From a virus: 41,541 bases of DNA. Shown one piece after another: positions 1 to 41,541 of this stretch (position 1 is the stretch's first letter; every line of letters begins with the position of its first letter). The position numbers and the translations under genes were made by a program. Location: positions 1-41,541 of IMG/VR virus record IMGVR_UViG_3300007611_000004; one strand, written 5' to 3'. The notes under the pieces are model-generated. The model made no database searches. It saw only the letters and a list, made by a program, of their open reading frames with translations, and had not been told where the DNA came from.

Positions 1-2670
1 GAGGAAGAATTTCCGTTAACTGTACCTTCCTATGTGTCAGTAATTGGCTCAGATGTCAGAAACACCATTGTCAAACCTGCAATAGGATTTACAAATGCAG
101 ATGCTTTTTTACTCGACGGCGATTGCACAATAGAAAATATCACAGTGAAAGATTTTTACTATGACGATAACGTAGGATATGCATTTAGGTTTAAACAGGA
201 CGCTATAATAAAAGAACGTTCTCCCTACATTCAAAATGTTACAGTAATTACCAAAGGCTCGACAGTGTCACCGCAAGACCCTAGGGGATTTGCAGCAGGC
301 GATGCCGGCGGCGGCGCTTATGTAGACGGTGCTGTGCTTGATCCTGCTAGCGAGTCTGCTTCAATGCTGTTCAGCGGCTGTACTTTTATTACTCCAAATG
401 CAGATGCACTTGTAATGACAAACGGTGTTAGAGTAGAATGGCTTACCTGTTTTACCTATTTTGCTCGAAGAGGCATTTACGCTTTTAACAATTCAACTGG
501 CAGAGTAACAGAAACTGGATTAACTAAATTCGGCGCAGAAATAAGATCTATTGCGTCTGCAAATGTCTATGGTACACTAGGCGCAGTAGCAGACGGTGAT
601 GATTGTTTGATGTATCTAATCAATCATAATTTTGCGTATATTGGTGTTAACGAAAGGACTGACAATGATAATACTCTTGCTGAAGAATCTCAAGAAGTTA
701 CAGAAGAAAATAACGGCAAAATTGTTTTTACCAGTATAGATCATACAGGAAAATATAAAGTAGGCAATGACTTTTTTGTAGACTTTGACAGCGGAATTAC
801 CAGTTTAGATGTTTCTGCTATTACTGCTGATGCTTTTACTACTATAAGATTAGAAGACAACGGTAGTCAAACAATATTTGATGTCAATCAGCTTCGTACA
901 GGTAATTTGGTTTTTAAAGATAATCTGCTTGAAAGTTTACAGGGTGACATCGACATTAACTCAGCAGTTGATATTAATTTTAATTCGGATGTCGATATAC
1001 AAAAAGATCTATTTATAAGGGACAATTTTGGATTTGGTGGATCTATCAATCTACTAGGAGATCAACCTACAGACACTGTAACCTTTGAAGTAGAACTTAG
1101 TCAAGATTTCCTGCCGGACAAAGACCTTGTTCACAGTCTTGGCACTGCTCAAAAAGTATGGGCAAGAATTTGGCTTACACAGATACACGCAGATAGTGTA
1201 GATATACAAAATAATTACATAACTTCAAATCAATCAAACAGTGACCTCGAGCTTAAAGCAAACGGTTCTGGCAAGATTTTTATACCAGAAAGTTTTACAA
1301 TAAAAAATAACCTTGCACAGACTGGTTCTATTTCTGTTGAAAACCTAAGTGTAAACTCTATATCACTGTTACAGGATTTTACAGCAGCTACTGATTTTGA
1401 CACAACAGGATCAGTCTCTATAAGCCAAAATCTCACAGCATTAGAAGATATTAAGTTTAAGAGTATTGAGATTAAGGAAAACCGCATAACCAGTATAGAT
1501 TCTGAAAACAGCATTGTGGGAAATTATTTTGTACCGGGCTACGTTGTTACAGGATATGCATCTGCTGGTGGCATTGATTTGGAGTTAAGAGCTAATCAAA
1601 CTGGCATTATTCGCATGTCTACGCCCGAAGTAATGTTCAAAAATAATCTTGAGGTAGGTTATTTACAGGCATTTTCGAACGTAACTTTATCAGGACAGGT
1701 AGAATTCTCTCGAGCACAAATAGCAGACGTGTTCATAAATGACAACGTAATTTCTACAAATGCTGAATTAGAAAATTATTTTGCTCCAGGTTATGTAAGT
1801 AACGGATATGCTGCCGGAGGACTTGATCTAAAATTAGCAGCCGACGGCTTAGGGGATGTAATTCTTGAAGATTTTAAATTTGAAAACAACAGAGTCAAAA
1901 CAGTAGCAGACAGCTTTGTAATTCGACCTAATCAAGATATATCTATCAACGGCACTGGTTCGATACAGGCTCCTTTAGGTACTCACGGTTACGCAGGCGA
2001 ACAGTCTCAGTTTAGATTTAACACTGAAGATTCTGTATTTGAAGGATTTACTCCAACTGCAAGAATGGGATTTGGCGGAGTTTATTCAGACGATAGACGA
2101 ACTTCGGTTCTTGCTGATGATCAAAATCAAATTAATTTTGTAACAGACACAGAGTCTGTAGGACAAATTAGAACAGACGCATTAGAAGTGTTTTCTATTA
2201 ATGTTGACAGTATCAATATTGATTCAAATGGCATAAAAATCTCTGGGTTAACTCCCTTGTCGTCAGAAAATGATCAATTAATAATAACAGAAGATAATGA
2301 TAATATTATATCAGAAGGCATAGCATTTGGTTTAGAGTTTCAAACTAATCAATCTGCAGGAACTGTTTTATACGACACTAGAATTATAGACAATAGAATT
2401 CAAAATCAGTCAACCGACGATCTTACATTTTCATCAACAAATCTTGGTTACTGGAAAATATCTTCTTCAAACGGTGTTGTGGTCCCTTTTAGTACAACTG
2501 AAGATAGACCAGCTACAGCACAGGTAGGCGACACTCGTTGGAATACAACCACAGAACTCCTAGAAGTATGGAATGGAAACGAATATATATCTGCGGCAGG
2601 TCTAGAAGACACAGTTACAGCCGCAGAGTTTGATGATTTAATCACCGAATACACTCTTATCTTCGGATAA
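1..2670 (+). CDS. Beta-helix virion adhesin, 5'-truncated
   Basis: The reading frame is open from base 1 (first codons read EEEFPLTVPSY), so the GTG at 34 is internal and the true start lies left of the window; 889 residues are visible. The first ~250 residues match the pectate-lyase-like right-handed beta-helix of the next gene (its YEEEFPLTIP and RVEWLSSFTYF segments recur here as EEEFPLTVP and RVEWLTCFTYF). After that come stalk repeats of the type NNYITSNQSNSDLELKANGS and a C-terminal block RPATAQVGDTRWNTTTELLE that resembles the common phage-fibre ending. The protein is a virion surface, stalk or fibre component and not an enzyme with a visible active site. Relative to its paralogue it lacks a LamG domain. 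It ends inside a UUCG terminator hairpin. The structural role is confident by family; the exact virion position is unknown. Confidence 0.85.
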   Translation, partial: EEEFPLTVPSYVSVIGSDVRNTIVKPAIGFTNADAFLLDGDCTIENITVKDFYYDDNVGYAFRFKQDAIIKERSPYIQNVTVITKGSTVSPQDPRGFAAGDAGGGAYVDGAVLDPASESASMLFSGCTFITPNADALVMTNGVRVEWLTCFTYFARRGIYAFNNSTGRVTETGLTKFGAEIRSIASANVYGTLGAVADGDDCLMYLINHNFAYIGVNERTDNDNTLAEESQEVTEENNGKIVFTSIDHTGKYKVGNDFFVDFDSGITSLDVSAITADAFTTIRLEDNGSQTIFDVNQLRTGNLVFKDNLLESLQGDIDINSAVDINFNSDVDIQKDLFIRDNFGFGGSINLLGDQPTDTVTFEVELSQDFLPDKDLVHSLGTAQKVWARIWLTQIHADSVDIQNNYITSNQSNSDLELKANGSGKIFIPESFTIKNNLAQTGSISVENLSVNSISLLQDFTAATDFDTTGSVSISQNLTALEDIKFKSIEIKENRITSIDSENSIVGNYFVPGYVVTGYASAGGIDLELRANQTGIIRMSTPEVMFKNNLEVGYLQAFSNVTLSGQVEFSRAQIADVFINDNVISTNAELENYFAPGYVSNGYAAGGLDLKLAADGLGDVILEDFKFENNRVKTVADSFVIRPNQDISINGTGSIQAPLGTHGYAGEQSQFRFNTEDSVFEGFTPTARMGFGGVYSDDRRTSVLADDQNQINFVTDTESVGQIRTDALEVFSINVDSINIDSNGIKISGLTPLSSENDQLIITEDNDNIISEGIAFGLEFQTNQSAGTVLYDTRIIDNRIQNQSTDDLTFSSTNLGYWKISSSNGVVVPFSTTEDRPATAQVGDTRWNTTTELLEVWNGNEYISAAGLEDTVTAAEFDDLITEYTLIFG

Positions 2671-2678
2671 CCTTTTTT
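2657..2678 (+). terminator. UUCG-tetraloop intrinsic terminator over the stop codon
   Basis: The stem TTATC-TTCG-GATAA (2657-2670) has a C(UUCG)G tetraloop and is followed by CC and six T. The 3' arm contains the TAA stop of the preceding gene. UUCG loops are typical of T4-type terminators. The stem is only 5 bp, so efficiency is uncertain. Confidence 0.7.
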
Positions 2679-2688
2679 AGAACATCAG

Positions 2689-2696
2689 CATAAATA
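2689..2696 (+). promoter_or_regulatory. T4-type late promoter CATAAATA
   Basis: CATAAATA matches the NATAAATA late promoter box of T4-like marine phages. It sits 11 bases beyond the T-run of the preceding terminator and about 115 bases before the next start, so it probably restarts transcription for the gene at 2810. Confidence 0.65.
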
Positions 2697-2709
2697 CTAC
2701 TAATGCCGA

Positions 2710-2749
2710 GCTGGACCAAGCAGAGCAGGACAAACTGTGGTCAACCAGC
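2710..2749 (+). other. Hairpin in the 5' leader of the gene at 2810
   Basis: GCTGGACCA (2710-2718) pairs completely with TGGTC (2738-2742) plus CAGC (2746-2749), leaving an AAC bulge. The 19-base loop contains CAG and CTG, which could add three more pairs. A reading frame without a start codon (2681-2770) also crosses the segment. The function is unknown; it may be an mRNA-stability or translation-control element, or a relic. Confidence 0.4.
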
Positions 2750-2809
2750 AAAGAGCTAGAAGCTGAAAAATAGGTTGGAGGGACAGGATCCCCGTGTTAA
2801 GGAGAAGAG

Positions 2810-5800
2810 ATGGCTTCAATTGGTCGCATATCTGGCCCGCTTCTCAAGAGCAATCTACTGCGTAACGGTATAGATCTTGCTTTTGAGACGGATTTATTAT
2901 ATCTTGATGTAAACGAGCAGCGCATCGGTGTACGAACAGAGTCTCCCCAACACGAACTAGATGTCAACGGTACTACACGCACCATAGATCTTAGAGTCAC
3001 CGACAAAGCAGAGATCGGCGATATTACACTTCAAGGAAACACTGTAAGCACAGATGAAAGTGTGCTGAATCTTGCTACTCTTGACACAGTAGTGTTTCTA
3101 AATAGGCTACAAGTTGATAGCGTTGAAATAGAAAATAACACTATCTTTACCAACGAATCAAATGCTGATCTTGAATTAGCACCCAACGGCACAGGATCAG
3201 TCAACGTAAGATCTGACCTTAATGTAGATGGTGACATATATGCTACAGGCAATATACGAGCAGATGGTAATATCACAATCGGTGATGAAGACACAGACAA
3301 CATTACATTCAATGCTGAAATTTCTTCTGATATTATTCCTGATGCAGATGCCACATATACTCTAGGCTCAGACCCGAACACCGGCGGCAGCGAATGGGCA
3401 GACGTCTTTGCAGAAAATTTAATAACAAGCACTGTAACAACAGGTGGTCTTGTAGTTGATGGTATTAACCTTGCCCTGCGCCAAGGTAATACTTTTTACG
3501 TAGCAGAGAACGGAGACGACGCAAACTACGGTGATCACATCCTAGATCCTTTTGCTAGTGTTAAGTTTGCACTTAGCCAAGCACAGGAAAACGACACTGT
3601 GTTTGTGTATCCTGGAGAATATGAAGAAGAATTTCCTCTTACTATTCCTCAGGGAGTGACACTGAAAGGAATGGGTCTACGATCTGTCTCAATCAAACCT
3701 ACATCTGCAACAAACTCAAATGATGCTTTCCTACTAAACGGCGAAAGCACGGTAGAAGATCTCACAGTTAAGGATTTTTTCTATAATTCACTTGCTAATA
3801 CAGGACACGGTTTTAGATTTGCAGACAACATCGAAGTAAGAACACGCTCTCCCTATGTAAAAAATATCTCAGTTATTACACAGGGTTCAGTTACTTCTGC
3901 AAGTGATCCGAGAGGCTTTGACACCGGCGATGCAGGTAAAGGAATATTTCTTGACGGTTCAAGAGCAGCAGCTATAAGTAAAGAAGCAAGCGGTTTATTC
4001 AACTCAGTAACCTTAATCACACCAGGCGTTGATGCAGTAACTCTTACTAATGGGGTAAGGGTAGAATGGTTGAGCTCGTTCACTTATTTTGCAGCAAGAT
4101 CAGTATACTGCGTCGACGGCAGCTCGGGCCTAAAACAGTCAGGCGAAACTGCGCTTAGAGTAGAAGGCCTAAACGGCACAATTTCCGAAGGTGAACTTGC
4201 TATCTATTTTGACACAGACGGTACAACAGTTCTTGAAACTGGAATCATTTCAAGAATAGACGCAGACGGAAAATTCTACATAACAGGAAAACAAGATGGA
4301 TTTGAACCTCCAAATCAAGTCACCGGTAAAACTATAACCGCAAACGGAGATGCACAGCTCGACACTGCTGTTAAGAAATTTGGATCAGCAAGTTTGCTCT
4401 TAGACGGTGACGGAGACTATGCGAGTGTTTCTGCTCAAAACGATTTTGGATTCGGCACAGGCGACTTTACTGTAGAAAGCTGGGTAAGACTTAATGAGAT
4501 TAGCACAGGTAATCAAACTATCGCTGATTTCAGAGCAGGTGCAGGTGTAGACAATGGAATGTATTTTTACATTGATGACGGACAGCCTTCTGCTTACCTT
4601 AACGGAGCAAAGATACTAGAATCTCCAGATTCTATCGCAATAGATACTTGGTATCACATTGCTCTGACACGTTCTGGCAACACTTATAAGATTTTTGTAG
4701 ACGGCGCAGAAAAAGATTCTTACACAGGTTCCGAAGATCTTGGCACTAGCAAACCTCTCATTATAGGAGCAAGATACACAAACGGCGGCGCAGCATTTCT
4801 TAATGGACATATAGATGACGTAAGAATAATAAAAGGAACAGCAGTCGAACCTCAATCAGGCGGACCTACGTTTAGGGTATCTGTTACAGAACACACTGTG
4901 TTTATGGCTCGTTTCGACGGAGAAGCAGGGTCTACTGAATTCGAAGATGATGCTATAAAGGCTCAAGACATTAGATTCTCAGGAGGCGCAACTGCTACAG
5001 GATTTAGTTTAGTTGATTTTACAGATTTCGGAGCAGAAGTAAGAATGATTGCGTCTGCTTCCGTATATGGTGATTTCGGCATAGTAGGCGAAGGTCCTGG
5101 TGTTGTAGTTTATGCAATCGGCCAGAACTTTGCATATATAGGAACCGGAAAATCTGTAACAAATGATGAGACTGCTGTAATACAAGCAAACGAAGTTGTA
5201 GAACTAGACCGAGCACAGATACGTTCAGTGTCTGTTGACCATAAAGGTGATTTCAGAGTAGGCGATCTTTTCTATATCAATCAAGAAACAGGCAATGTAA
5301 GTTTCTCTGCTGTTAATTTTAACCTTGCAGGCACAGACGGTATTACCTTCTCAGACGGTGTAAATGAAGCATTCCTAAATGGGTCTAGAATCGATATAGG
5401 CAACTGGAGACTAAGTGGTAACACAATTGAAACTCTGTCCGGTGATGCTAACTTCAACGCAGATTCCGATCAGATTAATCTGCAGAACAACGTAAACATA
5501 GACGGTAATCTTGATGTAACTGGTAACGTAACAATAGGCGGAAATATCACACTAGGTGATAGTTCACAGGACACTATACAATTTGTTGCTGGAATTGATT
5601 CTGACATTATTCCTAACGAAACAGATACCTATAATCTAGGTAGCGCAGATTTACAATGGAATGAACTGTTTGTCGACGAGATACAGGTAGACGGGATTGA
5701 AATTACAAACAATTATATCACTACTAGAGAGTCTAATGCCGATCTTGAACTAAGAGCAAATGGAATAGGAGAAGTAAGCGTTCCTTCAAATGATGTGCAA

Positions 5801-7015
5801 ATTACCGGTGATGTAACAGTAGAAGGAACAACTAGCCTCGATCAATTAGAAGTAAGAGGAAATCTTGAAGTTGTTGGCGGTATAACACAGAGCGGCGATT
5901 TTGCACTTGCAGGCAGCATGGCTATTGCAGAAAATCTTACTGTAGGTGCTGCCGCTCAGTTCGAAGAAATACTGATAGACGATAACTTTATTACAACTAC
6001 TTCTTCTAATGCCGATCTCGAACTAAGAGCAAACGGAACAGGCAGTATAAGAGTACCAGATAATAATGTTTCTATATCAAATGCACTTTCTGTACTAGGA
6101 GACATTACCTCTACCAATCTTACAACTACCGGCCAAATTTTTGCAGAAAGTTTTACAAACGGTAATATTCTAATCAGCACAAATGTAATTACCACAACCG
6201 ATTCTAATTCTGATCTTGAATTTAGAACTAACGGAACTGGTTCTCTTGTTATAGACGATTTTGCTTTTGAATCTAATGTTGTATCGTCTACAAATGATTT
6301 TGTAATCGAACCAGGATCGGGAGACGTTATAATAGATGCAACCGGATCTCTAAAACTTCCAGTTGGTACTACAGGCGAGCGCTCTACTCCTACGCCTGGG
6401 CAAATTAGATTTAATTCTGAACTGAATATATTTGAAGGTTATAATGACACTCGTTGGATACAGTTAAACGGTGTTATAGATGTCGACGGTGACACATTTA
6501 TTACAGCAGAACTAACCGAAGGTGCAAACGATAACGCAATCAGATTCACCGTAGAAGACTCGGTTATAGCAGATATTGATTCTAATAGACTGCGTTCTAA
6601 CAAAATCATAGTTGATGACATTGAGATAGACGGTAACCTAATTAATACCACTACAACAAATACAGATCTAGAACTTGCTGCAAATGGCACAGCATCTGTC
6701 GTATTTGGAAATTTTGCAGTCCGAGAAAACACAATCACAAACACTGCGGAAAACAGCGTGAGTGTTTTTGAAAACACAAATGCAGGATACGTAAAATTTG
6801 ACGGTGCAAGTGGTCTTGTAATACCAATAGGAACAAACGTTGAAAGACCACCGACAGAAAATTCAGAAACCGGTCTTACAAGATTCAACACAGACGAACA
6901 GAGAGTAGAAATATATAATGGTGTTAGCTGGGTCTCTGTTGCAGGCGAAGACGCGGGTTTGACACTAACTGATGCAGAAGAAACTGCATTTGACATCGTA
7001 ATGACACTGGGATAA
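2810..7015 (+). CDS. Beta-helix adhesin with inserted LamG-like domain
   Basis: This 1401-residue protein has AAGGAG at 2799-2804, five bases before ATG. In order: an N-terminal segment with a DLEL-PNGTG stalk repeat (~108-128) and a DTYTLGS-type block (~160-200); a pectate-lyase-like beta-helix from FYVAENGDDANYGD (~229); a LamG/concanavalin-like domain (~520-678, with SLLLDGDGDYASV, FTVESWVRL, WYHIALTRSG and IDDVRIIKG); the rest of the helix fold (~735-830); then stalk repeats ending in DLELRANGTG-like motifs (~966, 1058, 1125, 1276); and a fibre-type C-terminus. It is collinear with the preceding protein except for about 295 residues (~440-735) holding the LamG domain. LamG folds usually bind glycans or proteins, so a receptor-binding role is inferred. 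The next small gene starts four bases after its stop. Confidence 0.85.
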   Translation: MASIGRISGPLLKSNLLRNGIDLAFETDLLYLDVNEQRIGVRTESPQHELDVNGTTRTIDLRVTDKAEIGDITLQGNTVSTDESVLNLATLDTVVFLNRLQVDSVEIENNTIFTNESNADLELAPNGTGSVNVRSDLNVDGDIYATGNIRADGNITIGDEDTDNITFNAEISSDIIPDADATYTLGSDPNTGGSEWADVFAENLITSTVTTGGLVVDGINLALRQGNTFYVAENGDDANYGDHILDPFASVKFALSQAQENDTVFVYPGEYEEEFPLTIPQGVTLKGMGLRSVSIKPTSATNSNDAFLLNGESTVEDLTVKDFFYNSLANTGHGFRFADNIEVRTRSPYVKNISVITQGSVTSASDPRGFDTGDAGKGIFLDGSRAAAISKEASGLFNSVTLITPGVDAVTLTNGVRVEWLSSFTYFAARSVYCVDGSSGLKQSGETALRVEGLNGTISEGELAIYFDTDGTTVLETGIISRIDADGKFYITGKQDGFEPPNQVTGKTITANGDAQLDTAVKKFGSASLLLDGDGDYASVSAQNDFGFGTGDFTVESWVRLNEISTGNQTIADFRAGAGVDNGMYFYIDDGQPSAYLNGAKILESPDSIAIDTWYHIALTRSGNTYKIFVDGAEKDSYTGSEDLGTSKPLIIGARYTNGGAAFLNGHIDDVRIIKGTAVEPQSGGPTFRVSVTEHTVFMARFDGEAGSTEFEDDAIKAQDIRFSGGATATGFSLVDFTDFGAEVRMIASASVYGDFGIVGEGPGVVVYAIGQNFAYIGTGKSVTNDETAVIQANEVVELDRAQIRSVSVDHKGDFRVGDLFYINQETGNVSFSAVNFNLAGTDGITFSDGVNEAFLNGSRIDIGNWRLSGNTIETLSGDANFNADSDQINLQNNVNIDGNLDVTGNVTIGGNITLGDSSQDTIQFVAGIDSDIIPNETDTYNLGSADLQWNELFVDEIQVDGIEITNNYITTRESNADLELRANGIGEVSVPSNDVQITGDVTVEGTTSLDQLEVRGNLEVVGGITQSGDFALAGSMAIAENLTVGAAAQFEEILIDDNFITTTSSNADLELRANGTGSIRVPDNNVSISNALSVLGDITSTNLTTTGQIFAESFTNGNILISTNVITTTDSNSDLEFRTNGTGSLVIDDFAFESNVVSSTNDFVIEPGSGDVIIDATGSLKLPVGTTGERSTPTPGQIRFNSELNIFEGYNDTRWIQLNGVIDVDGDTFITAELTEGANDNAIRFTVEDSVIADIDSNRLRSNKIIVDDIEIDGNLINTTTTNTDLELAANGTASVVFGNFAVRENTITNTAENSVSVFENTNAGYVKFDGASGLVIPIGTNVERPPTENSETGLTRFNTDEQRVEIYNGVSWVSVAGEDAGLTLTDAEETAFDIVMTLG

Positions 7016-7019
7016 CATA

Positions 7020-7349
7020 ATGGCAACACTATTTAAAAATGCAATTGATAAAGATATAGGCATAACATCGAAAACAATGTACACAGTAGCAGGTTCTGGC
7101 AGGACAACTGTTATAGGACTAAGTCTAACTAATACTACAGAGTTCCCTGTAAATGTTGACGTATTAGTATCAGACGGAAGCGGAAATCAGGCCTATTATA
7201 TAAAAGAAATAGTAGTTCCTGCAAACTCTAGTTTACGCCCTGTAGACAACGGAGAAAAGTTAATCCTAGATGCTAACAATTCTATAGCAGTGTCGTCGGA
7301 TACTGAATCCAGCATTGACGCAATCTTAAGCTACGTAGAAGTAGTATAG
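7020..7349 (+). CDS. Small Ig-like virion protein
   Basis: A 109-residue all-beta protein whose ATG lies four bases after the stop of the adhesin gene, with no clear Shine-Dalgarno site, so translational coupling is likely. The sequence pattern (MYTVAGSGRTTVIGLSLTN, then VPANSSLRPVDNGEKL and a final SIAVSSDTESSIDAILSY) resembles the 107-residue product at 22520 and the N-terminal part of the inverted gene at 8411. All look like one small beta-sandwich, perhaps a fibre cap or decoration protein. No catalytic motif is visible. The structural role is inferred from context. Confidence 0.75.
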   Translation: MATLFKNAIDKDIGITSKTMYTVAGSGRTTVIGLSLTNTTEFPVNVDVLVSDGSGNQAYYIKEIVVPANSSLRPVDNGEKLILDANNSIAVSSDTESSIDAILSYVEVV

Positions 7350-7352
7350 TAA

Positions 7353-8411
7353 TTATAACTGACTGATTTTTACTTCTTCAAAGGTAAATGTATCGCTATC
7401 GTTACCACCAGTGAAAGTATGGATAGTGTCTTCTCCGGAAGTGTTGATGCTTCCGCCCGACCCGACTAGCACAGACGGCTCAGGTAGTATTTCAAATCCA
7501 ACTTGTAATTCTGTTGCGTTTCCTTCAGTATCTGTCACAGTGAATATAAATGAATATTCGCCTTGTGTGCCAGGCTGAGGTGTACCTGATATATCGCCTG
7601 TTGCGTTGTCATAGATAAGCCCTGAAGGCAGTGTTCCAGAGGATAACTCGTACGTTAACGGTGTAGAAATATCTTCGGCTTGGTGTACATTGAACGTTTC
7701 GTATTCAATTGTTTCTTGTCCGCCGGGTAAATCGGAGCTAGAAATCAACCACCGAGGACCAGTGCTATCAGGAACTTTTATAATTTGAAGGTCCTGAGAA
7801 GCTGTCTCCCCTACAGAATCATACGCAGCTACAACAAATGCGTACTCTCTGTCTTCGCCTGTAGCCTTACCTGTTATTTCACCTGTATCTTCGTTAAGTG
7901 TAAGTCCTACAGGAAGTTCTCCGGATGTGACTTCGTACCTTACTATCTCTCTATTATCGGTTGCTTCGAGTTGCGCTGTGTAATCCTGTCCTTCTTCTGC
8001 TGATTCTAACGACTCTGAGGATGTAATCCATTCTGGCGCGGGGTCTGTTTGTGTAGCAATAGCAGGCATTTCGATCTCATCGCCTATCTGGACTCCCCAC
8101 ACTTGGGCTGATAGCTGTTTCGGATCGTCAGATTCGTGATATATCGTTACATAATCCTCAGTTCCGAGGATAACTCCTGACTTTACGTAACTAGTATTAG
8201 GCGGTATTGATGCGCCATAATCCAGGTATCTAGTAACATCGTTGATTGCACTTTCTTGATTTGTTATTGCAATTCTTACGTTGTGCGCTGATGCTATAGA
8301 CGACTTGTTACAAAGGTTAATTGTAACTGTTGCATACTGTGTCACATTGCAAACTGCTACGCTTTGTGTAATCGAATCTATTAGCTCAAATGCTCCCAGG
8401 CGTCCGTTCAT
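7353..8411 (-). CDS. Inverted Ig-like/He_PIG adhesin
   Basis: A 352-residue protein read against its neighbours; GAGGA (8423-8419) lies seven bases before ATG. Residues ~1-115 match the small Ig-like proteins (shared pattern NLCNKSS...VRIAITN versus SFCNRSN...IRLAISN in the 107-residue protein). Two tandem putative-Ig (He_PIG-like) domains follow, each with the signature LP-x-GL-x(5)-TG-x-I-x-G (LPVGLTLNEDTGEITGKA and LPSGLIYDNATGDISGTP). The C-terminus carries GSGGSINTSGEDTIHTFTGG, a motif also seen at the start of glycine-rich phage adhesins. It is probably a fibre or cap protein. It converges on the plus-strand gene ending at 7349, with three bases between stops. Confidence 0.8.
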   Translation of the reverse strand: MNGRLGAFELIDSITQSVAVCNVTQYATVTINLCNKSSIASAHNVRIAITNQESAINDVTRYLDYGASIPPNTSYVKSGVILGTEDYVTIYHESDDPKQLSAQVWGVQIGDEIEMPAIATQTDPAPEWITSSESLESAEEGQDYTAQLEATDNREIVRYEVTSGELPVGLTLNEDTGEITGKATGEDREYAFVVAAYDSVGETASQDLQIIKVPDSTGPRWLISSSDLPGGQETIEYETFNVHQAEDISTPLTYELSSGTLPSGLIYDNATGDISGTPQPGTQGEYSFIFTVTDTEGNATELQVGFEILPEPSVLVGSGGSINTSGEDTIHTFTGGNDSDTFTFEEVKISQL

Positions 8412-8458
8412 TGTATCATCCTCTTGTAAAATATATTTTGTATATTCTTAACTAAATT

Positions 8459-8466
8459 TATTTATT
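8459..8466 (-). promoter_or_regulatory. Late promoter box AATAAATA (minus strand)
   Basis: The minus strand reads AATAAATA about 48 bases upstream of the ATG at 8411, at a suitable place to drive the inverted adhesin gene. The flanking DNA is strongly A+T-rich, so a chance match is possible. Confidence 0.5.
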
Positions 8467-8553
8467 TTAAATTTGTTTAAAGCTTATTGTATTTAGTAAG
8501 ATCAAAAAAAACAGCGTTTTGAACAAATAGAAGATTATTGTCAACATATTTCA

Positions 8554-8561
8554 TATAAATA
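8554..8561 (+). promoter_or_regulatory. Late promoter TATAAATA
   Basis: An exact T4 late promoter box in the 221-base divergent gap 8412-8632, about 70 bases upstream of the ATG at 8633. Confidence 0.7.
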
Positions 8562-8589
8562 TTAGCACATAAAAAAGTTTACAGAACAC

Positions 8590-8597
8590 ACTAAATA
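8590..8597 (+). promoter_or_regulatory. Weaker late promoter-like box ACTAAATA
   Basis: A one-mismatch box 36 bases after the exact TATAAATA and in front of AAGGA (8621-8625). It could be a second, weaker start for the gene at 8633. The rest of the 8412-8632 gap is A+T-rich, and I see no RNA gene in it. Confidence 0.35.
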
Positions 8598-8632
8598 CTG
8601 CTATAGAAACCAAACTTGGCAAGGATACAGAT

Positions 8633-11600
8633 ATGTCAAATTATGTCGGCCGAAATGCACAGGAAATATTCGATGATATTTCCTACAGATACTTTTATAG
8701 TCTTAGAAGAACAGACAAGGGCGAACTATTTCTTAATAAGATAGATCAGACCAAAAAAAATGACCCTTTAATAATAAACGATATTGGTACTAGTGAACAA
8801 GATTTTAAAAATTTTGTTTATGGAGAAGACTATTTCGAAGGCCGAGCAATAGATCATACAATAAGACACGAAAATCTCAGATATGAACAATATATATGGG
8901 ACAATAAAAATATATCATACTTTCTTGACAACGAAGGTAATTTTTCTGTAAGAGTAAACGAGTCATTCGATTATTCGAACACTGTTTCGTCGGACGGCGA
9001 AACACGATACACTATTGATGTACCGGCACAAGAGCCAGAGGCAGTTCCCGTGGTATCTCCGCCCGAAGAAGACGAAGATGAAGACGGTGAAGAAGCTGCG
9101 GAAGTCAACTATGAACTTACAGCAGTACAGAGTGTCGACGAGGGAGGCCAGTTAAATGTAGTTCTTACAACTGATAATTTAGGAACTCAAAATGGCATTG
9201 AATATTTTCTATCAGGAATAGATGCAGAAGATATTTCTGAAGTCAAAACAGAATTTACTGTAACAGTAGTAACAAACTCAGAGTCTCCTGGAAATCTTGT
9301 ATTTGCCTTAAACCAACAACAGTATCCATCAATAACATTATCGCGCGGACACACCTATATTTTTAATCAAGGCGATCCTAGTAATTTAGGTACAATACAT
9401 CCACTAGCCTTCAGTACCACTCAAGACGGCACACATAGCGACGGAGAAATTTATGAAAACGGCGTGGTTTATAAGCTAGACGGAGAGATAGTAGAAAACG
9501 CCGCCGCTTATGCTCAAAGGTTTGGAATCGCCTCTTCAAGATCAGTAGAAATAACAGTGCTGCCTGACACGCCTTTTGAGTTATACTATTTTGACTATAA
9601 TCATAGTAACGCAAATCCAACCGGACAAACACCTGTAACAGGAAATAATATACTAGACGGTGCTTTTAATGTATTTAATGACGTATCAACAATTGCAATT
9701 GCACTAGTTGCAGATGAAATTACAGAAGGCGCCGAGGAGTTAACAATTGAACTGAGCAACGGAGAAAGTTCTGTAACCACTTCTGTCAACGATACATCTA
9801 CAGCACCGGAAGCTAGCTATTCGCTTAGTGCAGACGTTGACGAAGTAGCAGAAGGAGAATTTATTACATTTACACTCACAACGGAAAATGTTCCTAATGG
9901 CGCTAATATCAATTATACTATTTCAGGCGTTACTGCTAACGATATAGAATCGCCACTTGAAGGTGTTTTTACTGTGAATGAAAATACAGCCACAGTAGAA
10001 ATAGCAATATCAAACGATGCTAGCACAGAAGGAGACGAAACATTAACTCTGTCTCTAAATAATAACGCAGATAGTGCTAGCATTACTGTGCTTGACACTA
10101 GTTTAGACCCCGAGCCAACCTATAATTTGAGCTCTACAAGCCAATCAATAAGTGAAGGAGATAATATATTTGTAACGTTAGAAACATCAAATATTGATGA
10201 TAATACATCTGTTTCCTATACAATTACAGGAATAGACGCAGCAGATCTTGCTACCGGAGACCTAACAGGCCAGTTTATTGTAACAAACAACACAGCTACA
10301 TTGGCATTCAGTTTAGCTCAAGATCAAACTACTGAAGGTCTTGAAACAATGGTTTTGACGCTGGACAACGAAGCTGCAAGTTTGTCTATCGATATTGAAG
10401 ATACGAGCATAGCCGCTGAGCCCGAGCCCGGCACATATGATCTAACAGCAAGTTCTTCATCACTAAATGAGGGAGAATCAGTAATTATTACGTTAGTTAC
10501 AACAAATGTAGATGATCAGACGGAAGTTCCATACACAATATCTGGCGTACAATTAGGTGACATTGACGCCGAAAGCCTGTCTAATAATTTTGTAGTCACT
10601 GATGACACTGCATCTGTCGAAATAGTAATTACAGAAGATAATTCTACCGAAGGACTCGAAACACTGACTCTAAGTTTAGACAACGGTGAATCATCAATAG
10701 ATATAGAAATCACAGATACAAGTGTTACACCTCAAGACAGCACCTATCAATTGACACCGTCTTCGTCTGTTGTAAATGAAGGAGAATCCTTATCAGTTTT
10801 ATTAGAAACTACTAATGTTCCAAATGGCACTGTTATTGGGTATACAATTTCGGGCATAACGAATGACGATCTCAGTGCCGGGTTAACGATAGGATCGTTT
10901 ACAGTTCAAAACAACGCAAGCAGCGTGGATTTAACTCTTGCAGCGGACGTAGAGACAGAAGGAGATGAAACCATGGTGTTTGCCTTAGACAACGGCGGGG
11001 CAAGTGCATCAATTCTAATAAACGATACTAGTCAAGCTCCTGAAGCTTCTTATTCCTTGTCTCGGAGCACAGCAACAGTAAATGAAGGTGATTCTGTTAC
11101 TTTCACCCTAAATACTACAAATGTTAATGACGGCGAACTTGTTGGCTATACAGTAACCGGAATCGACGCAGGTGATATATCTTCTGGGTCTCTTTCTGGC
11201 AACTTCGACATTAGTGCAGGAACATCACAAGTTAGTTTTACACTATCGGAAGATCTTCTCACGGAAGGCAGCGAAACAATGTTACTAAGCCTTGACAACG
11301 GCGAAGATTCTATATCTGTAACTGTAAGTGATACTAGTACGGCACCCTCGGCAGATTATACATTGAGTGTAACTAACGACGGATTCAGTAATTATGTATT
11401 AAACGGCAATGATGGTTCAGGATCAGTAAGCGGATCAGATGTCACATTAACATTTGCAACCGGTGATATCATAGATTTCAATGTTAACGCCCCGGGACAT
11501 CCGTTCTATGTTAAAACTGCAGATAGTACCGGAACTTCAAACCAAGCGGACGGTGTTACAAATAACGGTGCACAATCTGGCACTGTGAGATGGCAAATTC

Positions 11601-11680
11601 CTTCGCAGTATTCAGGGCAAACACTACACTACAATTGCCAATTCCATGCTGCAATGCATGGCACAATAAATGTAAATTAA
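8633..11680 (+). CDS. Calx-beta repeat virion protein with two cupredoxin-like domains
   Basis: A 1015-residue protein; AAGGA at 8621-8625 precedes ATG by seven bases. Residues ~1-150 are a distinct N-terminal region ending in an acidic linker (EEDEDEDGEEAAE). Six Calx-beta-like modules of ~100 residues follow, beginning near 158, 397, 496, 601, 704 and 806, with recurring EGE/EGD, TISG-IDA, TEGxETLTLSLDN and DTS signatures. The first module is interrupted (~208-336) by a cupredoxin-like domain with HPLAFS, whose copper ligands are altered (YYFDYNHSNA: Cys to Asp, Met to Ala). A second cupredoxin (~908-1015) closes the protein and keeps GHPFYVKT and NCQFHAAMHG, a full His/Cys/His/Met set. Calx-beta modules generally mediate adhesion. 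Copper binding is inferred from the ligand pattern. Confidence 0.85.
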   Translation: MSNYVGRNAQEIFDDISYRYFYSLRRTDKGELFLNKIDQTKKNDPLIINDIGTSEQDFKNFVYGEDYFEGRAIDHTIRHENLRYEQYIWDNKNISYFLDNEGNFSVRVNESFDYSNTVSSDGETRYTIDVPAQEPEAVPVVSPPEEDEDEDGEEAAEVNYELTAVQSVDEGGQLNVVLTTDNLGTQNGIEYFLSGIDAEDISEVKTEFTVTVVTNSESPGNLVFALNQQQYPSITLSRGHTYIFNQGDPSNLGTIHPLAFSTTQDGTHSDGEIYENGVVYKLDGEIVENAAAYAQRFGIASSRSVEITVLPDTPFELYYFDYNHSNANPTGQTPVTGNNILDGAFNVFNDVSTIAIALVADEITEGAEELTIELSNGESSVTTSVNDTSTAPEASYSLSADVDEVAEGEFITFTLTTENVPNGANINYTISGVTANDIESPLEGVFTVNENTATVEIAISNDASTEGDETLTLSLNNNADSASITVLDTSLDPEPTYNLSSTSQSISEGDNIFVTLETSNIDDNTSVSYTITGIDAADLATGDLTGQFIVTNNTATLAFSLAQDQTTEGLETMVLTLDNEAASLSIDIEDTSIAAEPEPGTYDLTASSSSLNEGESVIITLVTTNVDDQTEVPYTISGVQLGDIDAESLSNNFVVTDDTASVEIVITEDNSTEGLETLTLSLDNGESSIDIEITDTSVTPQDSTYQLTPSSSVVNEGESLSVLLETTNVPNGTVIGYTISGITNDDLSAGLTIGSFTVQNNASSVDLTLAADVETEGDETMVFALDNGGASASILINDTSQAPEASYSLSRSTATVNEGDSVTFTLNTTNVNDGELVGYTVTGIDAGDISSGSLSGNFDISAGTSQVSFTLSEDLLTEGSETMLLSLDNGEDSISVTVSDTSTAPSADYTLSVTNDGFSNYVLNGNDGSGSVSGSDVTLTFATGDIIDFNVNAPGHPFYVKTADSTGTSNQADGVTNNGAQSGTVRWQIPSQYSGQTLHYNCQFHAAMHGTINVN

Positions 11681-11690
11681 AGGATAGAAA

Positions 11691-14600
11691 ATGGTCGATT
11701 TTAAACTAGATAGATTAGCATATACATTCAAGGGAAATTGGGTTCCTAATTCTCTCTATCAAAAAGATGATATAATTTTCTATAAAGGAAAGGCATATGT
11801 GTGTTTGCAAGAGCATCTAGCTAATCTTAATTTCTACAACGACCTAGAGTTTTCGGGATCAGAAACTGTAAATGTTACTGTCGGACCCGATTCATTAAAC
11901 CCAAACAATGCTGCTGGCGTGTATTATTTTAATGATACCGAACTTGATAATCTCAATTTGATAAAGGGCAAGGCATATGTCTTTGATCAAACAGACAGTT
12001 CGAATGCTGATTTTAACGGGAATACCAATCCTCTACTGTTTTCTCTTAGCAATGAAGGGCCGCGTGCAGGAAACGAAAAATTTACACGAAACGTATTTTA
12101 TTTTATAGATGATTTACAGGTAGACGAAGATACCTATCTTGCCGATTTTGAGACAGCACAAAAAAGAAAAATACAGATTACTATTCCCTTTGATATGCCC
12201 GATAGATTTTACGTGTATAGCGACACAAATCAGAATGTAGGAACATTCCATAATTCTAGATATTTTTCTAATTGGGATCTAATGTTCGACGGCCGCGAGT
12301 GGAATAATGCCTGGACTGTTTCTATTTTTTACAGTAAAGGAGCAATAGTAAGATATAACGGTAATGTTTATATTTGTTTAGAACCTCACGTTAGCGCAGA
12401 AGATACCAATCTTGGTCTAGAAGAAGATCTAGAAAAATGGCAGTTATTGTCTCAGGTAGATACTTGGGCATCAAGCTGGATCGATGATAACAAATATACT
12501 TTGAATGATGTTGTTAGATACGGCGGCAGAGTGTATCGATGCACTCAGGGACATGTGTCTGCTAGTCAGGATCTCGGGCTCGAATCAGACGAAGACAAGT
12601 GGGAAATTTTAAGTGACGGGGTAGAATATAAATCTACATGGACTGCTAATACTCGGTATAAACCTAAAGATGTAGTTCGTTACGGGCCTAGCCTTTTTGT
12701 TTGTGTTCAAGGTCACACTTCTAGCGATGCAGCTAGTGAACTTCGCACTGATATAGATTTTTGGGAAATATATGTTCCTGGTTACTCATTTGACAATCAA
12801 TACGATTCAAACCTTGAATATTCGCAAGGCAATATAGTTCAATACGGTGGAAATTTATATCTCTGTAATCGACCAACTAGAGGAGGGTTATTGGCCAATG
12901 CAAGCACAGCTTGGCAGCAGCTTACAAGTGGGTATTATTACAAAGGAGATTATAGCCCAAGTGAGGCTTACAAGGTAGGTGAAATTGTACATTATTCTGG
13001 CTCGATCTGGGTTGCTCTAACGGGCACCGATGATACTCCTGAAGGAAGCCAAAATTGGAGGCTTGTAGCACCAGGAACAGAATTTAGAGGAAGATGGACT
13101 TTTGACTCCGACTATGAAGTAAACCAGATTGTAACTTTTATTGATTCAGCGTATGTGTGTATCTCAGCGCACAATTCGTCTATGGAGAACAGCAGACCAG
13201 ATAGAGATGAAAATATAAACCAATATTGGATCACTCTAGCCGAAGGTGCTGAAACAAATGTTCTTCAAGTAGAAGGAGACATGAAACAACGTGGGCTGTT
13301 ATACCAAGACGAGCGCTTCGAGATAGGAAAACCAAAGTCTGTGTTATCAGCTGTAGAAGACGAAAGGCAAACTGTTTTGTTTTCTGTAACTGTAGAACAA
13401 AATAAAGAAGACCCTTTTAATAATGTATTTGCTATTAACAGACAGCAATATCCAAGTTTTGATATAAAGCCTGATGTAATATATGTTTTTAATCAGGATG
13501 ACACAAGTAATGATAATCACCCTTTAAATTTTTCCGAAACACAGTACGGTATTCATAATTCTGGTGAGCCGTATGAATTAGGAGTCGTATATCGCTTAGA
13601 CGGAAATACTGTTGCAGATGCAGCAGAATATGCTGCAGAATTTAACAATGCCTCAACGAGAGAAATACAAATTACTCCTAGGCTCGAAACGCCTGATCAA
13701 TTATTTTATTACAGTTACAATCAAGATTCGTTGAATCCAACCGGAGTTGTTAATAAAGTAGAAAGTTCAAGGAAAAATACTTGGCAAATAGTTAGCAATA
13801 CACCAAGAGCATTTTACGTTAGCACAGACGGAGTAGATTCGCCTGATTATGGAAAATCTGAAGAATCCCCGTGGCGCACTGTGCATTACGCTGCTAATTA
13901 TCTTCTTGAAAACATATATGGCACACTCAATACATCCTCTGTCGGAGGTGATTATATATTGCAAAAGGCTATAGAGTATATTGCAAACGGTGACAGCACA
14001 GCAGATTTTTCAAATTTATCTACTTTGTTAAATTCTATTAATCCAAGAACAAAGGACCTGTTTGCTAATGTCGATAAGTCCGAATCGGAAATTACTTTAT
14101 CAGATAGTATAGCTGTTCAGTCTTTTTACGACGGCAACGAAATTCAAGGAGATATACGCAGCAGGATACAGGATATAGAAAACGAGATTTACTATTCCGG
14201 TGAAAAATATAAAAATGATCGTATTTACATAGGCGGTGTATATTATAATATTCTTAATCAAGAGGCTCCTAATACAACAATTTATGTTAAGACCGGAATT
14301 TTTAAAGAAATATTGCCTATATCGGTACCCGAGCGATGTGCTATCGTAGGAGAGGAACTAAGAAGCACGACAGTATCACCTGAGGAAGGTTATGAACAAA
14401 GCGACATGTTTTATGTTCGCAACGGATCAGGTATTAGAAGCATGACTATGTCGGGTCTTAGGGGCGAATTAGGAGAATTGAATCAATATCTTACGCGAAG
14501 ACCAACTGCAGGAGCTTACGTTAGCCTTGATCCCGGATTCGGTCCAGACGATTCTTCGGTATGGATCACAAGTAGATCACCCTATATCCAAAACGTAACT

Positions 14601-17396
14601 ACACTAGGAACTGGGTGTATTGGAGTTAAAATAGACGGATCTTTACACGATTCTGGTAATGATTCGATAGTTGCGAACGACTTCACTCAGGTATTATCGG
14701 ACGGCATAGGAGCCTGGGCCGATCAGGTAGGTCGTACAGAATTAGTATCAGTCTTTACCTATTATTGTCATATAGGCTACCTCTGTACCAACGGTGGTGT
14801 TGTGCGAGCTACTAACGGCAATAACTCTTACGGAGAATTTGGTTCAGTTGCTGAAGGATTCGATGTTAACGAAGTGCCTATTAACGGGTCTATAGATAAT
14901 AGAACAAAAGATGCACAGTTCGAGGAAGCATTTACATACGGCATCGATGAACAAAGTATTCTTGCAGTAGGATATTCTCATGCAGGCCAAGAATACACAG
15001 AAGCTGCAATTACTTTTGGCGGTTCTGGTACGGGAGCAGATGCTTACTACAACGAATTTAGACAACAGGCAATTTCTAAAATAAGAGTTTTAGATCCAGA
15101 AGATAGCTTCGACGCAGGCGGAATCAATTATACGTTTGTAGTGAATAATCTACAGTCAGGAAACGACGGGGAGATATTTTTATCACAAGCAGAAGTAGGA
15201 TCGAAAGAGCAATTTGAAGGTCAAAGGTTAGTTATCATCAGCGGACTGGGCGTAGGACAATATGGAAAAATTGAGTTTTACGATCCGGACACAAAGCAAT
15301 GTATCATTTCAAGAGAATCAGACACAAGCCAAGGTTTTGATCACTTCCAGCCTGGATATCCTATAGAACCTGAATTAGATTCAACTAGCAAGTATGCTAT
15401 TGAGCCAATGGTAGAGATAGAAGAACCAATATTTGACTCAGTAACAATATCCGGACCTTCTAATAGAAATTGGAAATATCTTGCCGCAAACGTTGACAGA
15501 ATAGTAGCAATTAGCCAAGGAAGCTCTTCTACAGACGCTTTTGTAACCTACAGTGACAACGGTTTTAATTGGTCGCAAGAAACCAGTGTTTCTGCAGCTA
15601 CAGAGATAAGTGGAATTGTATATTCAGGAACTGCATTTATTGCGATAAAACAAAGCAAAGAAGGACTAGCTACTAATGAAGTTCTTACTAGTTTAGAAGC
15701 AGTAAACTGGAGCGACATCACTCTTCCTACAGATGCTGCATGGCAATCAATTGCAAGCGATGGGAACAATAATGTAGTTATTGTTCCTGGAGGAGGCAAT
15801 CAATCATTTGCTTATTCTAGCGACGGCGGCTTGAGTTACAATCTAAGAGACGTAGGTACTACTCAAATTTGGTGTGCCGTAGAATACGGCAATGAAAAAT
15901 TTGTAGCTTTAGATAGTAATGCTGGAGACGTGGCTATAAGCACAGACAACGGAGTTACTTGGACATTAATATCTGGTGCAATTCCTGCATACCAATATAC
16001 CGACATAACCTACGGTAATGGTAGATTTGTTGCAATAGCACCACCGAGTAACACCGGCAGCACTTCTATATTTGTGTACAGTTTTGATGGTGAGAATTGG
16101 TACACTGGTATTCAAGAAACAGAAGATTTTGAATTTATATCATATTCTCAAGGAGTATTCATTGCTTCAGGTGAGAGTAATGTTATAGGAAAAAGTGCAG
16201 ACGGAAAAGTATGGAGAACAACCGGTGACGACAGCACCGATTTTGCTTTATCTCAGAGAGCTGTTTGGGGCCAAAGCTTGTATTATAATAATACCTGGCT
16301 AGTCGTTCAGGAAGGAGGTACATGGAATTCTATTAGAACAGGAGCCAGAGCAGTTGTGCGTGCTACTGTGGAAGCAGCTTCTGTGACCGGCTTTGTAATA
16401 TATGATCCGGGCAGTAATTATCAAACCAACCCTCAAATTACAGTATTTGACAACAGTGCATCCGGGTTAGTAGTATATAGTTCGTTTTTGAATAGCGGAG
16501 TGTTAGCGCAACCTGAAATGCGTAGTCGAGGAGAAGGTTACGTAACTGTTACCGGTACAATCACCGGAAATGGTTTTGCAGATTTATTTCAAACAGGAAC
16601 TACCTTGTTTTTGAAAGACGTTTCAAGAATCCCAGGTCCCGGAGCCAACTTATTAATAAACGCTGTATCCCAGCAGTTTAGTATAAGCAAAATCGAGGAA
16701 CAAACCGGCGACGGCCCTTATGATATTAAAGTACAGATACGTCCGTCGCTTTCCATAAACGAAAGTCCTATACATGATACTAGTCTAATTATAAGAGAAA
16801 GGTATAGTCAATTAAGACTCACTGGCCATGATTTTCTTGACATAGGCACTGGAAACTTTGAAGATACAGATTATCCCAATCTTTATGTATTTGGTGAAGA
16901 CGCAGAAAACCCTAGAAGACCTTTCAACGAAACAGTAGCAAGCGGCGGCGGCAGAGTATTCTATACTTCAACCGACCAGGATGGTAACTTCCGAGTTGGC
17001 GAATTGTTTGCTGTAGAACAGTCTTCTGGTATTGTTACTATAGATGCCAGCCAGTTTGATTTAAGCGGCCTTACTGAAGTTTCACTAGGCGGAATTCAAT
17101 TGGGCGGCACCAATGTAATTATAAGAGAATTTTCGAAAGATCCTACATTTGTTGCCTCTAGCAATAACGTAGTTCCTACGCAAAGAGCAATTGCTTCCTA
17201 TCTTGAAAATAGAATTTCTACTGGAGACGGAAATGCAACAACAAATACTCTTATTGCATCGCAGACTGTGATTAGTGGTGACAATATTTCTAACGCCGCA
17301 GGACTATCAGTAGAAGCAGCAAGTGTATTAAATATGCAAGGTCTTCAAGGAACCTATCTAGCTGCACAATTCTTTGCTTACGGAAGCAATTTGTAA
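11691..17396 (+). CDS. Giant beta-helix adhesin with CBM-like repeats and inserted Asp-box propeller
   Basis: A 1901-residue protein; AAAGGA overlaps the previous stop, six bases before ATG. Seven ~50-residue repeats of the CBM5/12-like pattern W-x(4)-Y-x(3)-D-x-V-x-Y-G-x(2)-Y-x-C begin near residues 13, 203, 259, 313, 367, 417 and 464. Two degenerate cupredoxin-like domains sit at ~59-193 (NPLLFS) and ~564-693 (NHPLNFS, then YYSYNQDSLNPTG). A pectate-lyase-like beta-helix follows from FYVSTDGVDSPDYGK (~705), including IYVKTGIFKEILPISVPERC. Residues ~1253-1550 hold Asp-box (BNR) motifs: YSDNGFNW, YSSDGGLSY, STDNGVTW, YSFDGENW, SADGKVW. The C-terminus has RLTGHDFLDIGTGNFE and GGGRVFYTSTDQDGNFRVGE. 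The next gene is a paralogue without the propeller. Propeller function is unknown; no sialidase arginine triad was established. Confidence 0.88.
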   Translation: MVDFKLDRLAYTFKGNWVPNSLYQKDDIIFYKGKAYVCLQEHLANLNFYNDLEFSGSETVNVTVGPDSLNPNNAAGVYYFNDTELDNLNLIKGKAYVFDQTDSSNADFNGNTNPLLFSLSNEGPRAGNEKFTRNVFYFIDDLQVDEDTYLADFETAQKRKIQITIPFDMPDRFYVYSDTNQNVGTFHNSRYFSNWDLMFDGREWNNAWTVSIFYSKGAIVRYNGNVYICLEPHVSAEDTNLGLEEDLEKWQLLSQVDTWASSWIDDNKYTLNDVVRYGGRVYRCTQGHVSASQDLGLESDEDKWEILSDGVEYKSTWTANTRYKPKDVVRYGPSLFVCVQGHTSSDAASELRTDIDFWEIYVPGYSFDNQYDSNLEYSQGNIVQYGGNLYLCNRPTRGGLLANASTAWQQLTSGYYYKGDYSPSEAYKVGEIVHYSGSIWVALTGTDDTPEGSQNWRLVAPGTEFRGRWTFDSDYEVNQIVTFIDSAYVCISAHNSSMENSRPDRDENINQYWITLAEGAETNVLQVEGDMKQRGLLYQDERFEIGKPKSVLSAVEDERQTVLFSVTVEQNKEDPFNNVFAINRQQYPSFDIKPDVIYVFNQDDTSNDNHPLNFSETQYGIHNSGEPYELGVVYRLDGNTVADAAEYAAEFNNASTREIQITPRLETPDQLFYYSYNQDSLNPTGVVNKVESSRKNTWQIVSNTPRAFYVSTDGVDSPDYGKSEESPWRTVHYAANYLLENIYGTLNTSSVGGDYILQKAIEYIANGDSTADFSNLSTLLNSINPRTKDLFANVDKSESEITLSDSIAVQSFYDGNEIQGDIRSRIQDIENEIYYSGEKYKNDRIYIGGVYYNILNQEAPNTTIYVKTGIFKEILPISVPERCAIVGEELRSTTVSPEEGYEQSDMFYVRNGSGIRSMTMSGLRGELGELNQYLTRRPTAGAYVSLDPGFGPDDSSVWITSRSPYIQNVTTLGTGCIGVKIDGSLHDSGNDSIVANDFTQVLSDGIGAWADQVGRTELVSVFTYYCHIGYLCTNGGVVRATNGNNSYGEFGSVAEGFDVNEVPINGSIDNRTKDAQFEEAFTYGIDEQSILAVGYSHAGQEYTEAAITFGGSGTGADAYYNEFRQQAISKIRVLDPEDSFDAGGINYTFVVNNLQSGNDGEIFLSQAEVGSKEQFEGQRLVIISGLGVGQYGKIEFYDPDTKQCIISRESDTSQGFDHFQPGYPIEPELDSTSKYAIEPMVEIEEPIFDSVTISGPSNRNWKYLAANVDRIVAISQGSSSTDAFVTYSDNGFNWSQETSVSAATEISGIVYSGTAFIAIKQSKEGLATNEVLTSLEAVNWSDITLPTDAAWQSIASDGNNNVVIVPGGGNQSFAYSSDGGLSYNLRDVGTTQIWCAVEYGNEKFVALDSNAGDVAISTDNGVTWTLISGAIPAYQYTDITYGNGRFVAIAPPSNTGSTSIFVYSFDGENWYTGIQETEDFEFISYSQGVFIASGESNVIGKSADGKVWRTTGDDSTDFALSQRAVWGQSLYYNNTWLVVQEGGTWNSIRTGARAVVRATVEAASVTGFVIYDPGSNYQTNPQITVFDNSASGLVVYSSFLNSGVLAQPEMRSRGEGYVTVTGTITGNGFADLFQTGTTLFLKDVSRIPGPGANLLINAVSQQFSISKIEEQTGDGPYDIKVQIRPSLSINESPIHDTSLIIRERYSQLRLTGHDFLDIGTGNFEDTDYPNLYVFGEDAENPRRPFNETVASGGGRVFYTSTDQDGNFRVGELFAVEQSSGIVTIDASQFDLSGLTEVSLGGIQLGGTNVIIREFSKDPTFVASSNNVVPTQRAIASYLENRISTGDGNATTNTLIASQTVISGDNISNAAGLSVEAASVLNMQGLQGTYLAAQFFAYGSNL

Positions 17397-17401
17397 TTTG
17401 A

Positions 17402-17409
17402 AATAAATA
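17402..17409 (+). promoter_or_regulatory. Late promoter box AATAAATA
   Basis: AATAAATA lies in the 33-base gap before the ATG at 17430. A CGGAG ribosome site (17419-17423) follows closely, so the leader would be only about 15 bases. Confidence 0.6.
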
Positions 17410-17429
17410 ACTTTACGACGGAGTAAAAA

Positions 17430-20400
17430 ATGGCTGAGTTTAAATTAGGTAGATTGAGATTTATTTGGAAGGGAGATTGGACGCCGTCTAATGTCTACTA
17501 CAATGATGATATTGTTCGTAAAGGCGGAGCTACTTACATATGTGTTAATGGTCACACAAGTTCCAGCAGCTTTGTAGACGACATCGAAGTAAACTGGGAA
17601 AAAATAAGCGACGGACAACAGTGGAAAGCCACTTGGGATGTAAACACTTATTACGACGAAAGTGATATTGTTAAGTATGGCGGCAATGTTTATATTGTAA
17701 ACGAAGCGCATTTGTCCGCACAAACAATAGAAGAAGGACTAGAAGCAGACATAGCAAAGTGGAATATCTTTGCAAACGGTTTTGACTATAGGTCAGAATG
17801 GCAGCCTTCTACCAAATACAGAATTAATGACTTAGTAAAAAATGGCGCGGTCATTTATGCGTGTATTGAATCCCATGTGTCATCTAGTTCTGTATCAGAA
17901 GGACTAGAATTCGATTTAGAAAAATGGGAAATTTTTAGCAGTGGCGTAAATTATAGAGGAACTTGGTCATCAGGTACCTATTATGTAATTAACGATCTAA
18001 TCAAATACGGTGCTAATGTTTTTGTATGTGTTGCCGGTCATCTTAGTACGGATTTCTTATCTAATGAGAATAATTGGGAAACCTTTGTAGACGGAATTGA
18101 ATATCAGAACACTTGGAATAGTGTTAAAAACTACAAGCCCGGCGATTTTGTAAATCACGGGGGGTACACTTATATTTCAAAAACCTTTAACATAGGTAAT
18201 AAACCCGATCTTAGTCTAGATAACTGGGATTTATTCACGCGCGGCTTTAGATTTGCAGGAGATTGGGGAGAAGATAGCACCAATCAAGATTATCTCCCAG
18301 GAGACGTTGTTAGATTAAATGGGTACACCTATCTTTGCACTACTGGCACTAATACAGATGTGTATTTTGATGTCACTGTTCAAGCAACTGATCAGGGCAA
18401 TAAATATTATCTTAATGGTAACCTTCATCCTGACCTATTGTTTACTATAGGCACTACTTTTACATTTAGTCAAAATGATACGACTAATGTGGGTCATCCT
18501 CTGCTATTCAGTCAAACTCAGCACGGAATTCATAACGGTGGCTCTGAATATATTGAGGGAGTAAGATATTTCCTAGACGGTGCAGAAGTAGCAGATAGCT
18601 CAACTTACATTGCAGGATTTGATAGTGCTTCGACCAGAACTATTGAGATTACAACAGACGAAACTACAGTTGATACCTTGTATTACTATTGTAATTACCA
18701 TAACCTAATGGCAGGCGATAGTGTAATAAGCGTAACTGAATTTACTAGTATTAAGCCACCGGGCCCGTATTGGGAACGACTTAATTCCGGATTCTTTTGG
18801 AGAGACGAATACGTAGATACCACTTTTTACGAGTTAGGCGATACCATTAGATTTGGCGATAACAGCTATGTATGTGTTCAGGAACACGTAGCTGAAGATG
18901 GCGTAAACAGTCCAGACGCCGACACTACAGGACAATTTTGGAATCTCTTATCTGCAGGTGCAGAAGAGTCTGTATTAACGCAGGCAGGAGACATCTTATA
19001 TTATGGCGGCGCAGGCCCAACTAGATTACCTATAGGACGCGACGGACAAGTACTAGCTGTAAATTCTACAGAAGATGCTCCTGAATGGCAGTATTGGGGT
19101 TACGTTAACAATGTATACTATGTTTCTGCTGACAACGGGAAAGATTTGCCAACTCCTACGTACGGTATTAACATTGATAAGCCTTGGAAAACAATTAGGT
19201 ATGCTAATAAGCAGATAATAGACGGACCGCTTAATCCATTATCTAAGAGACTTCTATACATGAATCGGAGTTTCATTCAGCAAGAAGCAGTAGAATGGAT
19301 AGACTACCAAATTACAATCAGTAATGAACCATTTGTAGGGTTCACATACGATAAAGAAGAATACGCCGAAGCAATAGGCCACGTATTAGATGGTTTGATA
19401 TATGATATTGCACACGGAGGCAATGAATACTCTCAGAAAGTAGCTAGGAATTTTGTAGACGGAAAATATGCGGCTACTGTTTCTAGCAAGCAATCTCAAA
19501 CTGTAGAGGTTCTAGAATTTGTTGCAAACAGTGCAAAAGAAATTACCTCTAACACACTAGTGGATACAAGTTATCAAATAGAAAACTCAATAGCGGACCC
19601 AATATCGCAGTATGTAAGCTCTGAATATTTCGAATACTCAAGCGAGCAACAAATACCTTTAATAATAGATAATTTAGTTAGCTTGAGCCAAGACACAATT
19701 CAAGAAGGTAATATTGGTATATTGCCAAGTGTTAAAATTCCTAACAACACAATCTATGTAAAAACGGGTCTTTATAAAGAAGTACTTCCTATAAGCGTCA
19801 ACCAGCAGACTGCTATAGTCGGCGACGAATTACGTTCGACACGTATAGAGCCAGCATCGGCTATTATCGCTGAAAATGATGTGCCTTACAGTTTAGAGGT
19901 TATAAATCACTTATCTCTAGTAATAAACGATATTATTGCGGGAGCAGATAATATTACTGCAACCAGCGGCAATCCTGTAACTTACTCTGATACTTTTCCT
20001 TTGATAGGAGATAGTACTTCTGCAGCAGAAGCGTCAGAACTAATGCGTCAAATATATGATTTTATTGACTATGGGATAAACGGAGCAACTGGAGATTCTA
20101 CGATACCTAAAAAGGCAGGAGCAAATGAAACACGAGATTCGAAGTCATATACATATGCTATAGATGCGTTAGAACGTAATCGTGAATTCGTAATTCATGA
20201 GGCTCTTGCGTACCTAGACACTAACTACCCAGCATACAGCTATAATTCTCAAGATTATATCAATCAAATTGCACGTTATATTGATGCAATACAGTATGAT
20301 TTAAGATATTCTGGAAATTATGCCAGTCTAACCGCTGCACAAATTTATCTTAGCTCTGTAATTGGAAGTCTAGAACAAGACATGTTTTACCTTAGAAACG

Positions 20401-22475
20401 CAACAGGATTACGCAATTGCACGGTAGCAGGGCTAACCGGTACGCTCGGAAGCGAAAACCAGTACGGGACTCGTCGTCCTTCAGCAGGTGCCTATGCTTC
20501 TTTAGATCCGGGCTGGGGTCCTGAACACGAAGAAGTTTGGATTAGAACTAGATCACCTTACGTTCAAGGAGTAACTACATTCGGCACCGCATGTATTGGT
20601 ATGAAAGTTGATGGAGACTTACACAACGGCGGAAACGACTCAATTGTTGCTAATGATTTTACTCAGGTTTTATCTGACGGAATCGGCGCTTGGGTAACAA
20701 ATCTCGGTAGAGCAGAACTAGTGTCGGTATTTGGATATTATGGACATATTGGCTATCTAGCAGAAAACGGAGGTAAAGTACGAGCAACAAACGGTAACTC
20801 TTCGTACGGCACATTTGGTACCGTAGCAGAAGGTGTAGACGAGACAGAAGTTCCTGTTACTGGTCAAGTTACAAACAGAGCCTTTGACGCAATTATTGAA
20901 AATGTCTTTACAGACGGAGATAATATTTTAATATTTGAATATTTGAATGCTGGTATTCAATATACTCCGGAAAATACGAATTTTGTAGTAACAGGCGAAG
21001 GCTTTGGAGCAGAACTCGATACAGTAAATACTGTTGACGGCGGCGTCTTTGACGTACGAATCCTTAATCCAGACTTAGACAGCGACGGCGAAGGAGATTT
21101 TGGCGGAGCCGACTATGTGTTTAGTGAAAATGTTGCACAGCTCGGCGATTCTACTTCGATTACACTGTCAAACACTGAAGGAGCAACTAGTGCTCAGTAT
21201 TCAGGTGTTGCAATATTTTTAACATCTGGTCTCGGAGCAGGACAGTATGGTTATATCGGAAGTTATAACAGCGGTACAAAGATAGCTTCAGTATTCAAAT
21301 ACAGCGACGATTCTCCAGGATGGGATCATTTAGTGCCCGGAAGCAATATAGAGTCTGCGTTAGATGACACTACAAATTATTCAATTGAACCCAGACTTTC
21401 ATTTGATCCTCCTCCGAGTGGTTTGTACGCAGATACAACTAAAGCTAGAGCAGTTGTGTCTGACGGTGCTATTGTAAGAATAAAAATATGGGATCCGGGG
21501 CAAGGATATACCAGCGCTCCTTCGGTTACCGTTACAGATCCTAATAACACCTTAGATGTTGCTACTGATATTAGAATCGGAGACGGTGTGCTGACCCAAC
21601 CTACCTGGATCGACCGTGGCACAGCATTTGCTACAGCAGAAGTAAATGTTACAGGAGACGGTTTTGCAGACCTATATCAACCAGGCGAATTTGTTCAGGT
21701 TATAGGTCTATCAGGCAGGCCATTACCTGGATCAACAGTGACATTTGGAGGACTTGCTGGGGAATATTATAAATTAGTTGCTGTAAGAGATTTATCCGAT
21801 GAAGCAGACGGATTTGCAGCACAACTACAAATAAGTCCCGAGTTGCTAGTAAATGAAGCTCCCGAACATCTAGAAGCAATAGAGTTGCGTATTAGATATT
21901 CGCAGGTAAGACTTACAGGCCATGATTTTCTTGATATAGGTACTGGAAATTTTGACGATACAAACTACCCTAATGAGCCATTGTACGATCCTGTACCCGA
22001 ACAAGAAACATCGGAACAAGGCGGCGGCAGGGTATTCTATACTTCTACTGACCAAGATGGTAATTTCCGAGTCGGTGATTTATTCTCTGTAGAACAGTCA
22101 ACAGGTGTTGCCACTCTAAACGCTGATGCATTCAATATAAGCGGTCTTAATGAACTGTCGTTAGGCGAGTTAGCACTGGGAGGTACAGGTGCTACTATAA
22201 CTGAGTTTTCCGCAGACGGAACGTTTACGGCAAACAGCGATAATGTTGTACCTACACAAAAAGCAATCAAGACATACATTACTGCACAAATTGGCGGCGG
22301 CGCCGGCGAATTAAATGTAAACAGTCTAACAGCAGGCCAAATTTTAATAACCGGACAACAGATTTCTAATGTAACCGGAGCAGCTATTAATGTGCTCAGT
22401 CCGATGAATTTCCTAAGCGGAGTCCAAGGAACTCCGGTTGCCTTAAATTATTTTCTGTCAGGACAAACTAAATGA
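17430..22475 (+). CDS. Giant beta-helix adhesin with CBM-like repeats and intact cupredoxin domain
   Basis: A 1681-residue paralogue of the preceding protein. Six CBM5/12-like repeats begin near residues 13, 66, 121, 174, 223 and 272, and a seventh near 455. Between the sixth and seventh lies a cupredoxin-like domain (~311-439) with VGHPLLFSQTQHG and YYYCNYHNLMAG, giving a complete His/Cys/His/Met set. The beta-helix starts at VYYVSADNGKDLPTPTYG. Alpha-helical segments follow, with the recurring EWIDYQIT...GLIYDIAHGGN and EALAYLDTNYP...AIQYDLRYSGN pattern; one (~815-980) interrupts the helix fold between ELRSTRIEP and DMFYLRNATGLRN. The end shares RLTGHDFLDIGTGNFD, GGGRVFYTSTDQDGNFRVGD and VVPTQKAI with the paralogue. 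It probably forms part of the distal fibre or adhesin complex. Confidence 0.88.
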   Translation: MAEFKLGRLRFIWKGDWTPSNVYYNDDIVRKGGATYICVNGHTSSSSFVDDIEVNWEKISDGQQWKATWDVNTYYDESDIVKYGGNVYIVNEAHLSAQTIEEGLEADIAKWNIFANGFDYRSEWQPSTKYRINDLVKNGAVIYACIESHVSSSSVSEGLEFDLEKWEIFSSGVNYRGTWSSGTYYVINDLIKYGANVFVCVAGHLSTDFLSNENNWETFVDGIEYQNTWNSVKNYKPGDFVNHGGYTYISKTFNIGNKPDLSLDNWDLFTRGFRFAGDWGEDSTNQDYLPGDVVRLNGYTYLCTTGTNTDVYFDVTVQATDQGNKYYLNGNLHPDLLFTIGTTFTFSQNDTTNVGHPLLFSQTQHGIHNGGSEYIEGVRYFLDGAEVADSSTYIAGFDSASTRTIEITTDETTVDTLYYYCNYHNLMAGDSVISVTEFTSIKPPGPYWERLNSGFFWRDEYVDTTFYELGDTIRFGDNSYVCVQEHVAEDGVNSPDADTTGQFWNLLSAGAEESVLTQAGDILYYGGAGPTRLPIGRDGQVLAVNSTEDAPEWQYWGYVNNVYYVSADNGKDLPTPTYGINIDKPWKTIRYANKQIIDGPLNPLSKRLLYMNRSFIQQEAVEWIDYQITISNEPFVGFTYDKEEYAEAIGHVLDGLIYDIAHGGNEYSQKVARNFVDGKYAATVSSKQSQTVEVLEFVANSAKEITSNTLVDTSYQIENSIADPISQYVSSEYFEYSSEQQIPLIIDNLVSLSQDTIQEGNIGILPSVKIPNNTIYVKTGLYKEVLPISVNQQTAIVGDELRSTRIEPASAIIAENDVPYSLEVINHLSLVINDIIAGADNITATSGNPVTYSDTFPLIGDSTSAAEASELMRQIYDFIDYGINGATGDSTIPKKAGANETRDSKSYTYAIDALERNREFVIHEALAYLDTNYPAYSYNSQDYINQIARYIDAIQYDLRYSGNYASLTAAQIYLSSVIGSLEQDMFYLRNATGLRNCTVAGLTGTLGSENQYGTRRPSAGAYASLDPGWGPEHEEVWIRTRSPYVQGVTTFGTACIGMKVDGDLHNGGNDSIVANDFTQVLSDGIGAWVTNLGRAELVSVFGYYGHIGYLAENGGKVRATNGNSSYGTFGTVAEGVDETEVPVTGQVTNRAFDAIIENVFTDGDNILIFEYLNAGIQYTPENTNFVVTGEGFGAELDTVNTVDGGVFDVRILNPDLDSDGEGDFGGADYVFSENVAQLGDSTSITLSNTEGATSAQYSGVAIFLTSGLGAGQYGYIGSYNSGTKIASVFKYSDDSPGWDHLVPGSNIESALDDTTNYSIEPRLSFDPPPSGLYADTTKARAVVSDGAIVRIKIWDPGQGYTSAPSVTVTDPNNTLDVATDIRIGDGVLTQPTWIDRGTAFATAEVNVTGDGFADLYQPGEFVQVIGLSGRPLPGSTVTFGGLAGEYYKLVAVRDLSDEADGFAAQLQISPELLVNEAPEHLEAIELRIRYSQVRLTGHDFLDIGTGNFDDTNYPNEPLYDPVPEQETSEQGGGRVFYTSTDQDGNFRVGDLFSVEQSTGVATLNADAFNISGLNELSLGELALGGTGATITEFSADGTFTANSDNVVPTQKAIKTYITAQIGGGAGELNVNSLTAGQILITGQQISNVTGAAINVLSPMNFLSGVQGTPVALNYFLSGQTK

Positions 22476-22477
22476 TT

Positions 22478-22485
22478 GATAAATA
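22478..22485 (+). promoter_or_regulatory. Late promoter box GATAAATA, copy 1
   Basis: The first of two identical GATAAATA boxes, three bases after the stop of the giant adhesin gene and upstream of the small Ig-like gene at 22520. Confidence 0.55.
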
Positions 22486-22494
22486 TTACAACTT

Positions 22495-22502
22495 GATAAA
22501 TA
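22495..22502 (+). promoter_or_regulatory. Late promoter box GATAAATA, copy 2
   Basis: The second identical box, 17 bases after the first. The ribosome site GGAGAG (22509-22514) follows, so transcripts from this box would have a very short leader before ATG at 22520. Confidence 0.6.
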
Positions 22503-22519
22503 CAATACGGAGAGTTTAA

Positions 22520-22843
22520 ATGGCATCAGGTATTCTAGGTACACCTACAGATCTTTTAGCAGATACTATGGTCACTGTTTATACAGTGCCTGTTGACACA
22601 TTTACAATGGCAAGCATTTCGTTTTGTAATAGATCAAACAATAATGCACTAATTAGATTAGCTATTTCTAACTTAGATACTCCCGAACCGGCAGATTATA
22701 TCGAATACGATGCTAGTGTAGGAGCAAATGATATATTAGAGCGCACTGGAATAATTTTAAATGCGTCAACTAAACTAGTAGTAAGTTCAAATATTGACTC
22801 TGTCAATGTATTTGCTTACGGTATTGAGACTTCATCCCTCTAA
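22520..22843 (+). CDS. Small Ig-like virion protein
   Basis: A 107-residue all-beta protein with GGAGAG five bases before ATG. It aligns by eye with the N-terminal domain of the inverted gene at 8411: SFCNRSN then IRLAISN, YIEYDASVGAND, ERTGIILN; the other reads NLCNKSS, VRIAITN, YLDYGASIPPNT, KSGVILG. It is also related to the 109-residue product at 7020. It is probably a small decoration, cap or fibre-junction protein. Two tandem late promoters precede it, and it likely heads the transcript that continues into the 945-residue gene. Confidence 0.75.
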   Translation: MASGILGTPTDLLADTMVTVYTVPVDTFTMASISFCNRSNNNALIRLAISNLDTPEPADYIEYDASVGANDILERTGIILNASTKLVVSSNIDSVNVFAYGIETSSL

Positions 22844-22863
22844 ATGAAAACAAGGATAAAACG

Positions 22864-25701
22864 ATGGCAAGAAACATAAGTAGCAAGACACAAACTAGAG
22901 CAGTTATTTCGGAAAATTTATCCGATGTATTTTCTGCAGTGTATACAAATAATTCAGGTGAAGGCGCTGAATTGGTGTCGGTTAATGTAAATGGAACAGG
23001 CGATAGCACAGAAATTATTGAAGACACGGGCGCAAGCGAGTGGACATATTTTGGATCTAATCAAATACCTGTTAATGCAGACGCTAGTACGACGTCAACC
23101 GGTTACGGCATTCCTTATCCGGTAAAACTTGATAGTGATCGAGTGTTAATATTCTTTTTACCTCATTATCAGCATTTTCAAGGAGATAACAGCGACTTTT
23201 TGAATGGAGAGGTAATTCATACTCAAATACTAGAATACGAGTCTGGTCGGTTTAGAGCAGGTCCTATCAATCACCACAGCCTGCCTACCCAGGTGTTTGA
23301 TAACACCAGTTATAGTCTTTGGTCAGAACCAAACAGTATTAGTGGCAGCTACAGCCAGCCAAACTGGCGTGCAATATCAATCAGTCCTACTAAAGTCGTT
23401 GCAGCATACAGACAGGGAACAGACTTTCAGATACTAAGGTTTACAATTACAGGCAACACAGTTAATACTGTTATAGAAACACTAGATATCACAGGAGCCT
23501 CGTATTTTTCAAGTACAACTGCACGAGCATTTGATCTAGCAAAGGTTCCCGACGCGCCTGACCAGGTAATAGTAGGCGGCTGGGCTGACACAAATTGGAG
23601 TTTACAGGCCTTTAGTATACCAGACGACGGCGCGCTTACGAACTTAACTTCGTTAACTAGCACAGGTATATCCAATAGTTCTTATCATTTCAGCTTGTCC
23701 GAGATGGTCAATAGTGCAACCAGTAACATTACTCCCTATATTATTGCTGCATCGACGGACTCAAACAGTGCTCAAGCAGTCATATTTAATTATGACAGTG
23801 CTAATTACAGTCTTTCTGTGGCTGGAACCGCAGTTGCTTTAAACGATTCGAGTGGTAGCTGGGCGGGCATACAATGTGAATGTACCTCTTCTGATACAAC
23901 TCCTAGTGCAGTAATTACCACAATTGGCACTAGTAATACAGACACAATGACATTTTATCCGCAAAATAATGCTAGCACTGCATTTAACAGTCCTACAGTA
24001 AATTTGACTCTGCAGCATACAAGCGGTAAAAGTATTCAAGAAAGCTATAGATGGGGCGACGAAAGAGCAGTTTTTGCAGGAGACGGGCAACTACTAGTAG
24101 TGTTTGATTCTAGCGGCTCGGCTACAAATCTACATCCTGAGAATGAAACAACAGAAACAGAAAGAGTACAACAGCAATTCTACCCATTCGATAGCAAGCC
24201 AATATACAATCAGTATGATCAAGCCGCTCAAGAGAGAGACAGGGTTCCTCAGTACTATTCAAGGAAAGATGTTGACACAGCAACAGATGTTGGTACGAGA
24301 GATGACACCGGAACATATCTTCCGATGTGTTTTGATAGAGGCATGTGTTATGCTTGGAATGAAAATGCACATTGTTGGATAGTAGGCTATCACGGTAGAC
24401 TTTATGCGCTAGACAGTGATGGAGCTATCTTAAGTGAAAAGAAACTTTATGATATGTACTATAACTTAAACTGGGAACATAGAGTAGGTGACTTAAATTG
24501 TACGCCTAGCGGTAGAATACTGTTTCACACACTCTACAGAGTCGGCTCTTATCCTAATAGCACATACAGAGTTAATCGAAGATGGGATAGTATGAGCGCC
24601 GGTAACGGGTACCTAATGGTTAGTGATAAATTGCACAGCGGCGAGCAGCTAGGCCAGATACAGCCGGATCATCCAGACAATAATTTTGAAAGATTCGACA
24701 ATGTTGTTTTCACATGTAACCTTACTACATTTGTTGATTATAATGGAAACGAAAGAGCGTTTTGTTTCGGTGTAGGCGGGAACAGTGTGAATGGATACGT
24801 AGCTAGGTGGACAGAAGGAGAAAGATTCGATTACTTTAGCGGCACTAATATTAACACTGCAGACGGATCCAACGACTGGTTTAGAGGTTATCATCCTAAT
24901 ATGAAGCTTATTCAAAATCAGCCTGTGAGTCGAGCATTCCCTTCAGGAACTTGGAGGCTAGTAGGAAGCTATCAATGGGACTCACGTGGTGATACTAGAA
25001 GGCTAGGAATATCTAACCCTCAATCAGAAAACAATTTCGGAAGTTTGGATCCTGATAATGCGCAAATTACAGACGAACAAAATGACAGTGGATTTGGAAT
25101 AAGTCTTTTTAAATATACCAGTGGTTCAAAAAGTAGCATAACTGTAGCAACGGCTTTTGATACAGAGATTAACAGAAATCGAGTTTGGAGTTCTATAAAC
25201 GGCAGTCTTAATTTTGCTTTTGGCTGGACCCCAGAAAGAACTACATCAGGAAATGCATTCTGTCAAGTAGCTGTTACAAAGTTTGGTTACGCAGTTGCCA
25301 TGCAGAAAGGTGTGCCAGTAGATGCATCATCACCTGTGTACATTTTTGATAACTCTGACATTGATAGTCCATATCAAGAGCTAAATACCAACACTGGAAA
25401 CGGCTGGGTCACTCTTCACGCTATTGACAAAAACCGATATAGAGTATTTGGTGAAAACATAGATAAAATTTACAGTGCTGGAGGTATACCCGACGAAGTT
25501 AAACTTTATATGCGACTGTATGATAACAGTCTAACCTATTTTAGTATAATTAACGGGCAAGATCTAGAACTAGTAAGACCAGACAATTCGCTCTATAAAT
25601 CTGCGGAAACTTATCATATACCTCCGGGGTATAGCTTAGAAGCAAGGTCAGATACGCCTCATACCATAACAACAATGTTAACAATCAAGGAATACATCTA
25701 A
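22864..25701 (+). CDS. Large virion protein, possible propeller within an Ig-like frame
   Basis: A 945-residue protein with AAGGA at 22852-22856, seven bases before ATG. I do not recognise a named family. The centre (~80-830) is rich in aromatic beta-strand repeats (for example PNWRAISISPTKVVAAYRQG, VIVGGWADTNWSLQAF, HCWIVGYHGRLYALDSDGA), suggesting a beta-propeller. The two ends look like halves of the small Ig-like domain of the 7020 gene: an N-terminal VFSAVYTNNS...AELVSVNVNG and a C-terminal LTYFSIINGQDLELVRPDNS...YSLEARSDTPHTITTMLT, comparable with YYIKEIVVPANSSLRPVDNG...SIAVSSDTESSIDAILS. About nine cysteines occur in the centre, more than in its neighbours. A receptor-binding or fibre role is inferred from position. 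Confidence 0.75.
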   Translation: MARNISSKTQTRAVISENLSDVFSAVYTNNSGEGAELVSVNVNGTGDSTEIIEDTGASEWTYFGSNQIPVNADASTTSTGYGIPYPVKLDSDRVLIFFLPHYQHFQGDNSDFLNGEVIHTQILEYESGRFRAGPINHHSLPTQVFDNTSYSLWSEPNSISGSYSQPNWRAISISPTKVVAAYRQGTDFQILRFTITGNTVNTVIETLDITGASYFSSTTARAFDLAKVPDAPDQVIVGGWADTNWSLQAFSIPDDGALTNLTSLTSTGISNSSYHFSLSEMVNSATSNITPYIIAASTDSNSAQAVIFNYDSANYSLSVAGTAVALNDSSGSWAGIQCECTSSDTTPSAVITTIGTSNTDTMTFYPQNNASTAFNSPTVNLTLQHTSGKSIQESYRWGDERAVFAGDGQLLVVFDSSGSATNLHPENETTETERVQQQFYPFDSKPIYNQYDQAAQERDRVPQYYSRKDVDTATDVGTRDDTGTYLPMCFDRGMCYAWNENAHCWIVGYHGRLYALDSDGAILSEKKLYDMYYNLNWEHRVGDLNCTPSGRILFHTLYRVGSYPNSTYRVNRRWDSMSAGNGYLMVSDKLHSGEQLGQIQPDHPDNNFERFDNVVFTCNLTTFVDYNGNERAFCFGVGGNSVNGYVARWTEGERFDYFSGTNINTADGSNDWFRGYHPNMKLIQNQPVSRAFPSGTWRLVGSYQWDSRGDTRRLGISNPQSENNFGSLDPDNAQITDEQNDSGFGISLFKYTSGSKSSITVATAFDTEINRNRVWSSINGSLNFAFGWTPERTTSGNAFCQVAVTKFGYAVAMQKGVPVDASSPVYIFDNSDIDSPYQELNTNTGNGWVTLHAIDKNRYRVFGENIDKIYSAGGIPDEVKLYMRLYDNSLTYFSIINGQDLELVRPDNSLYKSAETYHIPPGYSLEARSDTPHTITTMLTIKEYI

Positions 25702-25710
25702 GGAGACAAA

Positions 25711-26610
25711 ATGCCATACGTAAAAAGCATAAGACAAAATCATAGGCTCCCTCAATCTGAAAATTCCGTAGACAACTACTATGATATTCAAGGCGGTGAT
25801 CTAGTATATGACATGGGAGGTTATAGAGTCCACTGTTTCCTACAAACCGGAGCTCACGATTTTAACATTAAGCCTAAATTCGATCAACCAGATTTGATGC
25901 ATTTAGCTCCTCCTGTAGATGTAGAATACATGGTAATTGCCGGCGGCGGCGGCGGCGGTTCCGGCGGCGGATATTTTGGCCAAGGCGGTGGCGGCGGCGC
26001 TGGCGGATATAGAACAGGAACTCAGTCTGGCCTAACAGCAGGGAACTATTATGTGTATACCGGCCGAGGCGGGGACGGAGGAAATGATACAAGGGGATCT
26101 AGAGGTGGGAGCAGCACCTTTCGCAACATTGACTCATATGGCGGCGGCGGAGGTGGCCATCGATATAATGACGGGCAGTACGGCGGCTCCGGAGGCGGCG
26201 GCGGCCTAGAAGATTACAATGAATACAACGGTGGCGGCTCTACATCATATGGAAATAACGGCGGCAGCGCATATGCAAACAGATATAATTCACGTGCTGG
26301 CGGCGGCGGCGGCGCCGGCGGTAGTGGTGGCCGATATAATATGAGAGGCGGTTACGGAGCTTCAAACAATATAACCGGCAGTAACGTTTCTAGGGCCGGC
26401 GGCGGCGGAGGTGGCGGCGCCTCGTATATTGGCGACGGAGGTCCAGGACCGGCCGGTGGCGGCGACGGCGGACGATACGCCGCCGGCAGTGGAGCAAATA
26501 ACAACTACGGCTCCGGCGGCGGTGGCGGCGGTAATTATGACTATAATAATGACAATGCTCGCGGCGGCCACGGAATAGTTGTTGTGCGATATAAAACTCA
26601 AGGTCAATAA
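25711..26610 (+). CDS. Glycine-rich phage adhesin
   Basis: A 299-residue protein; AAGGAG (25700-25705) overlaps the previous stop and lies five bases before ATG. Residues ~1-70 contain GGYRVHCFLQTGAHDF, the lead-in commonly seen before polyglycine adhesins. From VEYMVIAGGGGGG to GGHGIVVVRYKTQG it follows the widespread phage glycine-rich pattern: short GGGGG blocks separated by loops such as AGGYRTGTQSG, TAGNYYVYTG and NITGSNVSRAGG. Related glycine-rich tips in T-even phages (gp38 of T2/S16) pack polyglycine II helices and contact receptors through the loops. The DNA is locally GC-rich, with GGC triplet runs unlike the A+T-rich neighbours. A receptor-binding tip is likely. Confidence 0.85.
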   Translation: MPYVKSIRQNHRLPQSENSVDNYYDIQGGDLVYDMGGYRVHCFLQTGAHDFNIKPKFDQPDLMHLAPPVDVEYMVIAGGGGGGSGGGYFGQGGGGGAGGYRTGTQSGLTAGNYYVYTGRGGDGGNDTRGSRGGSSTFRNIDSYGGGGGGHRYNDGQYGGSGGGGGLEDYNEYNGGGSTSYGNNGGSAYANRYNSRAGGGGGAGGSGGRYNMRGGYGASNNITGSNVSRAGGGGGGGASYIGDGGPGPAGGGDGGRYAAGSGANNNYGSGGGGGGNYDYNNDNARGGHGIVVVRYKTQGQ

Positions 26611-26613
26611 CGA

Positions 26614-27294
26614 ATGTGGCTCAGCAAAGCTAGAAATCTATCTCGTTTAAAAGAATATGATAGGCTAAAAGGTGTAGGAAGACAAAAAAAAATTTTTGAG
26701 CACGTGGGAGATCTGAAACTTACCTCCGCTTTTGCAATAAAAGAGGATAGCAACACCGTGCTATACAATTTTGAATCAGGTTCGTTCTCCAACGAATGGA
26801 CACAGACATCGAACTTTGCTGTGCGTACTGATCGATCTTTTCAGGGAAACTATAGCGCAGGTGAAACAGGATCTACAATAAATGCAGAATTGTCGCCAAG
26901 TGTCTTGTTAGGAGGCAGTCAAATATCTGCCTTTGAATTTTATTGGCAAGAAGAGACCAATCAGTCAGGATTTACAACACAACTTATTGATAGCAACGGT
27001 AACGAAGTTCTTGCCATGGGAGGGAACAATCCTCAATGGGAAATCCGAGACGGATCTGGTGACACAGAGATATACGGCGGCAACGGTTACGATAGATGGA
27101 TATATTACAGAATTGAATTCAACTGGTCGTCTAATCAACATTCTTATTTTTATCAAGATATGTCGACAAACACAATCAGATCAGGAACTAGATCTCTATC
27201 TAGAAACACCAACGTTGAAAAATTCCGCATTAATGCCAATATTTGGGGTAGCGCCGATTACATGTGGATAGATAATATAAAATTTGAATTATAA
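26614..27294 (+). CDS. Lectin/jelly-roll-like virion protein
   Basis: A 226-residue protein starting three bases after the preceding stop, without a clear ribosome site. A basic, probably helical N-terminus (MWLSKARNLSRLKEYDRLKG, residues 1-45) precedes a beta-rich domain beginning VLYNFESGSFSNEWTQTSNF, a pattern typical of carbohydrate-binding or concanavalin-like jelly rolls. Further strands include SAFEFYWQEET, YYRIEFNW and YMWIDNIKFEL at the very end. The last of these is a common closing strand of such folds. Position after the glycine-rich adhesin suggests a virion surface or fibre part. Family assignment is by pattern only. Confidence 0.7.
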   Translation: MWLSKARNLSRLKEYDRLKGVGRQKKIFEHVGDLKLTSAFAIKEDSNTVLYNFESGSFSNEWTQTSNFAVRTDRSFQGNYSAGETGSTINAELSPSVLLGGSQISAFEFYWQEETNQSGFTTQLIDSNGNEVLAMGGNNPQWEIRDGSGDTEIYGGNGYDRWIYYRIEFNWSSNQHSYFYQDMSTNTIRSGTRSLSRNTNVEKFRINANIWGSADYMWIDNIKFEL

Positions 27295-27296
27295 AA

Positions 27297-27692
27297 ATGC
27301 CGCAATTTAGAACCACTACAGATATTTTTACAAATTTAGAGCGTAACGAAATTTACGACGATCCTGTATATGATCCTGAAAAAACTCCTATTCCTTGGTT
27401 TAAGGAATGGGATTACAAGAGAGAGCTGAGGTTAGAAGACGTAGACATTTGGGAAGTGATTTCAGAAGCATCGGGAGGCGCAGGTTTATATGCAAGTCAT
27501 TTGCCCTACGCAGAATTCTACCTGTTAACAACTGGTCTTGACTCTGCAGTTGAATATAGAAAACCTTTTTTTGAAACTTTTTATGGGGCAAAAGCACAGT
27601 ACAAAGCAGCAAAAGCAGCTACAGATATTGGCTTAAAGATTTCATTTTCTAACGTATGGATTCCACCTGAAGAGGCATGGCTCTACTCATAG
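27297..27692 (+). CDS. Conserved small protein, paralogue of the 29718 gene
   Basis: A 131-residue protein whose start is two bases after the preceding stop. The function is not recognised. It shares an ordered set of motifs with the 118-residue product at 29718: EWDYKRELRLEDVDIWEVIS versus DWDYTVTPEISDVKFWEVIY, then LYASHLPYAEFYLL versus IFAAECPLIEFYLI, then ETFYGAKAQ versus EVFFGASAT and a final IG. It is soluble, with no signal peptide or membrane segment. The last 10 bases overlap the convergent oxygenase gene. Together the two copies bracket the oxygenase cassette. Confidence 0.75.
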   Translation: MPQFRTTTDIFTNLERNEIYDDPVYDPEKTPIPWFKEWDYKRELRLEDVDIWEVISEASGGAGLYASHLPYAEFYLLTTGLDSAVEYRKPFFETFYGAKAQYKAAKAATDIGLKISFSNVWIPPEEAWLYS

Positions 27693-28207
27693 GGAAAATA
27701 GTTAAAGTTTAAAACTAGTCTATACCTGCTGTTAGAACTTGTAGAACCTCTGTGCTTAAGATTAGAGTCAAAAATTATCATTCTATTCTCAACGCTTTCA
27801 ATTTTCTCTCCGTTTTCAAATTCAGTGTAACCGTTGTTTGTATTTAGGTAAAACACTGCAGTTTTGCCCATAAAGTTGTCATGATCTACATGGAAGGGAA
27901 AATCAATTACTTTGGGTGTGCAGAATGTGATATTTGCTTTGATTCTAACCAATGCACAAGGATTTATAACTTCTAATAACGGATTCAATACTTCTATATG
28001 AGGACTATTAGGGGCATTGTCTACATAGAACATATGCACAAATTGAAAATCAAATAGTTCTTTATTTGGTCCCATGTCGCCGTAATCTTCACCAACTTTG
28101 CTTTCACCATAAAACCAAGGAAAGTGTGGATTCATTATCTCATTGCGTAAATCTTTAAATGCATCGTTAGAAAGATAATTGTCGAAAACCTGTATTTTGT
28201 AAGTCAT
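27683..28207 (-). CDS. 2-oxoglutarate/Fe(II)-dependent oxygenase
   Basis: A 174-residue protein with AAGGAC upstream of ATG. It has the double-stranded beta-helix signature of the 2OG-Fe(II) oxygenase superfamily: HxD at H106/D108 (FPFHVDHDN), a distal histidine H152 (SNLKHRGSTS), and the 2OG-binding arginine in RYRLVLNFNY (R161/R163). These enzymes decarboxylate 2-oxoglutarate while hydroxylating a substrate; the substrate here is unknown. Its length and distal KHRG resemble marine-phage hydroxylases. It is the last gene of a three-gene minus-strand operon, and its 3' end overlaps the plus-strand gene by 10 bases. Confidence 0.85.
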   Translation of the reverse strand: MTYKIQVFDNYLSNDAFKDLRNEIMNPHFPWFYGESKVGEDYGDMGPNKELFDFQFVHMFYVDNAPNSPHIEVLNPLLEVINPCALVRIKANITFCTPKVIDFPFHVDHDNFMGKTAVFYLNTNNGYTEFENGEKIESVENRMIIFDSNLKHRGSTSSNSRYRLVLNFNYFPYE

Positions 28208-28229
28208 TTATTATATGTCCTTGTGTTGC

Positions 28230-29012
28230 CTATCCAAAAGGGCATTTTTGCTCTTTATTTTGTTTAATTTTTTCTTTTATTTTTTTCTTTTCTTTATATG
28301 TTTTTATGACTTCCTTAGGAGATCGCCCTAGTAGATTAATCATATGTTCTTCTGGTACTAGAGCCCTTATATCGTCTTTAGATACCAGATGATTTTTAAT
28401 CTCAATTTTTTTGTCTGTTAAAGGGTGCATTATTACTAGAGGTTCAAGAGGTTCAAAATTTACCACTGTCTCGCAATCCTTTTCGTATTTTAGAAAATAG
28501 TTGATGTTTACTTCTGATTGGTAATGAAAAAACATGATTCCTGGCATCAGTGTACAATTAGGCTTCGGAGACTGCAGAAAATTATACTCAGGATAAGTCC
28601 AGGTAAATTGTATATCTTCTTCTATTCTAAATCTCCACGGAGACAGTATTTTAAAATTTAAATAATCCGACTCCGCAATTACAGGATATTGTTCCGGGAC
28701 GTGAGACGCATCAAACTTGTCGTCTATATAACTTTGAGTGTAAGAAAAGGTTCTGTTATACGGATCATTAGCAGCATGTATGATCAACTCTGCTTGAAAA
28801 TAACTAGGTATTACAATGCCATTTTTGTAATACTCTTGAATTGCTTTACAATTTTTAATTGTAGTGTTCTCGCCGTTAACTTTGGGAGTATTACGCCACC
28901 ATTCGGGAAAAAATTGATTACCTTTTTGGATAGGAGCATTTTCATACACCATTTTATCAGCGGTATAACAGTGCAGAGTTAATGTATTTTTTTTCTTCTT
29001 AAATAAATTCAT
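28230..29012 (-). CDS. Conserved phage protein of unknown function
   Basis: A 260-residue protein. I chose the ATG at 29012 (MNLFKKKK) because it overlaps the upstream stop as ATGA, the usual coupling arrangement; the in-frame GTG at 29027 lies inside the upstream gene. Visible features are a basic start, QFFPEWWRNTP (~residues 33-43), IVIPSYFQAELII (~66-78), and a lysine/glutamate-rich tail (KEKKKIKEKIKQNKEQK) likely to be a charged helix. The PEWWRNTP plus later IP-S-F arrangement recalls a marine T4-like phage family of unknown function; this is recollection, not a search. Its position between two oxygenases suggests a shared job or substrate. Confidence 0.75.
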   Translation of the reverse strand: MNLFKKKKNTLTLHCYTADKMVYENAPIQKGNQFFPEWWRNTPKVNGENTTIKNCKAIQEYYKNGIVIPSYFQAELIIHAANDPYNRTFSYTQSYIDDKFDASHVPEQYPVIAESDYLNFKILSPWRFRIEEDIQFTWTYPEYNFLQSPKPNCTLMPGIMFFHYQSEVNINYFLKYEKDCETVVNFEPLEPLVIMHPLTDKKIEIKNHLVSKDDIRALVPEEHMINLLGRSPKEVIKTYKEKKKIKEKIKQNKEQKCPFG

Positions 29013-29638
29013 ACAGCGTGGAACCAAGTAACTAAAGCATATTTTGTACCACTTTGAACAGGTAATGCTTCATGAGTATATGCAAAGCTGGAAGGGAACA
29101 TAACCATTGTTCCCGCCTGCGGCGTAATTCTAACACCATGAAAAGGAAAATCTAGTTCCCCTCCTTCGAAAGTATCGTTGAGATAAATTAATACAGAAAT
29201 TGCTCGTGTAGGACAAGAAGTATGCCAGTCGCTGTGCTTGACATATCTTTGTCCTTGTTCGTATTTGAGAGCCTGAAACCCTTCAGAATCAAGTGTCATG
29301 TCAGTCTGAAAAAAATCTTCCACGTAACTTGTTAAGCCAGATTCTGTTGATAATTTGCATTGATTATGAAGGCCCTGAAACGGAGGAAAATCCATTTCAG
29401 ATGCAACTCTCGAAATAGGACATACAGAATTTGATCTCTTAGTTACATCTGTACCAGTTTGAAGAATTCGTGACTGCTCCCATTGCGCAGGAGATTCAGC
29501 GTCAGCGCATGAATCCTCTAAAACTGCTACTGCCTGGTCCGGTGCAGGGAAAGCATTTCGAAACACACTAATGCAGCCTGCGTAATTTTCAGCAGGTTCA
29601 AGTCTTCCAGCATATATGCCGTCAACAGTTATAGCCAT
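29009..29638 (-). CDS. Prolyl-4-hydroxylase-type 2OG/Fe(II) oxygenase
   Basis: A 209-residue protein with GAGGAGA six bases before ATG. The C-terminal half is a P4Hc/PKHD-type domain: HxD at H135/D137 (YVKHSDWH), the segment ISVLIYLNDTFEGGELDF, distal H189 (FAYTHEALPV), and K199 in GTKYALVTWFH as the likely 2-oxoglutarate-binding lysine. All expected catalytic positions are present. The N-terminal half (residues 1-105) has CISVFRNAF and is the usual helical lead-in. It is the first gene of the three-gene cassette and is coupled to the next by an ATGA overlap. The substrate is unknown; a virion or host protein is conceivable. Confidence 0.88.
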   Translation of the reverse strand: MAITVDGIYAGRLEPAENYAGCISVFRNAFPAPDQAVAVLEDSCADAESPAQWEQSRILQTGTDVTKRSNSVCPISRVASEMDFPPFQGLHNQCKLSTESGLTSYVEDFFQTDMTLDSEGFQALKYEQGQRYVKHSDWHTSCPTRAISVLIYLNDTFEGGELDFPFHGVRITPQAGTMVMFPSSFAYTHEALPVQSGTKYALVTWFHAV

Positions 29639-29717
29639 TAAATATCTCCTCGGTTAAATATAATTATGCAGTGCAGCTCTAATACTTTACATAAATGAGT
29701 ATATAAGTTTACAAAAA

Positions 29718-30074
29718 ATGCTGAAATTTGTCAACACCAAAAACATCTTTTCTTGTAATCTGTCTGATACATGGATAGAAAAAAATTGTTTGCCGGCAAG
29801 GCAAGACTGGGATTACACTGTAACTCCAGAAATTTCTGACGTAAAATTTTGGGAAGTAATTTATCATGAAGAAGGTATTATAAACATTTTTGCTGCTGAA
29901 TGTCCTTTGATAGAGTTTTATCTTATCTATCACAACATATTTGAAGGAATAGAAGAATCTACTGAAGTCTTTTTTGGCGCTAGTGCCACAGACGAATGTA
30001 TAGAACGCTGTAAATCTATAGGTATAGACCTAACTCAAAGACCTGGATATTCTAACCTAATTAGATCTAATTAA
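29718..30074 (+). CDS. Conserved small protein, paralogue of the 27297 gene
   Basis: A 118-residue protein of unknown function, divergent from the oxygenase operon across a 79-base gap. It shares the DWDY...WEVI...AAxxPxxEFYL...FFGA order of motifs with the 131-residue product at 27297. No clear Shine-Dalgarno site precedes the ATG. A weak late-promoter-like CATAAATG is at 29690-29697. The gene ends in a 16-base palindrome, so its last residues LIRSN are also the last residues of the convergent minus-strand gene. Confidence 0.7.
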   Translation: MLKFVNTKNIFSCNLSDTWIEKNCLPARQDWDYTVTPEISDVKFWEVIYHEEGIINIFAAECPLIEFYLIYHNIFEGIEESTEVFFGASATDECIERCKSIGIDLTQRPGYSNLIRSN

Positions 30075-30260
30075 AAAAAGATTGAATTTTGCATCATCAA
30101 AAAAAACTATTTTTTTACTAGTGATATCAAGGACTGCGTCATATTCAGTGCGCCACAAATTATACGCAGAATCATTTTTGCAATGACGCTTCAGTCTTAT
30201 TGTTTCTTTGATAATATTCGGTGCTATTTTATTATCTTCTAATAAGTTTAGTTCGATCAC
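30057..30260 (-). CDS. Small protein of unknown function (67 aa)
   Basis: A 67-residue reading frame starting at GTG: basic and helical first (IIKETIRLKRHC), then YNLWRTEYDAVLD and ITSKKIVFFDDAKFNLFL. The composition looks like a real small phage protein. No ribosome site is visible, and the minus-strand late box TATAAATA ends four bases before the GTG, so a transcript from that box would start at or inside the start codon. It overlaps the convergent 118-residue gene by 18 bases. It may be leaderless, driven from further upstream, or not a gene. Confidence 0.5.
   Translation of the reverse strand: MIELNLLEDNKIAPNIIKETIRLKRHCKNDSAYNLWRTEYDAVLDITSKKIVFFDDAKFNLFLIRSN
30058..30073. repeat. Perfect 16-base palindrome at the convergent gene ends
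   Basis: TAATTAGATCTAATTA is its own reverse complement and spans the 3' ends of both convergent genes. It codes for IRSN plus stop on each strand. It lacks a T-run on the correct side for an intrinsic terminator in either direction. Confidence 0.85.
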
Positions 30261-30264
30261 GGAT

Positions 30265-30278
30265 TATTTATATAAATA
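30265..30278. promoter_or_regulatory. Palindromic bidirectional late promoter
   Basis: TATTTATATAAATA is a perfect 14-base palindrome containing TATAAATA on both strands (plus 30271-30278, minus 30272-30265). The plus box fits the gene at 30301, leaving a leader of about 17 bases. The minus box lies directly against the GTG of the 67-residue gene. Confidence 0.65.
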
Positions 30279-30300
30279 CAATATAATTGTAGAGTATATC

Positions 30301-30687
30301 ATGATCAAAATATTCGAGGAAGACCGTAATAACTGTTTACGAGTTATAGATAATAAAAAATTTTGTTACGGCGGGCCGCGGGCATCGCTAGATCAACGTA
30401 CTGTGATTGATTCTTTCTTTGTTAATGACTTTACGTCAGGAGAATATACAATTTCTATAGAGCTGAACAACGCTCAGAGAGAAATTATAAAATGTTTGCT
30501 TGTTGTGGGAAGTTCTGCTGCAAGCATCACAATTTACGGTAGGTCAACTACAGAAACCGAGTTGATTGATTTAACCGCTACAATAGCAGACAATAAAGTT
30601 TTATTAATTGCAGTGCCAAAAAATGATCGTGTATTAGGCGCGCAAATTATCTTTTCGGCACAGCTCTATAAGGCCTTGATTAATTAA
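30301..30687 (+). CDS. Small beta-rich virion-region protein
   Basis: A 128-residue protein. I start it at the ATG at 30301 (MIKIFEEDRNNCLRV), just after the late promoter; the longer frame from 30208 would place the promoter inside the coding region. No strong ribosome site is present. The protein is beta-rich (YTISIELNNAQ, CLLVVGSSAASITIYG, NKVLLIAVP, GAQIIFSAQLY) with no catalytic motif. It heads the plus-strand run that continues into the fibre-like protein and the 2033-residue structural protein, so a minor structural role is plausible. The family is not recognised. Confidence 0.7.
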   Translation: MIKIFEEDRNNCLRVIDNKKFCYGGPRASLDQRTVIDSFFVNDFTSGEYTISIELNNAQREIIKCLLVVGSSAASITIYGRSTTETELIDLTATIADNKVLLIAVPKNDRVLGAQIIFSAQLYKALIN

Positions 30688-30699
30688 CAGGATTATATA

Positions 30700-31374
30700 A
30701 TGAAACCAGTTTCCGAAACTAAATTTGTATCAAAGACAGGTTTTACCAGCCCAGGATTTGAAGTAGACGAATCGGGAAATATTGAAATTAAAGGATCAGT
30801 TTCTTTCAGCGGAGAGCTAGTTACGGCTAATCCTCTTTCGTTAAATGAAGTTGCTCTGTTTGAAGATGGCAAACTAGCCTCGTCTATTACTGATAGCAGT
30901 CTTACTAGTGTCGGCGAGTTGAATTCACTTTCAGTAGATGGCGATACCTCGATCACTGGCAATGTTTCCATAAACGGTGACGTTCAAGCAAGTGGTCTTG
31001 TTATATCGGACACTTCAACGTTTAATAATGATGTTGCCATTCAAGGTGATACATCTATCAATGGCGACTTGGTGCAATCTACGGGCATCCTTATGCTTTC
31101 TAGTTTGTCTAAAGGAAGCATAGATAACATAGATCTAGGAAGCACTTCCCCAGGTAGTGGTGACTTTACTGCTCTAACTGTTACTGAATCTACAGACATA
31201 AATCCTATAATTACCGGAAACTTAGATAATATAAATATAGGAGCTAGAATAAGAGCTTCGGCCAGTTTCAGCGATATAGACATATTAGACAAACCAACCG
31301 AGCCTACAGCAGGCGCGAATAAAAATTATGTAGATAATACTGCTGCTGCTTTATCAATTGCCCTAGGGTCATAA
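30700..31374 (+). CDS. Short fibre-like structural protein
   Basis: A 224-residue protein with CAGGA seven bases before ATG. The middle is a repetitive beta stalk (SVDGDTSITGNVSINGDVQ, VAIQGDTSINGDL), followed by the frequent phage-fibre motif SIDNIDLGSTSPGSGDFTAL (~145-165). The C-terminus, PTEPTAGANKNYVDNTAAAL, matches the tail-fibre ending often written PTxPxxAANKxYVD. It resembles a reduced version of the stalk region of the proteins at 1 and 2810. It sits 11 bases upstream of the giant structural gene and may be its partner in a fibre or baseplate appendage. Confidence 0.78.
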   Translation: MKPVSETKFVSKTGFTSPGFEVDESGNIEIKGSVSFSGELVTANPLSLNEVALFEDGKLASSITDSSLTSVGELNSLSVDGDTSITGNVSINGDVQASGLVISDTSTFNNDVAIQGDTSINGDLVQSTGILMLSSLSKGSIDNIDLGSTSPGSGDFTALTVTESTDINPIITGNLDNINIGARIRASASFSDIDILDKPTEPTAGANKNYVDNTAAALSIALGS

Positions 31375-31385
31375 CGGAGATTTAA

Positions 31386-34300
31386 ATGGCAAAGACACAA
31401 ATTCAAGAATACGTATTCAAGCCTGGCATTGGCCTAAACGACAATTTATATCCTAATGCATACGATATGATTAGCAGTAATCTGTTGTTTATCGAAGCCG
31501 AGGCAACCGAATTCTTAGAGGCGCAAGCACTGAACGAAGTGCCTGGTTACATCGATTACAACTATTTGCCAAACGATGCTACTAGCATAGAAAATATTCT
31601 TAATGCTTTTATCTTTGATCTTAGGTATGGTGGCAACGCTAAAACAGTTGATGTTATTAGATTTTTCTATGAAAAAGACGTGTTTCAAATGCCGGGAGGA
31701 ACAACGGCTGTAAGCGGAATGATAGAATTTATAGGCAATCTCATTACTGAAAATATATTATCTAACCAAAATTTTGCAGCACGCAGTACGGAAACTCAAA
31801 CCATATTAGATGTGGACGCCGAGGAAGATGCATTTGAGAAAGTTGAAAGTTTAATAACTTTGACAAGAAATGTAATAGATACTGGTTTAGATGCTATTGC
31901 GGAAACGTCGACAGGTGCCGGCCATGTAAAAATCCAAGGAAGATATAATCTAGCTGATATACTGCTTGTTACGAATGTTAACACAAACACTATTTTGTAT
32001 AACTTTGGCGACCCTGACCTTGGTGGTGATATTGAATTAAATATAGGCGATCAAGATCCTGATTTCCCCACCTATTTACAGACTACAGATACCGTAACAA
32101 CTCTAAAGTTTAACACAAACACACTCGATCAGAACGAATCTGACGGATTACAGATCTTTGTTGAAAACTCGGAAAACGCACAAAGCATTACTACGGTAAG
32201 ACCATTTGATTTTGGAACTGATGCTATCGAAAGAATGAGGGTAGCAACTCCATATTCAATGCTAGACGCTGACTTCGAGTACGGACTGCAGCCTACAAAA
32301 TGGGCAGCGATTGGTGTCCAGCGAGGATACCCTTCTCTGTATGAAATACCAGGCACAGATACTCCTGTATCTACTGTTACAACTGATGCTAGTTTTGGTA
32401 ATACAACAGAGGACTTTTCATACGAATTAACGAATAATGGTAGTTCAGACTGGATAGTTTCTGGAGCAGACAGAAGCGGCAGTATAATAAACGAGCAAGA
32501 TCCAGGATTTTTGGTACGTGAAGGCGATAGACTAGAATTTACAAACAATGCAAGCAGCACACATCCTTTATATTTAAAAACTGTTTCAGAAGCAGGAACT
32601 AATAATCTTATCGAAGGAGTAGACGGCCAAGGAGCTTTTGGAGGCGATACTGTAACCTGGCAAACCACTCTCGGAGATTCAGGTACCTACTATTACACAT
32701 GTGCAAACCATTCGAATATGATAGGTGTTATAACGGTAGAAGCTGCTGATAGCAACACTGGTGTGGGCCAGAGTGAAATTACTGTAAATACTGTTACGCC
32801 TCATGGAGTAACAGCGGGGGAGCCTATCACGATAAAAGCACTTGAAGACGGAGTTGTAGGTGCAGCACGCGCTGAAGGAGCATTTGTTGTCACAGAAACT
32901 CCGGACGAAAACACATTGAGATATTTTGCAAAAGCAAAAGTAGGTTCAGCTCCTGGTGATATTTTGTCCACTACGTACACTCAATTGAGGAGAGCAGGTT
33001 TTTACACCGGTGCAAGTATAGGAACTCCTTCTTTTGAGCTAATTAGCAACGGTAGCGAAGGAACAATTACCACAGAACTAGAAGTAGCAAGTGAATCCAC
33101 AATTATTCCCTATGATGGAATAAACCCCCCAGTGGGGTCTCCAATTGTTGGAAATGCAAGTATTGGTCAAAATACACAGGTGACTGGTGTTATTCAAACA
33201 TCGGCCGGGGGTGGAACTTATATTACAGTTGAAATCGACGGAGACTACACTACAGGAGAAACACTAGTAACTTTGGTAGATGCCTCTGGAGTAGTTCCAA
33301 ATCTTGCTTTCGACTCAGGCAACGGAGTAGCTACTTTTGTACAGTCGATTAACGGTAATAATATTATTTTGTCGGATCCTCTAAATGCGCCTTTACTAGG
33401 AACAACCAATACCTATACAAATATATCTGGGACTAACGATAATACCAGCGGTTCTGGAGCTAATTTTGATGTAACAGTTGGTTCGGGCGTATACGAGATA
33501 GCCTCTATCAATAATGGAGGAGTTGCATACAAAGCAGGGGACCGACTTCTAGTTTCTGGTACTAACCTAGGGGGTGGTTCGCCGGAGCACGATTTAGTAA
33601 TGGTTGTCGAAATTGTAGACGATACAGGGTCTATTCAAGCAACATCGCAGGAAGGCACGCCTTTTGATGGAACCGAAACTGTGTCTAATATTTCTCCGCA
33701 AGACGAAGTAATCGGTTCAGGGGTGCCTTTGTTTGACGTTTCTTACACAGACAATGTCTATTCTGTATCAGTGTCAGCCAGCGATGCTTCTCAAGATTAT
33801 GCACCTGCCGATAGATTGTTGATTACAGGAACAGATGCTAATGGACAAACTCCGGACAACGATGTTATTGTTACCGTTAGCACTGTAGATGCGTCGGGTA
33901 AAATTACAGGAGTCACAAGTGAAGGTACGGCTCCTGATGCAGCTTTAGAATTCGCAGATGTGCCTTATCAAGGAGGCACAGGCACTGCTGCTACGTTTAC
34001 TGTGCGAACTTTAGGCGAAATCTATGCATTAGAAATAACAGCGCCAGGCACAGGATACGTTATAGGAGATAATATAACGGTTATTGGCAGCGACATCGGA
34101 GGGTCTTCGCCTGAGAACGACCTTACAGTAACAATAGATAACGTAGACGGGGCCGGTGGAATAACCGAATATATTATATCAGGTACTGCCAATAATTCGG
34201 ATAGTGTCAATGATATTACAGCTACTAATGTTTTAGGTTCAGGATTAGAGGTAACAGTAAGCCTTGACGCAGGCGCATACACTCTTAACAGTGTTGATCA

Positions 34301-37300
34301 GACAGGGTCTGCCTATGCACCTGATCAAACTTTTTTAATTCCAGGAAGTGCTCTGTATGGTGTCAGTCCAGATAATGATCTAAATTTCACCGTTACAACA
34401 GTTGATGCAACAGGTGCTGTAACAGGTGCTTCAGTTTCAGGCACTGCTGCCCAGGGAGGCGGAACTTTCACTGTTACAGGATCGCCGCAACAGCCGATAG
34501 GAGAGAATGCAACTTTCAATGTTGAAAGAATTTCCGGTACTTATGAAGCCTTTGTAAACAATGGCGGAACAGATTATAAGGCAGGTAACCGCATAGTTTT
34601 GAGCGGCGACGATCTAGGAGGAAGTTCTCCTACCAATGATGTTACAGTAAGAGTAAATGCTGTGGACAGCAGCAGCGCAATTTTGAGTGTTTTAACAGAG
34701 GATAATAATGCTCCTGTGGCACCGGATTATGATTTAATATCTACTGTACTATTATCAGAACCAACAGAAGACATTATTCCTCGACAGACTGAAATTGATT
34801 ACAAAGCTCTTGCGACTTTAGAAGCCCAGTTTGAAAATGCACACGGGTTGGTGCCAGGAAGCACCTTTATTGTGACAATACAATCTGAGAGCGAAACTAA
34901 CAACCACGACCTTGCAGCCGGCAGTTTTATTGCTACTGATATCCCCTCAGCAACAAGATTAAGATTCCAAGCAAGGACATCAGGAACTATTTTAGAAGAA
35001 GATCAGATTAACGGATCGATTTACCCTAGACCAGATTCCTTTTTTATTCACAGACCGTTTGACGGTGGAGTTCAACTAGGAACAGGCGGCCCTCAACACG
35101 GAGCACAGGCTATTCGTCAGAGCAAAAAATATATTCGTTATCAGTCTGGAAAAGGCATAATGTATACTACTGGTGCCCTATTTGCGCCTTCCTATGATAT
35201 AAGAAGTGTAGAAGCAGAAGATGTAGAAGTAGGAAGTTTGATTACTGTTACTACCGACGACAACGATCACGGACTCCAGGTCGGCGGCATTGTAAGATTG
35301 TTAGGAGTAGAAACACCCGGCTATAATTCAGGACCGTCTACAGCATTACCGCCTGCGTTTGACTACGAAGTAAATTCAATCATCGACGAAAGAACATTTA
35401 CGATAAGAGCACAAAGAAGACTTGGAGATACAACAGCAGTGCTAGGATTTGACTCTCAGGTTAGTGTTATTGCTTGGCACGGCGCAACAGTAAGGTCTGG
35501 AATATTCGACGATCAAAATGGCATATTCTGGGAATTCGACGGCACTCAGATTAGCGTAGTACAGCGCACAGGAACCAAGCAGATCGCTGGCACAGTATCT
35601 GTAACAGTTGATAGCAATCTTATAAACGGGAACAATACAAAATTTAGAGATCAGCTCAAAGCCGGCGATCGCTTGGTTATCAAGGGCATGACCCATGTGA
35701 TAAGTCATGTTATTGACCAAACTACAATGACTGTTACTCCGGACTGGAGAGGTGTTGTTGATGTGTACGCTGCAAAGGCAAATCTTGTTATCGATAAAAA
35801 AGTTAAACAGAAAGATTTTAATCTGGATAGGTTAGACGGCACTGGGCCAAGCGGTTATGATGTAGATATAGCAAAAATGCAGATGATAGGTATACAATAC
35901 TCTTGGTACGGCGCTGGCTTTATTGACTTTATGTTGCGTGGAGCAGACGGCGATTTTGTTTATGCCCATAGGATGAGAAACTCCAACGTCAACACAGAAG
36001 CATTCATGAGGTCAGGTAACTTGCCCGTTAGATACGAAGTTACAAACGAAGGTCCTCCGGGTAAACTTGCTGAACCAATGTCGGCAGAACAGGATTTTCT
36101 AGAATTAGAAGATTCAAGTTTTTTTCCTGATTCAGGAGTATTATATATTGATAATGAAATAATCACATTTTCAGGCAAAGGCACAAACGGAAATCGACTA
36201 ATCGGATTGAATAGAGGCGCTAATTATGTAAACTATCAAGCAGGCGCATCAAGGAATTACACTGCTGGTTTTCCTGCTGAACATGCAGCACGTACAGGCG
36301 TGATACTACTAAGTAACACAATTACTCCGCTAATCAGTCACTGGGGATCTGCATTTATTACGGACGGACAATTTGACGACGACCGTGGATATCTGTTCTC
36401 ATATTCGGAAACTGGAGTTAACATCAGTACCACTCGCAAAACTGCGTTTATGTTGAGGCTAGCACCCAGTGTGTCTAACGCACTTGTAGGGGATCTAGGA
36501 GAAAGAGAGCTACTAAACAGAGCGCAGTTGCTACTAGATGGTATTGAAATAACATCACAAGACGGCAATGGAGGCATAGTTGTTGAAGGATTGCTTAATC
36601 CGCAAAATTATCCTGTAGATCCAGACAGCGTGTCTTGGCAAGGGCTACAGTCACTGGCTCAAGGCGGACAACCAAGCTTTGCTCAAATAGCACCCGGCGG
36701 CGGCATCGACTGGACCACGAATGACACTGTTACAACCGAGACTGTTACTACGCAGAGTGACTTGCAAGGCACAGCTAGCATTGAGTTCAATCGTCGCAAT
36801 CGAGATTACATGTACGTGTTAAGGAATGATTGGGAGTCTCTAAATGCCGCCGTAGGTGATTTTGTAATAAACAGTGCTGGAGGAGCAAATTTCGGATCAG
36901 GTTTAAGAATTCGTCTCGTAAGAGGCCCGTATAACTTTAGAGGTACGCGATACTATATAATCTACACTGATGGCAGATATAACGGCACTACTTCAGGAAA
37001 TATAACTGTAGAACGACGTTTCACTACTACTGATAGAAGCTTTGCGTTTGTTGATAACACAACATATTCAGCTTCTGGAGTTAAGTCAGGGACAGATGTT
37101 TCTGAAACTGGAGGATCGGTTACTTTTCCTGGAGGAACCAGCGTTGCATCGATCGAAGAACAAGAATTTAACGGTACCACGTATCTAAGGTTAAGCTTCA
37201 ATAACTCATACGAAGGTACTTTGAGCGATGGAAGTGGGACTATCGAATTTGAGTTTTCTCAGCCTCCGTATGCGCAACCCGGAGAACAGGTATTCTCATT

Positions 37301-37487
37301 TATTGCTGTCCCGGGAGAAAGGTCTACCTTGAAACTTGACTCTCTGAAAGAAATAACGAACACTCCGCTTGGAGGACGAGGTACATTTCCAAACGGACCC
37401 GATGTGCTCGCAATAAATGTATATAAAGTCTCAGGCCAAGAAATCGACGGAAATATTATTCTAAAATGGGGCGAAGCACAGGCTTAA
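31386..37487 (+). CDS. Giant (2033 aa) modular structural protein with cupredoxin domain
   Basis: The largest gene in the window; CGGAGA (31375-31380) precedes ATG by five bases. Residues ~1-130 are alpha-helical and carry IFDLRYGGNAKTVDVIRFF, a motif recurring in the 17430 product. A cupredoxin-like domain (~337-450) has STHPLYLKT and YYTCANHSNMIG, a full His/Cys/His/Met set. Five tandem ~88-residue repeats (~682-1110) share a YAxGDRLLVSGTNLGGxSPxxDL pattern. A conserved marine-phage structural segment follows (YIRYQSGKGIMYTTGALF; AWHGATVRSGIFDDQNGIFW; IQYSWYGAGFIDFMLRG; HRMRNSNVNTEAFMRSGNLP). The C-terminal ~300 residues are beta-rich. It is probably a baseplate or tail-tip appendage. Its stop overlaps the convergent cupin gene by four bases. 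Confidence 0.85.
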   Translation: MAKTQIQEYVFKPGIGLNDNLYPNAYDMISSNLLFIEAEATEFLEAQALNEVPGYIDYNYLPNDATSIENILNAFIFDLRYGGNAKTVDVIRFFYEKDVFQMPGGTTAVSGMIEFIGNLITENILSNQNFAARSTETQTILDVDAEEDAFEKVESLITLTRNVIDTGLDAIAETSTGAGHVKIQGRYNLADILLVTNVNTNTILYNFGDPDLGGDIELNIGDQDPDFPTYLQTTDTVTTLKFNTNTLDQNESDGLQIFVENSENAQSITTVRPFDFGTDAIERMRVATPYSMLDADFEYGLQPTKWAAIGVQRGYPSLYEIPGTDTPVSTVTTDASFGNTTEDFSYELTNNGSSDWIVSGADRSGSIINEQDPGFLVREGDRLEFTNNASSTHPLYLKTVSEAGTNNLIEGVDGQGAFGGDTVTWQTTLGDSGTYYYTCANHSNMIGVITVEAADSNTGVGQSEITVNTVTPHGVTAGEPITIKALEDGVVGAARAEGAFVVTETPDENTLRYFAKAKVGSAPGDILSTTYTQLRRAGFYTGASIGTPSFELISNGSEGTITTELEVASESTIIPYDGINPPVGSPIVGNASIGQNTQVTGVIQTSAGGGTYITVEIDGDYTTGETLVTLVDASGVVPNLAFDSGNGVATFVQSINGNNIILSDPLNAPLLGTTNTYTNISGTNDNTSGSGANFDVTVGSGVYEIASINNGGVAYKAGDRLLVSGTNLGGGSPEHDLVMVVEIVDDTGSIQATSQEGTPFDGTETVSNISPQDEVIGSGVPLFDVSYTDNVYSVSVSASDASQDYAPADRLLITGTDANGQTPDNDVIVTVSTVDASGKITGVTSEGTAPDAALEFADVPYQGGTGTAATFTVRTLGEIYALEITAPGTGYVIGDNITVIGSDIGGSSPENDLTVTIDNVDGAGGITEYIISGTANNSDSVNDITATNVLGSGLEVTVSLDAGAYTLNSVDQTGSAYAPDQTFLIPGSALYGVSPDNDLNFTVTTVDATGAVTGASVSGTAAQGGGTFTVTGSPQQPIGENATFNVERISGTYEAFVNNGGTDYKAGNRIVLSGDDLGGSSPTNDVTVRVNAVDSSSAILSVLTEDNNAPVAPDYDLISTVLLSEPTEDIIPRQTEIDYKALATLEAQFENAHGLVPGSTFIVTIQSESETNNHDLAAGSFIATDIPSATRLRFQARTSGTILEEDQINGSIYPRPDSFFIHRPFDGGVQLGTGGPQHGAQAIRQSKKYIRYQSGKGIMYTTGALFAPSYDIRSVEAEDVEVGSLITVTTDDNDHGLQVGGIVRLLGVETPGYNSGPSTALPPAFDYEVNSIIDERTFTIRAQRRLGDTTAVLGFDSQVSVIAWHGATVRSGIFDDQNGIFWEFDGTQISVVQRTGTKQIAGTVSVTVDSNLINGNNTKFRDQLKAGDRLVIKGMTHVISHVIDQTTMTVTPDWRGVVDVYAAKANLVIDKKVKQKDFNLDRLDGTGPSGYDVDIAKMQMIGIQYSWYGAGFIDFMLRGADGDFVYAHRMRNSNVNTEAFMRSGNLPVRYEVTNEGPPGKLAEPMSAEQDFLELEDSSFFPDSGVLYIDNEIITFSGKGTNGNRLIGLNRGANYVNYQAGASRNYTAGFPAEHAARTGVILLSNTITPLISHWGSAFITDGQFDDDRGYLFSYSETGVNISTTRKTAFMLRLAPSVSNALVGDLGERELLNRAQLLLDGIEITSQDGNGGIVVEGLLNPQNYPVDPDSVSWQGLQSLAQGGQPSFAQIAPGGGIDWTTNDTVTTETVTTQSDLQGTASIEFNRRNRDYMYVLRNDWESLNAAVGDFVINSAGGANFGSGLRIRLVRGPYNFRGTRYYIIYTDGRYNGTTSGNITVERRFTTTDRSFAFVDNTTYSASGVKSGTDVSETGGSVTFPGGTSVASIEEQEFNGTTYLRLSFNNSYEGTLSDGSGTIEFEFSQPPYAQPGEQVFSFIAVPGERSTLKLDSLKEITNTPLGGRGTFPNGPDVLAINVYKVSGQEIDGNIILKWGEAQA
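33430..34715 (+). repeat. Five tandem ~88-codon repeats within the 2033-residue gene
   Basis: Units begin near 33430, 33700, 33965, 34228 and 34492. Each follows GSGAxFxV...YxxxxxxxGxxYxxGDxLxxxGxxxGGxSPxNDLxVTVxxVDxxGxI. Protein identity between units is moderate and DNA identity is low, so these are old duplications. Confidence 0.75.
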
Positions 37488-37852
37488 TAATTAGGTAGGT
37501 AATAGAGGTCTGTAAATGTTTCGCATGAACCAACTTCGGTAATACTTGCTTCGTTTGTTCTTGATTCTAATTGATGAGGCACGAGTAAAGGCGCTGTCCA
37601 GACATCGCCTTCACGCAGTATTTGATCCTTCATTTCAGCTGTTTGAATATCAATATACCTTAATATAAATTCGCCGGTGTTAACAAAGAATGATTTTTGT
37701 CTTTTCTTGTGAAAAAAGAGCGGAGTCATGCTGCCTGCAGCTTCAAAAACTAAAATTTTACCACAGTAGTCATCGGTATTACTCCAGATGAGATCATATC
37801 CATAGTCTGTTTTTAAAAGTCCTTCGGTATTTGACTTCTTTCTTTCAGTCAT
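37484..37852 (-). CDS. Cupin-fold protein with incomplete metal site
   Basis: A 122-residue single-domain cupin resembling the C-terminal half of type II mannose-6-phosphate isomerase/guanylyltransferase proteins. The opening DYGYDLIWSNTDDYCGKILV and the two cupin motifs are visible. In motif 1 (GSMTPLFFHKKRQKSFFVNTG) the first histidine is replaced by phenylalanine (F46) and the glutamate is missing, leaving H48. In motif 2 (GDVWTAPLLVPHQLES) H93 is kept. Metal binding is therefore doubtful; a ligand-binding or structural role is possible. The start overlaps the Nudix gene by eight bases, and the stop overlaps the convergent 2033-residue gene by four. Confidence 0.75.
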   Translation of the reverse strand: MTERKKSNTEGLLKTDYGYDLIWSNTDDYCGKILVFEAAGSMTPLFFHKKRQKSFFVNTGEFILRYIDIQTAEMKDQILREGDVWTAPLLVPHQLESRTNEASITEVGSCETFTDLYYLPNY

Positions 37853-38282
37853 TGTCTATAAGGTTCCTTACTTCGTAGATTGTTTTGATTTTGGTTTGAT
37901 TATGTTTTTTTGCAAGAGTATTTTTTAAGCCGTAGTGCAATGGCCGAGGCCAATTATTATACGATACCCAGGCATATCCGTCGTGTTCTTGATTTAAAAA
38001 AGGTAAAAATTCATTCTTTATTACACAAACATAGGTGTGAAATGTAAAGTTTTTATCTGCAGATACAAATTTTTCAAGAGGAACAGTTTTAAGAATATCT
38101 ACCCGGCCTATTTCTTCTTGTATTTCTCTTTGCAATCCTTCCCAAGGAGTTTCTATGTTTTCTGTAGCTCCGCCAACAATACCCCATACATTGCTTTTCT
38201 TTCCTTGAGTGCGATGAACAAAAAGAAATCTTTCGGTGTCGAGATTGTAAAAAAGGGCGCCAGCGCATACTAGATCGGACAT
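37845..38282 (-). CDS. Nudix hydrolase
   Basis: A 145-residue protein with a nearly perfect Nudix box, G-x5-E-x7-RE-x2-EE-x-G, at residues 38-59 (GATENIETPWEGLQREIQEE then IG), preceded by WGIVGG. The catalytic Arg, Glu and Gly positions are present; the final hydrophobic position is Arg. Nudix enzymes hydrolyse nucleoside diphosphates linked to another group. The substrate cannot be read here, but the HRTQGKKSNVWGIVGG lead-in is typical of MutT/ADP-ribose-type members. It starts 13 bases after the gp15-like gene without a visible ribosome site and overlaps the cupin gene, so it appears to be co-transcribed with virion assembly genes. Confidence 0.88.
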   Translation of the reverse strand: MSDLVCAGALFYNLDTERFLFVHRTQGKKSNVWGIVGGATENIETPWEGLQREIQEEIGRVDILKTVPLEKFVSADKNFTFHTYVCVIKNEFLPFLNQEHDGYAWVSYNNWPRPLHYGLKNTLAKKHNQTKIKTIYEVRNLIDND

Positions 38283-38295
38283 ACTTGTAGTTATT

Positions 38296-39765
38296 TTAAA
38301 ATTCTATGCGCCAGGTTCCGTTCGGATATTCGCCTTCGAATGAAAGACGCCATTCAGAATTTTCAAATTTGTACTGAACATTAGTGTGTAAATTTGTAGT
38401 GTAAACAGGAGTCTCTGTAGAATCATTGCCAGTTGAATCAAAAACAACCTGCCATTGTGTACCTGTCCATTCTATAATGTCGTTAGCAGTAGCCACGAAG
38501 TCTGAACCGTCTTGATTCTTCCAAGCGTCTGCTCCGTCTGTGTTTTGAGAATCGTCGATTGAATTTAGTATAAGTATTCTAGGATTGGTACTTAGATCAA
38601 AATCTTGAGGATTAGATTTTTGTGGATCTATAATATAATCGATTTTTGACCTTGCACCCAAACTGCTAGTTAAAACAGTGTCTGTTGGAATAGTATCAAT
38701 GTCCCAGTTAACTGCTGCTTCTGTTTCGTCTGTTGAAACTGCAATAGTGCCTACAATTTCTATATCAAGATCTGCTCTCTGCAATTTTACTGCGGAAACA
38801 CCTTCTTCGAACTTGAACGGAAATGCTTCAAAGAACTGTAGCCAAGACATTCCGCCTACAATGCCTTTATACACTAATTTTAGAGTATTATTCATAACCA
38901 ATAGATCTAGATTCTTATATGCAGTTTTAACAATACTAAGTGTAATATCCTCGGTACTATATTCTTTTTGTGTTGTTTCCTGCTCTATTTCACCTTTCTC
39001 GTTTGCAAACGGTTTAGTTACAATGTCTGCATCGCCCCCGGGTAATGAAAAATCAATATCTGTAGTAGCGTCTACCAACTCCTGCTTAGAATTGTGAATT
39101 CGACTTACAATGTCAGTAATAACACCCAGCCTTTTGACCTTCGCAGGAGGCGAGATGTATATAGGCGTAGTAAATGACAGTGTTGCTACGTCTATTTCTG
39201 TTTCTGTGCCCTGAGGTATTGTTCTCGAGCTCCAAGTTATATCATTTAGATATACTGCGGATAGAGAAGTCCAATCAAGATAGTTGTCTGTAGTCTGGAG
39301 TTCAATAGAAGGATTAAACAGCATGAGAATCTGCTCGAGTATCTGCAGTTTCTGATCTGTGTTTGTGCTCCATAGATCTACACTGACTGTGAGAGTATAT
39401 GGTGTGGGCATAAGGCGCTCAACTGTGTAATTCTTGCCTTCTGTGTTTAGATATTCGTTCCCAGCAGTGTCAAACTCTCTTTCTCGAATATTGACTTTAT
39501 TGACATAGGATGAATCTGCTAGTCTTGAAGTGTCTAGTTCTAGGCCTGTGACATACAGTGCCATTCGAGGAGCATTTGGTATTTTGTTTTCTGAGTTGTT
39601 TCTGATAATATTAGCAACTTGACGTGTTAGATCGCCATACATAGCAGGAACTGTGGTTATTTCACCTGAACTGTCTTTGTAGGAAAATCCACTCATCATT
39701 CTTACCATCTGAGTGATATATCTTCTAAGCTGTCCGTCATAGAAATGATCTAGTTGTTTTGCCAT
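38296..39765 (-). CDS. gp15: gp15-like tail completion/sheath terminator protein
   Basis: A 489-residue protein matching T4 gp15, the hexameric ring that caps tail tube and sheath and joins the tail to the neck. Matching elements in order: FYDGQLRRYITQMVRMMSGF (T4 FYNSSFRRYATLMGDLFSN), VPAMYGDLTRQV (T4 VPITYASKEHF), PTPYTLTVSVDLWSTNTDQK with LEQILMLFNPSIEL (T4 PSPIKMIYELSIFTRYEDD, VEQILPYFQP), and LSFTTPIYISPP (T4 LTFEVNGWMYPP). T4 gp15 has 272 residues, so this homologue has a long C-terminal extension (~280-489) not accounted for by that match. Its ATG overlaps the stop of the gp14-like gene by one base (TAATG), meaning tight coupling in a 14-15 order as in T4. Confidence 0.85.
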   Translation of the reverse strand: MAKQLDHFYDGQLRRYITQMVRMMSGFSYKDSSGEITTVPAMYGDLTRQVANIIRNNSENKIPNAPRMALYVTGLELDTSRLADSSYVNKVNIREREFDTAGNEYLNTEGKNYTVERLMPTPYTLTVSVDLWSTNTDQKLQILEQILMLFNPSIELQTTDNYLDWTSLSAVYLNDITWSSRTIPQGTETEIDVATLSFTTPIYISPPAKVKRLGVITDIVSRIHNSKQELVDATTDIDFSLPGGDADIVTKPFANEKGEIEQETTQKEYSTEDITLSIVKTAYKNLDLLVMNNTLKLVYKGIVGGMSWLQFFEAFPFKFEEGVSAVKLQRADLDIEIVGTIAVSTDETEAAVNWDIDTIPTDTVLTSSLGARSKIDYIIDPQKSNPQDFDLSTNPRILILNSIDDSQNTDGADAWKNQDGSDFVATANDIIEWTGTQWQVVFDSTGNDSTETPVYTTNLHTNVQYKFENSEWRLSFEGEYPNGTWRIEF

Positions 39766-41426
39766 TAGTTATCTGCCCGTGGTCTAAGTGCTTGCGACAG
39801 TGACTGTCGTTCTGCTTCCCTGTTGCGATAGAATTTTACTTCCCATGCGCCTGTGTAGTCAATTGATTCTTGAACTCCGGCAATCTCAGGCAGTTCAATT
39901 GTGATTAGAGAACTGTCCTGTGTGGTAATCATTGCAGGATAGTCTGCAACAGCATAGGATTTTTCAAGTGTGTTGTATTTTAGAACAAGATACTCTGCTT
40001 GGTCCGTAACTGAGATATCAGTGTGTATTTCTGTATCACCTTTAGTAAGAATAACAGTATCCTGCACAGCTAGATCGTTGTACACGAAGTTTTTGTTGTT
40101 TATGAAACCTGTTTTTTGAGTTTGTCTATCAGTTGAATTTGTCATTGTCATTCTTTCTACATCGTGAACTTTGACCCATTTATCACCGTCAAATTGAAAC
40201 ATTCTCTTTGGTCTAAAATCTGTTCTAAGAAAGTAATCGTATTTGTCAGGAGAATCAGGAAACTGGATACCATGACCAAAATTCCCTCCGTTTGGCACGT
40301 ACTCGCCTCCTAACAGATATCCCTGATAGCCTTTACCAGCGGGAGGTGCTGTGGTATATGCACCGTTTACCTGTTGAATTTCTACTCTACCAGCAGTCTG
40401 TCCTTGAATGCTAGCAGTAGATCCTGTTGATAATATTTTAACATTTATAGGAACAGAGAGATTCTCGTCCTCACCGATAACAAAGGAGCCATCTACTGTA
40501 CGGATGGCACTTTGAAGATCAAATTTTACAGGCACAGTTGTAGACACTTTTAGCCTTGTATCGTCTAACACTTCGGTAACACCGCCTTTAGCGTCAGTTG
40601 TGTCTTGGAATACTGTAGTCCCTGTTTCTAAAGCTATGGGAGACGAAAATTCAAGTTCGACTTCTACTGTAGCACCAGTTTCATTTGGATCCAGTCTCAA
40701 CTGATAGTAGTGACTAACGTCATAGCCGCTCTTAGGAGCATCTGCTTCTGCCTGCTCTATTACTGCGTCGTTTATGTTCTGCTCTCGATCGTAGGTAGAA
40801 AGCAGATCTCTCAAAGTCTCGCCGCCTGGATCTTCTTCGTCCGCTGGCAGGTCTAGGATGTCTTTGAATTCCTGTGAATCCACAATCTGTTTCAGTTTCA
40901 GTCTATAGAGATGCGGATACCAAGTAGGTGAAAACCCTTCTGATGCTCTGTTCACATCTTCTACCACATAGAATCTTTTAAGTGCTACACTGGCTTCGTC
41001 TAGCGCATATGAGTCTTTCAAATGCGGCAGTTCTACAACGTCACCTGATATAATCTTTCTGCCCACAGTTTTTACTGAAGAATTTATATGAACAGTCAAA
41101 AAAAGTGTATCATTGTCTAGAAACATGCCAAACTGAGAAAGGTTAAAGTCGATATCCTGCACATTGTATATGCCTCTCAGAGTATAGATATCTTCGTCGT
41201 ATTTTCTGTCTCTGTTTTCAAGAAAAAGAAGATCCTGTATGTTTGTGGGATCCAGTGAATCATACACAGGTTGATCTGCTGTTCCCTCGTCGCCATCAGT
41301 AGGAACACCGAGGTACTTGTGTAGATGAATGTCAGTACCGCCTACAGTGAATTGTTCGAAAATGATTTCATCTAGAAAATCATAATCGTGTCCCTTTTCT
41401 GGACGGTATAAACTGAGTCTAGGAAT
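39765..41426 (-). CDS. gp14: gp14-like neck protein with probable ATT start
   Basis: 553 residues if started at ATT 41426. The best ATG/GTG/TTG in frame is GTG 41267, but the frame is open and protein-like upstream of it (IPRLSLYRPEKGHDYDF, then FTVGGTDIHLHKYLGV), and an in-frame stop lies 18 bases before the ATT. AGGAGA (41438-41433) precedes ATT by exactly six bases, whereas no good site precedes GTG 41267. Similarity to T4 gp14 is seen in the order FGMFLDNDT, GRKIISGDVVELPH, FYVVEDVNRASEGFSPTWYPH versus T4 FGIMVEDE, MEGDLIYFP, FEITWVEPYNPFYQ; the gene also directly precedes the gp15-like gene. gp14 forms part of the neck joining head and tail. It is larger than T4 gp14 (256 residues). The gp14 name is less certain than gp15. 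Confidence 0.75.
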   Translation of the reverse strand: MPRLSLYRPEKGHDYDFLDEIIFEQFTVGGTDIHLHKYLGVPTDGDEGTADQPVYDSLDPTNIQDLLFLENRDRKYDEDIYTLRGIYNVQDIDFNLSQFGMFLDNDTLFLTVHINSSVKTVGRKIISGDVVELPHLKDSYALDEASVALKRFYVVEDVNRASEGFSPTWYPHLYRLKLKQIVDSQEFKDILDLPADEEDPGGETLRDLLSTYDREQNINDAVIEQAEADAPKSGYDVSHYYQLRLDPNETGATVEVELEFSSPIALETGTTVFQDTTDAKGGVTEVLDDTRLKVSTTVPVKFDLQSAIRTVDGSFVIGEDENLSVPINVKILSTGSTASIQGQTAGRVEIQQVNGAYTTAPPAGKGYQGYLLGGEYVPNGGNFGHGIQFPDSPDKYDYFLRTDFRPKRMFQFDGDKWVKVHDVERMTMTNSTDRQTQKTGFINNKNFVYNDLAVQDTVILTKGDTEIHTDISVTDQAEYLVLKYNTLEKSYAVADYPAMITTQDSSLITIELPEIAGVQESIDYTGAWEVKFYRNREAERQSLSQALRPRADN

Positions 41427-41446
41427 TGTTCTTCTCCTGTTTTACA

Positions 41447-41454
41447 TATTTAGC
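41447..41454 (-). promoter_or_regulatory. Late promoter-like box GCTAAATA (minus strand)
   Basis: GCTAAATA on the minus strand ends 20 bases before the proposed ATT start of the gp14-like gene, just upstream of its AGGAGA ribosome site. It departs from NATAAATA at one position. The predicted leader would be about 15 bases. Confidence 0.5.
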
Positions 41455-41456
41455 AG

Positions 41457-41464
41457 CATAAATA
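41457..41464 (+). promoter_or_regulatory. Late promoter CATAAATA
   Basis: CATAAATA is identical to the box at 2689. It lies directly upstream of AAGGAG (41471-41476) and the ATG at 41485, with two bases separating it from the divergent minus-strand box. Confidence 0.7.
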
Positions 41465-41484
41465 CTAGTCAAGGAGTTTACAAA

Positions 41485-41541
41485 ATGTCTGATCTAGCAA
41501 CACTTAAACAGGAAATATTTGATTATGTTTACAACATGCTA
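41485..41541 (+). CDS. Start of a plus-strand phage gene, cut by the window end
   Basis: Nineteen codons are visible, MSDLATLKQEIFDYVYNML, running off the window. A late promoter box and AAGGAG eight bases before ATG support a real late gene. The visible segment looks like an amphipathic helix. I recall similar beginnings in structural (neck or baseplate-region) proteins of marine T4-like phages, but 19 residues are too few to name it. Confidence 0.7.
   Translation, partial: MSDLATLKQEIFDYVYNML

Follow-up and report, generated by a model that had tools for sequence, protein, structure and literature searches.

The window analysed here is the whole of a viral record of 41,541 nucleotides (IMG/VR IMGVR_UViG_3300007611_000004, positions 1 to 41,541). 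Within it, six cupredoxin domains, D1 to D6, are distributed over four long open reading frames on the plus strand, named here by their start positions (8633, 11691, 17430 and 31386). ORF 8633 (8633..11680, 1015 aa) opens its domain order with D1 (9254..9640), which lies within the first of a series of Calx-beta-like repeats, and ends with D2 (11354..11677), the extreme C-terminal domain of the protein. ORF 11691 (11691..17396, 1901 aa) carries D3 (11865..12269) and D4 (13380..13769), while D5 (18360..18743) is found in ORF 17430 (17430..22475, 1681 aa) and D6 (32394..32741) in ORF 31386 (31386..37487, 2033 aa). A preliminary description of this sequence had placed six such domains in these same reading frames, and each was located within a few bases of the position given for it. 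They had been taken for domains of one type; instead they fall into two subfamilies, type A (D1, D3, D4 and D5) and type B (D2 and D6), whose homology is clear (hhalign probability 99.2%, E 5.7e-20).

The pattern of a type 1 copper site, H...C-x(n)-H-x(n)-M/Gln, is present in D2, D5 and D6 and not in D1, D3 or D4, in agreement with the three complete ligand sets proposed earlier. The ligand codons are H956 (11498-11500), C1002 (11636-11638), H1005 (11645-11647) and M1008 (11654-11656) in D2; H356 (18495-18497), C421 (18690-18692), H424 (18699-18701) and M427 (18708-18710) in D5; and H393 (32562-32564), C439 (32700-32702), H442 (32709-32711) and M445 (32718-32720) in D6. Each of the three proteins that harbor these domains contains the motif HP-x(38-75)-C-x2-H-x2-M a single time, whereas none of 2000 composition-shuffled sequences does; together with the family alignment, this rules out a chance origin. 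An intradomain disulphide is likewise excluded as the role of the cysteine, as D2, D5 and D6 have one Cys each; the D2 ligand is the sole cysteine of the entire ORF 8633 protein, and the D6 ligand that of the ORF 31386 protein. An intermolecular disulphide at the ligand Cys is conceivable but would leave the joint conservation of both His and the Met unexplained.

The other three copies have broken sites. D1 retains H256 and H324, with D321 in place of the Cys and A327 in place of the Met, and D4 retains H610, with S675, Q678 and L681 at the Cys, second His and Met positions. The earlier account of decay stands for these two domains. It does not stand for D3, which was thought to have lost its first His to Asn and in which all four ligand positions are in fact changed (N113, then S, N and V). 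The accompanying argument, that retention in some copies of the window and decay in others reveals selection, is weak when taken alone because D1 and D4 are sisters (SH-aLRT 96) and possibly share a single Cys loss.

Matches to PHROG families suggest that the carrier proteins are part of the virion. The products of ORFs 11691 and 17430 are tail-fibre-like (phrog_9851, E 5e-141 and E 9e-195, respectively) and contain CBM_5_12-type repeats, and the product of ORF 31386 matches a virion structural protein family (phrog_5838, E 4e-252). These three are probably virion proteins, as had been proposed for all four; the assignment is weaker for the ORF 8633 product because its PHROG matches arise mainly through the shared repeats and the cupredoxin domain. 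The cupredoxin domains are modular insertions into tail and baseplate proteins. When aligned with the homologue SXBG_00214 of cyanophage S-CAM1, D6 appears as a clean insertion, missing from that protein while the flanks align on both sides.

Structure prediction, suggested earlier as a check on the fold, returned cupredoxins as the best structural matches of the D5 and D6 models (AlphaFold2 pLDDT 97.6 and 95.8, respectively). With Foldseek, all 10 of the PDB matches to D5 at E <= 0.001 were rusticyanin, AcoP or three-domain copper nitrite reductase, while among weaker matches antibody domains turn up too; the top matches to D6 were likewise cupredoxins, some of them as domains of copper oxidases. 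The best match of both was the N-terminal cupredoxin domain of the Hyphomicrobium three-domain nitrite reductase (2dv6, 6tfo), which differs in belonging to an enzyme and shares ~20% identity. Alignment to the 2dv6 domain with VIA-align gave Z 11.1 and rmsd 2.0 over 95 residues for D6, and Z 9.2 and rmsd 2.5 over 98 residues for D5. A cupredoxin fold, that is a Greek-key beta-sandwich, is predicted with high confidence for types A and B alike.

Profile matches agree with the predicted fold, and the identification of the domains as cupredoxins was thereby upheld. Against PF00127 (Copper-bind), D6 alone scores 23.3 bits and passes the curated cut-off of 21.2, whereas the entire 2033-aa protein scores 18.3 and falls under it; 21 of 41 type-B members match PF00127 at E <= 0.1. 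A type-B profile in turn retrieves plastocyanin, amicyanin (best chain at E 6e-5), rusticyanin and nitrite reductase with the ligands in register. For D5, no Pfam family matched at E <= 0.1, and type A as a whole falls short of the PF00127 cut-off, with weak matches in 3 of 39 members. Searches of solved structures with type-A sequences (4, then 39) gave no confident copper-protein relative, so the placement of type A rests on its fold model and its link to type B.

When 41 diverse type-B domains are aligned, no column other than those of the four ligands is invariant, in a family whose column identity is otherwise ~36%. Comparison of ligands across homologues, which had also been proposed, found the complete set in 80 of 85 non-redundant viral type-B copies and, counting an axial Gln, in 52 of 69 viral type-A copies, although the profiles were trained mostly on intact members and heavily decayed copies may be under-counted. 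The seed patterns of three scans contained no ligand residue, those of a fourth included the first His (GHPF) and those of a fifth the Cys as well. The viral Cys, His and Met were therefore not selected for, but the seeds partly condition the first-His conservation of type B and every count made on cellular proteins.

Each of the five type-B copies with any ligand loss lacks at least two ligands, and loss in type A is similarly near all-or-none: the 52 complete sets compare with 29.7 expected under independence, and the coupling of Cys and His (phi 0.88) ranks 6 of 2579 column pairs. The type-A tree requires a minimum of 8 changes at the Cys position. Supported branches provide only 4 independent pairs with and without Cys, in which the second His is concordant in a mean of 3.9 of 4 (p 0.125), a number of pairs too small to reach significance by itself. 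The codons of the ligand His and Cys vary synonymously. Selection on the ligand set as a unit is supported by these family data, and it is in this form that the earlier inference of selection holds. Seven of the 69 viral type-A copies have Gln for Met while keeping the Cys and both His; the axial ligand is Met in plastocyanin and azurin and Gln in stellacyanin (PMC11881046), a state absent from the window's own copies. The ligand-free copies retain the fold-defining residues. As the fold persists in the roughly one quarter of type-A copies that no longer have the site, the metal site is not essential to the module as such.

Type-B relatives were found in 354 phage records, every one of which infects or derives from aquatic bacteria (marine or lake), and the site is intact in 17 of 17 sequenced phages checked for it. 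Secreted bacterial proteins contain related domains as well; the closest relatives are viral domains and domains of such secreted proteins, all of them uncharacterised. Placement within the carrier protein varies, from inner sites to the C-terminal end occupied by D2. A search of the open-access literature found no published description of cupredoxins in phage tails or virions.

The proteins of PF00127 (plastocyanin, azurin, amicyanin) share with these domains the predicted fold, the His/Cys/His/Met set and the ligand order, but are free small electron carriers, whereas the domains described here are modules inside long phage structural proteins. Amicyanin of Paracoccus (ligands His53, Cys92, His95 and Met98) has the same short C-x2-H-x2-M loop and upstream His (PMC12723479), and the spacing noted in the preliminary description is correct. 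However, descent from amicyanin is not to be read into it, because a copper nitrite reductase has the same loop. Amicyanin is a soluble partner of methylamine dehydrogenase, the sequence likeness is weak, and D6 scores 19.2 bits against the amicyanin model TIGR02657, below its equivalog cut-off of 110.2. Among phage proteins, the iron-binding HxH motifs of tail fibres (T4 gp37, phage R22Y) also place metal on tail side chains, with other ligands and in another kind of protein (PMC11705849). Ig-like decoration domains such as T4 Hoc are likewise beta-sandwich additions to virion proteins (PMC10385173), but they have no metal site and belong to another fold family.

The explanation we favor, with a probability of roughly 0.78, is that modular cupredoxins were built into tail and baseplate proteins and that the intact copies hold metal. 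Metal binding at the type 1 site is very probable because the four-ligand set is conserved and lost as a unit, on a predicted cupredoxin fold. D2, D5 and D6 would each bind a single metal ion, with copper the likeliest, at a His/Cys/His/Met site that includes the short C-x2-H-x2-M loop. Folding would take place without metal in the host cytoplasm, whose reducing conditions preclude a disulphide, and the domain would acquire its metal at cell lysis or from the surrounding water. Because free copper is very scarce in the cytoplasm, either the site is loaded late or a different metal may occupy it. The bound metal could then hold the loops of one sandwich end in place and produce a rigid, durable surface for host contact, with copies lacking the site persisting as plain structural spacers. 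Such a stabilising or host-contact role is tentative and, in our judgment, a little short of an even chance. The wider proposition, that type 1 copper sites are a common feature of the tail and baseplate proteins of phages of marine and freshwater bacteria and that these phages need the copper to contact the host, to infect or to survive in water, seems to us evenly balanced.

Electron carriers and enzyme domains are the known forms of blue copper protein, and the folds closest to those predicted here are electron-transfer cupredoxins and enzyme domains, with a ligand set that matches an electron-transfer site. The copper might therefore be redox-active, serving electron transfer or oxidation at the host surface, or redox sensing. 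Yet the window showed neither a partner redox protein nor a second copper centre, and the same proteins tolerate ligand-free copies; such a role is unlikely. It could also be that the site is real and its natural metal is zinc, nickel or iron, acquired from the host cytoplasm at assembly and needed for fold stabilisation only. Unit-wise conservation points to metal binding while remaining silent on which metal, and other phage tail fibres hold iron by His-x-His motifs (T4 gp37; PMC11705849). The exact ligand set and the recurrent axial exchange of Met for Gln, on the other hand, are the pattern of type 1 copper, and the leading structural relatives of D5 and D6 are copper proteins, so a metal other than copper is rather improbable. 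A published hypothesis for phage tails, the iron Trojan Horse (PMC11705849), has a conceivable analogue in which a host copper-uptake receptor recognises the metal-loaded domain. The ties of all 354 phage records to aquatic bacteria and the terminal position of D2 would suit this idea, but no receptor lends it support, and the domain is found also at inner positions and in bacterial proteins that are secreted and take no part in infection; we consider it distinctly unlikely.

The retention of fold-defining residues in ligand-free copies, and the broken sites of D1, D3 and D4 in this same virus, would be expected of a metal-free scaffold whose ligands persist through packing or recent descent. 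Against this, no positions are better conserved than the four ligands in a family with ~36% column identity elsewhere, ligand losses are coupled and repeated (the Cys changes of the type-A tree), and the codons at the ligands are mixed synonymous ones, making a metal-free scaffold very unlikely. Capture of host plastocyanin (petE) has a precedent in that cyanophages carry petE (PMC3037559), and D6 does score against the NCBIfam plastocyanin model TIGR02656 (E 1.1e-6). The score of 29 bits is nevertheless far below the equivalog cut-off of 87.85, and plastocyanins require a two-residue insertion in the ligand loop when aligned. On score and ligand loop we reject captured petE, which is scarcely credible also in view of the embedding of the domains in long structural proteins and of their nearest relatives.

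Since the complete site is conserved as a unit in tail and baseplate proteins across aquatic phages, cyanophages and pelagiphages among them, a bound transition metal is predicted. If modular cupredoxins do hold metal in these proteins, some of the most numerous biological particles of the sea would be transition-metal carriers and possibly an additional ligand for scarce trace metals in seawater. Were that metal copper, the virion would be a copper-bearing metalloprotein assembly, with a class of virion cofactor that has no earlier description. The domains offer a concrete way to test whether phage tails use metals to reach their hosts, and for tail proteins whose function is uncertain the metal site is a simple handle (color, EPR, ICP-MS). 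Already-isolated phages suited to such testing include syn9, P-SSM2, S-RIM2, P-RSM6 and HTVC028P, and virion proteomics is described in PMC3037559 for S-SM1, S-PM2 and syn9.

Six repeated cupredoxin-like domains lie in four long plus-strand ORFs of the window, with D1 and D2 in 8633-11680, D3 and D4 in 11691-17396, D5 in 17430-22475 and D6 in 31386-37487; these ORF and domain positions agree with the preliminary description. That description had treated the domains as one type. Their homology is upheld, yet they form two subfamilies, each aligning internally: type A (D1, D3, D4 and D5; ~130 residues) and type B (D2 and D6; ~110 residues), joined by profile comparison (hhalign probability 99.2%, E 5.7e-20). 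A complete type 1 copper ligand set (His/Cys/His/Met, in that order), which had been claimed for three of the six, is found in D2, D5 and D6, and the complete pattern was absent from 2000 shuffles of the four proteins. The ligand positions are broken in D1 (H-D-H-A) and D4 (H-S-Q-L), while D3 has lost all four (N-S-N-V) and not, as first reported, only the first His to Asn.

AlphaFold2 models of D5 and D6, for which window and IMG/VR sequences supplied the alignments, reached pLDDT values of 97.6 and 95.8, and the leading PDB matches of both predicted folds are cupredoxins, as had been anticipated. All ten Foldseek matches of D5 at E <= 0.001 were to rusticyanin, AcoP and three-domain copper nitrite reductase, with antibody domains only lower in the list. 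The D6 list was headed by rusticyanins, nitrite reductases, plastocyanins, Nitrosopumilus purple cupredoxin, amicyanin and multicopper oxidases. VIA-align comparison with the N-terminal cupredoxin domain of 2dv6 gave Z 11.1 for D6 (rmsd 2.0, 95 residues) and Z 9.2 for D5 (rmsd 2.5, 98 residues). By sequence alone D6 exceeds the Pfam Copper-bind cut-off, and the type-B profile matches nitrite reductase (1.4e-6), plastocyanin (2.1e-6), amicyanin (6e-5) and rusticyanin (1e-3), the ligand residues being aligned to those of the known copper proteins in the alignments shown. For type A, sequence searches of solved structures and Pfam found no comparable match to known copper proteins, and the assignment of type A as a cupredoxin is based on its predicted fold and its homology to type B.

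Among 41 diverse type-B domains, with a mean column identity of 36%, the sole invariant columns are H57, C103, H106 and M109 (D6 numbering), the four predicted ligands. When viral copies were reduced to 70% identity, 80 of 85 type-B copies carried all four ligands and the other five had each lost at least two; H...C-x2-H-x2-M was kept in all 17 sequenced phages inspected, both myoviruses and podoviruses. Non-redundant cellular type-B copies were complete in 40 of 42 cases, in a set whose scan patterns included part of the motif. D2, D5 and D6 contain a single cysteine each, which makes an intradomain disulphide impossible, and the ligand is the only cysteine in both the 1015-residue 8633 protein and the 2033-residue 31386 protein. 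Of the 106 ORFs from IMG/VR and the window that carry an intact domain and are 400 residues or longer, 30 lack any cysteine outside the domains.

In type A, His/Cys/His/Met is present in 45 of 69 viral copies, and seven more retain Cys and both His with Gln for the axial Met (CHFHTGQGN and similar). Because stellacyanin likewise uses an axial Gln (PMC11881046), these were counted as complete, giving 52 of 69, where independent loss would predict 29.7; each of the remaining 17 has lost at least two ligands. Cys-His coupling ranks 6 of 2579 column pairs. The type-A tree calls for at least eight changes at the Cys, and in four independent pairs on supported branches the second His goes with the Cys in 3.9 on average, too few for significance but in agreement with coupled loss. 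A recent example is a sister pair in which L118 is complete and L119 lacks Cys, His and Met. Broken copies largely retain the fold-defining residues. Both synonymous codon forms are in use at the ligands, so conservation is not mere recent copying. Judged by these sequences, the ligand site is selected as a unit.

The domain also behaves as a module. The 31386 protein has an S-CAM1 homologue that matches it to either side of D6 and lacks D6 itself, marking a clean insertion of ~120 residues. D1 is nested within the first Calx-beta-like repeat of the 8633 protein (9131-9860), a domain within a domain, the Calx-beta match resuming at profile position 65 directly after it. Many cyanophages carry a type-B domain in a gp9/gp10-like 'baseplate wedge tail fibre connector', of which it is the C-terminal part in syn9.

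A type-B query matched 354 of 50,697 phage records, all from Synechococcus, Prochlorococcus, Pelagibacter, uncultured marine hosts or a lake actinobacterium; a type-A query added Methylophilales phages. Phages of enteric, pseudomonad and other well-sampled hosts in these records gave no match at the cut-offs used. Relatives are also encoded in cellular genomes, among them marine Bacteroidota, Rhodobiaceae, OCS116, PS1 and Myxococcota, and often form the final domain of a lipoprotein-like protein. At least five virus/cell label changes on supported tree branches indicate that the module has moved between viruses and cells. A ~430-residue protein encoded by OCS116, PS1 and Rhodobiaceae (14 sequences) has an RTX-like start followed by one type-A and one type-B domain in tandem. 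Eleven lipoprotein-like secreted proteins from Bacteroidota, Myxococcota and others end in a type-B domain, and on the tree D6 has its nearest relative among these (L283).

With a conserved and jointly lost ligand set, on a predicted cupredoxin fold, inserted modularly into tail-type proteins, we infer that the site binds metal, most likely copper. On general reasoning, tail proteins are synthesised in a reducing cytoplasm with scarce free copper, so loading would probably take place at lysis or outside the cell. The most economical role would be a metal-locked rigid module at or near the host-meeting surface, the metal serving an extracellular tail protein much as a disulphide serves a secreted one. 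Alternatively, the bound metal might function in electron transfer, copper might act as bait for uptake receptors, or the site might hold a different metal. The domain type is known; virion proteins with a complete type 1 site under selection appear not to have been described in the open-access literature searched. The nearest concept is the HxH iron-binding motif of phage fibres (PMC11705849), although its ligands differ, whereas the product of the phage-borne plastocyanin gene petE (PMC3037559) is a free metabolic protein and not a tail component.

By its gene matches, the neighbourhood of the six-domain ORFs is that of a contractile-tailed phage. Baseplate wedge matches lie at 34-2670 and 2810-7015, the plus-strand ORFs 11691 and 17430 match tail fibre family phrog_9851, plus-strand ORF 31386 matches virion structural family phrog_5838, and a tail sheath/sheath stabiliser match is on the minus strand (38296-39765). 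The nearest sequenced relatives of this last protein are jumbo phages, e.g. Pseudomonas phage PA5oct and Sinorhizobium phage Phosso (35-37% identity), unlike the 31386 protein, whose closest matches are in cyanophages such as S-CAM1. The window is one IMG/VR virus record of 41,541 bases and probably represents only part of a larger virus. At 37845-41267 a NUDIX hydrolase gene has the genes for the tail sheath stabiliser and a virion structural protein as neighbours, an arrangement also annotated in PA5oct-like Pseudomonas jumbo phages. Among the tail genes, a 945-residue ORF (22864-25701) matches no PHROG family at E 0.001, and a very glycine-rich 299-residue protein (25711-26610; GGGGSGG stretches) between fibre-region genes matches phrog_2295. 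Two minus-strand genes (27683-28207 and 29009-29638) have PHROG families in common among their matches (2OG-Fe(II) oxygenase-linked domain, 'endonuclease V'), which suggests a duplicated small domain, though the PHROG names may mislead. In both fibre-like proteins, the CBM_5_12-type repeats (11691-13290 and 17430-18930) contain a recurrent C-x3-H motif (YVCLQEH, YICLEPH, YRCTQGH, YICVNGH) that could reflect packing or another metal site. Finally, a domain 100% identical to D6 occurs on a second IMG/VR contig (L085, 4001-4357), and hence the window virus or a close relative has been sampled elsewhere.

Follow-up and report, generated by a model that had tools for sequence, protein, structure and literature searches.

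A five-gene unit in the tail region of a viral genome (IMG/VR record IMGVR_UViG_3300007611_000004; the whole stretch of 41,541 nucleotides is referred to here as the window) belongs to a recurrent gene neighborhood in which the proline content of a glycine-rich adhesin domain rises with the number of 2OG-Fe(II) oxygenase genes. The chances are roughly even that a widespread "tail-tip tailoring" module of aquatic tailed phages is represented here in small form, with 2OG enzymes hydroxylating the glycine-rich domain of the adhesin. A glycine-rich receptor-binding protein would be produced together with a small chaperone or adaptor, and a convergent operon encoding a prolyl 4-hydroxylase (P4H)-type enzyme and a related 2OG-Fe(II) oxygenase would hydroxylate its glycine-rich domain, chiefly at prolines in Pro-Gly contexts. 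Flavin halogenases would contribute further modification in many relatives, and hydroxylation may tune tip stability or receptor binding. The evidence for the adhesin as substrate, a correlation between its proline content and oxygenase number, is new; within the portions of the literature covered by a search, no paper was found tying phage oxygenases to modification of glycine-rich adhesins.

Inspection of the open reading frames (ORFs) confirmed the arrangement described in the first-pass annotation for positions 27297-30074, with all five ORFs present and the plus-strand paralogs sL and sR flanking a minus-strand operon of oxB, unk, and oxA (Table 1). Tail and baseplate genes surround the unit. 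In the window one ORF separates the adhesin gene from sL, whereas in most relatives the adhesin gene and the small gene are directly adjacent. The probable start of unk is an in-frame ATG at 29012, which overlaps the oxB stop. Short minus-strand ORFs similar in appearance to that following sR were also seen, by eye only, 3' of sR-type genes in three relatives (L060, L066, and L080).

Table 1. Features of the adhesin and oxygenase region, in window coordinates.
Feature	Position	Strand	Description
adhesin	25711..26610	+	glycine-rich tail-tip adhesin, proposed substrate; PF21722 Gly_rich_2 E 3.5e-16, phrog_2295 E 3.7e-39
226-aa protein between adhesin and sL	26614..27294	+	without credible Pfam or PHROG match
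sL	27297..27692	+	small protein, first-copy lineage; proposed tip chaperone/adaptor
oxA	27683..28207	-	2OG-Fe(II) oxygenase of phrog_274 (label "DNA endonuclease V")
unk	28230..29027	-	phrog_7084 protein; dUTPase-like beta-clip fold predicted
oxB	29009..29638	-	P4H-type 2OG oxygenase; first gene of the operon
sR	29718..30074	+	small protein, second-copy lineage
short convergent ORF after sR	30057..30260	-	

Both oxygenases retain the iron and 2OG ligands, as first proposed. OxB is a P4H-type 2OG oxygenase that matches PF13640 above the Pfam cut-off (E 3e-19), and an 18-row alignment shows no variation at its ligands H135, D137, and H189 and very little at K199. Its profile matches entries 3itq/5hv0 (E 1.9e-12) and 5c5t (E 6e-9), all named prolyl 4-hydroxylases, which we take to be the Bacillus-type and the PBCV-1 enzyme, respectively. 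A search of isolates with the full N-terminal region of OxB gave no match. OxB may act as a peptidyl-proline hydroxylase, a predicted activity on which only the proline correlation bears. OxA is weaker on Pfam (PF13640 E 7e-5, below cut-off) and falls in phrog_274 (E 1.7e-49). It carries an HxD...H...R motif (H106-x-D108, H152, and R163), of which H106, H152, and R163 are invariant in a 14-row alignment, D108 being absent from two divergent rows. The label of phrog_274 points to the T4 DNA-repair enzyme DenV, and the family that bears it has a 2OG motif; the analysis suggests that in this setting the PHROG labels "DNA endonuclease V," "ferrochelatase," and "minor coat protein" hide 2OG-type oxygenases. 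For the middle protein, Unk, phrog_7084 is the sole match of weight, and a single-sequence scan found nothing beyond the window's own sister contig. Its AF2 model (pLDDT 81.7) aligns with the dUTPase 2y8c at a VIA-align Z of 9.8 over 120 residues, a beta-clip similarity from which a dUTPase-like fold is tentatively predicted; the best Foldseek E was 1.1e-3, with none below 0.001.

The paralogy of sL and sR is well supported: their Smith-Waterman score is 125, whereas 1000 shuffles never exceeded 52, and in tblastn sL recovers sR in the same record (E 1.5e-10). Of the motifs originally said to be common to the two proteins, WEVI, EFYL, and GA are indeed shared; DWDY is reduced to WDY, since sL has EWDY. 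A tree of 89 relatives places the 18 sR-type proteins, every one of them a second copy, apart from the 71 sL-type proteins (SH-aLRT 98%), and by this phylogeny the two types are two old lineages. The suggestion of a local duplication with later insertion between the copies is therefore rejected. Tandem small-gene copies lacking an insert do occur (L011, L015, and L018).

Searches with sL and sR returned no match of weight in Pfam, PHROG, PDB, or INPHARED, including none among PDB sequences at E 10; a Pfam hit to Glyco_hydro_2_N2 (E 0.007) fell below cut-off and was disregarded. A search of GTDB contigs with the small protein found none, a single-sequence scan with sR nothing beyond the window's own sister contig, and a BFVD search only two uncultured-phage relatives at E < 0.001. 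The AF2 model of sL has a pLDDT of 80, and Foldseek/VIA comparison gave nothing above Z 5 among solved structures, chaperones included. The steadiest neighbor of the small gene is the adhesin gene: in 39 of 60 groups it is the next gene upstream and shares the strand, and in 54 it lies upstream within three genes. In most cases the small gene starts within about 20 bp of it. Judged from this position, the small protein is probably a folding chaperone or adaptor of the adhesin. That the small proteins are instead structural subunits of the tail tip is possible, if somewhat less likely than not. The location directly 3' of the adhesin gene would suit a subunit, as would the retention of two divergent copies over long times and the lack of detected similarity to solved chaperones. 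Against this, size and position recall fiber-tip chaperones such as the 162-aa gp25 of Pam3 (described in the consulted part of PMC9608196).

The recurrence of the unit was examined in the sL family, which comprises 98 confirmed stretches in IMG/VR; the best 80 of 98 were kept. After removal of 14 loci (pieces of the window or its sister contig, and repeated contigs), the analysis covered 61 contig groups. Genes for 2OG oxygenases occur in 46 of these groups and halogenases in 31, and the cassette elsewhere expands to include flavin halogenases and a large number of oxygenases. Of 16 contig groups with two copies of the small gene, 13 have oxygenase genes between them, and this recurrence of the bracketed operon supports a functional module, the other option raised in the first-pass annotation. 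A 2OG gene lies no more than 4 kb from the adhesin in 37 of the 55 small-gene groups examined, compared with 16 of 108 control glycine-rich adhesins chosen by pattern (Fisher p 3e-11); for halogenases the counts are 28 of 55 and 0 of 108. The idea that the small proteins partner the oxygenases is thus borne out as a strong association, but the adhesin is the steadier neighbor, and in about a fifth of relatives (12/61) the small gene occurs with no oxygenase or halogenase in the sequence available; searched over their full contigs, these 12 groups gave no PF13640 or phrog_274 match.

Two other roles for the enzymes must be weighed against this linkage. The oxygenase genes may be auxiliary metabolic genes, stored where the tail region is variable, whose products serve metabolism or DNA through 2OG consumption, nitrogen signaling, or DNA repair. 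Modulation of 2OG and DNA repair have been proposed (Sullivan et al., 2010; the part of PMC3037559 consulted), and phage 2OG genes are also found away from tail genes, related oxygenases in isolates S-H9-1 and P-HM2 being located away from tail-fiber genes. Such a role is very unlikely, given that protein prolyl hydroxylases are the nearest solved relatives of OxB and that full-length oxB matches are concentrated around the small gene. Across 17 long contigs totaling 1.76 Mb, 12 of 14 oxB-profile matches, and all 12 halogenase matches, lie within 7 kb of it. Alternatively, the cluster could make a small molecule or decorate infected-cell surface glycans, the product being a halogenated, hydroxylated amino acid or sugar, and merely occupy a variable spot beside the tail-fiber genes. 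A product of this kind was predicted for a jumbo-cyanophage cluster (Iyer et al., 2021; PMC7824862, in part), and some cassettes include an O-methyltransferase-like gene, an SDR, and a glutathione peroxidase. This alternative is considered unlikely, as it leaves unexplained both the tight linkage to the adhesin and small gene across 61 groups and the proline content of the neighboring adhesin domain.

That proline content is indirect evidence for hydroxylation of the adhesin. Proline makes up 5.9% of the glycine-rich domain in groups with at least two 2OG genes (n = 30) and 2.5% in groups with no 2OG gene (n = 16), six of the 61 groups having been omitted for want of an adhesin within 2.5 kb. 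The correlation with oxygenase number (rho 0.69, p 6e-9) is the strongest of the 20 residues, proline having been picked out after many residues had been examined. Independent contrasts give p 6e-5 (controls, 0.41 and 0.81), and the difference is not significant in the adhesin N-terminal part, upstream tail proteins, or the small protein. PG dipeptides number 23.9 per 1000 in oxygenase-rich and 5.9 in oxygenase-free groups. The window adhesin, itself a Gly_rich_2 member (60.4 bits; gathering cut-off 24.3), has just two prolines after the start of its glycine-rich domain, P245 and P247 (GGPGPAGG), and at 1.8% it ranks last among the 30 groups with at least two oxygenases.

A replication set of adhesin loci lacking the small gene began with 120 loci, of which 119 had the motif ORF and 105 independent ones were kept after one overlap and short or duplicate loci were dropped (108 when the domain-length filter is not applied); the glycine-rich domain was cut at 12 Gly per 30 in the first set and 11 in the second. 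Proline was again the strongest residue, at 5.3% versus 2.2% (n = 8 and 89, p 0.0014), in a statistic that ignores kinship and includes only eight loci with at least two 2OG genes. Proline preceding GGSGGG, seen in 14 of 32 versus 0 of 11 cases in the first set, was not repeated in the second (0/10). The effect is carried by PhyH-like and oxB counts and not by oxA, a soft division because the PhyH-like profile drifted during building (345 members); 17 of 43 ORFs labeled PhyH-like contain the core motif. With halogenase number His, Gln, and Pro go up, and Trp weakly, with no clear halogenation target among these residues. The link between proline and oxygenases could be indirect, with host group, salinity, temperature, or some other hidden factor favoring both proline-rich adhesins and oxygenase-rich genomes. 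GC differs between the groups (0.39 vs 0.42), Gln also increases with oxygenase number (rho 0.53), and the contrast tree is rough. Nevertheless such a factor appears improbable: GC runs opposite to the proline trend, the effect survives GC in regression (t 5.95; second set, t 3.93) as well as the contrasts, and control proteins lack it. The proline signature lends indirect support to the earlier suggestion that the enzymes hydroxylate virion proteins, with the adhesin as the putative target.

To our knowledge, no native substrate of phage flavin halogenases has been established. Few "auxiliary metabolic genes" of marine phages are as common as those for 2OG oxygenases, enzymes of unsettled role; of 16 cyanophage genomes, 14 contain many of them (PMC3037559, in part). 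The physical and compositional link to the adhesin turns these matters into one testable question, whether phage adhesins are hydroxylated or halogenated. A broader and somewhat unlikely proposal is that aquatic phages take the chemistry of their receptor-binding tips beyond that of the 20 amino acids. P4H/PhyH-type oxygenases and flavin halogenases would form a portable and variable enzyme set, encoded with the sL/sR tip chaperone pair, that hydroxylates prolines and halogenates aromatic residues in the glycine-rich domain of the adhesin, and the adhesin sequence would co-evolve with this set. If true, phage-host recognition would gain a new axis, the chemical diversification of adhesins by enzymes, and VirX1-type halogenases and many marine-phage 2OG "auxiliary metabolic genes" would gain a missing native substrate.

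Comparable clusters are borne by the isolates syn9 and HTVC008M. Like the window, syn9, a sister phage of Syn10 (the source of VirX1), has glycine-rich genes and an unk-type gene; with two halogenases and about eight 2OG-type genes they form a continuous run behind a tail fiber gene. Unlike in the window, the cluster is on the same strand as the tail genes; sL/sR were not found in syn9, and its three long glycine-rich proteins contain 1.5-2.5% proline despite the many 2OG-type genes. The Pelagibacter phage HTVC008M likewise has a glycine-rich gene followed by a minus-strand 2OG run before the neck genes, but an up172-type gene replaces the small gene. The cluster of jumbo cyanophage S-SSM6a resembles the relatives' cassettes in combining a halogenase with several 2OG enzymes, alongside cupin-like enzymes and methyltransferases, but is predicted to make a metabolite or decorate the capsule (Iyer et al., 2021; PMC7824862, in part). 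OxB matches the Bacillus-type and PBCV-1 P4H enzymes by profile but has an N-terminal region of its own, lies in a phage tail-region operon, and has a substrate that is putative. P4H together with collagen in viral tail fibers has been raised in general terms in the consulted part of PMC9301287, where Eriksson et al. (1999) is the reference given for viral proteins containing hydroxyproline. For the Pam3 tail fiber gp24 (39% Gly), the consulted part of PMC9608196 mentions no oxygenases and reports that gp25 was not detected in virions. For sL and sR, solved structures gave neither a sequence match nor a convincing match in fold. Pam3 gp24 with its chaperone gp25, and the gp38 adhesin of S16, show the pairing proposed for the window, that of a glycine-rich receptor-binding domain with a dedicated small partner (PMC9608196, in part).

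The 41.5-kb virus record covers a baseplate/tail region, and its gp15-type sheath-stabiliser gene has its best matches in jumbo phages of the PA5oct/MIJ3 kind (37% identity, 99% coverage). An ORF check recovered all five genes named in the first-pass annotation, and the outer small genes, sL and sR, proved paralogous as claimed there, scoring 125 against a maximum of 52 in shuffles, far above chance. The operon between them runs oxB, unk, oxA, with an ATG at 29012 overlapping the oxB stop. The profile of the P4H-type enzyme oxB retrieves solved P4Hs, and alignment confirms the earlier description of the ligands, all of which are kept in oxB, as is the HxD...H...R motif in oxA. The oxA family is phrog_274, labeled 'DNA endonuclease V', yet this motif is present. 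The middle protein, unk, is predicted to adopt a dUTPase-like beta-clip fold; no function is claimed for it. Elsewhere in the window, the cupin and NUDIX genes adjoin gp15, and a NUDIX gene beside a gp15-type gene is also seen in PA5oct-like jumbo phages.

Features of the five-gene locus, its surroundings and one relative
Feature	Position	Strand	Description
five-gene unit	27297-30074		sL, oxA, unk, oxB, sR
adhesin	25711-26610	+	glycine-rich tail-tip protein
sL	27297-27692	+	small paralogous gene
oxA	27683-28207	-	second 2OG oxygenase
unk	28230-29027	-	phrog_7084 protein
oxB	29009-29638	-	P4H-type 2OG-Fe(II) oxygenase
sR	29718-30074	+	small paralogous gene
short ORF	30057-30260	-	convergent, 3' of sR; look-alikes (LW...Y.A pattern) 3' of sR-type genes in L060, L066, L080
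virion protein	31386-37487		2033 aa; stretch resembling plastocyanin/cupredoxin domain (HPLYLKT...TYYYTCANHSNMIGVITV)
cupin and NUDIX genes	37484-38282	-	cupin is phrog_7851, 'cysteine dioxygenase'
up172 (in L004)	13191-13709		~170-aa family

The sL query matched 35 IMG/VR loci, an sR-alignment search 17, and a family-alignment search 98 confirmed stretches, the best 80 of which were kept. Searches of 50,697 phage records (two family members as queries), GTDB contigs and the PDB found no member. After removal of 14 redundant loci, 89 contigs formed 61 groups when clustered at 90% small-protein identity. Of the 60 groups having an upstream neighbor, 39 have a Gly-rich adhesin gene as the next gene upstream, in the same orientation, and 54 have one within three genes upstream. 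A 2OG gene occurs in 46/61 groups, a flavin halogenase in 31/61 and either in 49/61; in 38/61 an opposite-strand 2OG, halogenase or phrog_7084/17480-type gene follows the small gene within three genes. The small gene also occurs without the oxygenases: 12 groups have neither enzyme, and whole contigs of these 12 plus one near relative gave 0/13 for PF13640 and phrog_274. At least two small genes are present in 16 groups, and the bracketed arrangement sought in other phages recurs, with oxygenase genes between the first two copies in 13/16, the window included. Because locus L018 carries two copies in tandem, with oxygenases upstream of the adhesin, cassette and copies shift position relative to each other. 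The module is real and conserved.

A tree built from 89 distinct members has a single branch (SH-aLRT 98%) that splits 18 from 71, all 18 being second copies on their contigs or the nearest equivalent in cut contigs; sL and sR are therefore old paralogues. The program's group test gave five changes, which reflects the analyst's labels, as just 12/18 had been marked second-copy at building. A smaller earlier tree shows the same split, so that the local duplication proposed initially finds no support. Members of the up172 family lie ahead of sR-type genes in several contigs; in the isolates HTVC008M, S-H38 and syn9 they occupy the position directly after a Gly-rich gene.

Control Gly-rich adhesins (n=108) were fetched by DNA pattern, blind to neighbors. 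Within 4 kb of the adhesin, a 2OG gene was found in 37/55 of the small-gene set versus 16/108 controls (Fisher p 3e-11), and a halogenase in 28/55 versus 0/108. A rival reading gives the oxygenases metabolic or DNA roles, and some 2OG relatives in isolates sit in non-tail regions. In 17 long contigs (1.76 Mb), the distance to a small gene is at most 4.7 kb for 12/14 oxB-profile matches and at most 5.6 kb for 12/12 halogenase matches. The chance of such clustering, counting one of a near-identical contig pair, is ~2e-4 for halogenases and ~8e-7 for the oxB profile, the latter excluding the non-fitting contig G003 and one far match in the dropped contig G015.

Another rival is that the cluster makes a secondary metabolite or decorates glycans. 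Among the other cassette genes, two in L004 encode Trp_halogenase proteins (E 6e-104 and 2e-91). Composition of the adhesin Gly-rich domain, measured in 55 groups with a nearby adhesin, bears on the substrate. Domain proline is 5.9% with at least two 2OG genes (n=30), 2.8% with one (n=9) and 2.5% with none (n=16), and correlates with 2OG number (rho 0.69, p 6e-9; rho 0.68 with at least 5 kb of downstream DNA, n=48). Proline is the strongest of 20 residues, Gln being second (rho 0.53). PG dipeptides stand at 23.9 versus 5.9 per 1000; in collagen, X-Pro-Gly is the site classically hydroxylated by P4H. The correlation could be indirect, a rival on which the controls bear: neither the adhesin N-terminal part (p 0.24) nor the tail proteins encoded upstream (p 0.23) nor the small protein (p 0.88) shows the difference, the proline-rich group has the lower GC, and the effect survives independent contrasts on the small-protein tree (t 4.35, p 6e-5), with p 0.81 and 0.41 for the controls. 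When enzyme counts are regressed jointly, those of PhyH-like (t 4.2) and oxB (t 2.2) genes contribute, and those of oxA (t 0.2) and halogenase (t 0.7) genes do not, a soft split since the PhyH-like profile drifted while built. In the same domains His and Gln fractions climb with halogenase number (rho 0.49, 0.55).

Proline had been spotted while scanning many residues and was therefore tested in a second sample of 105 adhesin loci, all lacking the small gene and none overlapping the first set. Proline was 5.3% with at least two 2OG genes (n=8) versus 2.2% (n=89; p 0.0014), again the largest effect among 20 residues (rho 0.34; GC-adjusted t 3.9), with no link in other proteins of these loci (rho -0.004). 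The Pro-before-GGSGGG pattern of the first set was not repeated. The proposed modification of virion proteins is thus partly supported, and broadened: proline tracks 2OG number, but the window adhesin has just 1.8% domain proline, the lowest of its class, and its substrate may therefore be another residue or protein.

Several annotation labels in such cassettes (phrog_274, phrog_2954, phrog_1644) look to sit on 2OG-oxygenase-like families, judging from sequence, and HxD...H is conserved in two alignments (A6, of oxA, and A7) of label-bearing families. Proteins of the phrog_2954 ('ferrochelatase') type look like 2OG enzymes because the HxD and H positions are invariant, an assignment that found no confirmation in a PDB profile search; the phrog_1644 ('minor coat protein') match is DUF6445 in Pfam and was counted as 2OG-like by inference. 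Not every oxA-type member is intact, as a loose triad pattern, itself present in 31% of shuffled sequences, is kept by only 133/175 ORFs. In PMC9599517, pelagiphage 2OG genes beside 'ferrochelatases' are noted by the authors; if phrog_2954, these may be further oxygenases. Some other phages, without the small gene, carry arrays beside their tail genes in which up to ~10 oxB-like genes alternate with phrog_7084 genes. Arrays of ~6-10 were seen in L155, L164, L167, L171, L173 and L184, that of L164 also holding short-chain dehydrogenase and glutathione-peroxidase-like genes.

The favored reading is that adhesin, small protein and oxygenases, with halogenases in some loci, form a system for maturing the receptor-binding tip, in which the small protein would be a chaperone-like partner of the adhesin and the enzymes would act on its Gly-rich domain. 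Comparable clusters exist in isolates: syn9 has two halogenases, an unk-type gene and ~8 2OG-type genes after its tail fiber genes, with proline, against the trend, low (1.5-2.5%) in its three long Gly-rich proteins, and HTVC008M has a Gly-rich gene (4.1% proline) followed by a minus-strand 2OG run. The closest precedents for the cassette enzymes are the P4Hs matched by the oxB profile, and for the adhesin and partner pair the closest structural one is Pam3 gp24-gp25.
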